A stretch of 64,000 nt of DNA from Tachypleus tridentatus. Its lineage: Eukaryota; Arthropoda; Merostomata; Xiphosura; Limulidae. Below the pieces are notes generated by a model. That model was not told where the DNA came from and made no database searches. It worked only from the letters and a program-made list of their open reading frames with translations. Positions 1 to 64,000 of this stretch are shown here, piece by piece. Within the stretch, counting starts at the first letter, position 1, and each line of letters starts with the position of its first letter. The translations under genes and the position numbers were made by a program. The stretch is taken from assembly GCF_004210375.1 (NCBI RefSeq), contig NC_134829.1, positions 53,870,107-53,934,106 of the forward strand. The letters are read 5' to 3'.

Positions 1-1097
1 TAAAAAAATCTGAACTATCTGTTCTACCGTATCACAAACAATATAAGTTATTGAAATACAACATTGTTATATTATTAGAAATCTGAACTATCTGTTCTAC
101 CGTATCACAGACAATATAGAATATTCAGATACAACGTTGTTATATTATTAGAAATCTGAACTATCTGTTCTACCGCATCACAGACAATATAAGATATTCA
201 GAGACAACATTGTTATATTATTAGAAATCTGAACTATCTGTTCTACCGTATCACAGACAATATGAGATATTCAGGTACAACATTGTTATATTATTAGAAA
301 TCTGAACTATCTGTTCTACCGTATCACAGACAATATAAGATATTCAGGCACAACATTGTTATATTATTAGAAATCTGAACTATCTGTTCTACCGTAACAC
401 AGACAATATGAGATATTCAGATACAACATTGTTATATTATTAGAAATCTGAACTATCTGTTCTACCGTATCACAGACAATATGAGATATTCAGATGCAAC
501 ATTGTTATATTATTAGAAATCTGAACTATCTGTTCTACCGTATCACAGACAATATGAGATATTCAGATGCAACATTGTTATATTATTAGAAATCTGAACT
601 CTCTGTTCTACCGTATCACAGACAATATGAGATATTCAGATACAACATTGTTATATTATAAGAAATCTGAACTATCTGTTCTACCGTATCACAGACAATA
701 TAAGATATTCAGATACAACATTGTTATATTATTAGAAATCTGAACTATCTGTTCTACCGTATCACAGACAATATGAGATATTCAGATACAACATTGTTAT
801 ATTATTAGAAATCTGAACTCTCTGTACTACCGTATCACAGACAATATGAGATATTGAGATACAACATTGTTATATTATTAGAAATCTGAACTATCTGTTC
901 TACCGTATCACAGACAATATCAGATACAACATTGTTATATTATTAGATATTCTATATGTTGTAGTATCACAACATTGTTATCTTATTAGAAACCTGAACT
1001 ATCTGTTCTACCGTATCACAGACAATATGAGATATTCAGATACAACATTGTTATATTATTAGAAATCTGAACTATCTGTTCTAACGTATCACAGACA
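1..1097. repeat. 73-bp minisatellite, about 15 copies, cut by window edge
   Basis: Tandem copies of a 73-bp unit containing tctgaactatctgttctacc. The copies are about 95% alike, with substitutions and one shortened unit near 930-990. The array already runs at base 1, so its true left end lies outside the window. No coding potential is seen. Confidence 0.97.
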
Positions 1098-1380
1098 GCA
1101 CAAATATGATTTATTTTTATAGATAAAAACTACTGAGTGAGTTATCCTACTTGTAATATAGTGGTATTACTATTGTTATAATAATGTTAAACATGACTCT
1201 GTGTGTTTTGGTGTGTTAACAATTCACTAGTTCTTTCGAATGCGTGTCGTGTTTTTATTTTTAAAGAACAATAAACATAATAACACCAAAGTAAGCCCAA
1301 GATACATTTTACAGCTTGGAGAGTTTCGTATCAAGATCTACTTGAGGGAATATATAGTAACATAACTGGTTCTTAAGAAC

Positions 1381-1511
1381 ACGCCACCCATTGGCACAGC
1401 GGCATGTCTTCGAAATTACAAAGCTTGAAACTGGGTTTCGATACCGGTAGTAGGCAGAGCACCGATAGCCAATTGTGTAACTTTGTGCTTAATTACAAAC
1501 AACAACAACAG
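1381..1511 (+). mobile_element. SINE-2 copy (tRNA-derived, CAA-tailed subtype)
   Basis: The head has a tRNA-like A box (ttggcacagcggcatgtc) and a B-box-like gggtttcgatacc. It is followed by the family's body (gcagagcaccgatagccaa) and a CAA-rich tail. Diverged from the other copies; no clear target duplication seen. Confidence 0.8.
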
Positions 1512-1940
1512 AAAGTATTGTCAAAGGAATGAAGACAGAATCTGTTAAGCCCTACTTCAATAATGATACAACTACACCAGCAACCCTTTTAAAAGATTTC
1601 CTTGTATCTAATATCGGCTTCCAGAATTTCGATAGCAAACAAAGCAATGCTGCAATAAAATTGCCAAGTAATGTAGAATTCATGAATTATTTAACTTCCT
1701 GATACAAATACACATGAGTCATGGTTTTTTTAACGTACCCTAAAGCTATCTGAGAGTGGAACTCTGTATTTTTCTGATTTAGATGGGAACTTCTTGTCTC
1801 ACGATTTTGTGAAGTTTCCTACGTTTCTGACCCAGTGTTGCAAGAAATTTGAACATTCATATTAATACTTTTTGCTTCTATTATTTTTATACATATTTTA
1901 CTATAAGTTTTACTAGTTCTATTTACAGACTATTTACATT

Positions 1941-2073
1941 GGAGTGGGGCTTCCCAGTGGCTCAGCTGTATGTCTGCGGACTTACAATGCAACAAACCAG
2001 TTTCCGATACCCGTGGTGGGCACAGCACAGATAGCCCATTGTGTAGCTTTGTGCTTATTTCAAAACAACAACA
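1941..2073 (+). mobile_element. SINE-2 copy with target duplication
   Basis: Same CAA-tailed SINE-2 subtype as at 1381. It is flanked by actatttacatt (1929-1940) and actatttatatt (2074-2085), a 12-bp duplication with one mismatch. This points to LINE-mediated insertion. Confidence 0.85.
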
Positions 2074-2085
2074 ACTATTTATATT

Positions 2086-2895
2086 ATTATTACCTAGGTT
2101 CTACTAGTTATGTGTCTTTATGAACAAAATTGTTTTGTTTTCGCCTACAATGAACTGTATTAACGTTCATGGTCTTTCAAGTTGTTTTATCTTTACCATT
2201 TCTAAATCTTATTGCTTTGTGATCATTCTGAATTTTAAAATAACTTCGCAGCTTGTTATATAAAGTTTCTATGCTTCACATGTCATAAACTTCATTAAAG
2301 TGATTGAGCTTTTCAAGACAAATATAAGTGACAACGTATAGTTTTCGTACCTTTGTGTTTTCAGACGTGCATCGGTTGTTTATTGACCTACTTCTGATTT
2401 ATTTCTGTTTTTGTAAATTACAAAAATATCGAGATATAATTTCTTGTTGCACGCCAGAAGAACTATTTACAACTTTTCGAAAATGTTGTTTCATCATTCC
2501 AGTTGTTTTCTAGCACAAACTATACTCGATCTGCTAAGTTAAGATTTTTGTTGTGGAAAAATCTAGTTCTATTACGTAGCCTCCACCGAGCACACAAAGA
2601 CATTAATTAGATTATCTTATGTAAAAAACGTTAGCTTCTATTGAAAGCAAGATCTGTTTTGGATACAGGTTATTGTTTACGCAAGGTGAAATTTGATTGC
2701 TAATTTCCACTCGTGTTCCCGGATAGGAAAACGTCAGATCAAAAACATGCGCTATTTGTTGTTACTTTTTCATCGCTTAGTCATTGGCTGACAAAAAAAA
2801 AAAAAAAAAGTAAAAGCGATTTTCAGCCACATACCAAATTAGCATACGCAGAAGCGTGGGTTTGACGCACGAATTAATTGGCTAGTTTCTTGTAC
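2086..2895. other. AT-rich intergenic, distal upstream of gene 1
   Basis: No gene or repeat is recognised, apart from a run of about 18 A at 2793-2810. The last few hundred bases probably hold upstream regulatory DNA of gene 1. Short open frames here (for example 2328-2513) have no recognisable features. Confidence 0.5.
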
Positions 2896-2901
2896 CACGT
2901 G
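2896..2901. promoter_or_regulatory. E-box CACGTG upstream of gene 1
   Basis: A palindromic CACGTG begins exactly 85 bp upstream of the gene 1 TATA box. Gene 2 has the same hexamer at the same 85-bp spacing. In arthropods such sites can bind bHLH factors; a role here is inference. Confidence 0.4.
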
Positions 2902-2980
2902 AACGTCATTGTGCATTGTGAATGGCTGAACTTTATACGCGAAATGATTCCTTTTCCACACATCACTGCCCCTGTCTGAG

Positions 2981-2988
2981 TATAAATA
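2981..2988 (+). promoter_or_regulatory. TATA box of gene 1
   Basis: TATAAATA lies 66 bp before the proposed ATG at 3047. Transcription would start around 3010-3020, giving a short 5' UTR. The same box and spacing recur at gene 2 (65 bp) and, slightly closer, at the decayed third copy (54 bp). Confidence 0.7.
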
Positions 2989-3046
2989 TGAGTGTAAGCG
3001 AGGGGATAATCCAATTGGCAAGTGACTCACAAGCTGAACTTTGAAT

Positions 3047-4966
3047 ATGATGAAGGGAAAGGTGAGATAATTTATATCCGCTTTTCAGCTCAGATTACTT
3101 TAAGATTATGTTAATACATTGAAATAGTTAAATCTGTAATCTCATTAGAATAATTGGAGCAAATATGGGAGAAAAAAAAACACATTATATTAATTCGAAT
3201 TTTAGTCGATAAGTTTGTGTAAACCCAAAAGATGTTTTCAGCTATTTGTTTGGTTTTACTACATATTTATATATATATAGATTGGCAGAATGGAAAGTGG
3301 ATTGGAAATTCTAAGATTAACGGTTTGTGTTCAATTCATGCAAAAACATAATCCCCGCAATAGTTTTGTCGGGACCGACTAAAAGTGATTAGTTTTGGTA
3401 ATGGGAACGAAAACCTTGTGAAATACCTAAAACCGACAGTGTTGATGTCCAAATTCAATACCTAGTGTCTTGTATACGGCAATAATCTAATTACTGAGAG
3501 ATTGACAGTGTTGATGTCCAAATTTAATACCTATTGTCTTGTATACGGCAATAATCTAATCACTGAGAGATTGACAGTGTTGATGTCCAAATTCAATATC
3601 TAGTGTCTTGTATACGGCAATAATCTAATTACTGAGAGATTGACAGTGTTGATGTCCAAATTCAATACCTAGTGTCTTGTATACGGCAATAATCTAATTA
3701 CTGAGAGATTGACAGTGTTGATGTCCGAATTCAATACCTAGTGTCTTGTATACGGCAATAATCTAATAACTGAGAGATTGAAATATCTTGGTTACTAGAC
3801 ATTAATAGTTCATTTACACTAATAATCCTTGCAAGGCTTTGGTTTTAGTGTGGTTTGGTTTTGAATTTCGCGCAAAGCTACACAAGGGCTATTATTTACG
3901 CTAGCCGTCCCTAATTTAGTATTATAAGGCAGGGAAGGCAGCTAGTCATCACCACCCAAAGCCAACTCTTGGGCTACTATTTTACTACGAATAGTGGGAT
4001 TGACCGTACCATTATAACGCCTCCACGGCTGAAAGGGCGAGCATCTTTGGTGTGATACAGATTCGAACCCGAGACGCTCAGATAATGAGTCTAATGTCTT
4101 AACCACCTGGCCATGTCTAGCCTTTTAAGGGTATATCCATCAAAATTCTTTTTCCAAATAAAATTTGTAACTCGTTTTGTTGTTATAAATCCATTTCCCA
4201 TTTCGTGTCTTAGGAAAAATAAAAACCAAAATAGCATCTTATTTTTGTCATTTATCAGCATAACGACCCTGTGTAATAATCACCTGGCCATTCCGGGCCC
4301 CTTGCAAGGCACTTTTGGTATATTAGAACCAATTGCATTCTCTGCTTTATTTTTAAAACAGCATGGTGTTTAGATATGGAAATGAATAGTACTTTAGATT
4401 TTGTTTTAATATGATTTTTTTTTTTACATAACTGAGATTTTTATTTTTATTTTGGCTAAACTACTTTGTGATCTAAGTATTATTTTTACTTTGACTAAAC
4501 TACTTTGTGATCTAAGTATTATTTTACTTTGACTAAACTACTTTGTGATCTAAGTATTATTTTTACTTCATTCTTGAAGCTGCTCTTGATTGTTTGTTTT
4601 ACTGTGTTGGGCCTGGCTGTGGGAGCCGAGGATGAAACGGAAGATCTGAAGGCTGAGGCTACTGGTTATTACGGTGGCGGTGGCTACGGGGGCGGTGGCT
4701 ATGGTGGCGGTGGCGGTGGCTACGGTGGCGGTGCCTTAGGAGGTTACGGTGGCGGTGCCTTAGGAGGTTACGGTGGCGGTGGCTTAGGAGGTTACGGTGG
4801 CGGAGTAATCCAACTTCTTGCTATTCCAATAAGTGTTGGCGGCTATGGAGGCGGCTATGGTGGCGGCTTTGGTGGCGGCTATGGTGGCGGCTTTGGTACT
4901 GGTGGTGGACTGGGACTTGGAGGTATAAGATATGGCAGAGGAAAATACGGTTGGTGGTGGGATTAA
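3047..4966 (+). CDS. Glycine-rich secreted protein, cuticle-type (gene 1, two coding exons)
   Basis: Spliced gene model: exon 1 coding 3047-3061 (ATGATGAAGGGAAAG, then donor gtgaga); intron 3062-4579; exon 2 4580-4966, acceptor ttcttgaag. Both junctions are phase 0. The product is about 133 aa. MMKGK joins a hydrophobic stretch (LLLIVCFTVLGLAVGA), making a convincing signal peptide with cleavage near residue 21. An acidic linker with KAEA follows, then a Gly/Tyr domain of GGYGGG units. The motif VIQLLAIPIS interrupts it at roughly residues 79-88, then more Gly-Tyr/Phe repeats and a Trp-rich C-terminus. Composition fits arthropod cuticle or other extracellular glycine-rich proteins; the exact role is unknown. 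Paralogous to gene 2. The intron holds a minisatellite, a SINE and a triplicated acceptor region. Exon 2 is certain as an open Gly-rich frame; exon 1 is inferred from promoter spacing, splice sites and the match to gene 2. Confidence 0.8.
3437..3781. repeat. 69-bp minisatellite, 5 copies, in gene 1 intron
   Basis: Five near-identical 69-bp units starting at cagtgttgatgtcc (3437, 3506, 3575, 3644, 3713). It lies wholly inside the predicted first intron of gene 1. Confidence 0.95.
3851..4122 (-). mobile_element. SINE-1 copy in gene 1 intron
   Basis: Reverse-oriented full-length copy of the ~275-bp SINE. It runs from the gaatttcgcgcaaagcta tail, through the conserved body (gccaactcttgggctac), to the tRNA-like head (B-box complement gattcgaaccc). 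A second partial head lies at 4281-4299. An 11-bp palindromic direct repeat (ccttgcaaggc, 3827-3837 and 4300-4310) brackets both. Confidence 0.9.
4451..4570. repeat. ~40-bp triplication at the gene 1 splice-acceptor region
   Basis: Three copies of a ~40-bp unit with gactaaactactttgtgat and a T-rich stretch, ending next to the proposed acceptor at 4579. Each unit carries a branch-point-like ctaaac and a pyrimidine-rich run, so the acceptor control region itself seems to have been copied. Confidence 0.85.
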
Positions 4967-5761
4967 AGGTTGGTTTAAATTACTATTTTTGTTTTTCTCA
5001 GGTTACAGTGTTCCAATAGCTTATTCCAAGTAATAGTAGCATTTGAAACCTTTGAACAAATTGTATACAAAACTTAAAAGGAAGACTGTTAGTAAATGCG
5101 TTCAAACGAAAAACTTCACGCATTTGATTTACGTAACAATCATTTCCACTCTACGATAAAATAATAAGATAATTCTGTGTTTGTATGGCAATCGTACGTG
5201 ACACGCTTTTGTTATTTATATTATTATTACTATACATATATGTATCTTCCAGGACAGGTGCCATTTTCTCTATACAGATGTGATGGAACTTCTACGCCTT
5301 TTCAGAACCGTGATTATAAATATAACCTTTCCAGATTATGATAGTTTCTAGACTACTGTATATGAAACATTTGTAAAAAAAATGCATAAATAAACATGGC
5401 TTATGTCTCAATCTACTTGACGTGTGGCTTCTGATATCATTTTAACACTTTCCAAGAATAACAGGAAATACACCAGAAATATTTATCTTCAAACAACACT
5501 CGTTGAACATCTGAAAAATAAAAATAAAGGTTCAAATATATCGCAACAACAACAATAGTAAGAAGGTTGGTAGAACAATATTTATGTACTTACATCTCAA
5601 ACAATGTGACTAATGCCTTTTCTAAACGTATTTATGTAGTGTTAAAGAAGTAACAATTATATACAGTGATATAATACTGCATTGTTTATCTGCATTTATA
5701 ATTAAAAGAAATATCCATAAAACTAAACGAAAGTACCATTTGTATATATTTGATATATATA
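4967..5761. other. 3' flank of gene 1 with candidate poly(A) signal
   Basis: Non-coding AT-rich DNA after the gene 1 stop. The first convincing AATAAA is at 5389-5394, which would give a 3' UTR of about 430-450 bases. Nothing else is recognised up to the Tc1 terminus. Confidence 0.5.
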
Positions 5762-6719
5762 TACACTGCTGGCCAACATCTTAAGGCCAATGAACATAAA
5801 GAAAAAATATGCAATTAAGTGGTTGAATGGAGTTTCGAAAGATGAAAATAAGAAAAGGGAAAATAAAAATAAAAGTTTGTTAGCATTTAATAGGGAAAAT
5901 GTGAACACTATGAAATTAGCCTAAATACTAACTGGTTAAAAGTTTAAGACCGTACCAAAGAGAAGTCCTAAACAGGGTAAGAAATACCCAACAAGAGGTC
6001 TCAGTAGTGAGTTGCACGACCGTCATTGCGAATAACTTTAAACATTCGCTTTGGCATAGTCGACATAAACGTTTGCAGAATGCTGGCTGGAATGTTATTC
6101 CAAATGGTGAAGATGGCTTCACGAAGATCATGAACTGTTTGGAATTGACGTCCATTTCTGTAGACTTCCCTTGCCATTCACCCCCAAACATTTTCAATGG
6201 GGTTCAGTTCGGGCGAACACGTTGGATGGTCCAAAAGAATCACGTTATTCGCCATGAAAAGTTCTTTGTCCTGCGGGCATTGTGGATTGCAGCATTGTCC
6301 TGGTGAAAGATCCAGTAATTTCCACACAAGCAAGGGCCTTCAGTCAATAAGGATGCTCTCTCCAACATACCAATGTCGCCAGCTGCTGATTGACGCCCCT
6401 TTATAACCTGAAGCTCCATTGTTCCATGGAAAAAGAAAACACTCCATATCATGATGGAATCCCCTCCATTGTGTCGTGTAGAAAATGTCTCCGGTGGGAT
6501 ATCCTTATTGTGCCAGTAACGTTGAAAGCCATCTGGATCATCCTGGTTTAATTTTTTCTCATCAGAGAACAAAACCTTTGTCCTCTTTTCTACGTCCCAT
6601 GTAAAGTGCTTCTCATCAAAGTTTAACCGAGCTGTTTCGTGGTGTGGCCTTTGAAGACGTTTACGGTTTTTTAAAGCCTTTCTTTCGTAGACACCGTCTT
6701 GTTGTTCTTGAGCTGCATT

Positions 6720-7102
6720 ATATATATGCAAAAACGGCTCGTTTGGGTTGAGAAAATATTTTACATAGAAGAGCGAACAACGTTTCGACCTTCTTCGGTC
6801 ATCGTCAGGTTCACAAAGGAAGAGGTAACTGACCGGAAGCTGACTACATGTTTGAAAGGGGTTGTGTAATTGAGTGTCGGAATTTAGAGGGCGGTATTAG
6901 TTGTTTTAATATATAATTTTATTTATTTTATTATATTAATATAAGTATAAAGGCGTTCCTTTATATTGGTTTATTTTGGGTTTAAGTTGTTGTATAAGTA
7001 AGGCTTCTTTAATTTTGCGTTTGTTTATGTTTGTTTCTTTATTTAGTATTTGAGTGTTTTCTATGGTTATGTTGTGTTTATTTGACTTGCAGTGTTCGAA
7101 AA
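6720..7102 (-). repeat. Left inverted terminal repeat of PLE-1
   Basis: Reverse complement of 8596-8978 with very few differences. It includes a backward copy of the last part of the endonuclease coding region and the gtttcgacc-containing terminal motif. Confidence 0.93.
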
Positions 7103-8762
7103 ACAAGACAAAACCTAAAACAAGACAAAAACATAAAAATTCTAAAAGCAGATAAAGGTAACGCTATAGTCATAATGAACACGGATGAATACATCCAAAA
7201 AAATGAAGAGCATCCTATCAGACACGAACAAATTTAAACCAATACACACAAATCCAACAAAGACACACGAGATGCAACTGAACAAATTGCTACTACAAAT
7301 GAAAAAAGCCAACACAATTTCACAAACACTTTATTCCTACCTACGTAAAACCGACTCACGCACACCGCAAATATACGGCATCCCCAAACCTCATAAACCA
7401 GATTGTCCATTACGACCAATAATGTCCACATATGAATCGTTTAATTACAATCTTGGTAAATACATAGCATGGGCATTCTCCAAATATGTAACATCAGCCA
7501 GCTCATTCATTAAAGACTCTTTTAATTTCAAGTCTAATCTAAATCAACTTAATCATAAAGCCTTAATGGCCAGTTTCGATGTTATATCCCTCTTCACAGA
7601 AGTTCCAACCACTGAAGCCTGCAAGATAGCCTTAGAACTCTATATCCGAGACCCTAACCCAACTATAGACATTCCCAGTAACCAGTTAGCAACCCTCATA
7701 GAATTCACCACGATAAAGACAAACTTCATGTTCAACAACCAAAACTATATACAAACAAATGGCCTAAGCATGGGCAACCCAGTATCACCAGTTCTAGCCA
7801 ATATTTTTATGACACAAGTTGAAACACAAGCAATTAACACAGCATTACATCCACCACTATACTGGTACAGATATGTAGATGACACGGTTGCGGGATTCAA
7901 ATCTACAGAACGCATACTTAATTTTTTTAATCACATTAACTCTATACATCCCAACATTAACTTCACATGTTGAAAGCAATCAAATATCATTTCTTAACCT
8001 CAAAATTACAAGAACCGACACACAATTCAAAACAGAAATCCACCGAAAAATCACCCATACTGGACTATACATTCCTTGGGACTCAGCACATGAAACAAAA
8101 CAAAAACTCAACATACTAAGAAACCAAATAAACACAGCCATAAAACTATGCTCACCAGATAAAATTAATGATGAATAAGACAAAATAAAACAATACTTCA
8201 TCAACATCAATAAGTTTCCTCCACAAACCGTAGAAACATTATACGCACACACCTAGACAGAAAGCAAAATCAACCAACTAAAGTAAATATATCTCACGAA
8301 TCAAAAAATCACGAAACCATATACTGCTGTATACCATATATTCCTGACATCAGCAAACAAATAACCAACATTTGGCAAAAACTAGTAACAAAATATGACA
8401 TTCCAGTTAATACCAAATTTATTCAAAAACCAGGAACAAAACTGAGGTCTATACTATGTAAAAACTACACTGACAAACACCACACCAACATTATTTATAA
8501 AATACAATGTGATAACTGCCACGACTTCTATATTGGAGAAACAAGTAGAAAACTGGAAACCAGATTCAAAGAACATAAAAAGTCACCTTCACACGTTTTC
8601 GAACACTGCAAGTCAAATAAACACAACATAACCATAGAAAACACTCAAATACTAAATAAAGAAACAAACATAAACAAACGCAAAATTAAAGAAGCCTTAC
8701 TTATACAACAACTTAAACCCAAAATAAACCAATATAAAGGAACGCCTTTATACTTATATTAA
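7103..8762 (+). pseudogene. Penelope-like reverse transcriptase / GIY-YIG endonuclease, frameshifted
   Basis: Reading along the + strand in several frames gives one Penelope polyprotein lacking its extreme N-terminus. ILKADKGNAIVIM is followed by a shift in an A-run near 7200. The reverse transcriptase core comes next: GIPKPHKP near 7380, FDVISLFTEVP (motif A) near 7580, GLSMGNPVSPVLAN (motif B) near 7770 and YRYVDDTV (motif C, catalytic Asp pair) near 7870. After further shifts near 7900-7975 and 8180-8300, a C-terminal GIY-YIG endonuclease domain (YKIQC...DFYIGETSRKLETRFKEH) runs to a stop at 8762. At least three frame changes and a stop at 8176-8178 inactivate it. Function in the intact family: target-primed reverse transcription with GIY-YIG cleavage. 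Confidence 0.93.
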
Positions 8763-8978
8763 TATAATAAAATAAATAAAATTATATATTAAAACAACTA
8801 ATACCGCCCTCTAAATTCCGACACTCAATTACACAACCCCTTTCAAACATGTAGTCAGCTTCCGGTCAGTTACCTCTTCCTTTGTGAACCTGACGATGAC
8901 CGAAGAAGGTCGAAACGTTGTTCGCTCTTCTATGTAAAATATTTTCTCAACCCAAACGAGCCGTTTTTGCATATATAT
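8596..8978 (+). repeat. Right inverted terminal repeat of PLE-1
   Basis: Pairs with 6720-7102. It contains the final codons of the endonuclease domain, about 200 bases of 3' non-coding sequence and the terminal motif discussed separately. Confidence 0.93.
8890..8914 (+). other. Hammerhead-ribozyme-like core in PLE-1 terminal repeat
   Basis: CTGACGA, then a 4-bp stem GACC/GGTC with a 6-base loop, then GAA(A). The order resembles a hammerhead catalytic core (CUGANGA, stem II, GAAA). Penelope-like elements are known to carry hammerheads in their terminal repeats. There is an extra T between the core and stem II, and stems I and III are not convincing, so activity is doubtful. An inverted copy is at 6784-6808, and the motif recurs in PLE-2 (about 46990 and 47764). 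Confidence 0.35.
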
Positions 8979-9535
8979 TTCTCAACAAGTGGGTTTCTCG
9001 ACATCACTGAGCTGCATTCTGCGTCTGTAAGGGCCTTAATCTGGTTCGACGATCGGCTGGTGTCTTGCCAGACAACCCGTCGAATCCTCCTGCTCAACGC
9101 CGGCGAAATTTTCTTGGGCTGACTACTTGAAATTCTCTTTTCGTCTCCCTCAGGATCTTTCAAGAAATTTCAGACAGCAGTTTCACTACACCCAATTTTA
9201 CCAGCGATGACACGTTGAGAGAGACCTTGCTTTGCAGCTCGACAATTCTGCCACGTTCAAACTGTCAACTTTTTAGACTAAATTTCGTTACGTGTTTACC
9301 GATTAACGCTTCGTTTCAATATGGTGTTAAACTTTTGACCAGCTTGTATTTAGGCTAATTTCATAGTGTTCACATTTTCCCTATTAAATGCTAAAAAACT
9401 TTTATTTTTATTTTCCCTTTTCTTATTTATTTTCATCTTTCAAAGCTCTACTCAAATTAGCGGTTGAGTCTAACAATGCAAAATGCATATTTTTTCTTTA
9501 TGTTCATTGGTCTTAAGATTTTGGCCAGCAGCGTA

Positions 9536-9930
9536 TATATATATAGAAAGAATTATGATGTTACATATGGTAATAAAGCGTAAAATACTGTATATATAAG
9601 CATGTTTTAAGTTCTCATGTTTCAACGAGTTTCAGGCAAAATTAGAGGAATAACATCCAAATAATGCCATACTTTCAAGTGAGACCAAGGTCCTGTTTTA
9701 CAATCCTAGACATTTAATATGATAAGCCTAATCTTATACTTAATTATACAAGTTTTTTTCCCTCCATTAAAATAGGTTACTTATTATAAGTTCCTTATGA
9801 ACTAAGAGAAGCCATAGAACTTCTAATAGAGAACCAGTTATGCAGCTTTATTCTTAAAAACAGCGAAATAAAGTAGTTTTTTATTATATAAACGGTGTAA
9901 TATTTTTCTTAACCATTTAGACATCGAAGA
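9536..9930. other. AT-rich spacer between Tc1 element and SINE
   Basis: No gene, repeat or regulatory element recognised. Confidence 0.5.
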
Positions 9931-10200
9931 TTGGTTTGGTTTGTTTTGAATTTCGCGCAAAGCTACACGGAGGGTTATCTGCGCTTGCCGTTTCTAATTT
10001 TGCAATATACGACTAGAGAGAAGGTAGTTAGTCATCACCACCCACCGCCAACTCTTGGGCTACTCTTTTACCAATAAATAGTAAGATTGACCGTCACATT
10101 ATAACACCCTCACGGCTGAAAGGGCGATCGTGTTTGGTTCAGCAGGGATTCGAACACGCGACTTTCATATTACGAGTCGAGTGCCTTAACCTGGCCAAGA
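9931..10200 (-). mobile_element. SINE-1 copy
   Basis: Full-length reverse copy: tail gaatttcgcgcaaagcta, body gccaactcttgggctac, head ending ccttaacctggcca. Moderately diverged, with small deletions in the tRNA-like head. Confidence 0.9.
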
Positions 10201-10453
10201 TAAGAAGAGAGATCGAATATACATATAATTTTATACATATATTGTTGTAGGTTACACTTTATAACAGTTGTGCAGAACTTTTTGAGTCAGGGGCTACAAA
10301 CAGACTTCTTGTAACCGTTGGGGGCCACAAAAAAAGTGAAGATTAAAATCGTCCCACAGTTGTTTCACACAAGACGAACATCACATTTAAGAACACACAA
10401 ATAACGATTACATCAAAGAGTTTGCACATTATTCTAGGAAATGTTATGATACG

Positions 10454-12397
10454 TCAACTGTCACAAAGTCTGTGCGATGGATGGTGCTGCATGTCATCTA
10501 CGAACTTAGAAATGTCCGGCTTGATGTTTGACGTTGAAAGACGCAAGACTGCTTCCAGATGATCATCAGTCAGCTGATTGTGAGTGTTGTTTTTGTTCAG
10601 TTTCATATGCCAGAAAGCCTGTTCGCAGCAGTACGTGCTGACAAACATGATAGTGTGGACAAGTGCATTCTCTTTTAAATTAGCAAATGTATCAGGCAAC
10701 GTTTTGTAGAAGTCAAGCAAACTGTTTTCTCGGTAAATAGCACGCAGTTCATCAGATGCCTGGAGATCAGTAAGTTCGAGCTGATATTCTGCTGACAAAT
10801 CATCCACTGACACACTGAACGGATCAGTAAAAAGTTTCATCAACAATCTGCATTGGTCAAAGTCATGAAACCGTGAGTTGAAGGATTGAATCAAGGTATC
10901 TAGCTTCCCAACACAAACTTGTGTGTCAATGTCCTGATTCTTCTGTAGCTGTGACTGAAAAGTGGGAAAGTGCACGAAGTTGCCTGATGCTGCTTGCTGC
11001 TGGAACAACTGCAACTTTGTCCTGAAAGCTGAGACGTGATTTGCAAGCTGACAGACAAGCTGATTTTTGCCTTGCAACTTCAAATTTAGATCATTCAAGT
11101 GTTGTGTCATGTCGACCAGAAAGGTAAAATCAGCTTGCCATGCTGGATCAGTCATGGAAATCACTTCTGTCTTTTTGTTCTTGCTTCTGAGGAATTCTAT
11201 CACCTCATCAATCAACTCCCAGAATCTTCTGAGCATCTTCCCTCTACTCAGCCAGCGTACTTCACAGTGATACACGAGGTCACCATAGTCTGAATCAATT
11301 TCTTCAAGAAAACATCGAAACTGACGGTGATTGAGCTCTCGTGATTTGATGAAATTAATGGTTTTCGTCACTAATGCCATCAGTGCCTGAAAACCAAGTT
11401 ATTTACTGCACAGGTTCTGTTGGTGAATAATACAGTGCAACTTCACCAACTGTCTGTTCTGCTTTCCTCGATGCTTCATCAACAGTGCTACCAGCCTGCT
11501 ACTTTCTCCAGTCATGGCTGGTGCTCCATCAGTTGTCACACTTACCAGTTTCGTGAAATCCAATGAAACACTATACACAGTCGTACTGTCTTCTCGAATA
11601 GAGCAGACCCAGTTGTCTGACCCTTCATGGAATTCATGCCAATTAGTTCCTCTGTGATATCAAATTATGACGACACACCACGAACAAAAACTAGTAGCTG
11701 TGCTGTTGAACTGATGTCAGTCGACTCGTCTGCTGCCACAGAGAAGTAGACAAAGTTGGCTGATTTATTTGTAAGCTGCCTTGTCACGTCTGCTGAGAGG
11801 TGTGAAATTCTTCGTTGAACTGTCATACGATTCAAAGCCACCATCTGTAGCTTGTGAACTGCTTCCGGACACAACTTTTCCAATGCAGTAATCATACATT
11901 GCTTGACAAAATCACCATCAGTAAACGGTCGGCCAGATTTTGCTATCATAACGAAATATCGTAACTGACCTCACATGCTACACCTAAATCTGCTGACCAC
12001 TTTGAGAAAACGTTCTGCTGGTGATTCAGCGACCGCCGCAGAGATTGAATTCGAGCTGTTCGTTCATCACCGTGTGTTTGTGTTTTTCTTATAGCAAAGC
12101 CACATAGGCTATCTGTTGAGCCCACCGAGGGGAATCGAACCCCTGATTTTAGCGTTGTAAATCCGTAGACATACCGCTGTACTAGTGGGGGCGTTCATCA
12201 CCGACAACGTTGTGTAAATCTTTATGCTTCGACTCATAATGACGCTTTATATTAGATACGTTCGCCACTGCTACTGTCGAATGACACAGCAAACAAATCA
12301 CGTTCTTCTGTTATTGAACAAAACAGTATTGCGCAGTCCAATCATCATGAAACTGCCAGTTTTTGTTGTCACCTTTTCTTTTACGATTAGCTGCCAT
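10454..12397 (-). pseudogene. hAT transposase with BED-type zinc finger, degraded
   Basis: Minus strand, in order. A start near 12397 (MAANRKRK) leads into a BED-like finger (CLLC ... HYESKH) with a stop inside it. Then SINE-2 interrupts at 12073-12191. The N-terminal catalytic part follows (11665-11949; YFSVAADESTD carries the first Asp). The second Asp region TTDGAPAMTG is near 11530 and HCIIHQQNLC near 11430, with a stop after it. A long open tail at 10454-11380 ends in the dimerisation region (CEQAFWHMKLNKN ... LTDDHLEAVLRL). The layout matches the ZBED / GTF2IRD2-like branch of hAT transposases. Stops, frame changes and the SINE make it non-functional. Confidence 0.92.
12073..12191 (-). 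mobile_element. SINE-2 copy inside the hAT transposase
   Basis: A 119-bp reverse-oriented element with B-box complement gaatcgaacccc and tail cttatagcaaagccac. It is bracketed by the perfect 12-bp duplication cgttcatcaccg (12061-12072, 12192-12203). It postdates the hAT element and splits its reading frame between the zinc finger and the catalytic domain. Confidence 0.95.
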
Positions 12398-12710
12398 TTT
12401 TGTTACGAAATAATATCAAAATGAGGCTCGTAAGTAAATCTGGAAGAACAATTGAAACACGTGAGATTTCGTAATTACGGAAATATTACATCATTGTGCC
12501 AGTGATTAAATGCATCAACGAAAATTTCTTATTAAATTTTCTTTATTGCTCAACACAAATATGGAACCATCCAGTATCTAGTGTAATGAATATTCTTCTA
12601 TAGCGCTTAATCTTCGCACAGGCTCGAACATTTTATGTTTCACTTTCCCGTTGGACATCGCGGGCCAGATTTGGCCCGCAGACCGGACTTTGCGCTCCAC
12701 TGCTTTATAA

Positions 12711-14103
12711 CTTTATTTAATATTTAGACCCTATAACTGGTTATTATGTCACAGAATTATTACAAAAATACGAAATTGTAGTTATAAACACCATGTTTGT
12801 TTTGTCATTACTTTCTTTAAAATGCTAATTAAGCTACCTTACACGTGGTTTTTGTTTGTAGATTATTTGCGTAAAATGTTAATAAAATAACCCATTATTT
12901 GTTACAATCGTGTAAAAACGAACGTTAATAACATTCGTAAAGCGTTGAGTCCTTGTGACAAATAATGGTTACTGAAGGCTTGTGTACTTAAGTTTTTATA
13001 ATAAAATTATCCGTTGCATAGTAATTATTAACATAGACTATTGAATTAGGTAATATAACATGAAAACGATAATGAAACGTTCACAATAAACCATGGATTC
13101 CATCCCATATTAAACACGTACAATATTAACCATTTAAAACTAGAGTCATAACTTATTTGAAAATATTTTAAAAATAACGTTTCCAGTTTGCATAAACTTC
13201 TAGTAGAATATAATTTGTAAACTTGAGGTTTATACAAAATAATAAAGCTTGTTAATCTTCGAAACGTAGAATTATTTCAAACGGTTAAACCTAAATCAAT
13301 CTTCACTCTCCGTAGCACAGAATTATTTTTTACCAATTAAGCCTAAATCAACCACTATATAAACGGAGCTCAACATTTTTATTGAAAATTAATTAAGTTC
13401 TTCAAATAGAAAATATATTGTTTATTTGTATTGTGCGCAAGGAAATGCGAAATTGTCTGTTGGCTAAAATATTTTCTAATAATTATTACTTGTCTTTTAC
13501 ATTTCTTTCGATACAATCCCTGCTTGATTAATTAAAATAATTAGAAGTTGGAGAGATTCAAGATGGATTTAGGCCTATTTATAAACAAAGTGTCACTATC
13601 TTGAATGTAATCTCAGAAGTAAGGTTTAAAGAGAACACGGACATCAAGTGATGCTAAAAACAATGAAACGATAGACGTTTCCATATCTTAATCAACTGGT
13701 TTACACTTTTCCTTATTGTTATTATCCTTTGCTTTGTCTCATAACCCTGTTTTTCTTATTTTTCACTATCATACTTTGAAACTCAAACCCAGTTTAGAAA
13801 CACTTCCTGACGATATGATAAAGATACTCCTATTCCAATTTGTAAGAAACCTGACTATCTCGCCTCAGGAAGACACTTTACAAAATTATCTACTTTCATT
13901 GAGTGTAATCGGATTATTTTACTCTTTTTACTGAAACAAACATTTTGCTATTGTAGTTAACACAGGCTTTATTGAAAAGGGTGCTAAGGGTGTGGTTGTT
14001 TAACGAAACAAAAGTTCTTCACAAAACAACAGTTTTTCACGTTTCGCACGTGACTTTCATGTGAAAATTGCATTCATCAAAACGAACACCATTCAGTTTT
14101 TGT
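12711..14103. other. AT-rich intergenic DNA
   Basis: About 1.4 kb without recognised genes or elements. A TATATAAA-like string near 13355 and short open frames (such as 13716-13934) are not supported by other evidence. Confidence 0.5.
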
Positions 14104-14745
14104 TTATTCTACATCATTCTTGTTTGGTCTGGACTATAAGTCTTTATTCTACATCATTCTTGTTTGGTCTGGACTATAAATCTTTATTCTACATCATTCT
14201 TGTTTCGTCTGGACTATAAATCTTTATTCTACATCATTCTTGTTTGGTCTGGACTATAAATCTTTATTCTACATCATTCTTGTTTCGTCTGGACTATAAA
14301 TCTTTATTCTACATCATTCTTGTTTCGTCTGGACTATAAATCTTTATTCTACATCATTCTTGTTTGGTCTGGACTATAAATCTTTATTCTACATCATTCT
14401 TGTTTGGTCTGGACTATAAATCTTTATTCTACATCATTCTTGTTTCGTCTGGACTATAAATCTTTATTCTACATCATTCTTGTTTCGTCTGGACTATAAA
14501 TCTTTATTCTACATCATTCTTGTTTCGTCTGAACTATAAATCTTTATTCTACGTCATTCTTGTTTCGTCTGGACTATAAATCTTTATTCTACATCATTCT
14601 TGTTTCGTCTGGACTATAAATCTTTATTCTACATCATTCTTGTTTCGTCTGGACTATAAATCTTTATTCTACATCATTCTTGTTTCGTCTGGACTATAAA
14701 TCTTTATTCTACATCATTCTTATTTCGTCTGGACTATAAATCTGG
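14104..14745. repeat. 40-bp minisatellite, about 16 copies
   Basis: Units of exactly 40 bp (tctttattctacatcattct plus tgtttcgtctggactataaa). The main variant is cgtct versus ggtct in the second half. Very homogeneous. Confidence 0.97.
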
Positions 14746-14867
14746 TTTAGTGAGGAGTAAAAATGGCGGCGACATAAAAATATTATAACGAGTTTTTCTT
14801 ATTCTGTACTAACTTAACTTTCTTTTTAATTATGTCTAAAACAGTGTTCCCCTGGTGGACGTCCTCT

Positions 14868-14970
14868 GCTGGGACAGCGAAAAGTTTACTGAGTTACAAC
14901 TCTAAAATTATGGACTCTATTCCCCTCGGTGGACACAGAAGGTAACCCAATGTGGCTACAAACAGGCAAG
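14868..14970 (+). mobile_element. SINE-2 copy, degraded
   Basis: ctgctgggacagcgaaaagt, then attcccctcggtggacaca and aatgtggcta, match the plus strand of the SINE-2 subtype seen at 40125. Edges are uncertain. Two further cccctggtggac strings flank it (14848 and 14980). Confidence 0.65.
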
Positions 14971-15561
14971 CAAACACGCCCCTGGTGGACAAGATAAGGG
15001 AAAAGTGACTGGGAGACATCATCTTCTATATGCTAAAGATTAGGGTTAACGGTAAACTATCTCATATCTTTAAATTTGTTCATTATGTTAGATTTCAGTG
15101 TTTCTCCGGGTGGGGTTAAAGGTCAGTGTATTTGCTTTATGTATTTACTATTTGCTAATAAGTAACGTTGGATAACTTCTAGGCTCAATGCTAAATATAT
15201 CGATTTCTATTTAAATAACAATGTTGAACGTTTTACAAAGAAATTTGTGAGCAACACATAATAATTTTGCTTCTAACCTGCCTTAAGAATAAAAAGTATT
15301 TCAGCAGATTTCAGTATCTTTTCCAGTTTTTGTGTAACAAAAATATTTTTAAAATTTGTAATATAACACCTCTAACGGTTTAATAACTTAGACGTATTTG
15401 TTTTTTGTTTTGTTTTTTCATTGTACTGGGCTTGTAGTATTATGTTATTTATATACAAATAAATTACCTTATTGTATATTAAAAATTAATATTTTAACTT
15501 AATTTATATAGTGTATTTCCATATATATTTTACGGGTCATCTCAATATCTACTCTTTTCTT
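14971..15561. other. AT-rich intergenic DNA
   Basis: No gene or repeat recognised. Confidence 0.5.
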
Positions 15562-15570
15562 TTTTCAGGA

Positions 15571-15841
15571 TAGATTGTTTATTGTTTATGAATTTCACAC
15601 AAAGCTACACGAGAGTTATCTGCGCTAGCCGTGCCTAATTTAGCAGTGTGAGAAGGCAGATAATCATTACCACCTACCACCAACTCTTGAGCTACTCTTT
15701 TACCAATGAAGAGTGGGATTGACCGTCACTTTTTAACGTCCCCACAGCTGGTAGGGCGAGCTTGTTTGGAGCGACGGGGATTAAAACCCTTGACTCTCAA
15801 ATTACGAGTCGAATGCCTTAACCACCTGACCATGAGGGCCG
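15571..15841 (-). mobile_element. SINE-1 copy with target duplication
   Basis: Full-length reverse copy flanked by ttttcagga at 15562-15570 and 15842-15850. The tRNA head reads ggattaaaaccc at the B-box complement, a diverged form. Confidence 0.92.
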
Positions 15842-16144
15842 TTTTCAGGACAGAAACCTGATCTATGATCTTCCATTGACAATAACGAAGTTTCGTCGAG
15901 TTTTGTTCTTATATATAATACAATTAAGTTTCTGTCTTCATAAATATCGTGTTTCGTTTCATTGGATTATCATTTCTAAAATCTGTGACGTAAATATTTA
16001 GGTTACTTTACCTTCACCAATTTTCTTAATAATTTATTAAAATGAATTTATTTTTTTTACGTGCGAATATCCTGAATAAATATTTTCATTGTCGGCCATG
16101 ATGTATCACCATCATTAACAAAATTCATGTGTTATAGTTTAGTA

Positions 16145-16260
16145 TGTTTTTCTTATACCGAAGCTATATAGCGCTAATTGTTGTACCCACCGAGGGATAT
16201 CGATCCCCTGATTTTAGAGTTGTAAATTCGAAGATTTACCACTATCCCAGCAGGGGGCAC
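16145..16260 (-). mobile_element. SINE-2 copy
   Basis: tttttcttataccgaagcta ... ccaccgagggatatcgatcccctg ends in cagcaggggg. Reverse orientation, diverged. Confidence 0.82.
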
Positions 16261-16494
16261 TATAGTACAGTTAACTACCTTTTTTTTTTATTCACTAGAT
16301 ATTAAATAAAACAATATTATCCAACGTTTTAAAATCGAAAATTTGCATATTTATACCTAAACTAGTTACAGCTTAATTGTGAAACACATGGAAATATTTA
16401 TAGAGATTTTGGTATATTTTCATAAACCTACGCTCAAATGTGCTTCAATATATTAACCTTGCGCTAACTTAAAGTAAGCTATCTTATAATCTAA

Positions 16495-16709
16495 GTAGGC
16501 GTCGCGCTAAACATGCTCGCCCTCCCAGCCGTGGAGGTGTATAATGTGACGGTCAATCCCACTATTCGTTGGTAAAAGAGTAGCCCAAGAGTTGGCGGTG
16601 GGTGGTTATGACTAGCTGCCTTCCCTCTAGTCTTACACTGCTAAATTAGGGACGGCTAGCACAGATAGCCCTCGAGTAGCTTTGTGCGAAATTTCCAAAC
16701 AAACAAACA
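16495..16709 (+). mobile_element. 5'-truncated SINE-1 copy
   Basis: It starts within the head (cgtcgcgctaaacatgctcg), lacks the A and B boxes, and ends with caaacaaacaaacaa. The 9-bp duplication ataatctaa (16486-16494, 16710-16718) shows that the truncation happened at insertion, as in LINE-driven retrotransposition. Confidence 0.9.
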
Positions 16710-16978
16710 ATAATCTAAATAGAATTACCTACTTAAGTTTCCTTGTTCTTCAAAGTTTCAGTATTTACATTATTACGTGGTGTAGTGATACTGTTAATAT
16801 ATTAAGTTTTATAATAATTTTTTATGCTGATTTGTTGCTACTTTCGTTCCAATTTTAAAATAAACGCTGCTTATATCACATTTCAAAATTTTGAAGTTAA
16901 TTTTTGTTTGGTTTTGTACAGTAAGTTCAAAACACACGTTATTGGTTTAGACTAGTACGTTCTTCACACAGTTTAAAA

Positions 16979-17253
16979 GGGCTCGACAGGGCCAGGTGTT
17001 TAAGGCACTCGACTCGTAAACCAAGGGTCCTGAGTTCGAATCTCTGTCACAACATACATGCTCGCCCTTTCAGCCATGGAGGCATTATAATGTTACAGTC
17101 AATCCCACCGTTCGTTGGTAAATGAGTGGCCCAAAAGTTAGCGGTGGTAGTGATGACTAGCTGCCTTTCCTCTAGTCTTACACTGCTAAATTAGGGACGG
17201 TTAGCGAAAATAGACCTCGAGTAGTTTTGCGCGAAATTAAAAACAAACAACAA
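16979..17253 (+). mobile_element. SINE-1 copy
   Basis: Full-length plus copy: A box gccaggtgtttaaggcactc, B box gagttcgaatctc, normal body, tail gcgcgaaattaaaaacaaac. Confidence 0.9.
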
Positions 17254-17375
17254 CTTTTCCATAACATTTCGTTATTGGTGATAGCTAAATAATGTTTCAT
17301 AAAATATTTGCAAAATGCGTGAAAGTAAAAATATTTAACGCATTGTATGGTTGACTTCATTTGAAAATTTACTAA

Positions 17376-17408
17376 ACTTTGCGCGAAATTCAAAACAAAC
17401 AAACAAAC
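17376..17408 (+). mobile_element. SINE-1 tail fragment
   Basis: Only the last ~33 bases of SINE-1 (ctttgcgcgaaattcaaaac plus CAAA repeats) are present, 120 bp downstream of a complete copy. Either an extreme 5' truncation or a deletion remnant. Confidence 0.7.
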
Positions 17409-17589
17409 CAATTTAAAAGATACCGTCTATGTAAGGAATTTAACTTTTGTTCATCACAAATTTAAGTACACAAAACACTACTTACAGTTTATGTACAACT
17501 GAAATGTTTATGAAATATCAATTAGAGAATAAGTGAAATCAGAATATTTATGTTGAAGTTTTAAAATCGTTCATTGTTTAGAGTTATAT

Positions 17590-18130
17590 GTGTATGTACA
17601 GGTGCTTTTATCTAGCTATGTTTATATGTTTACACGCAGTACTGTTATCTAGCTATGTTTATATGTTTGCACACACTGTTATCTAGCTATGTTTATATGT
17701 TCACACACAGTACTGTTATCTAGCTATATTTATATATGTATACTCAGGTAATATTATGATGCTATTTTTATATGTGTATATGCACGGGAATTGGTATCTA
17801 GCTATCTTTATATGTGTATACACAGGTACTGTTATCTATCTACGTTTATATGTGTATACACAGGTACTGTTATCTATCTACGTTTATATGTGTATACAGA
17901 GGTACTGTTTTCTATCAACGTTTATATGTGTATACAGAGGTACTGTTATCCTGCTATGTTTATATGTGTACACACAGGTACTGTTATCTAGCTATGTTTA
18001 TACGTGTATAGAAACATACTGTTATCTTGCTATGTTGACATATGTGTATACACACGTACTGTTATCTTGCTGTATATACACACATACTGTTATCCTGCTA
18101 TGTATACACACGTACTGTTATTCTGCTATC
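17590..18130. repeat. 38-bp minisatellite, about 14 variable copies
   Basis: Units of about 38 bp (ggtactgttatct plus agctatgtttatatgtgtat), with length variation at both ends. Overlapping open frames across it are repeat artefacts. It directly abuts the next array. Confidence 0.93.
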
Positions 18131-18134
18131 ATTT

Positions 18135-19985
18135 TCATGTATGGGTATTAATGTCCCATACATCATGTTTATGTATGGGTATTAATGTCCCATACATCAT
18201 GTTCATGTAAGGGTATTAATGTCCCATACATCATGTTCATGTATGGGTATTAATGTCTCATACATCATGTTCATGTATGGGTATTAATGTCCCATACATC
18301 ATGTTCATGTATGGGTATTAATGTCCCATACATCATGTTCATGTATGGATATTAATGTCCCATAGATCATGTTCATGTATGGATATTAATGTCCCATAGA
18401 TCATGTTCATGTATGGATATTAATGTCTCATACATCATGTTCATGTAAGGGTATTAATGTCTCATACATCATGTTCATGTAAGGGTATTAATGTCTCATA
18501 CATCATGTTCATGTAAGGGTATTAATGTCTCATACATCATGTTCATGTAAGGGTATTAATGTCCCATACATCATGTTCATGTATGGGTATTAATGTCTCA
18601 TACATCATGTTCATGTAAGGGTATTAATGTCTCATACATCATGTTCATGTAAGGGTATTAATGTCTCATAGATCATGTTCATGTATAGATATTAATGTCC
18701 CATACATCATGTTCATGTATGGATATTAATGTCTCATACATCATGTTCATGTATGGGTATTAATGTCCCATACATCATGTTCATGTAAGGGTATTAATGT
18801 CTCATACATCATGTTCATGTAAGGGTATTAATGTCTCATACATCATGTTCATGTAAGGGTATTAATGTCTCATACATCATGTTCATGTAAGGGTATTAAT
18901 GTCTCATACATCATGTTCATGTAAGGGTATTAATGTCTCATACATCATGTTCATGTAAGGGTATTAATGTCTCATACATCATGTTCATGTAAGGGTATTA
19001 ATGTTCCATACATCACGTTCATGTAAGGGTATTAATGTCTCATACATCATGTTCATGTAAGGGTATTAATGTCTCATACATCATGTTCATGTAAGGGTAT
19101 TAATGTCTCATAGATCATGTTCATGTATAGGTATTAATGTCCCATACATCATGTTCATGTATGGATATTAATGTCTCATACATCATGTTCATGTATGGGT
19201 ATTAATGTCCCATACATCATGTTCATATAAGGGTATTAATGTCTCATACATCATGTTCATGTAAGGGTATTAATGTCTCATACATCATGTTCATGTAAGG
19301 GTATTAATGTCCCATACATCATGTTCATGTAAGGGTATTAATGTCTCATACATCATGTTCATGTAAGGGTATTAATGTCTCATACATCATGTTCATGTAA
19401 GGGTATTAATGTCTCATACATCATGTTCATGTAAGGGTATTAATGTCCCATACATCATGTTCATGTAAGGGTATTAATGTCTCATACATCATGTTCATGT
19501 AAGGGTATTAATGTCTCATACATAATGTTCATGTATGGGTATTAATGTCTCATACATCATGTTCATGTAAGGGTATTAATGTCTCATACATCATGTTCAT
19601 GTATGGGTATTAATGTCTCATACATCATGTTCATGTAAGGGTATTAATGTCTCATACATCATGTTCATGTAAGGGTATTAATGTCTCATACATCATGTTC
19701 ATGTAAGGGTATTAATGTCCCATACATCATGTTCATGTATGGATATTAATGTCTCATACATCATGTTCATGTAAGGGTATTAATGTCCCATACATCATGT
19801 TCATGTAAGGGTATTAATGTCCCATACATCATGTTCATGTATGGGTATTAATGTCTCATACATCATGTTCATGTAAGGGTATTAATGTCCCATACATCAT
19901 GTTCATGTATGGGTATTAATGTCTCATACATCATGTTCATGTAAGGGTATTAATGTCTCATACAGCATGTTCATGTATAGGTAGT
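18135..19985. repeat. 34-bp minisatellite, about 54 copies, hairpin-forming unit
   Basis: Units of 34 bp containing gtatgggtattaatgtccca. The atgtatggg and cccatacat halves are inverted copies around tattaatgt, so each strand can form a short hairpin. Many units carry the variant pair gtaaggg/ctcatac, which breaks this pairing. Confidence 0.97.
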
Positions 19986-20138
19986 TTTAATGTTTTCAAC
20001 CTCTGTTCTGTTATAATCTGTTTTAATGCCAAAACATCTCACTTTATACTTAACATGTTTCTATAAGGAGTGTATAACGTAATTTTAACGGATTCCTGTA
20101 TATTCGAAATATTTTCTACATAACATTATACGTATTTA

Positions 20139-20235
20139 ACAACGTAAAGGTTTTAGTTAAGTCACTTGTAACAACGTAAAGGTTTTAGTTAGGTCACTTG
20201 TAACAACGTAAAGGTTTTAGTTAAGTCACTTGAGA
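20139..20235. repeat. 32-bp tandem repeat, 3 copies
   Basis: Three units of aacaacgtaaaggttttagt plus aagtcacttgt. Confidence 0.9.
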
Positions 20236-20434
20236 ATGTAAAAGCCAGAATTCAAGAAAACAGCCTAGAGAAAGTCACGTCCATCATTTGGGGGTATGGG
20301 TGCGTTATACAAGTGAGGATCACATTTCCATTAAAATACTCCAATACTTGAAGTTGGATGCGGTTGACTAGATATCTTTACTCTGTAACTTTCTAAAACA
20401 AAAAGACGGTTGGTGTAGGAATCTAAAATATGTT
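20236..20434. other. Unassigned spacer between repeats
   Basis: No gene or repeat recognised. Confidence 0.5.
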
Positions 20435-20560
20435 CGCCCACTGAAAAAAAGAGGTAAATCTACAGACTGACAACGCTAAAAACAGGGGTTCGATTCTTCT
20501 CAGTGGACAAACGATATAGCCAGATGCGGCTTTAATATAAGAAAACACACGCGCTCGTGC
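20435..20560 (+). mobile_element. SINE-2 copy
   Basis: gcccactgaaaaaaagaggt, then ggggttcgattcttctcagt (B box) and tataagaaaacacac at the end. Plus orientation, diverged head. Confidence 0.8.
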
Positions 20561-20674
20561 GAGTCCTAAATAAACAAATAAACTGCTTGACAATGAGTTC
20601 TACAGGACAAATTTCAAATCATAGTATCACACTTGATAAACGACGTACATGAGGACTGTCTCACAAAAATACTC

Positions 20675-22000
20675 TACAAACTATAAACATAACAGTCGAT
20701 GGAACATCTATGTGAGGACAGGTTTGTAACAATAGAGGACAAAATACAAACTATAAACATAATACTTGATGGAGATGTGCGTGAGGACAGGTTCATGATA
20801 TTATAGAACAAAATACAAACTATAAACATAATACTTGATGGAGATGTGCGTGAGGACAGGTTCATGATATTATAGAACAAAATACAAACTATAAACATAA
20901 TACTTGATGGAGATGTGCGTGAGGATAGGTTCATGATATTATAGAACAAAATACAAACTATAAACATAATACTTGATGGAGATGTGCGTGAGGACAGGTT
21001 CATGATATTATAGAACAAAATACAAACTATAAACATAATACTTGATGGAGATGTGCGTGAGGACAGGTTCATGATATTATAGAACAAAATACAAACTATA
21101 AACATAATACTTGATGGAGATGTGCGTGAGGACAGGTTCATGATATTATAGAACAAAATACAAACTATAAACATAATACTTGATGGAGATGTGCGTGAGG
21201 ACAGGTTCATGATATTATAGAACAAAATACAAACTATAAACATAATACTTGATGGAGATGTGCGTGAGGACAGGTTCATGATATTATAGAACAAAATACA
21301 AACTATAAACATAATACTTGATGGAGATGTGCGTGAGGACAGGTTCATGATATTATAGAACAAACTATAAACATAATACTTGATGGAGATGTGCGTGAGG
21401 ACAGGTTCATGATATTATAGAACAAAATACAAACTATAAACATAATACTTGATGGAGATGTGCGTGAGGACAGGTTCATGATATTATAGAACAAAATACA
21501 AACTATAAACATAATACTTGATGGAGATGTGCGTGAGGACAGGTTCATGATATTATAGAACAAAATACAAACTATAAACATAATATTTGATGGAGATGTG
21601 CGTGAGGACAGGTTCATGATATTATAGAACAAAATACAAACTATAAACATAATACTTGATGGAGATGTGCGTGAGGACAGGTTCATAATATTATAGAACA
21701 AAATACAAACTATAAACATAATACTTGATGGAGATGTGCGTGAGGACAGGTTCATGATATTATAGAACAAAATACAAACTATAAACATAATACTTGATGG
21801 AGATGTGCGTGAGGACAGGTTCATGATATTATAGAACAAAATACAAACTATAAACATAATACTTGATGGAGATGTGCGTGAGGACAGGTTCATAATATTA
21901 TAGAACAAAATACAAACTATAAACATATCACTTGATGGAAAATTTATGTGAGGACAGGTTTGCGACATTACAGTACAAAATACAAACCATATGTATGACA
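20675..22000. repeat. 69-bp minisatellite, about 19 copies
   Basis: Unit of 69 bp (acttgatggagatgtgcgtg, aggacaggttcatgatatta, then tagaacaaaatacaaac). Copies in the centre are almost identical and edge copies diverge. A unit near 21360 lacks 8 bp. Because 69 is a multiple of three, the minus strand shows two long open frames (20674-21363 and 21345-22001) with a 23-residue period; nothing else suggests coding. Confidence 0.97.
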
Positions 22001-22207
22001 CTTGATAAAAGATGTGTAGAAGGATAGGTTCATAACACTGTTATTTTAACCTGATATCTGTTTTAATGTTTAAAGTGTTTAAATTAGACTTCTTTTGTTT
22101 ATTGAAATTCACGTTTTCATGAGGCAGAGAATTTAACAAATAAATGAATAACCATCTAACCCACTAACATGTAACTATGTAATTACGTGAAACATTAATC
22201 AGTGATG

Positions 22208-22350
22208 TCGAGAAACCCACTTGTTGAGAAATTTATATGCTAAAACGACTCGTTTGGGTTGAGAAAATATTTTACATAGAAGAGCGAACAACGTTTCGAC
22301 CTTCTATGTAAAATATTTTCTCAACCCAAACGAGCCGTTTTTGCATATAA
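22208..22350 (-). mobile_element. Penelope-like terminal fold-back remnant
   Basis: Starts with gatgtcgagaaacccacttg, the reverse complement of the PLE-1 3' tail. It runs through the terminal repeat to cgtttcgaccttc and then turns back as tatgtaaaatattttctcaa. The result is a ~45-bp inverted repeat with a very short loop. No coding part remains. Confidence 0.85.
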
Positions 22351-23304
22351 AAAAGCAAAATACATGACAATTTCAAAAAACCTCAAACATTTTATTGTAG
22401 GATGTCCGATAATATTTGAACTGTAATAAAACCACGAGTCTTAGAATACCTAGAAGAATGTTTTTTTTTATCTCATCCATTGTTCTTCACTGAACCCCTC
22501 ACTCCTTTAAATTGTTAATGAGTCTTTGAAAACTACAGAAATATAAAAAACACAAAGACTTCTCCACTTTTAAACTGATAGGCTACGGGGAAAGATATCA
22601 GCCATCAATAATAACCGTTAACACTTTGTTAACTCCTGTCCGACCCATTAGTGTGATTCGAGGAACACTTTTACAGCGCACTACGGAACACTACGTTAGA
22701 GCGGAACACGTTTTTTTGTGTTTTTTGGCACTAGATTCATACTCTAACACGGTAACCGTTGTTTCACATTGAGCTCTGGTTGTTATTTACTATAGCGAAC
22801 GAATGCATACTTTACGATTTAAATTAATTTTACAGAAGTAGTGCCGTGAAAAATTAAAAGTTAAAATAATAATAAAGTAGGTGTGAGTGCTGTGCAGATT
22901 AGTTATTGATGAGTTATATTTGTATTTACGGCAACACTATGAACACTATCCAATAGCTCAGAAGAATACAATCCAATAAGAGGCACCCTACCTACCTCCA
23001 TCCACGCTTTGGGAATGAAAATCACCCCCTATGATGTATCCACATGTTAATGTGCAAGGAATATTTTGTAATATCGCACAGAGTTGTCACCTCTAAACTT
23101 CGTAACTCATAACTCCACTTCGTGGTCGTCTGTTATTGTAATAAAAATTATAAAACAATTATGAAACGTTCATGAAACTCTCGCATGGTTGATTTTCAAA
23201 AATGACGTATTAAACAAGTGGTGTGAATATTTAAAAATAGGTTGGGAACATTGTTATGATTATAATTCGAAATATTTTATTGTACATTTCATTACTACTA
23301 AAAG
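22351..23304. other. Unassigned intergenic DNA
   Basis: No gene or recognisable element in about 950 bp. Confidence 0.5.
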
Positions 23305-23530
23305 AAGAAGTGGCCTAGTGGTTAGGACATTCCTGTGTTTTTTTTCTTATAGCAAAGCCACATCAGGCTATCTGCTGAGCCCACCGAAGGGAATCGAACC
23401 CCTGATTTTAGCGTTGTAAATCCGTAGACTTACCGCTATACTAGCGGGTGGTAGGGCATTCGACTCGTAACTTATGGGTCAGGAGTTCGAATTCCCATCA
23501 CTGAACATGCTCGTCCTTTCCAGATGTTAA
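23305..23530 (+). mobile_element. Old SINE-1 head interrupted by SINE-2
   Basis: The first part (gtggcctagtggttaggacattc) resumes after the insert as tagggcattcgactcgtaac with B box gagttcgaattcc. It then fades after the gctcgtcctttcc body start. Plus orientation, strongly diverged. Confidence 0.75.
23333..23451 (-). mobile_element. SINE-2 copy nested in SINE-1
   Basis: A 119-bp reverse copy (cttatagcaaagccacatca ... gaatcgaacccctga). It is flanked by taggacattc (23323-23332) and tagggcattc (23452-23461), a 10-bp duplication with one change. Confidence 0.9.
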
Positions 23531-24832
23531 AATGTACCAATTAATCCTACTATTTGTTTGTAAAACAATAGTTTAAGAACCGAGTTGACAATGAGTATCT
23601 GTGGCAAGTTCTTTTCCTCCGGGGACAGCAACCTGGAAAATAGATGATCTTCATCAGGTGAATCTGGACTGCTACCTGGAAAACTGATGGACTCCACATG
23701 GTAAATCTGGACTAACATGGGACCAACAAAAGTAAAGTAATAAGCAAGGACCCTAACGTTTCTTTCTCGCTGACTCGTAAACACTCTGAAATTTTGCCAT
23801 AACATTTCATGTTAGGTCACTTTGACTTACTTATAAAAGGTGCTCACAATATTCGTTTTGTTAACCTGACTCTAGAAGTGTATGTGATCGATTTTAGTAT
23901 CAATTAAATAATTCGTGGAAACTTCAGGATTAGGATGATGTAGGCGACTCTAGAAGTTCAACTCAGCTAAGAAAGTCTACACTAATTACATAAGAAAGTT
24001 TACACTAATTACAACATTTCTTACAAACAGAAGTCTTACAACTTTTACCCCATCCTTCTTCTACTGCTCTTCCAAAAAGACGTTTTAAACCAATACGCTG
24101 TTACTCTCGTCAGAAACAATTCTCATTCTTAAGGTTATTTTTTTAATACAATGGTTTTATTCTTAAACCTGGAAACTCCAATTAAATATGACAAGTTATT
24201 ACACTGTCTTTGTTGGTTTTTTTTTACTAAACCTCTGTCATGATACTCAAAAATCTAAACTACAGAATCAACAGTAATAAACACAATTATAATCCATCAG
24301 AGGATGTGACATCATGATAAACTGGCCTACACAGCCTACAGTAACAAACACGTTTGTGATCCATTAGAGGATGTTACGTCATTATGAACTGGCATACACA
24401 ACGTACAACAATAGTTATAATTCATTAGGATGTGACGTCACGATTAACTGGCCCACTTTAATTTTCCTTGTTTTCACACAAAGTCTCTTCATTATTTAGA
24501 AGCAAGTATCTTGCCAAGCTATAAAGTAAGGTCATGAACAGAAAGTTCTATCTTGTGGATTCCATAATCAAAACTTCAACTTGTGACAAACAGCATACTG
24601 ACTGAATACGTCACTGTCATATGATAGAGTTGAATAAATATAGAAAGTCACATCTTATGGAGTCCATAATCAAAGTTTCAATTTATATAACTGTGCATAT
24701 AATAAAATAACCGAATACATCTCCAACGTTCTTAGATAGTTTCAACATAAGTCAGTAATTCAAAATTTATGAACATACAACTCAACGAAAATCCAAATGC
24801 GAGTAGAAAATCGTATGAGAAGTATATGGAAA
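23531..24832. other. Intergenic DNA with degenerate short repeats
   Basis: No gene seen. There is a degenerate ~70-bp unit present three times at about 24280-24470 (gaggatgtgacatcatgata and variants). A second unit of about 115 bp occurs twice at about 24536-24700 (gattccataatcaaa). The 23-bp string aagaaagtctacactaatta occurs twice near 23970. Confidence 0.55.
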
Positions 24833-25380
24833 ACTTGTAACTTAGCCATTCCTCTAACAGTTTAAATCTTGTAACTTAGTCATTCCTCTAACAGTTTAAA
24901 TCTTGTAACTTAATCATTCCTCTAACAGTTTAAATCTTGTAACTTAGTCATTCCTCTAACAGTTTAAATCTTGTAACTTAGTCATTCCTCTAACAGTTTA
25001 AATCTTGTAACTTAGTCATTCCTCTAACAGTTTAAATCTTGTAACTTAGTCATTCCTCTAACAGTTTAAATCTTGTAACTTAATCATTCCTCTAACAGTT
25101 TAAATCTTGTAACTTAGTCATTCCTCTAACAGTTTAAATCTTGTAACTTAGCCATTCCTCTAACAGTTTAAATCTTGTAACTTAATCATTCCTCTAACAG
25201 TTTAAATCTTGTAACTTAGTCATTCCTCTAACAGTTTAAATCTTGTAACTTAGTCATTCCTCTAACAGTTTAAATCTTATAACTCAGCCATTGTTCTAAC
25301 AGTTTAAATGTTGCATTTTAGCCATTCTTCTAACAGTTTAAATCTTGTAACTTAGCCATTCCTATAACGGTTTAAATCTA
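24833..25380. repeat. 34-bp minisatellite, about 16 copies
   Basis: Unit tcttgtaacttagtcattcc plus tctaacagtttaaa. The main variants are tagtc, taatc and tagcc. The last two or three units are more diverged. Confidence 0.97.
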
Positions 25381-25759
25381 GAATAATATCGTAAGTTTTG
25401 TCACAGTTGTAACAAATGTCTTTCACAATTAAATCATGATATTAAACGTAACACAGTCTTATGTTAACTATATCAGATATTTAATCCATTTTTTTTTCAT
25501 ATTTAAATTGCGTTGATTGTTATCAGGTTATACGTTGTTTTGGTAATTTCTCTCACAGTTTTCACTAAGTGTTTGTTGCCGAGCGTTGCCTTGTTTTTAG
25601 CATGCTATACACTAAGTCTGAAATTTCATCTTACGATAACATTTCTCACTGCACTTTACTGTAGATAAACTGCAAACGTAATGCGGAAATCTCACTATTC
25701 GATTAGCGTAGCCTGAGAGTTCACGTTGGGTCCTGTTGACTAACTCACTAGTGCATCTG
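25381..25759. other. Unassigned spacer
   Basis: No gene or repeat recognised; a 60-codon minus frame at 25612-25794 runs into the SINE and is not credible. Confidence 0.5.
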
Positions 25760-25770
25760 CTCATAATTAG

Positions 25771-26044
25771 TTTGTTTGTTTGGGAATTTCGCACAAAGCT
25801 ACTCGAGGGATATCTGTGCTATCCGTCCCTAATTTAGCAGTGTAAGACTAGAGGGAAGGCAGCTAGTCATCACCACCCACCGCCAACTCTGGGGCTACTC
25901 TTTTACCAACGAATAGTGGGATTGACCGTCACATTATACCCCCACGGCTGGGAGGGCGAGCATGTTTAGCGCGACGCAGGCGCGAACCCGCGACCCTCGG
26001 ATTACCAGTCGCACGCCTTACGCGCTAGGCCATGCCGGGCCCTA
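25771..26044 (-). mobile_element. SINE-1 copy with target duplication, young
   Basis: Full-length reverse copy close to the consensus, ending ggccatgccgggcc. An exact 11-bp duplication, ctcataattag, is at 25760-25770 and 26045-26055. Confidence 0.95.
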
Positions 26045-26172
26045 CTCATAATTAGATACGTGACATTACAATGTCGGGTTTTGAAATATGTGGTAATCTA
26101 TCACCTGATTTAATAATCACTGTCACAGTTTTAACCTTTAATTTTGTGTTGTAGCGAAATTATAAGTACAAA

Positions 26173-26274
26173 TTTTTTGCGTAGAGGAGAGAACAACGTT
26201 TCGACCTTCTTCAACCCAAACGAGCCGTCTTTACATATCTATTTTTCTCTACAAGTGGGTTTTCTCGACATCAC
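26173..26274 (+). mobile_element. Penelope-like 3' end fragment
   Basis: gagagaacaacgtttcgacc, then ttcaacccaaacgagccgtc and the terminal tail ending ttctcgacatcac. It matches the PLE-1 right end but lacks the segment between the two parts. Confidence 0.85.
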
Positions 26275-26276
26275 TA

Positions 26277-26342
26277 TTTAAAACGCCCCCAGCTGAAACG
26301 GCGAGCAGATTTGGCGTGACGGGGATTCAAATCCGCGACCAT
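26277..26342 (-). mobile_element. SINE-1 head fragment
   Basis: aaaacgcccccagctgaaac, then gtgacggggattcaaatccg, covers only the head and first body part of SINE-1. It directly abuts the Penelope fragment. Confidence 0.75.
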
Positions 26343-26568
26343 CGGAGAAATTAGAATTAGTGCAAATAACAACAGTTCAGTCTCTCTCTCTCTTTATATC
26401 CCACAAGTACTATAAAATATTTATAAATCTGATAATGATAAGTAGAAATCGATATGTACATAACCTAGCCAGCTATGGTAACATCGAAAGTTTTAGTGTT
26501 ACATAGAGTATTGAAACAAGAAAATTAAAACTACAACTGAAACTTTCTACATCACTATAGTTAGACAG

Positions 26569-28790
26569 GTTATATATCGATCCACATCACTACAGGTTAT
26601 ATAACGATCCACATAACTACAGGTTATATAACAATCCACATCACTACAGGTTATATAACGATCCACATCACTACAGGTTATATAACGATCCACATCACTA
26701 CAGGTTATATAATGATCCACATCACTACAGGTTATATAACGACCCACATCACTACAGGTTATATAACGATCCACATCACTACAGGTTATATAATGATCCA
26801 CATCACTACAGGTTATATAACGATCCACATCACTACAGGTTATATAACGATCCACATCACTACAGGTTATATAACGATCCACATCACTACAGTTTATATA
26901 ACGACCCACATCACTACAGGTTATATAACGATCCACATCACTACAGGTTATATAACGATCCACATCACTACAGGTTATATAACGATCCACATCACTACAG
27001 GTTATATATCGATCCACATCACTACAGGTTATATAACGATCCACATCACTACAGTTTATATAACAATCCACATCACGACAGGTTATATAACGATCCACAT
27101 CACTACAGGTTGTATAACGATCCACATCACTACAGGTTATATAACGATCCACATCACTACAGGTTATATAACGATCCACATCACTACAGGTTATATAACG
27201 ATCCACATCCCTACAGGTTATATAACGATCCACATCACTACAGGTTATATAACGATCCACATCACTACAGGTTATATATCGATCCACATCACTACAGGTT
27301 ATATAACGATCCACATCACTACAGGTTATATAACGATCCACATCACTACAGGTTATATGACGATCCACATCACTACAGGTTATATAACGATCCACATCAC
27401 TACAGTTTATATAATGATCCACATCACTACAGGTTATATAATGATCCACATCACTACAGGTTATATAACAATCCACATCACTACAGGTTATATATCGATC
27501 CACATCACTACAGGTTATATAACGATCCACATCACTACAGGTTATATAACGATCCACATCCCTACAGGTTATATAATGATCCACATCACTACAGGTTATA
27601 TAACGATTCACATCACTACAGGTTATATAACGATCCACATCACTACAGGTTATATAACGATCCACATCACTACAGTTTATATAACGATCCACATCACTAC
27701 AGGTTATATATCGATCCACATCACTACAGGTTATATATCGATCCACATCACTACAGGTTATATAACGATCCACATCACTACAGGTTATATATCGATCCAC
27801 ATCACTACAGGTTATATATCGATCCACATCACTACAGGTTATATAACGATCCACATCACTACAGGTTATATATCGATCCACATCACTACAGGTTATATAT
27901 CGATCCACATCACTACAGGTTATATAATGATCCACATCACTACAGGTTATATGACGATCCACATCACTACAGTTTATATAACGATCCACATCACTACAGG
28001 TTATATAACGATCCACATCACTACAGGTTATATAACGACCCACATCACTACAGGTTATATAACGATCCACATCCCTACAGGTTATATAACGATCCACATC
28101 ACTACAGGTTATATAATGATCCACATCACTACAGGTTATATAACGATCCACATCACTACAGGTTATATAACGATCCACATCCCTACAGGTTATATAACGA
28201 TCCACATCACTACAGTTTATATAACGATCCACATCACTACAGGTTATATATCGATCCACATCACTACAGGTTATATAACGACCCACATCACTACAGGTTA
28301 TATAACGATCCACATCCCTACAGGTTATATAACGATCCACATCACTACAGGTTATATAATGATCCACATCACTACAGGTTATATAACGATCCACATCACT
28401 ACAGGTTATATAACGATCCACATCACTACAGGTTATATATCGATCCACATCACTACAGGTTATATAACGATCCACATCCCTACAGGTTATATAACGATCC
28501 ACATCACTACAGGTTATATAACGATCCACATCACTACAGGTTATATAACAATCCACATCACTACAGGTTATATAACGATCCACATCACTACAGGTTATAA
28601 AACGATCCACACCACTACAGGTTATATAACGATCCACATCACTACAGTTTATATAACGATCCACATCACTACAGGTTATATAACGATCCACATCACTACA
28701 GGTTATATAACGATCCACATCACTACAGGTTATATAACAATCCACATCACTACAGGTTATATAACAATCCACATCACTACAGGTTATATA
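26569..28790. repeat. 27-bp minisatellite, about 82 copies
   Basis: Unit ggttatataacgatccacat plus cactaca. Frequent variants are atatcg, ataatg, aggtt/agttt and catccc. Variant order recurs with a 9-unit (243-bp) shift near 28030 and 28270, showing block duplication. Open frames of 715 codons (+) and 741 codons (-), plus a 496-codon frame, arise because 27 is a multiple of three. Confidence 0.98.
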
Positions 28791-28904
28791 CCTATTTCGA
28801 TTTTATTACGCATCAAAATCACTGTAAAGCTATCTCCAGATCTAATTATGACAAAGTAGCGCTTTATAAACAGCTCACACAAACGGTTGTACGTAAACAC
28901 TTAA

Positions 28905-30290
28905 CAGATTATTGAGACACCAGTCAATACAATAAACGACCGTTTATTGAGCTGTATATAAACATTTAACAGATTATTGAGACACCAGTCAATACAATAA
29001 ACGACCGTTTATTGAGTGGTATATAAACATTTAACAGATTATTGAGACACCAGTCAATACAATAAACGACCGTTTATTGAGCTGTGTATAAACACTTAAC
29101 AGATTATTGATACACCAGTCAATACAATAAACGACCGTTTATTGAGCTGTATATAAACATTTAACAGATTATTGAGACACCAGTCAATACAATAAACGAC
29201 CGTTTATTGAGCTGTATATAAACATTTAACAGATTATTGAGACACCAGTCAATACAATAAACGACCGTTTATTGAGCTGTATATAAACACTTAACAGATT
29301 ATTGAGACACCAGTCAATACAATAAACGACCGTTTATTGAGCTGTATATAAACATTTAACAGATTATTGAGACACCAGTCAATACAATAAACGACCGTTT
29401 ATTGAGCTGTATATAAACATTTAACAGATTATTGAGACACCAGTCAATACAATAAACGACCGTTTATTGAGCTGTATATAAACATTTAACAGATTATTGA
29501 GACACCAGTCAATACAATAAACGACCGTTTATTGAGCTGTATATAAACATTTAACAGATTATTGAGACACCAGTCAATACAATAAACGACCGTTTATTGA
29601 GCTGTATATAAACATTTAACAGATTATTGAGACACCAGTCAATACAATAAACGACCGTTTATTGAGCTGTATATAAACATTTAACAGATTATTGAGACAC
29701 CAGTCAATACAATAAACGACCGTTTATTGAGCTGTATATAAACATTTAACAGATTATTGAGACACCAGTCAATACAATAAACGACCGTTTATTGAGCTGT
29801 ATATAAACATTTAACAGATTATTGAGACACCAGTCAATACAATAAACGACCGTTTATTGAGCTGTATATAAACATTTAACAGATTATTGAGACACCAGTC
29901 AATACAATAAACGACCGTTTATTGAGCTGTATATAAACATTTAACAGATTATTGAGACACCAGTCAATACAATAAACGACCGTTTATTGAGCTGTATATA
30001 AACATTTAACAGATTATTGAGACACCAGTCAATACAATAAACGACCGTTTATTGAGCTGTATATAAACATTTAACAGATTATTGAGACACCAGTCAATAC
30101 AATAAACGACCGTTTATTGAGCTGTATATAAACATTTAACAGATTATTGAGACACCAGTCAATACAATAAACGACCGTTTATTGAGCTGTATATAAACAT
30201 TTAACAGATTATTGAGACACCAGTCAATACAATAAACGACCGTTTATTGAGTGGTATATAAACACTTAACAGATTATTGAGGAATCAGTC
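28905..30290. repeat. 66-bp minisatellite, about 21 copies, each with a 9-bp hairpin
   Basis: Unit acagattattgagacaccag, tcaatacaataaacgaccgt, ttattgagctgtatataaac, atttaa. Inside, caataaacg-ac-cgtttattg is a perfect 9-bp inverted repeat with a 2-base centre. Central copies are essentially identical; variants lie mainly at the array edges. Confidence 0.98.
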
Positions 30291-31621
30291 AATATATAAA
30301 ATGATCGCTTACTGGGTTATATTTTATAGGTTTGTTTGAATACCTAGAGATTATTACTTTTATTACGTTTTCTCTTGAACCAATTATAGAAAAATACTGA
30401 GCCACTATAACCACTTTAGGATTTAACACATATCGAAAACCTAAATTCTCAAACCTTTCTAAAACTGAGAATTATTTAGGTGTGTTTTCTTTGTTGAATT
30501 AAATCTATAATAACTAATACCAAAACAAAACCGAGAAACTAAATACAATAATTCAAATATAAACAGTCCAGCGAAACACGAATGTGTTTTAAAGTGAAAA
30601 TATTGCATCACAACAAAACTGCACCCGAAAAGTGAACTGAAAAGGGATAACAGTTATTTCCAAACACATTGATTAAAATAATGTGCAATTTTTTTAAAAA
30701 AATGGGCTTAGAATCATGGAGTTATTTGTATAAAAAACCAAACGACATTAGTTTGTAGGATCAAGCTGATAATAGATTGAAGTTCTTGAAGTTATCAGGT
30801 TTAAGGTAAAATTGTGTAAGAAGCGTGACTATTGGTCGACAAAATAGATTTCGAAGTTTTTGAATTTGAAAAAGAAGAATTGAAATGCAATTTGTAAAAT
30901 GTCTTTCATAGCACAGCGTAACGTATTTTGTTCTTACAAAAAATTGTCATAGAAATTACTTTGTTTGTAGCAATAGAATAGATTTGTTTTTTTTTCAGTC
31001 ATGTTTGACTTTTCAACACCTTGGTTATTTACACAATAAAAAAAAAATTACTGGTGCGAAAAACAGTAGAGGAAGAAATTTATATAGATGCTTCAGAATG
31101 TTTATCTGACTATTTATTTAATTTAGGTTTACACCATAGAAGTGTTTTTACGCCCTTCAACCGTTAATTTCATTCCTTAGTGTTATAGAAGACAAACATT
31201 TTATGTGCGTCAAGTGTTATCTTTATGCTGTAATTGTTGCTTTATTACAACCTTTGTTAAAGAATCGTAGAGGGAAAAGAATCATCCAGGTAAACAAGGT
31301 TAAATGTGTGGGGATTTTACTTATTTAACTAAGTATATCACTCCTTATTAACGCCCACCATCCACGCCCCTCAGGTTTCATACGCTAAAGACTGTGCTCT
31401 GAACTCCGTAAAGAGCAGAACACGCATAGTCCATTGCGTACTTTGCAAACAAAGCTCTTAAACTTAACTGTTGGTGCCAGCATTGATAAGGAAACATTAG
31501 CCTTTGTTACTTCAAGTAATTATCCTCTTAATGATTGAAGGCTGATTTTTCACTGTCACTTTAGGAACTTATGATTCGAAGGATCTGTGTAAAACCTCAT
31601 TACTACCAATAAAATAGTATA
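30291..31621. other. AT-rich intergenic DNA
   Basis: About 1.3 kb with nothing recognised. Confidence 0.5.
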
Positions 31622-31745
31622 GTCCCAAGTAGTACAGCGGTGTGTTTTCAGACTTACAACTCTAAAAACCGAGTTTTGATAACCGTGGTGGGCAGAGCAC
31701 ACATAGTCGATTGAGTAGTTTTGTGCTTAACTAAAAACAAAGACC
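31622..31745 (+). mobile_element. SINE-2 copy (CAA-tailed subtype)
   Basis: cccaagtagtacagcggtgt ... gagttttgataaccgtggtg, then gcagagcacacatagtc and a tail of ctaaaaacaaag. Confidence 0.8.
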
Positions 31746-32436
31746 AATGAAATAATTATATAGATGTGACAAATTTTCTTTTGCTTTATTCCAAAAAAAC
31801 CCATAACATTGTTTTAATTAGTTCAAAATATAAAAAGGAAATTGTTCTATAAAAAACACACACGGAGAAACTGTAATAATCACAGTTCCTAACTGAATTA
31901 TGTGAAATACGCACACAGTAATCCACTCAAGCACCTAAAGGTAACACCTAAAATACACATAAAAGCTTCTAATACAACGCCTAAACAAATAATATAAAAC
32001 ATGGTCACCTGTCACAACACCAAAACCCGTCACGAGAAATAAACCTAATATAATCTGTCATAGTGTCTGAAAACATTACCTAACGTATACATGTAATGAT
32101 ATACCTGAATCTAAGCGTATCACACAAAATAAATTGTCACAGTGCCCAAAAGAGTCATCTAAAATACACGTATAACTGTATACCGCAGATCTGAGTTTAT
32201 GACGTAACAATATGTCATAAAATTAACATGTTCTTTATCTACTGGGCATACATTTCATAATAAATATTTGGTATACTTAAAGGATTTATATGTTAAGGAG
32301 AGACTGAAACAAGAAATGTTCATTTTTTATATTTTTATTTCAAACGAGATTTGTTGGCTGAAACTTGATTTATCCACGAAATTAATATTTTATTTAATTA
32401 CTTATAAATAAACTATTTCAGCAAATATTATGGTAC
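31746..32436. other. Intergenic DNA with a degenerate tandem repeat
   Basis: Between about 31860 and 32230, strings such as gtcacagtgcc, gtcatagtgtctg and aaaatacac recur at roughly 80-bp intervals. It looks like an old decayed minisatellite. No gene. Confidence 0.5.
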
Positions 32437-32444
32437 AAGAACTG

Positions 32445-33012
32445 ATTTGTTTGAATTTCGTGCAAAGCTACACGAGGGATATCTGCGCTAGCCGTCTCTA
32501 ATTTAGCAGTGTGAAACTAAAGAGAAGGTAGCTAGTCATGACCACCCACCGCTGACTCTTGGGTAGGCCCGGCATGGCCAAGCGTGTTAAGGCGTGCGAC
32601 TCGTAGTCTGAAGGTCGCGGGTTCGCATCCCCATCGCGCCAAACATGCTCGCTCTTTCAGCCGTGGGGGCGTTATAATGTATCGGTCAATCCCACTATTC
32701 GTTGGTAAAAGAGTAGCCCAAGAGTTGGCGGCGAGTAGTGTTGACTAGCTGCCTTCCCTCTAGTCTTACACTGCTAAATTAGGAACGGCTAGCACAGATA
32801 GCCCTCGAGTAGCTTTGTGCGAAATTCCAAGACAAACAAACAAACAAAGCCTCTTGGGCTACTCTTTTACCAACGAATAGTGGGATTGTTCATCACATTA
32901 TAATGTCCCCATGTCTGAAAGGGCGAGCATGTTTTGTGTGATGGGGATTCAAATCCGAGACCCTCAGATTACGAGTCGAACGCCTTAACCCACCTGATTA
33001 TGCCGGGTCTAT
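32445..33012 (-). mobile_element. SINE-1 copy split by a second SINE-1
   Basis: The tail-side part is 32445-32563 and the head-side part 32851-33012. The outer 8-bp duplication aagaactg is at 32437-32444 and 33013-33020. The interruption is inside the cactcttgggcta body motif. Confidence 0.92.
32566..32850 (+). mobile_element. SINE-1 copy nested head-on in another SINE-1
   Basis: Nearly consensus full-length copy (ggcccggcatggccaagcgt ... aaacaaacaaacaaag), opposite in orientation to its host. The target duplication ctcttggg is at 32556-32563 and 32851-32858. Confidence 0.95.
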
Positions 33013-33124
33013 AAGAACTGGACCCAAATAATTTTGTTTTAGGTCATACATAATTGTAAAAGTATAGTTTATTCATACACAACATGGTGATTAAACTCTT
33101 ACAATTGTTATAACCGTCACTACT

Positions 33125-33230
33125 ATCTCAAGTTAGTCGGCAGGATTGTAACGCTGTAAATTGGGTTTCGATATCCGTGGGTGATAGAGCACAGATATCT
33201 CATTATGTAGCTTTGTGTTTAAAAGAAAGT
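33125..33230 (+). mobile_element. SINE-2 copy, diverged
   Basis: aagttagtcggcaggattgt, gggtttcgatatccgtgg, then agagcacagatatctcatta and tagctttgtgtttaaaag. Tail short. Confidence 0.75.
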
Positions 33231-33838
33231 AGCAATAAGTGATAGTAATTTTACAAACAGCGATTTGTAAGTTCAGAAAGATGTTTTATTTTCAGGGGAA
33301 CACATTACATGTTTCGACCGGAAGTGACGTGTTTTTTTCTTTAGGCAAATAACAACGATAGTTATTAACATGACCGACAGAATAAATCGAAAATAATTTA
33401 GAAAAAAACGTTCAAGTTGAAGGTTATGAGTTCATGTTAATTACGAGAGTTCTCACTTGATGTCGCTGTGACCTAATTATTTGTTCACTCATTTAATGAC
33501 AAATAATTTAACCTTCAAGCTAACCTAGATTTTAGACGTCCTTTTAAAAGAACTAAAACGTTTTCTGAATAGGGTTTACTTCTTCAGTCCTCCACATCCT
33601 TTATTTGTAAGGACTGTTTTTGTCCTTGCCGTTGAGTTTTGGTCGCGTGTGTCTAGGTGCAAATAACAAATAAAGTATTTCGTCTTTTAGCGCTTTATTT
33701 TACCCGTTTTACAATTATTGTCGTCCCTGGAACAGATGAATGACAAGACGAGGCGGAGTCCTCTTCGTGCCTCTAAGAACTTCCCGGGGATCAACAGACT
33801 TTTGTTGAAAAGCTAAGAGTGCCTCTCGCGCGCAACGA
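33231..33838. other. Upstream region of gene 2
   Basis: No gene or known repeat; less AT-rich after 33600. Presumed distal promoter of gene 2. Confidence 0.5.
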
Positions 33839-33844
33839 CACGTG
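33839..33844. promoter_or_regulatory. E-box CACGTG upstream of gene 2
   Basis: Located exactly 85 bp before the gene 2 TATA box, as at gene 1. Shared factor binding is inference. Confidence 0.4.
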
Positions 33845-33923
33845 CACTTTAATTTTTTATTAAAACTCCACTTTCATTATCCTGACCCGTTTCTGTTTTA
33901 TGCTTGGAAAATTTGGTTTTTAA

Positions 33924-33931
33924 TATAAATA
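33924..33931 (+). promoter_or_regulatory. TATA box of gene 2
   Basis: TATAAATA 65 bp before the ATG at 33989. An initiator-like ctcaagtcatt lies about 30 bp downstream of it. Confidence 0.75.
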
Positions 33932-33988
33932 CAGAGAGAGAGAATCCACCATTCTCAAGTCATTCTTGTCTTTTGTCACAGAATAGTC

Positions 33989-36677
33989 ATGATCACCAAG
34001 GTAAGTGCACGTTTATATATTTTTGAAGACCAGAACAAAAATTGAAGGACAGTCTTGTAACCACGTATCGTCCAAGAATGAATAATAACTAAACGTGAGC
34101 TGGAACAAACTGTTCTTACAGTTAAGTTTCTTTTCGCTTTCCCTTTGAAACCTTAGAATGTTAATACTGTTGATCTTAAATATTATAATACAACTATAAC
34201 AACGTAAGAATGTTTTTTGAAGTTAGCAGCTAGGATAATTAGGGATACTGACAGGAATACACCTTCGGCTAGGATAATTAGGGATACTGACAGGAATACA
34301 CCTTCGGCTAGGATAATTAGGGATACTGACAGGAATACACCTTCGGCTAGGATAATTAGGGATACTGACAGGAATACACCTTCGGCTAGGATAATTAGGG
34401 ATACTGACAGGAATATACACCTTCGGCTACGATAATTAGGGATACTGACAGGAATACACCTTCGGCTAGGATAATTAGGGATATTGACAGGAATACACCT
34501 TCGGCTAGGATAATTAGGGATACTGACAGGAATACACCTTCGCACGATACATCCATGAGATTCCTCTTGTCGGACCCTAAAGTAGGATTTAACTGTCACC
34601 CTTATATTGCATACTCATGTCAAATACGAGCCTTTGTCCTCACAATTCTGGCAAACTATCGAGCAGGTCACGCCTAATCCCTTCTTTTCGCGGATAGTTA
34701 ATGTTTGAAACACCGAGTCTTGTTCATGGCTCCTTTCTGCCCAAACAAAATAGTAAACAAACAACCAACAACCTACTTATGAACTATCCATTGTTTACAC
34801 AAATAATACAACATAATCTTAAGGATCTGCAGTCTGAGCACGTTAAGTAGTTATTCACACCCGACTTTGATGAGGTAACTTACAAAGAAGAGAAACCAGC
34901 TTGAAGTCAAAATGATGGCTGCTGTGGGTATTAAAACTTTAATTAAAATAAACTAGAGTACAATCAGGAATAACAAATGGTAACTCCAAACAAATACAGT
35001 CGGTATACACCAAGATTTCACTATTTCGGCTTAACCTGTCCAATGTTTCGGCATTAGAACTTAACAAGTCCAACGTTTTGTCGCTGCAATTTCACAAATC
35101 CAACGTTTCGCGATTGTAGTTTAATTAGTTCGACGTTTCATCGTTAGTGTTTAACCAGTATTAAATTTCTTCATAACACTAACTCAATCCAATGTTATAT
35201 TATAACGATTACTCTGTATAACGTTTCGTTATTACAGCTGAAACGAGATTAAATTCCTAGTTTCACTGTAACTGAAGTAAACACCAGTGTTTAACTTTAA
35301 AGAAATCCTACTGGTAAAACTCAGATCTTAGTTCACTGTTGTTGTTTTTTTTGGTCTGTAATTACGCACAAAACTACACAATGGGCAATCTGCTTTGCCC
35401 ATCATGGGTATCGAAATCCAGTTTCTAGCCTTGTAACTATGTAGATATACCGCTGTGCCACTAGTGAGCGCGTAAGTATTAGTAAACGATTTTGTTTTCC
35501 TGAATTGCCGACTATGTTTTTACTTCCTTGGCATGGCTACGTCTTTACGGCGCTTGACTGCAATCTGTGGGTCGCAGGTTCGAATCCCGTCCCACGAAAC
35601 ATGCTTTCCCTTTCAGTGGTGGGGAATTCTAACGTAACGGTAAATCTCACTATTTATTGGTAAAAGAGTAGCCCCAGAGTTGGGGGTGGGTGGTGATGAA
35701 TAACTGACCTTTCTCTACGCTTTCACTAGCAAGTTAGGGAAGGCTAGCTCATATAGCCCTCGTGTAGGCTCATATAGCCTTTGCGCGAAATTGAACAATA
35801 CAAAAAAAAGCATACTTTGTCAGTACTTGCTGTGATCTATAATCTTTATTTTTGGCATGAAATTTCATAAATTGCACTGTAATAAGACATAAAAATGTAA
35901 TTTTGTACTAATTTAAAGTCAGAAGTTACATTTAGATTTAATATTTAAACACTGCGCCACCTTCTCAGGATTACCAACTTCAGATAAACTTTTTTTCTCT
36001 TCCTATGCTATTTGTTAATTATATTTCAATAAAACAGATAAACGTATCTGGCAACAACTCTTGTTACTAAGTCTATATTCTTACGAGTATGTTCTTCCTA
36101 TGCTTTTCAGATTCCCTTCGTGCTCTTTGGCATGTTTTTTCTGGTGATGGCTTCTAAAGAACGGTCTCAAACCTCCAAAACTGCGGATCTGAAGGCTGAG
36201 GCATCAGGGTATGGTGGACTTAGTGGTGGATATGATGGAGTTAGTGGTGGATATGGTGGACTTAGTGGTGGATATGGAGGAATAAGAGGTGGAATTGGTG
36301 GTGGATTCGGTGGAATTGGAGGTGGTGGATATGGTGGACTTGGTCGAGGATTCGGCGGCATTGGTAGTGGTGGATATGGTGGCTTCGGTAGAGGCTTTGG
36401 TGGAATTGGTGGTGGTGGCTTCGGTAGAGGCTTTGGTGGAATTGGTGGTGGTGGCTTCGGTAGAGGCTTTGGTGGAATTGGTGGTGGTGGATTCGGTGGA
36501 GTTGGTCAAGGATTTGGTGGGTATAGAGGCTTCAATATTATACATCTACTGGCCATTCCTGTCGCTCTCGATGGAAGAGGAATTGGAGTGGGAGGTTTTG
36601 GTGGCCCTTTTTATGATTGGAGATTTGGTAGCGGACCTGTTAGAGGACTTGGTGGAACCAAAGGAGGCAGCTGGTAG
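33989..36677 (+). CDS. Glycine-rich secreted protein, cuticle-type (gene 2, two coding exons)
   Basis: Exon 1 coding is ATGATCACCAAG (33989-34000) with a strong donor gtaagt. The 2.1-kb intron (34001-36110) ends in tatgcttttcag. Exon 2 is 36111-36677, and phase 0 is kept. The product is about 192 aa. MITK joins IPFVLFGMFFLVMAS as signal peptide. A basic/polar linker follows (KERSQTSKTADLKAEASGY), then Gly-rich repeats. These are first GGYGGLS units, then three copies of a GRGFGGIGGGGF unit. The motif NIIHLLAIPVALDGRG lies near residues 144-159, and the protein ends Gly-Gly-Ser-Trp. The signal peptide, KAEA and LLAIP motifs, exon layout and promoter match gene 1. Likely an extracellular cuticle or matrix component; there is no chitin-binding R&R domain. 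The intron carries a 39-bp minisatellite and two SINEs. Antisense and alternative-frame open frames over exon 2 are composition artefacts. Confidence 0.88.
34230..34543. repeat. 39-bp minisatellite, 8 copies, in gene 2 intron
   Basis: Unit ctaggataattagggatact plus gacaggaatacaccttcgg. One unit has a 2-base insertion. The arrays of open frames seen on both strands (up to 138 codons) are repeat artefacts. Confidence 0.96.
34544..35019. other. Intronic DNA of gene 2
   Basis: No feature recognised. Confidence 0.5.
35020..35245. repeat. Degenerate ~36-bp tandem repeat in gene 2 intron
   Basis: Recurring ccaacgtttcg / ccaatgtttcgg / cgacgtttcatcg, each followed by a variant of agtttaaccag, about six times. 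An old array. Confidence 0.7.
35345..35472 (-). mobile_element. SINE-2 copy in gene 2 intron
   Basis: Reverse CAA-tailed subtype: taattacgcacaaaactaca ... gggtatcgaaatccagtttc, ending with ataccgctgtgccactagt. Confidence 0.85.
35526..35805 (+). mobile_element. SINE-1 copy in gene 2 intron
   Basis: Plus copy, diverged: cttggcatggctacgtcttt, B box caggttcgaatccc. It has a short internal duplication near its end (ctcatatagcc twice). Confidence 0.88.
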
Positions 36678-37502
36678 AAAACCTTGGTAAATTCGTTAAT
36701 ATTCATAATTCATTGCTTAAAATAGTTTTTCTTGTAGAACACTTAATGGTTCAATCATGAGTATGCTAATTTCCATTATATTTGTATTTATCACACTATT
36801 AATAACAGTATTTGTGATATAAAACTTACATGCAGTAGTGTAGCTTTATATATTTTCTGATTTTGTTTTATTCGTTTTCTGCATAATAGATTTTTTCGCC
36901 CTCTTCACGATGGAAACATATCAACATGTTTACTTTATGTGTAACGTCTGAGGTTGAGGGACAAGAAAAGAACAAAACAATTCAAGGACATGCCAAATCT
37001 TTGAAAAATTGTTTTGCGAAGAAATATCGCTTTATATACATATCTTTATATATATATATATATATATATCCTTTTTTCTGAAAAAAAAACATTCCTATGT
37101 TTCTATATTACATTGTAGTTCTAAGTTTTGTATTCGAAATTGTTTTTGGCTGTTCTATCAGATAACAGAAAGAGAGATAAAGCGCTTCAGAACTGCATAA
37201 AAAACATGAACGGTACTTGGAACACAAAATTCCCCACCAGCTTTTGTCACAATGTTGATTGTATTCATAGGCCTTAAGAAGTAACTTTACCATTCTAAAT
37301 ACATGTGTACAAAACGCTGTATTTTATTCTGATTTAGTAATTTCGAATAAAATTTTCTTGATACTTTAATGGGACTGCTCTTTCTCATCAGACTAAATAA
37401 GAAACGTTAAGTAACGTATACAGAAAATATAACGTAACAACACATGTGAGAAAAATGTTAGTATCGTATATAAGAAAAATATAGCAGAACATGGAGAACA
37501 AC
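36678..37502. other. 3' flank of gene 2 with candidate poly(A) signal
   Basis: The first AATAAA is at 37346-37351, 670 bp after the stop. A TA microsatellite is at about 37045-37070. Decayed units of the next minisatellite appear from about 37390. Confidence 0.5.
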
Positions 37503-38508
37503 ATGACAAGTAATGTGTACATGAATCCTAATAAAATAGCACAAATGTTACTAAATGTCAAGTAATGTGTACATGAATCCTAATAAACTAGCACAAATGT
37601 TACAAAATGTCAAGTACTGCGTACATGAAACCTAATAAAATAATACAAATGTTACAAAATGACAAGTAATGTGTACATGAATCCTAATAAAATAATACGA
37701 ATGTCACAAAATGTGAAGTAATGTGTACATGAATCCTAATAAAATAGTACAAATGTTACAAAATGACAAGTAATGTGTACATGAATCCTAATAAAATAAT
37801 ACAAATGTTACAACATGACAAGTAATGTGTACATGAATCCTAATAAAATAGCACAAATGTTACAACATGACAAGTAATGTGTACATGAATCCTAATAAAA
37901 TAATACAAATGTTACAACATGTCAAGTAATGTGTACATGAATCCTAATAAAATAGCACAAATGTTACAAAATGTCAAGTACTGCGTACATTAAACCTAAT
38001 AAAATAATACAACTGTTACAAAATGACAAGTAATGTGTACATGAATCCTAATAAAATAATACGAATGTCACAAAATGTCAAGTAATGTGTACATGAATCC
38101 TAATAAAATAATACAAATGTTACAACATGTCAAGTAATGTGTACATGAATCCTAATAAAATAGCACAAATGTTACAAAATGTCAAGTACTGCGTACATTA
38201 AACCTAATAAAATAATACAACTGTTACAAAATGACAAGTAATGTGTACATGAATCCTAATAAAATAATACGAATGTCACAAAATGTCAAGTAATGTGTAC
38301 ATGAATCCTAATAAAATAATACAAATGTTACAAAATGACAAGTAATGTGTACATGAATCCTAATAAAATAATACAAATGTTACAACATGACAAGTACTGC
38401 GTACATGAAACCTAATAAAATAATACAAATGTTACAAAATGTCAAGTAATGCGCACATGAAACCTAATAAAACTATACCAGTGTCACAAATGACAAATAA
38501 TGTGTACA
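37503..38508. repeat. 52-bp minisatellite, about 19 copies
   Basis: Unit gacaagtaatgtgtacatga, atcctaataaaataatacaa, atgttacaaaat. Variants include tactgcgtacat and gcacaaatg, some repeated in blocks (37950-38100 resembles 38140-38300). Confidence 0.96.
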
Positions 38509-38592
38509 TCAGGTTATCTGCGTGGTCCATCGAGGAGAATCGAACCGCTGATCTTAGCGTCATAAATCCGTAACCTTACCCAGCTGAGGACT
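38509..38592 (-). mobile_element. SINE-2 fragment
   Basis: caggttatctgcgtggtcca, gagaatcgaaccgctgatct, then aaatccgtaaccttaccc; the tail is missing where it meets the minisatellite. Confidence 0.78.
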
Positions 38593-39571
38593 ACAAGTAC
38601 AAAAACACAGGAGATAGCTAGCGATATACTACATACAACACCAACTCTAATATATATAATGACTATGACGTAATAATAATGATTTCTGTAATAAACAAGC
38701 AGAGTTATGACAGATTTTTGCTGTTGTTCTTAAAGAGCTGAAGGAACAATATTTAAAAAAAAACGGTCTACTGAAAAATTACAAAATAATAGTTTTATAT
38801 AAATCAGATAAAAATTATATTGTCATAGTTACATAATTTCATATGTTTTTCAAGGGAAAGTCTTCAATCCTGTGATCAGTAATTACACCCTTTTAACCCC
38901 TGAATCAGACCCTGTCCCTAACGCCTGAGTGAAGCTCAGATACTTTTCATGTATCTATTTAGCCCGTCTGTTTCTACATAATATTGCTCCTTAATGTGCA
39001 AGATCAAATGTACAGCGAGAACAGTAGTGTATATCAATCGGTATAATACTGTTTGAATCCGTGGGTTTTAACATGGACTGGCTGTTCTCTAGTTTCTGAA
39101 AACTTTCCAAAACTAGCTGCACCAGTTTGTTTTGCAACTTCATAAATACTTCAGCTGTCAAAGTTTGTATTATACCTCATGCAAGACCAGTTGAGAAAGT
39201 ATTACTTTAACATCTTATACATTACATTCTATTCAAAATACTACAGGGTAATACGAAGAGATTAACTAGATTAAATTGTCATTTAATATTTCAATAAAAA
39301 TCATGAGATTACAAGTTTCAGTCAATAGATGGAGCCAATAAAAGTAAGGAGAGAAAATGTGTTATTTCAAAAGAAGTGAATAACTAACTCTCTAATATAC
39401 TAATCCTTTACTGAGTTCAGTTATATACTGCTTTAAAGTATACTGCCAACAAAATAAATATCAAATATTTATTTCTATTTTAAAATTATTTGTGTTTAAA
39501 TGTATTGTAGTTTTTTATCCTTTCAAAGTTTATTCTCAGTATCTCTTTTTTTAATTTGTTTTGTATTAAAG
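38593..39571. other. AT-rich intergenic DNA
   Basis: Nothing recognised. Confidence 0.5.
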
Positions 39572-39683
39572 TAAAAAAAAAAACTACACAATGAGTTATC
39601 TCTACTGTGCTTACCATCGGTATCGATCCTGGTTTTTAAAATTGAAAGCTTCTAGACTTACTGCTCTGCCGTTAGAGGGCACT
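39572..39683 (-). mobile_element. SINE-2 copy, diverged
   Basis: actacacaatgagttatctc ... ccatcggtatcgatcctggt, ending ttactgctctgccgttag. Reverse CAA-tailed subtype. Confidence 0.75.
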
Positions 39684-40115
39684 TCCATCCAATAATAAAG
39701 CTAATGTTAAAATTAAACCTAAGTTTATTTTTCATTGAAACATGTAATTAAGTATATAATTCTTTGAAATGTTTGACTTTCACGATACGAAACAAAAATC
39801 TCAAATACGTAAGCAAACAATACCAGATAACAATATAAACTTCCAAAACTAAACACATTGTTTTTCTAGATGTAGACACATAGGAGAGTTTATACCTGAA
39901 CCTGATTTTAATTCAATAAGCTGTTTCTTTCTTCCGGTCGTGTTTTCAACAAACTTGATCTGAAAATAATGTTATGCGTTCCTGTATATGATCTGAATGA
40001 CCACTTACTTTTGGAATGTTTATGGAAAACGAAACATCAGACTGAGTACTTAACCAAACCGAACACCCTGGTAGAACACCTAAGGTAATGTTTACTAAGT
40101 GTTGTGAATATATCT
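39684..40115. other. AT-rich intergenic DNA
   Basis: Nothing recognised. Confidence 0.5.
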
Positions 40116-40124
40116 TAATAAGAA

Positions 40125-40252
40125 GAAGCCACCTGTTGGCACAGCGGTAAGTCTACGGATTTACAATGTTAACATCAGGGGTTCAATTCCTCTCGGTGGA
40201 CACAGCAGATAGCCGATGTGGATTTGTTATAAGAAAACACAGACACTAATGA
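40125..40252 (+). mobile_element. SINE-2 copy with target duplication, best example
   Basis: gccacctgttggcacagcgg (A box), ggggttcaattcctctcggt (B box), then cacagcagatagccgatgtg and ttataagaaaacacag. The 9-bp duplication taataagaa is at 40116-40124 and 40253-40261. A good reference for the family. Confidence 0.93.
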
Positions 40253-40387
40253 TAATAAGAAACAAAATCAACTAGTTGTCAAATGTTTACAGTAATTCCA
40301 GACCAACTGAGTGCTCTAAGTGTAAAACTATGGAATTGTGGGATTGACAGTTAGTACAGTCTAAAGCAACACAACTTTACTGGGGAG

Positions 40388-41040
40388 AGGCATGTTGTTA
40401 GTGTTGCTGTGCTACAGCGTATTACCTGTTGAACCAGAAACATGTTGTTAGTGTTGCTATGCTACAGCGTATTACCTGTTGAACCAGAAACATGTTGTTA
40501 GTGTTGCTATGCTACAGCGTATTACCTGTTGAACCAGAAACATGTTGTTAGTGTTGCTGTGCTACAGCATATTACCTGTTGAACCAGAAACATGTTGTTA
40601 GTGTTGCTGTGCTACAGCATATTACCTGTTGAACCAGAAACATGTTGTTAGTGTTGCTATGCTACAGCGTATTACCTGTTGAACCAGAAACATGTTGTTA
40701 ATGTTGCTATGCTACAGCGTATTACCTGTTGAACCAGAAACATGTTGTTAGTGTTGCTATGCTACAGCGTATTACCTGTTGAACCAGAAACATGTTGTTA
40801 GTGTTGCTATGCTACAGCATATTACCTGTTGAACCAGAAACATGTTGTTAGTGTTGCTGTGCTACAGCATATTACCTGTTGAACCAGAAACATGTTGTTA
40901 GTGTTGCTATGCTACAGCATATTACCTGTTGTACCAGAAACATGTTGTTAGTGTTGCTATGCTACAGCGTATTACCTGTTGAACCAGAAACATGTTGTTA
41001 GTGTTGCTATGCTACAGCGTATTACCTGTTGAACCAGAAA
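40388..41040. repeat. 50-bp minisatellite, 13 copies
   Basis: Unit catgttgttagtgttgctat, gctacagcgtattacctgtt, gaaccagaaa. Only a few positions vary (ctat/ctgt, gcgt/gcat). Confidence 0.97.
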
Positions 41041-41227
41041 CGTTCTTCAGATGCATGTGTAAACAAATCCTAAACTAAATCTTATAAGGTTCTAATTAGT
41101 AGTTTGATCCCAGAACCAAACTCAAAGCTGATAGCCCAACATTTAGCTGTGCATTTCAAACAAAAGAATCAAACATTAAGCGATTATTCTCTGTACTACC
41201 AACTTTACATCTTCAATCATGTATCTA

Positions 41228-41320
41228 GTTGGGACAGCGGTAAGTCTACAGACCCATAACGCTTAATTCGGGGTTTTATTTCCCGCATTTGATACAGCAC
41301 AGTATATTGACATTTAATTA
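41228..41320 (+). mobile_element. SINE-2 fragment
   Basis: tagttgggacagcggtaagt, ctacagacccataacgct, ggggttttatttccc, then gatacagcacagtatat. Decayed. Confidence 0.65.
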
Positions 41321-41379
41321 GAACCTGTTGAATATAAAGAAAGTTCGGTTTAGATTAAAAAGGATGTTGTTTTACTTGC

Positions 41380-41622
41380 GGACAGTTGGTTCGGGCGCTT
41401 GGTTTGCAATCTTAGGTTCGCAGGTTCGAATAACTAGCCCACCAAACATGCTCTCCCTTTTAGCTGTGGAGAATTTATAACGTGACGGCCAATCCCACTA
41501 TTCCTTTGTAAAAGAGAAGCCCAAAAATTGGCGATAAGTGGTGACGACTAGCTGTTGAATTGAGAACGGATAACACAGATAGCCCTCGTGTGTCTGCGCA
41601 AAATGCAAGAAAACAAAGAGAA
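41380..41622 (+). mobile_element. SINE-1 copy, diverged
   Basis: gttggttcgggcgcttggtt, gcaggttcgaataact, accaaacatgctctcc, body with internal deletion, tail ctgcgcaaaatgcaagaaaa. Confidence 0.83.
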
Positions 41623-41731
41623 CAAACACTTGTGGACAGGACGCGGCCTGTTGAGCTTGTTGGAATGGGAATCCAAATGTCTGGGATTCGATAGATGATG
41701 CGTTTGAATACGGTCCCCACTTTGTTGTTAA

Positions 41732-42003
41732 AGGCCCGGCATGGCCAGGTGGTTAAGGTGCTCTACTCGTGAGCTGAGAGTCGCGGGTTTGAATCCCCGT
41801 CGCACCAAACATGCTCACCCTCTCAGCCATGAGGTCATTATAATGTTATGATCAATTCCACTATTCGTTGGTAAAAGAGTAGCCCAAGAGTTGGCGGTGG
41901 GTAGTAATGAATAGCTGCCATCCCTCTAGTCTTACACTGATAAATTAGGGACGGCTAGCACAGAGTCGTCTAGCTTTGCGCGAAATTCAAAAACGAACAA
42001 ACA
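41732..42003 (+). mobile_element. SINE-1 copy
   Basis: Full-length plus copy: ggcccggcatggccaggtgg, gcgggtttgaatccccgtcg, body nearly consensus, tail cgcgaaattcaaaaacgaac. Confidence 0.92.
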
Positions 42004-43239
42004 ATCGTTGTAAATCGATTACGTTTGATTCACAGGGAGTCTCTCATTTGGTTCTTTAGTCTTCACGATCAAAGTATGTATGCTATTCTAACTGTTTCCG
42101 TTCTAACCATTTCCGTTTGTTTTTCAAGAGCTAGTTTCAGTCATAAACGTTAACTTAGTATGAGTCAATGTTCCTTCCCCCACAAAATTGATGAAATGTA
42201 CTTATATGAATATATTTGAGTGAATTTAAATAATTACATCCAAATGAAGCTGAATGAATAAACATAGATAGTTGGTGTATCGCCACCGCAATGTGGGCCC
42301 TACTTCAATAGTTACCTCCAACACCTAGGAATAATTTTATAATCTCACGTTGTAGCTTGTATTATAGGATCATTTTTAACAATATGCAGCCTATTTTGTT
42401 TCATGTTAACGTGTTTTGTTTATGGCTTGAAAATTTATGCTCGTATGAATATATATGTGTCGATTTCAAGTGCGATAATTATATATATAAGGAAATATCT
42501 CGAGATAGAAAGTATGTTAAACTTACAAAGGTTTCTGTTGACTCCAGATAAATATATATTGAAGGCTGTGTATGAGGGATCTTACCAAAACTGTTGCAGC
42601 GATGCCACGTGCTTTAAGCTGTAAGTGTGTTATAAAAGGGACAGTTAATCCTGTTACTTGGCTCACAGCCCTTGTTGTGGTAGACGTTGCTGATTGGCTA
42701 CCTTGCCTTTAGCCGTTAGGTCAATATTAGATACGCCTACTCTTGAGTCAGGGATGAACACAAATCTAAAAATATTTAAAGGGTAAAATGTTCTATGTCG
42801 ATACTGTTCAATGAATTGTGTGCGTATGTGAAATGAACTGTTCACACAGACTTGTAATGCAGAGTTAAAGCGAAATGCCTGAACGTACCAGAATAATAAT
42901 AATGATTATAGAACATGGACATTGTCCTGGATATGGTCACAGGAGGTGTAATCTACTCCGATCTCATGTAGTATTACACTTAATATTCAACAGAAAGTGT
43001 AACATTAGTACAGATGAGAAGAAAAGATCTAAGTAGCACCTGACTTTCCCAGGTCCTTTAGTGAGACCTAAACACCGATCATAACAACGAAGCGAACCAG
43101 GAATGTCTCTAACTTAGCCGTTCAACGTATGGGTCGCATAAAGTGGCGTTTAGGTTGAAAATACGTAATTAAGCATCGAACCATCTAGTTGTTAACACAA
43201 GGATGATACGTTCTCAAAAAAGTAAAGGAATAAAAAAAT
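42004..43239. other. Intergenic DNA
   Basis: About 1.2 kb with no recognised gene. Short open frames at 42357-42624 and 42663-42845 lack motifs, signal peptides or matches to the local gene family. Confidence 0.5.
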
Positions 43240-43497
43240 CATAGTTCTGGCACAGCGTAACAACTAGGGCTTCGACTCCTAATCTGAGGGTCGCGTGTTT
43301 GATTCTTCGTCACCGAGCATGCCCGTCCTTTTAACCATGGAGTTCTTACAATGTTACAGTCAATCCTAGTAGTCATTGGTAAAAATGTAGGCCAAGAGTT
43401 GGCGGTTGGTGGTGTTGATTAGCTACCTTCATCCTTATGTATTAATGCTGAATTAGGGTAATGTTCGAGTAGCTTCGCTTAGAATTGAAAAACAAGC
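43240..43497 (+). mobile_element. SINE-1 copy, old
   Basis: cacagcgtaacaactagggc, gtgtttgattcttcgtcacc, ggccaagagttggcggttgg and tcgcttagaattgaaaaac. Clearly the family but about 25% diverged. Confidence 0.8.
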
Positions 43498-43514
43498 AGC
43501 CATCTAGATTCAAC

Positions 43515-43580
43515 AAGGCCCTAGAGAACTGTCATGAAAAACTGTCATGAAAAACTGTCATTAAAAACTGTCATGAAAAA
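43515..43580. repeat. 14-bp tandem repeat, 4 copies
   Basis: aactgtcatgaaaa repeated four times with minor changes. Confidence 0.9.
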
Positions 43581-44243
43581 ACAAGCAAACAGCGGTAGAT
43601 GTTTCTGTCGTATAAGTCTACTACATAAGTATGTTTTAGCGCTTTTTCTATTATAGAGAGATACTCGTATGTGTATTGTAAACTGTTCTACGTGTAATGC
43701 ATTGTGTACTCTGTGTCTGTAATTTGATATATTTTTAAGCCTAAATTTTTAAATATATATATCTTTCACTTATACACTTCACAGGTATATTCATAATGTA
43801 TCCAAATTAAAGTAATAAAATTGTATTTGATACCAAATGTTTTATAAATAGGTCAACCAGTTTTCCTGAAATAACTTTTAAATATTATCAAAGCTTCCTC
43901 GTTTCTTATCATTACTCAAATTTAACAAACAAACTCAGTACAAATTACCCGAAATACAAAACCAGACCAAATAATATTCTGAAATAGATTAGTGGATAAA
44001 TTCTCCCCCCGTGACCCAGAACTCTACAAATATAGGTCTCTGAATTGAATATATCTATTTTATTAACTACACTTTTGTGTTTTTTTCTTGATGTTTTACG
44101 CCTATTGACAAACAGGTTACAAGTGACTATGCCTTCTTAATCTTTGTCCTACATGTAATATAATTAGTCTCGTTAATAAGAAGAAGAAGGGACGACTGGG
44201 GCGAAACCTTTGTTAAAACAGCTAAAAGTCTTTCTCTCTGAAA
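43581..44243. other. AT-rich intergenic DNA
   Basis: Nothing recognised. Confidence 0.5.
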
Positions 44244-44357
44244 ATGAGTTTATTTCAAAGTTTCACTTTCTTCGTGTTCGTTCTGTTTCCTTTTCCTTGG
44301 GCGGCCTCAAGGAGGTACACAAACGTAGACAGTTTTCCGTTTCTACCTGATATGTGA
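44244..44357 (+). CDS. Possible short secreted peptide (37 codons), doubtful
   Basis: An ATG at 44244 opens a 37-codon frame ending in TGA. The N-terminal part (MSLFQSFTFFVFVLFPFPWA) looks like a signal peptide, followed by a short polar tail with NVDSFPFLPD. The coding segment is followed by a diverged ~75-bp direct repeat of its second half (about 44300-44357 versus 44375-44430). No promoter, splice site or paralog was found, and a frame this short occurs by chance. I do not recognise it. Confidence 0.2.
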   Translation: MSLFQSFTFFVFVLFPFPWAASRRYTNVDSFPFLPDM

Positions 44358-44689
44358 CGTTTTCCCTAAAGTCAGCCTCCAGGTGGTTAGACAAATATAG
44401 TCTTTCGTTCCCACCCAACATCTGATTTGATGCTTCTAACAACAGTCATTGTTCTAAGAGGTGTTAGACGTAGCACAGCATGATATAATTAAACTTATAG
44501 AGATAAAAAGCTAGCTAAATTTACTTATATTGTTGTTCGTTCAACCGCAAAATAAACAATTGTATCGTTCAACCGTAGGACAAACAATCCTATTTGTATA
44601 CTATATTCGAATGTAGCGATTTCAAATATTGAACTTCAGTTCCTATGTTAAACGATTGTTGTATAAATCTAAACTTATAAATATTTATA

Positions 44690-44936
44690 AAATCAAACAA
44701 TCTCACAGTTAACAACTACTCAGGCATGTCGTTTATTATTATTACCCGAACGTCCCTATCTTGGCAAAACATAATCAAACAATCTCACAGTTAACAACTA
44801 CTCGGGCATGACGTTTATTATTATTATCCGAACGTCCCTATCTTGGCAAAACATAATCAAACAATCTCACAGTTAACAACTACTCGGGCATGACGTTTAT
44901 TATTATTACCCGAACGTCCCTATCTTGGCAAAAGAT
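44690..44936. repeat. 82-bp tandem repeat, 3 copies
   Basis: Unit with atcaaacaatctcacagtta, acaactactcgggcatgacg and cgaacgtccctatcttggc. Nearly identical copies. Confidence 0.96.
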
Positions 44937-45575
44937 ATTTCAAACTTTCAATATTTATTTATGTTTTTTACTTCTTTTTTTATATTCAGCTGTAAATATA
45001 TAATCTGTTAATTCACGCGGAATATGCACGTGCATAAGTAACCTATGTAAAAAGTTGGGCAGTTGGTAAATTTTATTTTGTAAATGTTTACTGATGGGGT
45101 GGATTCGTTATATAATTTTTCTTAACATGTATTTTAATTTCCATTCCAGGGGTGAAATTGAGGCTCGGCTTTATGCTGAGATTATATTTCTATGGATGTA
45201 TTTTCCAAGTTTCTGGTAATGGCATAAATCAATAATTTCTATATATGGGATAGTGGTTAAGTTCCCTTTGCTTTGTGGAGTGACTTAAGAATGTTTTTCT
45301 GTTTGTTAAGTGTTTCTTGTGTGCGTTTTATAAATTACTTAACAATTTATGTAACTAATATAGTACGGAACTGGTTTACTTTAATAAAGTATCGAGATAA
45401 GCCTGGAAATTCTTCATTGATGTTTTCTGAAGTACTTATAGTGTATACTAAATTTAGTGTGCTTTATAGAGGGTTTAGCTCCCATGATTTTGACCCCACA
45501 TACAACACACAATTGAGAAAACTACTCAAAATACTTGTAAAAATAACACATTGTTCTTAAACACGAACTAACCGA
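44937..45575. other. AT-rich intergenic DNA
   Basis: No gene recognised. The 95-codon frame at 45273-45560 has no family features and a composition like its surroundings. Confidence 0.5.
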
Positions 45576-45584
45576 GAACACAAA

Positions 45585-45860
45585 CTTGTTTGTTTTGAAT
45601 TTCGCATAAAGTTAATCGAGATTTGTCTGCGCTAACCGTCCCTAATTTAATAGTGTAAGACTAGAGGGAAGGTAGCTAGTCATCACCATCCACCGCCAAC
45701 TCTTGCTCTACTCTTTAACCGACGAATAGTGGAAGTTATCGAACATAATAACGTGGCTCCACGGCTAAAAGAGCGAGCGTGTTTGGTACGACCGGGTTTC
45801 GAACCCGCGATCCTCGGATTACCAGTCGAACGCCTTAACACACTTGGCCAAACCGGACCT
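45585..45860 (-). mobile_element. SINE-1 copy with target duplication
   Basis: Full-length reverse copy. The exact 9-bp duplication gaacacaaa is at 45576-45584 and 45861-45869. Confidence 0.93.
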
Positions 45861-45869
45861 GAACACAAA

Positions 45870-46864
45870 TTAGTCTGATGTCTCTTTAAACTACAACCTC
45901 GATAAGTACTTAAAACCTTATGTTTTCAAAATAAGCACAAAGCACCTTCTACAGTATTTACATAATTCAGACAGTAACTTCAATATGTCAAGTTTTGATG
46001 TCGTAAGTAATCCCATATTCTCAAACCGGAACTTCTAATGGTATTGTTTACAACCAGCAACGTTCATTTGCTTTGAGTACAGCAATTCGTACCTCCTTCA
46101 GTTACAAAGAATTATCCCAGAAAATCCATTACCTGGTTCTTTTATTCTTACATTGTATAAAACAATGTATCACATTCACTACCTTATACAAGCCTGCATT
46201 TCAGTTTATATCCGTAGGTTGCATTTTTTGTGTGTGTGTGGTTCTACTTGTTAAGATGACCAAATAGAACCCCTTCGTTACAGGAACAGCCCATATAAAT
46301 AAGTACAATCTAAAGTTGGAAATGAAAATAGATACAGAGTGAATTTTTAAACGTCAACGTCCCCCCCTCCCCGAAGGCTTCATAGAAGAAAAAAAAAACA
46401 CGTGCAGCGGGAATCACACAAACTTGTTTTCTAATCACGTGACCAACTGAAGCTGAGCTCTCCTCCTAAATTCTGCATACATTAGAGAAAACATCGATGA
46501 AGAAGCCGCGAAGGTAAATCAGTGTTTTACTAGGGTAAACAAATTCGCTATTAAACTTAAAGTTGTTATCGAAACTATTACCAGTACAAAACAAGCAGAA
46601 CTCGTTTATTAAGGAAGCAAACTCTAAAATTATTCCACCAAAATCCCATATACAGAAAATACTAGTATATTATACCTCTATCAGGAACTTGGAAAAGACC
46701 GGCATAAAAATATAACCTTAACATAACACCTAGGTTCGTTTTCACATCTGGAAAGAAATTAAACACGTGTAAAACATTTATCCATTCTACGCTAGCCGTA
46801 TAAATATCTATTGTTGCTCAGTTACTTTCTATAGCTTTACTACAAATTTTGACTTTCTATTGTC
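45870..46864. other. Intergenic DNA, possible orphan first exon
   Basis: No established gene. A TATAAATA (46294-46301), two CACGTG sites (46399, 46436) and an ATG at 46497 followed by AAGAAGCCGCGAAG and donor gtaaat could mark a first exon. No matching second exon was found, so I do not call a gene. Confidence 0.3.
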
Positions 46865-46940
46865 TATTAGATCGATGAAATGACGTCTTGTGAGTTGTCA
46901 TTGGCTGGTAGGTTAATGACGTGGCTTCTTATCAGTATTC
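46865..46940. repeat. Left part of a degenerate ~42-bp repeat, split by PLE-2
   Basis: About two units of agatcgatgaaatgacgtct / ggtaggttaatgacgtggct. The array resumes after the Penelope relic at 47886. Confidence 0.7.
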
Positions 46941-46951
46941 TGAAGACAACA

Positions 46952-47885
46952 GGTATGGAAATTAAAACTTTAGTTAAACTACAGAAGAACGTTTCGACCT
47001 TTTAAGGTCATCTTCAGGTTATCAAAGGGAGTTTACAAATGACCGTTGCTGTGCACATGTTTAAGGAACGAGAGTATAAACGGGTACGAAACTGTAGGGG
47101 TCGTTGCAGTTATATGATAGGTTATTAATTAGTATAGGTATAAAAGTGTTCCTTTATATTGATTTAAGTTGTTGTTTTCCTACTTAATATCTGGGTGTTG
47201 TCTATGGTTATGTTGTGTTTATTTGATTTGCAGTGTTCAAAAACGTGTGAAGGTGTTTTTTTTTTGTTCTTTGAATCTAGTTTCTATTATTCGGCTTGTT
47301 TCTCCAATATAGAAGTCGTGAGAGTTGTTGCATTGTATTTTATAAATTATGATGGTGTTGTGTTTGTCAGTGTAGTTTTCACATAGTAGGGACTTTAGTT
47401 TTATACCTGGTTTTTGAATAAATTTAGAGGAATGTTATCAGTACAACAGACATTTTGTAAGAAAGAAACCCATAAAACATGCTGTCCAACTTCCAAAAGT
47501 AATGTGTATTAAAAAGTAATAAAAAATTATGGCTTAAAGCTCTGTAGAAAAACAAAATAATCTCTTTATTTAGCAAGCTTTGTTCATCATGGAAAAAATA
47601 AACATACACAAACTAAAACGAATTTCAAGTTACCTTTTAACCTATTTAAAAATGAGTCAATTTGACGTTGATGTAGTGTTTTTTTACAGTCTCATATCTC
47701 TTTAAACTCTCGTCTTCAAGACACGTGCCTTGGAACCGTCAGTTACGGACTCTCTTTGATAACCTGAAAATGACTTAAGAAGGTCGAAACGTTCTTCTGT
47801 AGTTTGCTTTCATTAAAGTTTTAATATCCATACCAGCCATCTTTATAAAACTCTTTTACTTCAAGTGAGTTTCTTGTCATCATGA
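46952..47885. mobile_element. Penelope-like relic PLE-2 with inverted termini
   Basis: The inverted arms start ggtatggaaattaaaacttt (46952) and end with its reverse complement near 47834. A 3' tail homologous to that of PLE-1 (caagtgagtttcttgtcatc) runs to about 47885. Inside, 47190-47430 read on the minus strand encodes the GIY-YIG region (DFYIGETSR) of a related element. No reverse transcriptase remains. It is a subfamily different from PLE-1. Confidence 0.85.
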
Positions 47886-48215
47886 ATGGCTTTTTATTAG
47901 TTTCATTGGTTATTAGATTGATAAAGAGATTTTTATCAGTTTTCCTTGGTTAGTAGGTCGATAAAGTGGCTTTTTATGGGTTTTTATTGGTTAGTAACTG
48001 ATTAAATGACTTGTGAGTTTCACTTGGTTAGTAACTGATTAAATGACTTGTGAGTTTCACTTGGTTAGATAGATTGACGAAATCATTTCTCATTAGTTTT
48101 CAGTTGTTAATAAACTGTGGAAGTAGCTTCTTGAGTTTCCATTGGTTGGTCGGCTGATAAATAAAAATACTTCTTACGAGCTTCAGCTGGTTATTGAATT
48201 CATGAAGTAACTTCA
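47886..48215. repeat. Right part of the degenerate ~42-bp repeat
   Basis: About seven diverged units of ttggttagtagattgataaa plus a variable gacttgtgagtttca. Two adjacent units near 47993-48065 are identical. Confidence 0.8.
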
Positions 48216-48261
48216 GAACATTTGCAATCAATTTTCGGTGTAACTTGAACACCTGAGAAAT

Positions 48262-50412
48262 ATTATTCAGGTGCTCATTATTCAGGTGATCTCTATTTAG
48301 ATGATCTTTATTCAGATGATCATTATTCAGGTGCTCATTATTTAGGTGATCTTTATTCAGATGATCATTATTCAGGTGCTCATTATTCAGGTGATCATTA
48401 TTAAGGTGATCTTTATTCAGGTGATCTTTATTCAGGTGATCATTATTCAGGTGATCATTATTCAGGTGCTCATTATTAAGGTACTCTTTATTCAGATGCT
48501 CTTTATTCAGGTGATCATTACTCAGGTGCTCATTATTCAGGTGATCTTTATTCAGGTGCTCATTATTCAGGTGCTCATTATTAAGGTGCTCATTATTCAG
48601 GTGATCTTTATTCAGGTGCTCATTATTCAGGTGCTCATTATTCAGGTGATCTTTATTCAGGTGATCTTTATTCAGGTGCTCATTATTCAGGTGCTCATTA
48701 TTCAGATGCTCTTTATTCAGGTGATCTTTATTCAGGTGCTCATTATTCAGGTGCTCATTATTCAGATGCTCTTTATTCAGGTGCTCGTTATTCAGGTGAT
48801 CTTTATTCAGGTGCTCGTTATTCAGGTGCTCATTATTCAGGTGATCTTTATTCAGGTGCTCATTATTCAGGTGATCTTTATTCAGGTGCTCATTATTCAG
48901 ATGCTCTTTATTCAGGTGCTCGTTATTCAGGTGATCTTTATTCAGGTGCTCATTATTCAGGTGATCTTTATTCAGGTGCTCGTTATTCAGGTGCTCATTA
49001 TTCAGGTGCTCGTTATTCAGGTGATCTTTATTCAGGTGATCATTACTCAGGTGCTCATTATTCAGGTGATCTTTATTCAGGTGCTCATTATTCAGGTGCT
49101 CTTTATTCAGGTGCTCATTATTCAGGTGATCTTTATTCAGGTGCTCATTATTAAGGTGCTCATTATTCAGGTGATCTTTATTCAGATGCTCGTTATTCAG
49201 ATGTTCGTTATTCAGGTGCTCATTATTCAGATGCTCTTTATTCAGGTGCTCGTTATTCAGGTGATCTTTATTCAGGTGCTCATTATTCAGGTGATCTTTA
49301 TTCAGGTGCTCGTTATTCAGGTGCTCATTATTCAGGTGCTCGTTATTCAGGTGATCTTTATTCAGGTGATCATTACTCAGGTGCTCATTATTCAGGTGAT
49401 CTTTATTCAGGTGCTCATTATTCAGGTGCTCTTTATTCAGGTGCTCATTATTCAGGTGATCTTTATTCAGGTGCTCATTATTAAGGTGCTCATTATTCAG
49501 GTGATCTTTATTCAGATGCTCGTTATTCAGATGTTCGTTATTCAGGTGCTCATTATTCAGGTGCTCGTTATTCAGGTGATCTTTATTCAGGTGCTCATTA
49601 TTCAGGTGCTCATTATTCAGGTGCTCATTATTCAGGTGATCTTTATTCAGGTGCTCATTATTCAGATGCTCTTTATTCAGGTGCTCGTTATTCAGGTGAT
49701 CTTTATTCAGGTGCTCATTATTCAGGTGATCTTTATTCAGGTGCTCGTTATTCAGGTGCTCATTATTCAGGTGATCTTTATTCAGGTGATCATTATTCAG
49801 GTGCTCATTATTCAGGTGCTCTTTATTCAGGTGCTCATTATTCAGGTGATCTTTATTCAGGTGCTCATTATTAAGGTGCTCATTATTCAGGTGATCTTTA
49901 TTCAGATGCTCGTTATTCAGATGTTCGTTATTCAGGTGCTCATTATTCAGGTGCTCATTATTCAGGTGCTCGTTATTCAGGTGATCTTTATTCAGGTGCT
50001 CATTATTCAGGTGCTCATTATTCAGGTGCTCGTTATTCAGGTGATCTTTATTCAGGTGCTCATTATTCAGGTGCTCATTATTCAGGTGCTCGTTATTCAG
50101 GTGATCTTTATTCAGATGCTCGTTATTCAGATGTTCGTTATTCAGGTGCTCATTATTCAGGTGCTCATTATTCAGGTGCTCGTTATTCAGGTGATCTTTA
50201 TTCAGGTGCTCATTATTCAGGTGCTCATTATTCAGGTGCTCATTATTCAGGTGATCTTTATTCAGGTGATCTTTATTCAGGTGATCTCTATTTAGATGAT
50301 CTTTATTCAGGTGCTCATTATTCAGGTGATCATTATTCAGGTGCTCTTTATTAAGGTGCTCTTTATTCAGGTGATCTTTATTCAGGTGCTCATTATTAAG
50401 GTGTTCTTTATC
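48262..50412. repeat. 15-bp minisatellite, about 143 copies with higher-order structure
   Basis: Unit ttattcaggtgctca with variants gat/gct, ctt/cat/cgt and att/atc. The order of variants from about 48961 recurs shifted by 330 bp (22 units) from about 49291, so block duplication has occurred. Unit length 15 keeps several frames open (784 codons minus, 649 codons plus). The minus frame translates to five-residue NNEHL / NKDHL repeats. I judge these non-coding. Confidence 0.98.
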
Positions 50413-50592
50413 AACCCTTCTCATTTTTATAAGTACAACAGTCATGTACATCACGAACCTGAAAAAATCCTAAAGCATTATTTAACATTTTTATTTGATC
50501 TTACTGAAGATAGAAGAAAATCGTATCAGAAGAAGGTACTTGCCACAAATGGTTAACATACGAGATCGTATACAAAAGAACATATACAAAAG

Positions 50593-50818
50593 AGCCCGGT
50601 ATGATCAGGTGTTTAAGGCACTCTATTCGTAATCCGAGGGCCGAGGGTTCGAATCTCCGTCACACCAAACATGCTCAGTTTTTCAGCTGTAGGAGCGTTA
50701 TAACGTGACGGTCAGTCCCACTATTCGTTGGTCAAAAAGTAGCCCAATAGTTGGCGGTGGGTGGTGATGACTAGCTGGTTCTCTCTAGTCTTACATTGCT
50801 AAATTAAGGACGGCTAAC
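50593..50818 (+). mobile_element. SINE-1 copy, 3' end replaced by a minisatellite
   Basis: gcccggtatgatcaggtgtt, gggttcgaatctccgtcaca and a normal body up to gacggctaacacaca, where the tail should follow. The 42-bp array starts there instead. Confidence 0.88.
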
Positions 50819-51268
50819 ACACATCTGATAACTAGTAAAAACATTGTGTTCCACGATAACACACATCTGATAATTAGTAAAAACATTGTGTTTCTCGATA
50901 ATACACATCTGATAATTAGTGAAAACATTGTGTTTCTCAATAACACAATCTGATAATTAGTGAAAACATTGCGTTTCTCGATAATACACATCTGATAATT
51001 AGTGAAAACATTGTGTTCCACGATAACACACATCTGATAATTAGTAAAAACATTGTGTTTCTCGACAACACAATCTGAAAATTAGTAAAAACATTGTGTT
51101 TCTCGATAATACACATCTGATAATAAGTGAAAACATTGTGTTTCTCGATAATACACATCTGACAATCAGTAAAAACATTGTGTTCCACGATAACACAGAT
51201 CTGATAATCTGTAAAAACATTGTGTTCCACGATAACACACATTTGGTAATTAGTAAAAACATTGTGTT
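50815..51268. repeat. 42-bp minisatellite, about 11 copies
   Basis: Unit acacatctgataattagtaa, aaacattgtgtttctcgata, ac. The first unit begins inside the SINE-1 sequence (ggctaacacaca). A multiple-of-three unit gives the open minus-strand frames in this interval. Confidence 0.96.
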
Positions 51269-51359
51269 TCACGATAACCACATGTCAATGTTCCTCTGAA
51301 TAACTTTTCGTTTTGATGGTAACGCAAGGAATTAACAAAACTGTTATTAGGTACAAAAG

Positions 51360-51985
51360 TTAAATTATGTTTTGATAGAATATGTTAACACTGTATTGTT
51401 ATTCTAGTATAATTGAATTTGGTAACACTCTGTTTTATTTTTGTTTGATTGACTGTGTTAACACTGCGTTTTGTTGTTGCATGAATGAATATGTCAACAC
51501 TATTTTATTGTTCTTTAATTGAATATGTTAAAACTATTTTATTGTTCTTTAATTGAATATGTTAAAACTATTTCATTGTTGCTTGAATTAATATGTGAAA
51601 ACTGTTTTATTGTTCTCTGATTGAATATGTTAACACTATTTTATTATTGTTTGCTTGAATATGTTAACACTGTTTTGTTGTTGTTTAATTGAATATGTTA
51701 GCACTGTTTTGTTGTTGTTTAACTGAATATGTTAACACTGTTTTGTTGTTGTTTAATTGAATATGTTAGCACTGTTTTGTTGTTGTTTAACTGAATATGT
51801 TAACACTGTTTTGTTGTTGTTTAACTGAATATGTTAACACTATTTTATTATTGTTTGCTTGAATATGTTAACACTGTTTTATTGTTGTTTAATTGAATAT
51901 GTTGCCACTGTTTTATTGTTGTTTAACTGAATGTTTTAGCACTTTTTTGTTTTTGGTAAATTGAATATGTTAACATTGTCCTTTA
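51360..51985. repeat. 34-bp minisatellite, about 18 copies
   Basis: Unit gaatatgttaacactgtttt plus gttgttgtttaatt. Diverged at the left, homogeneous in the centre. Confidence 0.94.
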
Positions 51986-53761
51986 ACATTTTGCGTTGTG
52001 AGTGTGGAATCTGGAAGACTGTGAAGTTAAATGTGATGCTTGGTAAAAGCCTGTTTTTAATTAAAAGTCACTGTTTGACGTAAGTTTTGAATAGAAGTGT
52101 CGCGGTTTGAAATCTTCTGGTGAGCCATCCCTGAAGACTACCGCTTTTATAAGTAGCCGCACCTGAACAAAAACAAGGGCGTGGCTGTATAACCCACGTT
52201 TATTTTCTAACCTGATTATCTTCAGGTCATTATTCTATTTCCAGAAACACCCTGCCATTATTTTGTATTGTTATCCTCCGAACTTAAAACAATTTTTGTG
52301 TTTAATTTTAAAATTATTTCCTCCTTCCTTGACGGATATAGTCATTATCTTTATATTGTTCTTGTTTTCTTTTGAATTATATGGTTGGATCTAAATTCTA
52401 TAAATACTAAGAGAAAGTGTGTTAATCTCAAAAGAACTCGTTTCAGACACAGAAAGGCAGTGTATTATAAACTAGTCGTTTTCCATATCTCGTTTTAAGA
52501 TAGCGAGAGTAAATTACTAAGACGTAATGCTTCCTAACTAGCATCAGTAAATTAATTGCTGTCATTAATGACTGGGCTAGTGAGAGATGACACAGTTCGA
52601 TACTATAGCTGATCACATTATAGCTTGATGTTTTTTCTTCCCCGTAGCAAATCTGTATGTTGAAATTGTATTACATGTATTAGTGATTGAAAGTTTAGAT
52701 CGTAATTTTAATTTCTGATTTAATAAAACTGAAGCTTATAAATATATGCCTTAATCAATTCCAATTAAATCATTCATATATGTTTCGAAAACACTGGAGC
52801 CTGTACTACAATGCATTTTTAGTTCTCAGGCTGATTGATTCTCTCTAGTCAGTCTGTTAAACCTAAACCTCAGCTCACTCAGTTATTAAAAGCACAATAT
52901 TATTATTGAAATATATATATATTTGTTTATTTAAAAACCAGATATTCTTTATGGTCTGTTATTTGAAGTTGTCATCTTTCATTTTAACAGTTTTATTTTA
53001 TTAGAATACCTCTTTTTGTTCTTGTTTCCAATACAAATTATAATTAAACAACCAGACAAGGTACTCAGTTGATGAAATAATACATTATAATCGTTATAAA
53101 TACGAAAATAACGAACATTATTATTTGGTTGAGTTTCGGTTCTACTTTTTTTAATCTTTCACTGAGTAGAAACCTTAATCTGACCGAAGTTAAACTTACT
53201 AAATCTTGAAAGTTTCAGATCGTTTATTTATTGTCATATAAGGAATATTTAGTTTACTAAAGCGTTCTGGTGAAGACGTTGTTTGTTCACTTACAAACTG
53301 TTTGTTCTTGGTACAGTTCGTATCTGCCAGGTCGAAAGACGCCACTTACTCTTCACATAAACTGGAATCGTGAATATTTACATTACTGTTTTACTGCTAA
53401 AACAGGAGCTCAGAAACATTCAATGACTTGACTAAACTACATATTCAAAACTCTTGAGTTTGTTTACGGTGTTTTTGGCGTTATCGCATTCGTTTTACAG
53501 GGAACATTAAGGAACATTACAATGCAAAGTTTAAGGGTATGCTTCTGATCAGGTCTACAAGAGAACTTTGTGAAACAGAAACTTTTAAGATGGACGTAAT
53601 TTTGGGCGTTTGTTTTAAGACTTGCTTATTCGACTAATTAATTACTTCTGTCTTGAAGTGAACGAGGTTTTTAGTTCAAAGAATAAACTACATCAAGTAT
53701 CTGTCGTCATTTAACACAATACTTCACAAATTAAATACTTTAGCGTCTACACTCGCTATTG
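51986..53761. other. Intergenic DNA
   Basis: About 1.8 kb without a recognised gene or repeat. A TATAAATA at 52399 is not followed by an ATG at the family spacing. Confidence 0.5.
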
Positions 53762-53858
53762 GTGTGTGTGTGTGTTTTCTTATAGCAAAGTCACAGGGAA
53801 TCGATTCCCTGATTTTATCGTAAATCTGTAAATTTACAGCTATACTAGCGGGAGACTC
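53762..53858 (-). mobile_element. SINE-2 copy, shortened
   Basis: gtgttttcttatagcaaagt, then gggaatcgattccctgattt and tttacagctatactagcggg. The stretch between tail and B box is deleted. Confidence 0.82.
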
Positions 53859-54594
53859 TCACCATAGGCACTCCATCAAAATTAAGCTAGCATAGGGGTA
53901 GCTTAAATGTTAATGTATCATACTGGAGCTAAGAAAGTCTAAGGTTCGAGACGTCGTGCTACCACATATGTTCTGTCTTTTCTGATGCACTTGTATTAAA
54001 AAAATGATCGTCAAAATCAGCTGACGACAGAGTGACTTTTCTCTGGCACATAATTCAAAATTACCAACGTCTATGCATGAGTCACAGAGGATCTTCGATC
54101 TGAGTGCACATCTGCGTGTGCGCAAAAGGTGTCATACAGGTGAACAAACAAACATGATCATATTTTGAGCTGAATCAGAACCTGCTGAATCTTGGGCAAG
54201 ATTTCAGAAGAAATAACTTAAAGTCTGGAAAGAAACGAGAGCTGTCAGAGAACAGCTGCAAAACCAAGGCAAAGAAACAATCAAAGTAAAGTTTTATTGT
54301 TATGTGGGTGATGATGAAGGTCTATACCATAATGTTTAAAGTTTTCTGATTTCAAATGACATATACGTTTTGTAGGAGAATATAAAAATATCGAGATTAT
54401 GACACTTACATATGATTGATTTTATAAGATTTTTATACTACTGAAAAGGAAATGAAAACCAATGTTTAACAGTGAATATGGAATCCCAAAGCTTGTTTTT
54501 ACCTGTGTCTTTGGAAGTTCAAAACTATATGTAACAGTGAATGTAGAAAATCACACTTTCGAAATAGTCACTATGTAAGAACAAAGCTTATTCT
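53859..54594. other. Intergenic DNA
   Basis: No gene recognised. A B-box-like aggttcgagac near 53942 might be an ancient tRNA-derived SINE, but the rest does not align. Confidence 0.45.
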
Positions 54595-54890
54595 ATGTTC
54601 GACAGTGACTGTATCAGATCAACTCTTATCCTATTTTCACCAGCGACTGTATCAGATCAACTCTTATCCTATGTTCACCAGTGACTGTATCAGATCAATT
54701 CTTATCCTATTTTCACCAGTGACTGTATCAGATCAACTCTTATCCTATTTTCACCAGTGACTGTATCAGATCAACTCTTATCCCATTTTCACCAGTGACT
54801 GTATCAGATCAAAACTTATCTTATGTTCACCAGTGACTGTAGCGGACCAAAGCTTATTCTATGTTCACCAGTAACTCTAAGAGATCAAAT
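54595..54890. repeat. 38-bp minisatellite, about 7 copies
   Basis: Unit tgactgtatcagatcaactc plus ttatcctattttcaccag. Outer units diverge (agcggaccaaagc, taagagatcaaa). Confidence 0.93.
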
Positions 54891-55267
54891 CCTATCATCA
54901 ACAGTGAATATTTACACCTCAACCACGCGACTACAACCTTTTCATGCTGTTGCTGGTTCTCCTGGTTGAATATAGTTCTTTATTTCGTGTTTCGCAAACT
55001 TCAATAAAAATATTTGTGCTAGTCGATCGTAATTTGGAATTGACAGATCGAAATATTGACCCAGGATTCACAGTTCACAAACCATCTACTAGAGGACGCC
55101 CTAAATCGGTTTAATATAAACGTTTATTTTAATCTATACATTTTTTTTACTTATCAATATTAATGTTGTGACATTTTGGTATAAACCCACGCACTTTGGA
55201 ATTGTCTAATGAGAATCGTTACAGATGTTACATTAGGGTAAATAAACCCAACTGTTCTATAAGGAAA
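54891..55267. other. Unassigned spacer
   Basis: Nothing recognised. Confidence 0.5.
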
Positions 55268-55460
55268 GTTTTTGTTTGTTTGTTTTTTAATTTCATGCAA
55301 AGCTAGACGAGGGCTGTTTATGCTAGCCGTTTCTATTTAGCAGTGTTAGACTAGAAGGAAGGCAGCTAGTCATCACCACCCACCTCCAACTCTTGGACTA
55401 CTTCATTACCAATGAATAGTGATATTAACTATCGCATTATAACGCCCTCACAGCTTAAAC
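55268..55460 (-). mobile_element. SINE-1 copy lacking the tRNA head
   Basis: Tail and body (gcaaagctagacgagggctg ... gccctcacagcttaaacatc) are present. The head with A and B boxes is missing, as in a 5' truncation. Confidence 0.87.
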
Positions 55461-55556
55461 ATCAAGGTGTGGAATTTATGGAAGAAGTTGTTCAATTATT
55501 CTGAATTATCACGAATACTTCTGCTGTTTGTTTTTCTTTCTAACACTTTTCATTAG

Positions 55557-55985
55557 GCTTCACTCCAATGGCACAGCGGCCGGCCGGCATATCTGCTGAC
55601 TTACAACGCTAACTTTTCATTAGGCTTCACTCCAATGGCACAGCGGCATGTCTGCTGACTTACAACGCTAACTTTTCATTAGGCTTCACTCCAATGGAAC
55701 AGCGGCATGTCTGCTGACTTACAACGCTAACTTTTCATTAGGCTTCACTCCAATGGCACAGCGGCATGTCTGCTGACTTACAACGCTAACTTTTCATTAG
55801 GCTTCACTCCAATGGCACAGCGGCATGTCTGCTGACTTACAACGCTAACTTTTCATTAGGCTTCACTCCAATGGCACAGCGGCATGTCTGCTGACTTACA
55901 ACGCTAAACATCAAATTTATATGCACTTGACGGGCAGAGCACAGATAGCCCATTGTATAACTTTATGCTTAATTACTCATAAATA
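55557..55985 (+). mobile_element. SINE-2 copy whose head has become a 59-bp tandem repeat
   Basis: Six copies of a 59-bp unit (cttttcattaggcttcactc, caatggcacagcggcatgtc, tgctgacttacaacgctaa) occupy 55557-55910. The last continues into the normal SINE-2 body (gggcagagcacagatagccc) and tail. The unit holds the A-box part of the SINE plus about 15 bases of flanking DNA. The first copy has an extra ggccggc. Confidence 0.93.
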
Positions 55986-56905
55986 AACAAAAAACGTTTT
56001 ATTAGTATTACATATAAATGGATTAAGTTGAGTCGAAAATGAGTTCCGTTTCTTGAGGACTTGAGATACTGATTTTATTATTCGAGAACTCTCTGATCGA
56101 TACTGATAATACAAATTGGATCGCAAAAGAAGGTTTCACCTTCTTCAAAATCCTAATTTAGTTAGTGGACTAGATCCCCTCGTGGCAACAGTGTAACGTC
56201 ACGAAGACTTGGCATGTTTTCAAACATTCATCTGGTGTTTAGAATATACCAGATAGACGTTACTACTGTTTGTGCTCCAGAATCAACATTTTCAAGTCAA
56301 ACTTTCTAATATTAATTTGCAGACGGAAAGAAAAACCTGAAATGAATATTCGAACAAAGTAGTTATACAGAAATCTAAAAGCTCCTGTGGAATTATAAAC
56401 AACACTGTCCTATTTTAAGGCTTAGCTCCGCTCAACTACGCACTTTTCTTTTCAAACTATAAAAAGTAGGTATTAACAAGTCATGTGTGTGGAATTCACT
56501 TCCTGTTTTATATGAAACTAGGCTTAACCGTCTACAAGGAAGTAAGGGGTGCACAGTTTAACTCACATTTCAAGATTTAAAAAAACACACCTCTTACAGA
56601 AACACTGGTTGTCTTCTTCAAAGCAAACTTCTGTTATGCTTTTATTTGTATCTACAATACCAGTTATTTATATTGTCTTACAGCTAATCCAATATAACGT
56701 AATGAAAACTTTAAAAAACAAACTTTAATTATAGATTTGAGCATTATTAAAACTGGTCAATCAGCTCTTGTTTTATGTCATCAAAATATTTTGATTATAA
56801 AAAGTGCCACAATGACGCGCAAAATTTCACTGAATATTACAGTTTTATAGTATGATGAAAGTATATGTGTGTGTTATCTCATTTCTCTTATTCTTTTCAG
56901 TTAAG
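55986..56905. other. Intergenic DNA upstream of the third family copy
   Basis: No gene or repeat recognised. No CACGTG at the 85-bp spacing seen for genes 1 and 2. Confidence 0.5.
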
Positions 56906-56913
56906 TATAAATA
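56906..56913 (+). promoter_or_regulatory. TATA box of the decayed third copy
   Basis: TATAAATA 54 bp before an ATGAAG that is followed by a donor-like gtatcg. An initiator-like atcaggt is about 28 bp downstream. Confidence 0.5.
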
Positions 56914-57004
56914 CAACTTACTCCTAATGAATTATCAGGTTATATATAACTGAAGGATCATGAAGGTATCGTCAATGAAACTTACATGTTTCTTCTATTT
57001 TGAT

Positions 57005-58310
57005 AGTTTTGTATATTGCTAGTTTTAGACATTATTAGTTCTGTATACGTCCCGGCATGGCCAAGCGTGTTAAAGCCTGCGACTCGTAATCCGAGGGTTG
57101 CGGGTTCGCATCCCAGTCGCGCCAAACATGCTCGCCCTTTCAGCCGTGGGGGCGTTGTAATGTGACGGTCACAATCCCACTATTCGTTGGTAAAAGAGTA
57201 GCTCAAGAGTTGGCGGTGGGTGGTGATGACTAGCTGCCTTCCATGTCTTACACTGCTGAATTAGGGACGGCTAGCACAGATAGCCCTCGAGTAGCTTTGT
57301 GTGTAATTCAAAACAAACAAAAAAACAAGTTCTGTATATAGTTAGTTTTTCTACATTTTCAGTTCTGTATACTCTTAGTTTTGATATATTGTTAGTTCTG
57401 TATATTGTTAGTTTTCTGCATTGTTAGTTCTATATACTGTTAATTTTTATATTGTTAGTTTTGATATATTGCTAGTTCTACATGTCATTAGTTTTGTATA
57501 CTGTTGGTTTTCTACATTGTTAGTTCTGTATACTGTTAGTTTTGGTATTATTAGTTCTGTATATTATTAGTTTGTATATTGTTGGTTTTGATATAATATT
57601 AATTCAGTATGCTATTAGTTTTGATATGTTGTTATTTCTGTATATTTTAATTTGTAATTATTGTTAGTTTTCATATATTATTAGTTCTGTATATTGTTAG
57701 TTTAGATATATTATTAGTTCTGTATATTGTTAGTTTTGATATATTGTTAATTCTATATATTCTTAGTTTAGATATATTATTAGTTCTGTATATTGTTAGA
57801 TTTGATATATTGTTAGTTCTGTATATTGTTTGTCTTGATATATTGTTGGTTCAGTATATTATTATTTTGTATATTGTTGGTATAGATATAACATTAATTC
57901 AGTATGCTATTAGTTTTGATATGTTGTTATGTCTGTATATTTTAGTTTGTAATTATTGTTAGTTTTGATATATTATTAATTCTGTATATTGTTAGTTTAG
58001 ATGTATTATTAGTTCTGTATATTATTGGTTTTGAATTTTGTCAGTTTTGATATATTATTAATTTTGATATATTGTTAATTCTGTATATTGTTTGTTTTGA
58101 TACATTGTTAGTTTTGAATTATTGTTAGTTTTGATAGTTCTGTGTATTATTTGTTTGTATATTGTTAGTTCTGTATATTATTAGTTTGTATATTGTTGGT
58201 ATAGATATAACATTAATTCATTATGCTATTAATTTTGATATGTTGTTATTTCTGTATATTTTAGTTTGTAATTTTTTAGTTCTACATATTATTAGTTTTG
58301 TAAAGCTTGT
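57005..58310. repeat. Irregular AT-rich tandem repeat in the third-copy intron
   Basis: Many copies of ttagttctgtatattg and ttagttttgatatattg in loose alternation, with units of about 16-32 bp. A SINE-1 sits inside it at 57048. The open frame at 57744-57962 is an artefact. Confidence 0.9.
57048..57327 (+). mobile_element. SINE-1 copy inserted in the AT-rich array
   Basis: Near-consensus full-length copy. The exact 11-bp duplication agttctgtata is at 57037-57047 and 57328-57338, itself part of the array unit. Confidence 0.95.
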
Positions 58311-58510
58311 AAGCTTGTAACATTATCTCATAAATTCTCCCAACTAACTGTGGAGTATTTTATGAAAATAAAGATTTATTTTGTTATTTTGTTGATGTAA
58401 GTAAATAAGTAAACGTCATTCAATTAATATTTCAGAAATAGATGTTACTTCCTACAAAACAACTGTTAGCTACTGGAGAGATAAAGTAGAAGAATCTAAA
58501 CTGTATAAGA

Positions 58511-58570
58511 GAATTTGTGAATATATCCTAATACGTTAGAGAATTTGTGAATATATCCTAATACGTTGAC
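58511..58570. repeat. 30-bp duplication
   Basis: agagaatttgtgaatatatc plus ctaatacgtt occurs twice in tandem, upstream of the pseudogene second exon. Confidence 0.9.
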
Positions 58571-59062
58571 AAACGCCCGTTAACAATCACAGGTTCTCCA
58601 CATTTTTTTTTTGTATTTAAATTGTAGTTTTTTTCGAACAACTGTGTTGCTATGTCATTATATCAAATCTGTTGTGTGAAACTGCTGTATTGTAGATTCG
58701 AACAGCGGAAGCTATTTTTCGACTCATATGTGGTAAGGATAGAAACCGTATTCAAGCTGAATGTACAGAATACGAGCGACGATATTCTGTTGGAAGACTT
58801 TGAAATAGTAAAGAAGGCTTAGCAAGGAGTACCAGATAATTAGAAATAAGTACAGTGTTGATGGTAGACTTGGAGACTGGACAAGAGAGTTTGGAGATGG
58901 GAAAAAGTTACGCTCCTTGCTATTCTCGTGAAATTTGTATCAGGAGATGGAAGTAATACTAGAGCACTTAATGGTGACATTTATGGTGCTGGGAGACTTA
59001 AAGAAGGTGGTGGTGGTGGAGCACTTGATGGTAGAGCTCAAGGTAAATTAAAGATGTGGTAG

Positions 59063-59742
59063 AATGGTTTGATGGTCCTTATGGTACTGTGAGCTTTGAA
59101 GAGATGCTGCTGGTAGTTTATAGAAAAGGACTGGTTTGGTTGGTCTAAAGATTCAACTCTATATGTCTCCTGATACAAAATATTTCAAAATATATATATA
59201 CGTTTAGCTTAATTTTTTGTAGTCTTTTCATGTTTCTATAGTGTTATATTTTAGCATTAGGTATAAAATATTTTAACACATTTATCAGGTAAAGATGTTT
59301 TAGGCTAACAGTGTGATAATGTAGAGTTCACAACTATTTCCGTACATTTAAGTTAGCAGTAAGTAATATATTTATTAAAGTATCAATTATAGTGCATGCT
59401 TCTTTCATTTGATCAGACTGGTTCATTTAAATCTCACTTTAATTTTGATTCTTTGAAATAAAATAACTGTGATTTCTTTCTGCATTACAACAGTTCCTAT
59501 ATTTTTGAAAGAACATTAGACTTTTGAAGATAATTATACATTTCATTTGTAAACTTTCTATACGACAACTTCATGCTTAACTGAACTATAATATGAGTTC
59601 TCTATTCAAACATTTTTCTTCACAACAAGATGAATAGAATAATGAAAATAGAAAAGCTGCCATCGTCAAGAGATTTTCTTTAATTGTAATTTAATGTAAT
59701 TACATTTGCCTTCAAACTTGAGAATATAATCCAATTTCTTCT
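59063..59742. other. Intergenic DNA
   Basis: No recognised gene or repeat. Confidence 0.5.
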
Positions 59743-59998
59743 ATTCATTGGTTCGTTTTGTTTTTCATTTTACGCAAAATTATCTACGCTGGCCGTCTCT
59801 AATTTACTAATGCTAGACTGGAGGAAAGGCAGCTAGTTAACACCTCCCACTACCAACTCTTTGAGTACTGTTATCAACGAATAATAGGATTAGCTGCCTC
59901 TCTATAACACTCCCACGATTAAAAGAGCTTATATCTTCGCTGACGGGTATTCGAACTTGTGACCCTCAGTTTTCGACCAAAGATCCCTAACCACCAAA
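59743..59998 (-). mobile_element. SINE-1 copy, old
   Basis: ttttacgcaaaattatctac, ccaactctttgagtactg, then gggtattcgaacttgtgacc. Strongly diverged reverse copy. Confidence 0.82.
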
Positions 59999-60222
59999 CT
60001 ATTGTTGTTATAATCAGCACTTTAATATAGATAATTAAGATAATAAACTACGATGTAACACGGCAATCAATATATAATTAAAATTCTGGTTGAATGTTTA
60101 TTTGCTATATTAAATTTTACACAAAGCTACTTCACGTTTAAAGTTGTAGGAACTTAACATTACGAAATTAAAGCATGTAATTATAAATTCACGAGTATTG
60201 ATATCTTTGATTAGATTTTATC

Positions 60223-60497
60223 ATACGGCCCGGCATGACCACGTGGGTTAGGCACTCGACTCGTAATCCAAGGTTCACGGGTTCGAATCCCTGTCACACC
60301 TACATGCTCGCCCTTTCAGCCGTAGGGGTGTTATAATGTGACAGTCAATCCCGCTAGTCGTTGGTAAAAGAGTAGCCCAAGAATTGGCTGTGGGTGGTGA
60401 TGATTAGCTGTCTTCCCTCTAGTCTTACACTGCTAAATTATGGACGAATAGCACAGATAGCCCTCGTGTACTTTGTGCGAAATTCAAAACAAACCAG
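60223..60497 (+). mobile_element. SINE-1 copy
   Basis: Full-length plus copy (cggcccggcatgaccacgtg, acgggttcgaatccctgtca). Likely 7-bp duplication ttttatc at 60216-60222 and 60498-60504. Confidence 0.92.
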
Positions 60498-60565
60498 TTT
60501 TATCGTTCATCAAAAATGAATGATTGAAACAATAGTAACTTCTGTAAGAGATGACCCTTTTATTG

Positions 60566-60839
60566 GTTTGGTGTTTGGAATTTCGCACAAAGCTACTCGA
60601 GGGCTATCTGTGCTAGCCGTCCCTAATTTAGCAGTGTAAGACGAGAGGGAATGCAGCTAGTCAACACCACCCACCGCCAACTCTTCGGCTACTCATTTAC
60701 CAACCAATAATGGGATTCACCGTCACTTTATAACGCCCCCACGACTGAAAGGACGAGCAAGTTTGGTGTGACAGGGATTCGAACCCGCGACCATCAAATT
60801 ACGAGTCCACTGCCTTATCCACCTGGCCATGCCAGGCCG
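60566..60839 (-). mobile_element. SINE-1 copy
   Basis: Full-length reverse copy, tail gaatttcgcacaaagctact, head end ctggccatgccaggcc. It lies tail to tail with the copy at 60223. Confidence 0.93.
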
Positions 60840-61070
60840 AAGTAAAGATATAGACGAGAAACTATCCGGGTTTGTTTTTTGTTATACATATTTCAATACT
60901 AATGTTCGAATTGTAATTTGAGACAATAATACATATGTAAACATATATAACCGTGACAAGTAAAAGTAAAAGTGTTTTTTTCACACAACCACAAATAGTA
61001 CCAGTGGGCTTCACACAACCATAAATAGTACCAGTACTTCTCTAACGGAATATTTTGTCTTCCCTTCCTG
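60840..61070. other. Spacer with a short duplication
   Basis: cacacaaccacaaatagtac and a near-copy lie about 27 bp apart near 60985-61035. Nothing else seen. Confidence 0.6.
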
Positions 61071-61084
61071 TGATAGTTGATGTA

Positions 61085-61354
61085 TTTGTTTTGGAATTTC
61101 GCACAAAGCTACTCGAGGGCTATCTGTGCTAGCCGTCCCTAATTTTGCAGTGTAAGACTAGAGAGAAGGCAGCTAGTCATCACCACCCACCACCAACTCT
61201 TGGGCTACTCTTTTACCAACGAATAGGGGGATTGACCGTCACATTATACGCCCCCACGGCTGGGAGGTAGAGCATGTTTAGCGCGACTCGGGCGCGAACC
61301 CGCGACCCTCAGATTACGAAGTGCACGCCTTAACGCGCTAGGCCATGCCAGGCC
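61085..61354 (-). mobile_element. SINE-1 copy with 14-bp target duplication
   Basis: Full-length reverse copy. The exact duplication tgatagttgatgta is at 61071-61084 and 61355-61368, the longest in the window. A recent insertion. Confidence 0.95.
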
Positions 61355-61368
61355 TGATAGTTGATGTA

Positions 61369-62008
61369 ATAACGTGCGGAAATGGTACCGACAGTTTTCG
61401 ATAAACAACGCTCTGCACGCTTAGCGGTAAGCTTTGGGTGTTATAAACAATAATGAAGTGTATTTAAACAGTATCGTTAGCGTACTTGGAGGAAAAACTG
61501 GATATTTATTCATGAGTGGTACAACAGTTAATTAGGATTTGTTTCATCATATGGGAAAATAAACAATTTTAGTATTGTGGTGCCATCTATCCACAAAGTA
61601 TTAAATTTGCTTAAATAATTCGACAATTTCTAGTTTATTTATCAGACTCGTTTCAGTTAAAGGTACAAGAGTTTATTTATGTCCAGACAGTTTATGTAGC
61701 TACGCCATTAACTTGTCTGTCAAAACATATGAGCGTTGTCTAAAAATATCAGGAAAATAGGTCTTTCCAATTTTACAATTCGCTACTGTACACGTCAGTA
61801 CTGAAGATTCTTACTGTAAAATCCAATTATGTACAGGTCAGTATGAAACTTTCCAGTTGTGGAATCCAGTGATACATATATTAGAATTTCTAACTGTAGG
61901 ATTTTCTAATCTACATGCAAAAGTTGACTCAAACGCGTTTGTTTTTGAGTGTTAAGAAATGCTGACACACGGATAGTAGTTACTATGTGTTAGTATTTTA
62001 AAGATCCC
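61369..62008. other. Intergenic DNA
   Basis: No gene recognised. Loose recurrences of tgtacacgtcagta / tgtacaggtcagta near 61790-61900 may be a decayed repeat. Confidence 0.45.
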
Positions 62009-62016
62009 AAGTTCCA

Positions 62017-62277
62017 GGCAGTTAACGCGTTCGACTTGTAATCTAAGAGTCGCGGGTTCGAATCCCCGTCGCGCCAAACGTGCTCGCCCTTTCAGCTGTG
62101 CGGGCGTTATGATGTTACAGTCAATCTCATTATTCGATGGTAAAAGAGGAGCCCAAGAGTTGGCGGTGGGTGGTGATGACTAGCTCCCTTCCCCTTAGTC
62201 TTACACTGCTAAATTAGGGACGGCTAGCGCAGATAGCCCTTGTGTAGCTTTGCGCGAAATTCAGAACAAACAAACCG
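62017..62277 (+). mobile_element. SINE-1 copy with target duplication
   Basis: Plus copy slightly shortened at the 5' end (ggcagttaacgcgttcgact, gcgggttcgaatccccgtcg). The 8-bp duplication aagttcca is at 62009-62016 and 62278-62285. Confidence 0.93.
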
Positions 62278-62404
62278 AAGTTCCAATCTTCAGTCAGTAA
62301 TGTGGGAAGGAAAAGTTAATTCATATCAATTTGTTAGTCAAATGAACCTCTTTAAGAAGTAGTATTTTGCTTGACTAAATGCTATTCTTTTAATTGAATG
62401 TTAT

Positions 62405-62803
62405 GTCTTGTTTCGAATTTCACGGAAAGCTTGTTTGTTTTGGAATTTAGCACAAAGCTATCTGTAGGCAGCTAGTCATACCGCCAACTCTTGGGCTACT
62501 CTTTTACCAACCGTAACACCCCACGGCTGAAAGGGCGAGCCGTGCGACGGGGAATCCCGCGAATTTTTGCACGCTTGCCATGTAAGACTAGAGGGAAGGT
62601 AGCAGTGTAATACTAGAGAAAAGGCAGCTAGTCATCATCACCCACCGCCAACTCTTGGGCTACTCTTTTACTAACGAACTGTGGGATTGACCGTCACATT
62701 ATAACGCCCCCACGGCTGAAAGAGCGAGCATGTTTGGTGCGACGGGGACGCGAACCTAGAATTACGAGTCGAGTGCCTCAACCACCTGGCCATGCCGAGC
62801 CTC
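62405..62803 (-). mobile_element. Scrambled cluster of three SINE-1 pieces
   Basis: In reverse orientation. First a tail stub (cgaatttcacggaaagc), then a copy with many internal deletions (62428-62576; gccgtgcgacggggaatccc). Then a copy lacking its tail (62577-62803), with ggaaggtagcagtgtaatac showing a small duplication. Likely produced by insertion next to, and recombination between, SINE copies. Confidence 0.85.
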
Positions 62804-63275
62804 GTTAAGCGGTAACCAAATTGATAACCAGATGAATTTTTGATCATCATTACCTGTACTGGAACAGATCGTCTGAAATAATGTTTTCTTTTTAAGCTTC
62901 AGACTGTTCTTTGAATAGAAGTGTTAACTATTTGTAGTTCACAAAGTGCTAGCGGTGTTCTGTCCACCACAAGTATCTTCAATTTATGTTTTTGTCGTTA
63001 CTTTTGTGTTTGAGTCACTGCTTTTGTGTTTCTGATTGATATTAGTGAATTTTGTATTTTTACGTCACTGCTTTCTGGATTTGTTTGCTACGTCAGTACT
63101 TTATTTCTGTGTCGTGTATTTCTTGTTCTATGTGTATGAAGTTGTAACATTTCTGTACTTTGTGTCACGTCACTGCTTTTGTTATTTACGCTCAAACATG
63201 CTGAAACACGGCCAAGTAAAACGTATGGAAAATGTCGTACTCTGGAGAGTGATTGACATATTTTAAAAACAATTT
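62804..63275. other. Intergenic DNA with a degenerate repeat
   Basis: gtcactgcttttgtg, gtcactgctttctgg and gtcagtactttatttc recur several times between about 62990 and 63195. The 76-codon frame at 63036-63266 lies across this and is not credible. Confidence 0.55.
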
Positions 63276-63277
63276 AT

Positions 63278-63683
63278 TGGGTTGAGGAATAATTCGTGAG
63301 CGTTTTTTCAAGTTAAAAAAAATATTCATAAATGAAACGCTTTCGCAAAATATTTCATGTCATTTGGTAGATAATTTTTTGCTCTATTAGATGGTGTGTT
63401 TGATTTAAATATGTCTTTAATTTTTGCTTTCATTTTCAGCTCATTAAATGGAATGTCAAGTGGACAAAATCGAGCATTTTCGATACCACCTGCTTTTCGC
63501 ATTTAATTTCTTGCAATTTCGTTTAAAACAATGCATACTATATACCTAGGTATTACATGAAATAAAGTATCATAATAAATGTTTTGGGTGTAATGTGTTC
63601 ATGCATTGAAGTATTGTATAGTCTTGCATGTAATGCTTGAATGAAATTATTTAAAAACGCTCACGAATTATTCCTCAACCTAA
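63278..63683. mobile_element. 406-bp mariner-type MITE
   Basis: Terminal inverted repeats of about 30 bp: left ttgggttgaggaataattcg, right (reverse complement) ttaggttgaggaataattcg. TA duplications are at 63276-63277 and 63684-63685. The interior has no transposase frame. The termini and TA target suggest a non-autonomous Tc1/mariner derivative. Confidence 0.9.
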
Positions 63684-63685
63684 TA

Positions 63686-64000
63686 TTTTATATCATAAAA
63701 TATACGGTTCACAACAAACAGTAATACGCATACTACTTATCAAGAAGTAACTGAAATATATATTTGTAAGCAAAAGTGTTTTATTTTTCTTCAGAAACAA
63801 ACGACTGATATAATATTTGCTGTAACAAAAACAAATGTTGTTATAACACTTCATATAAATTCATCAACTGATCCCAAAACACAAAACAACTGAAACAAAG
63901 CAATAGGATGGAGATACAAAATCTTGACATCTGGAATTAGTTACAAATGGCAAAAAATATACAGTAACGTTACTGTTACAGCTGGAACAAACCCCAGTTA
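63686..64000. other. AT-rich DNA to window end
   Basis: Nothing recognised. Confidence 0.5.

Follow-up and report, generated by a model that had tools for sequence, protein, structure and literature searches.

A clustered family of glycine-rich, apparently secreted proteins with a cuticle-type gene plan in the horseshoe crab Tachypleus tridentatus

Introduction

Arthropod glycine-rich proteins are defined by a Gly content of 20% or more and include the insect CPG/GRP proteins, for example of Bombyx, which are structural components of the cuticle and carry GGY-type repeats (PMC11772090). The CPR proteins possess the R&R chitin-binding domain, and their genes are found in clusters of copies; in Anopheles, the signal-peptide region is interrupted in 86% of the intron-bearing CPR genes, with first exons of only 3–36 nt, and TATA plus INR elements were reported in 93% (PMC2259329). 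A related observation comes from Drosophila, where 88 genes that encode a signal peptide and are interrupted at position 5 by a phase-0 intron comprise 38 cuticle genes, 46 genes of unknown class and 4 others (PMC1626468). Among chelicerates, Gly-rich antimicrobial peptides have been described in spiders and one scorpion, with acanthoscurrins and serrulin ending in an amidated Lys and ctenidins being C-terminally amidated (PMC6784228). For horseshoe crabs, Iijima et al. (2005; cited in PMC2956697) present, according to the title, a comprehensive sequence analysis of cuticular proteins.

Here we analyze a stretch of 64,000 nucleotides of T. tridentatus DNA (the window), for which two intact genes and one decayed gene of a Gly-rich secreted family had been proposed. 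The two intact genes were borne out, whereas the third could not be established.

Results

Genes A (3047–4966) and B (33989–36677), both on the forward strand, display the previously described plan when read from the DNA, including open frames and splice sites. In A, a TATAAATA box (2981–2988) is located 66 bp upstream of the ATG of a minute first exon (3047–3061), which encodes MMKGK and abuts the donor GTGAGA. A phase-0 intron (3062–4579) leads to exon 2 (4580–4966), encoding a signal core, an acidic linker, the DLKAEATGY block (4643–4669), Gly repeats, the LLAIP block (4814–4828), further Gly repeats and a terminal KYGWWWD before the stop codon. In B, the TATAAATA box (33924–33931) precedes the ATG by 65 bp, exon 1 (33989–34000) encodes MITK followed by the donor GTAAGT, and the phase-0 intron (34001–36110) is followed by exon 2 (36111–36677) with signal core, charged linker, DLKAEASGY (36186–36212), Gly repeats, LLAIP (36546–36560), Gly repeats and a GGSW end. 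Both first exons end in Lys, and both blocks occur in the same order within a single exon. Joining the exons yields stop-free chains of 133 (A) and 192 residues (B), with Gly contents of 51% and 47% that place them well within the arthropod glycine-rich class, net charges of -3 and +7, and no Cys downstream of the signal region. Because searches of Pfam (up to E 1), NCBIfam and PDB returned no match for the proteins tested (A and B, or B alone), A and B appear to carry no chitin-binding or other known domain; specifically, they lack the R&R consensus (PF00379) that distinguishes CPR proteins.

We then asked how specific these signals are. The TATAAATA box by itself is frequent, occurring 12 times on each strand of the window. 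The combination of a TATA box, an M..K first exon and a GTRNR donor matched only A and B when both strands were considered, and 20 shuffled windows gave two matches altogether (mean 0.1). For scanning the window, family profiles were made solely from members outside it. The N-terminal profile scored A at 41.0 bits and B at 38.5 bits, as compared to 11.7 for the best hit in 10 shuffled windows, and the LLAIP-block profile scored 36.3 and 18.6 bits, respectively, as compared to 11.0. Low-complexity sequence can outscore shuffles, since a minus-strand tandem-repeat ORF within the intron of B reached 16.1 with the N-terminal profile; with the HMMER composition correction switched on, the LLAIP block of B fell outside the top 12. 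A promoter profile built from 13 members ranked A first (17.4 bits), B was absent from its best 14 matches, and the candidate third copy (C) came fourth with 11.4 bits, through positions 56890–56916 only. The promoter alone was therefore rejected as a diagnostic.

An identical gene plan had been noted for the members of this family. However, four of the six CPR genes examined in the same genome also combine a TATA box, a tiny Lys-ending first exon and a phase-0 intron before the signal core, one of them with the identical first exon MITK, although this is a raw count, obtained with a less strict pattern that admits a TATA box as far as 102 bp upstream of the ATG. Given that CPR genes share the plan, which the literature moreover describes as characteristic of cuticle genes in arthropods (PMC1626468, PMC2259329), we rejected it as a signature of the Gly-rich family. 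Read from the DNA, A and B rather exhibit the cuticle-type plan, with a TATA box and a phase-0 intron that interrupts the frame after a few codons, ahead of the signal core. This plan is not proof of a cuticle function, because in the coagulogen gene of the same genome the signal core likewise sits in an exon devoid of the ATG. (Coagulin matches, PF02035, were seen at 19 places in the genome, in keeping with a horseshoe-crab source, since this protein family marks that group.) Of 299 CPR candidates, 150 were scored, and none of these was near the family cluster on the chromosome of the window.

Rather than three members, at least 20 sequences with both blocks are present on the chromosome of the window (contig 5), a count that represents a lower bound. 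They lie at 52.87–53.95 and 56.30–56.32 Mb, in agreement with the proposed clustering of Gly-rich, apparently secreted proteins on one chromosome. The shared orientation that had been noted holds inside the window but not along the chromosome, where 16 members are on the forward and 4 on the reverse strand; members E and F, just beyond the window end, are in reverse orientation. All 20 combine the N-terminal block with an LLAIP-like one, and 8 of them carry a C-terminal WWD or WW. Relatives also exist on other chromosomes, including one on contig 10 (X) with the N-terminal and an LLAIP-like block, and a genome protein search with B as query returned only B itself. In 23 of 24 listed family sequences, a phase-0 AG acceptor directly precedes the signal core, and in the remaining one (J) a CAG ends one codon upstream of the assigned boundary. 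Lys-ending first exons 54–68 bp after a TATA box were found for 14 of the 18 contig-5 members outside the window and for X. Comparison of start regions does not pair A with B as closest relatives; the closest relatives of A are H1–H3, located 0.2–0.8 Mb upstream. Values of dN/dS, defined for 12 of 13 pairs, ranged from 0 to 0.84 and thus never reached 1, with A yielding 0.11 against H1 and 0.09 against H2, where dS is near saturation. The coding sequence is thus under constraint.

Spread of the family had been attributed to the growth of introns and spacers. In partial support of this idea, the introns hold dispersed repeats, which match 20–22 other half-kilobase bins of the window. They measure about 300 bp in A (3834–4133) and in the intron presumed for C; in B, where stretches lie at 35343–35462 and 35509–35812, they measure 472 bp. 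Minisatellites are likewise present in the introns of A (3435–3781 and 4441–4568) and B (34229–34542), and intron lengths in 15 other members range from 293 to 2614 bp. Copying of whole segments is seen as well, with 98.7–98.8% identity across 2.5–3.0 kb; the pairs R1/R3 and H1/H3 may be young duplicates or haplotypes left uncollapsed.

The candidate copy C (56960–59062, forward strand) may be a decayed member. A TATAAATA box (56906–56913) lies 54 bp upstream of ATGAAG, so that the possible first exon (56960–56965) encodes MK and, correctly placed, is followed by GT, albeit within the poor donor GTATCG. A looser promoter/exon-1 pattern, picked after C had been seen, matched A, B and C only and was absent from 20 shuffles. 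The possible second exon (58695–59062) retains apparent relics of both blocks, QAEC (58753) and LLAIL (58913), 160 bp apart and in different frames, and includes an open piece with a KMW-stop end. When 410 segments of the window were compared with the second exons of A and B, those covering C ranked first in both cases. The similarity of 58695–59062 to B was matched by 6 of 500 shuffles, and the S1 and F scores of C by 0 of 100 each. In contrast, the profiles derived from outside the window missed the second exon, with an N-terminal rank of 225 (1.6 bits) and an LLAIP rank of 13 (5.5 bits) falling in the background range. When C was compared with the start region of A and with that of B, shuffles were equal or better in 308 and 146 of 500 cases, respectively, and 38 of 500 reached the score against the whole of A. 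Across five alignments with members, similarity was confined to 58981–59044 and consisted mostly of GGT-type repeat, and one of 200 background segments exceeded C by maximum (40 vs 36). Because the alignments fall largely in this repeat and the profile scores are at background level, membership of C is not demonstrated, and C as a proven member was rejected on profile ranks, shuffle tests and repeat-dominated similarity. That C is nonetheless a genuine member, with its frame destroyed and its Gly repeats largely gone, strikes us as plausible, but we lean slightly against it.

Discussion

In sum, the proposed cluster of Gly-rich, apparently secreted proteins stands, while the family is larger than proposed, is uniform in strand only within the window, shares its gene plan with other genes and includes the third gene only as a candidate. 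Judging from their sequences, A and B are probably two of many small Gly-rich structural proteins that the horseshoe crab secretes into its cuticle or a similar layer. Each gene would be driven by its TATA promoter, and the tiny first exon would be joined in phase 0 to the exon with the signal-peptide core. After cleavage of the signal peptide, the exported mature chain would comprise a charged, often acidic linker, a DLKAEATGYGG block, flexible GGY/GGF/GGL repeats, the short hydrophobic LLAIPIS block and, at the C-terminus of some members, an aromatic WWD. We assume that such disordered Gly/Tyr-rich chains could pack into the exoskeletal cuticle or a comparable secreted layer, with the hydrophobic and aromatic blocks serving as contact points.

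To our knowledge, the DLKAEATGY, LLAIP and WWD blocks do not occur in insect CPG/GRP proteins, which, compared by description, resemble A and B in Gly richness and GGY-type repeats (PMC11772090). The family may be represented among the cuticular proteins that Iijima et al. (2005) analyzed. No such family is named in the titles and abstract openings of the open-licence literature searched.

The high Gly content, the signal core and the chelicerate host are features that A and B share with acanthoscurrins, ctenidins and serrulin, and one could envisage antimicrobial peptides that are stored in haemocytes and released upon infection. B, being cationic (+7) as well as Gly-rich, and X (+7) would fit this role. 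However, A and D carry a net charge of -3 and several other members are close to 0, the range being -3 to +8 among 16 contig-5 members (H2, H3, Q1 and R2 left out). Furthermore, ctenidins are products of intronless genes. Whereas the known peptides are C-terminally amidated, A ends in KYGWWWD and B in GGSW, neither being of the amidated-Lys type, and both contain the internal hydrophobic LLAIP; the decapeptide marking ctenidins (PMC6784228) is absent from both. An antimicrobial role is thus unlikely. Silk- or cement-like material, such as adhesive, egg-coat, tube or gland secretions, would also accommodate GGY repeats, which are described for silks and for glycine-rich proteins of tick saliva (PMC11772090), but cuticle genes prevail among the annotated Drosophila genes with the same intron position (PMC1626468), and we regard a non-cuticular secretion of this kind as quite improbable.

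Extending the cuticle interpretation, DLKAEATGY, LLAIPIS and WWD might act as assembly contacts among freely varying Gly repeats in a lineage-specific, still growing family that forms an undescribed modular exoskeleton material, a rather doubtful idea that we offer tentatively. With its gene models and recurrent blocks, a sizeable multigene family joins the likely structural proteins of a horseshoe crab. The cuticle-type plan is seen to extend, in a chelicerate, to Gly-rich genes outside the CPR class, which should aid annotation, as first exons of two to five codons are easily overlooked.

Genes A and B are apparently intact members of a glycine-rich family

Reading both spliced frames bore out the prediction that A (plus strand, exons 3047-3061 and 4580-4966) and B (plus strand, exons 33989-34000 and 36111-36677) are open, in-frame genes. 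Their first exons comprise five (MMKGK) and four codons (MITK), respectively, a TATAAATA box lies 66 bp (A) and 65 bp (B) upstream of the ATG, and both introns run from a GT donor to a phase-0 AG acceptor, followed by a second exon with signal core, the start block DLKAEA(T/S)GY, Gly repeats and LLAIP. By itself, TATAAATA is common in the AT-rich window (24 occurrences on both strands combined); the full plan including a GTRNR donor matched only A and B there, with two matches over 20 shuffled windows. Independent profiles, built entirely from pieces outside the window (11 for the start block, 12 for the LLAIP block), yielded 41.0 bits for A and 38.5 for B with the start block (best of 10 shuffled windows, 11.7), and 36.3 and 18.6 bits with the LLAIP block (best of 10 shuffled windows, 11.0). 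With the HMMER composition correction on, the start block scored 33.4 bits in B and 26.0 in A (shuffles at most 9.3); the LLAIP block scored 20.1 in A, while that of B fell outside the top 12. A minus-strand tandem-repeat ORF inside the intron of B reached 16.1 bits with the start-block profile.

The family extends along contig 5 and to other contigs

The window occupies 53,870,107-53,934,106 of contig 5 in the 2.17 Gb assembly, and members were gathered by searching DNA with the second exons of A, D and B, from flanking stretches and by reading the loci fetched. Contig 5 holds at least 20 members with both the N-terminal and an LLAIP-like block (LALLTIP in E, LISIP in H1-H3), a lower bound because only the best search candidates were scored. 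Seventeen lie at 52.87-53.95 Mb and three at 56.30-56.32 Mb, 16 on the plus and 4 on the minus strand. Gene E (L014:791-1336, minus strand), 0.8-1.3 kb beyond the window end, has a stop directly after LALLTIP, possibly as a broken copy, and L014:316-591 contains a further, separate Gly-rich reading piece.

Elsewhere, both blocks are present in X (contig 10, 51.27 Mb). On contig 13, L056-L058 (about 149.92-149.94 Mb) carry a DLKSEATGY start block, and a second reading piece has AIPVAV, AIPAAV or AIPVSV, followed by LLAVPLQL and, at the end, YKWWD; they look like a three-exon form of the family. On the same contig, L055, L059 and L061 pair a WWD-type end with an LAVP or LALP block, and the 1.7-1.8 kb fetched showed no start block. 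Conversely, six loci on contigs 7, 10 and 12 (I, J, K, L062, L064, L065; L062 judged by eye) carry a related start block, and no LLAIP block was found in the sequence read. Gly-rich loci such as L018-L022, L063 and L066-L071 lack the start block and were not counted. L018-L020 and L022 form a different Gly-rich family, KTGVTLLLL...VSVRTHG...VPIFAVIGSSRH (VPIFAIIGSSRH in a single copy); its copies on contig 10 are spaced at roughly 10 kb, and contig 13 has one more.

A third block, absent from the original prediction, is an aromatic C-terminus: 8 of the 20 contig-5 members end in WWD or WW, as WWWD (A, H1), IWWD (D, S1-S3) or KWW (G, G2). F ends in YWRD, and B, E, H2, H3, P1, P2, Q1, Q2 and R1-R3 have other ends; the end-region frame in H2, H3, Q1 and R2 is unlike that of H1, Q2 and R1. 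On contig 13, L053-L058 and L061 end in IWWD or KWWD.

Relatedness, constraint and intron growth

When start regions were compared, A and B were not each other's nearest relatives, A being closest to H1-H3 (0.60 of self score) and B to R1-R3 (0.43). Over exon 2 and flank, R1 and R3 (53.07 and 53.65 Mb) are 98.7% identical across 2.5 kb, and H1 and H3 (53.11 and 53.69 Mb) 98.8% across 3.0 kb, which would fit either segmental copying or the retention of both haplotypes in the assembly. The dN/dS ratio was defined for 12 of 13 pairs and always below 1 (0 to 0.84), values that are probably inflated for the shifted-end pairs H1/H2, H1/H3, R1/R2 and Q1/Q2; the coding sequence is thus constrained. 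R1 and R3 show zero coding differences in the compared frame.

Dispersed repeats fill 300 bp of the intron of A, 472 bp of that of B and 302 bp of the presumed intron of C, all three of which also contain minisatellite arrays; growth of introns by repeats is therefore visible. The same dispersed repeats, however, match a further 20-22 bins of half a kilobase across the window: such growth touches the region as a whole and is not a mechanism by which the family spread. Very large minisatellite arrays, in one of which a 27-mer is repeated 82 times, the highest count, occur for example at 18128-19977, 26565-28790, 28894-30294 and 48262-50411, those at 26565 and 48262 having long open stretches in frames of both strands. 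At 7179-8762 (plus strand), a reverse transcriptase (PF00078) precedes a GIY-YIG domain (PF01541), the domain layout of a Penelope-like element; the same 59 residues (YRPLNSDTQL...) flank it as an inverted repeat at 6720-6896 (minus) and 8802-8978 (plus).

Locus C is a possible remnant

C (56960-59062), proposed as a third, decayed copy, stood out at the DNA level, where segments covering it ranked top of 410 against A and B alike, but not in the family profiles, which gave 1.6 bits (rank 225, start block) and 5.5 bits (rank 13, LLAIP block). In comparisons with 24 family sequences, shuffles reached its score in 0 of 100 cases for S1 and for F, and in 52 of 100 for K. Its mean score over eight members, 28.75, exceeded all 200 background segments (at most 25.0); by maximum score, one of the 200 exceeded C. 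For 58695-59062, the score was reached by 6 of 500 shuffles against B and 38 against A, rising to 146 (B) and 308 (A) against start regions alone. In the five alignments to members that were listed, similarity fell in 58981-59044, mostly GGT-type codons. C is therefore regarded as only a possible family member.

The gene plan is shared with cuticle genes

A Lys-ending first exon with GT donor, 54-68 bp past a TATA box, was found in X and in 14 of the 18 members located elsewhere on contig 5 (for D and S1-S3, which gave several pattern matches, the one at this spacing was taken). No such exon was found in H3, P1, R2 and R3, or in I, J and K; the first-exon region of H3 equals that of H1 apart from an A run whose length differs by one base. 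The plan recurs in 4 of 6 CPR genes (chitin-binding cuticle, PF00379) picked from 150 scored, under a looser pattern that carries no chance rate. Their first exons read MLK (L045, L048, L050) or MITK (L049), with TATA 73-102 bp upstream of the ATG and the signal core at the start of the next exon; L046 and L047 gave no convincing first exon under this pattern.

In the coagulogen gene, too, the exon with the signal core lacks an ATG and starts after AG; the first exon of this gene was not found in 1 kb. The Coagulin clotting protein family is a mark of horseshoe crabs, and PF02035 matched 19 places in the genome and none of 14 control genomes. Its matches lie at several separate sites, on contig 11 (about 9.0 and 42.9 Mb) and contig 7 (19.2-20.5 and 29.1 Mb), which suggests several coagulogen-like genes. 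PMC1626468 and PMC2259329 already describe the same kind of plan. The plan is thus not family-specific and signals "secreted, quite possibly cuticle-type" rather than "same family".

A probable structural role

Neither A nor B matched Pfam or NCBIfam, and B had no match in the PDB. Six motif strings had no match in an open-licence library, and no such family is named in the titles and abstract starts listed there for horseshoe-crab Gly-rich or cuticle proteins. An earlier description is possible, for example in a 2005 horseshoe-crab cuticle paper, which PMC2956697 cites. An antimicrobial role is unlikely: neither A nor B ends in the amidated Lys seen in the arachnid peptides, and charges across the family scatter about zero, with B at +7. 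Other, non-cuticular secretions are a slightly fainter prospect. Judging from gene plan, composition and repeats, the family of A and B probably provides structural proteins of the cuticle or a similar secreted layer.
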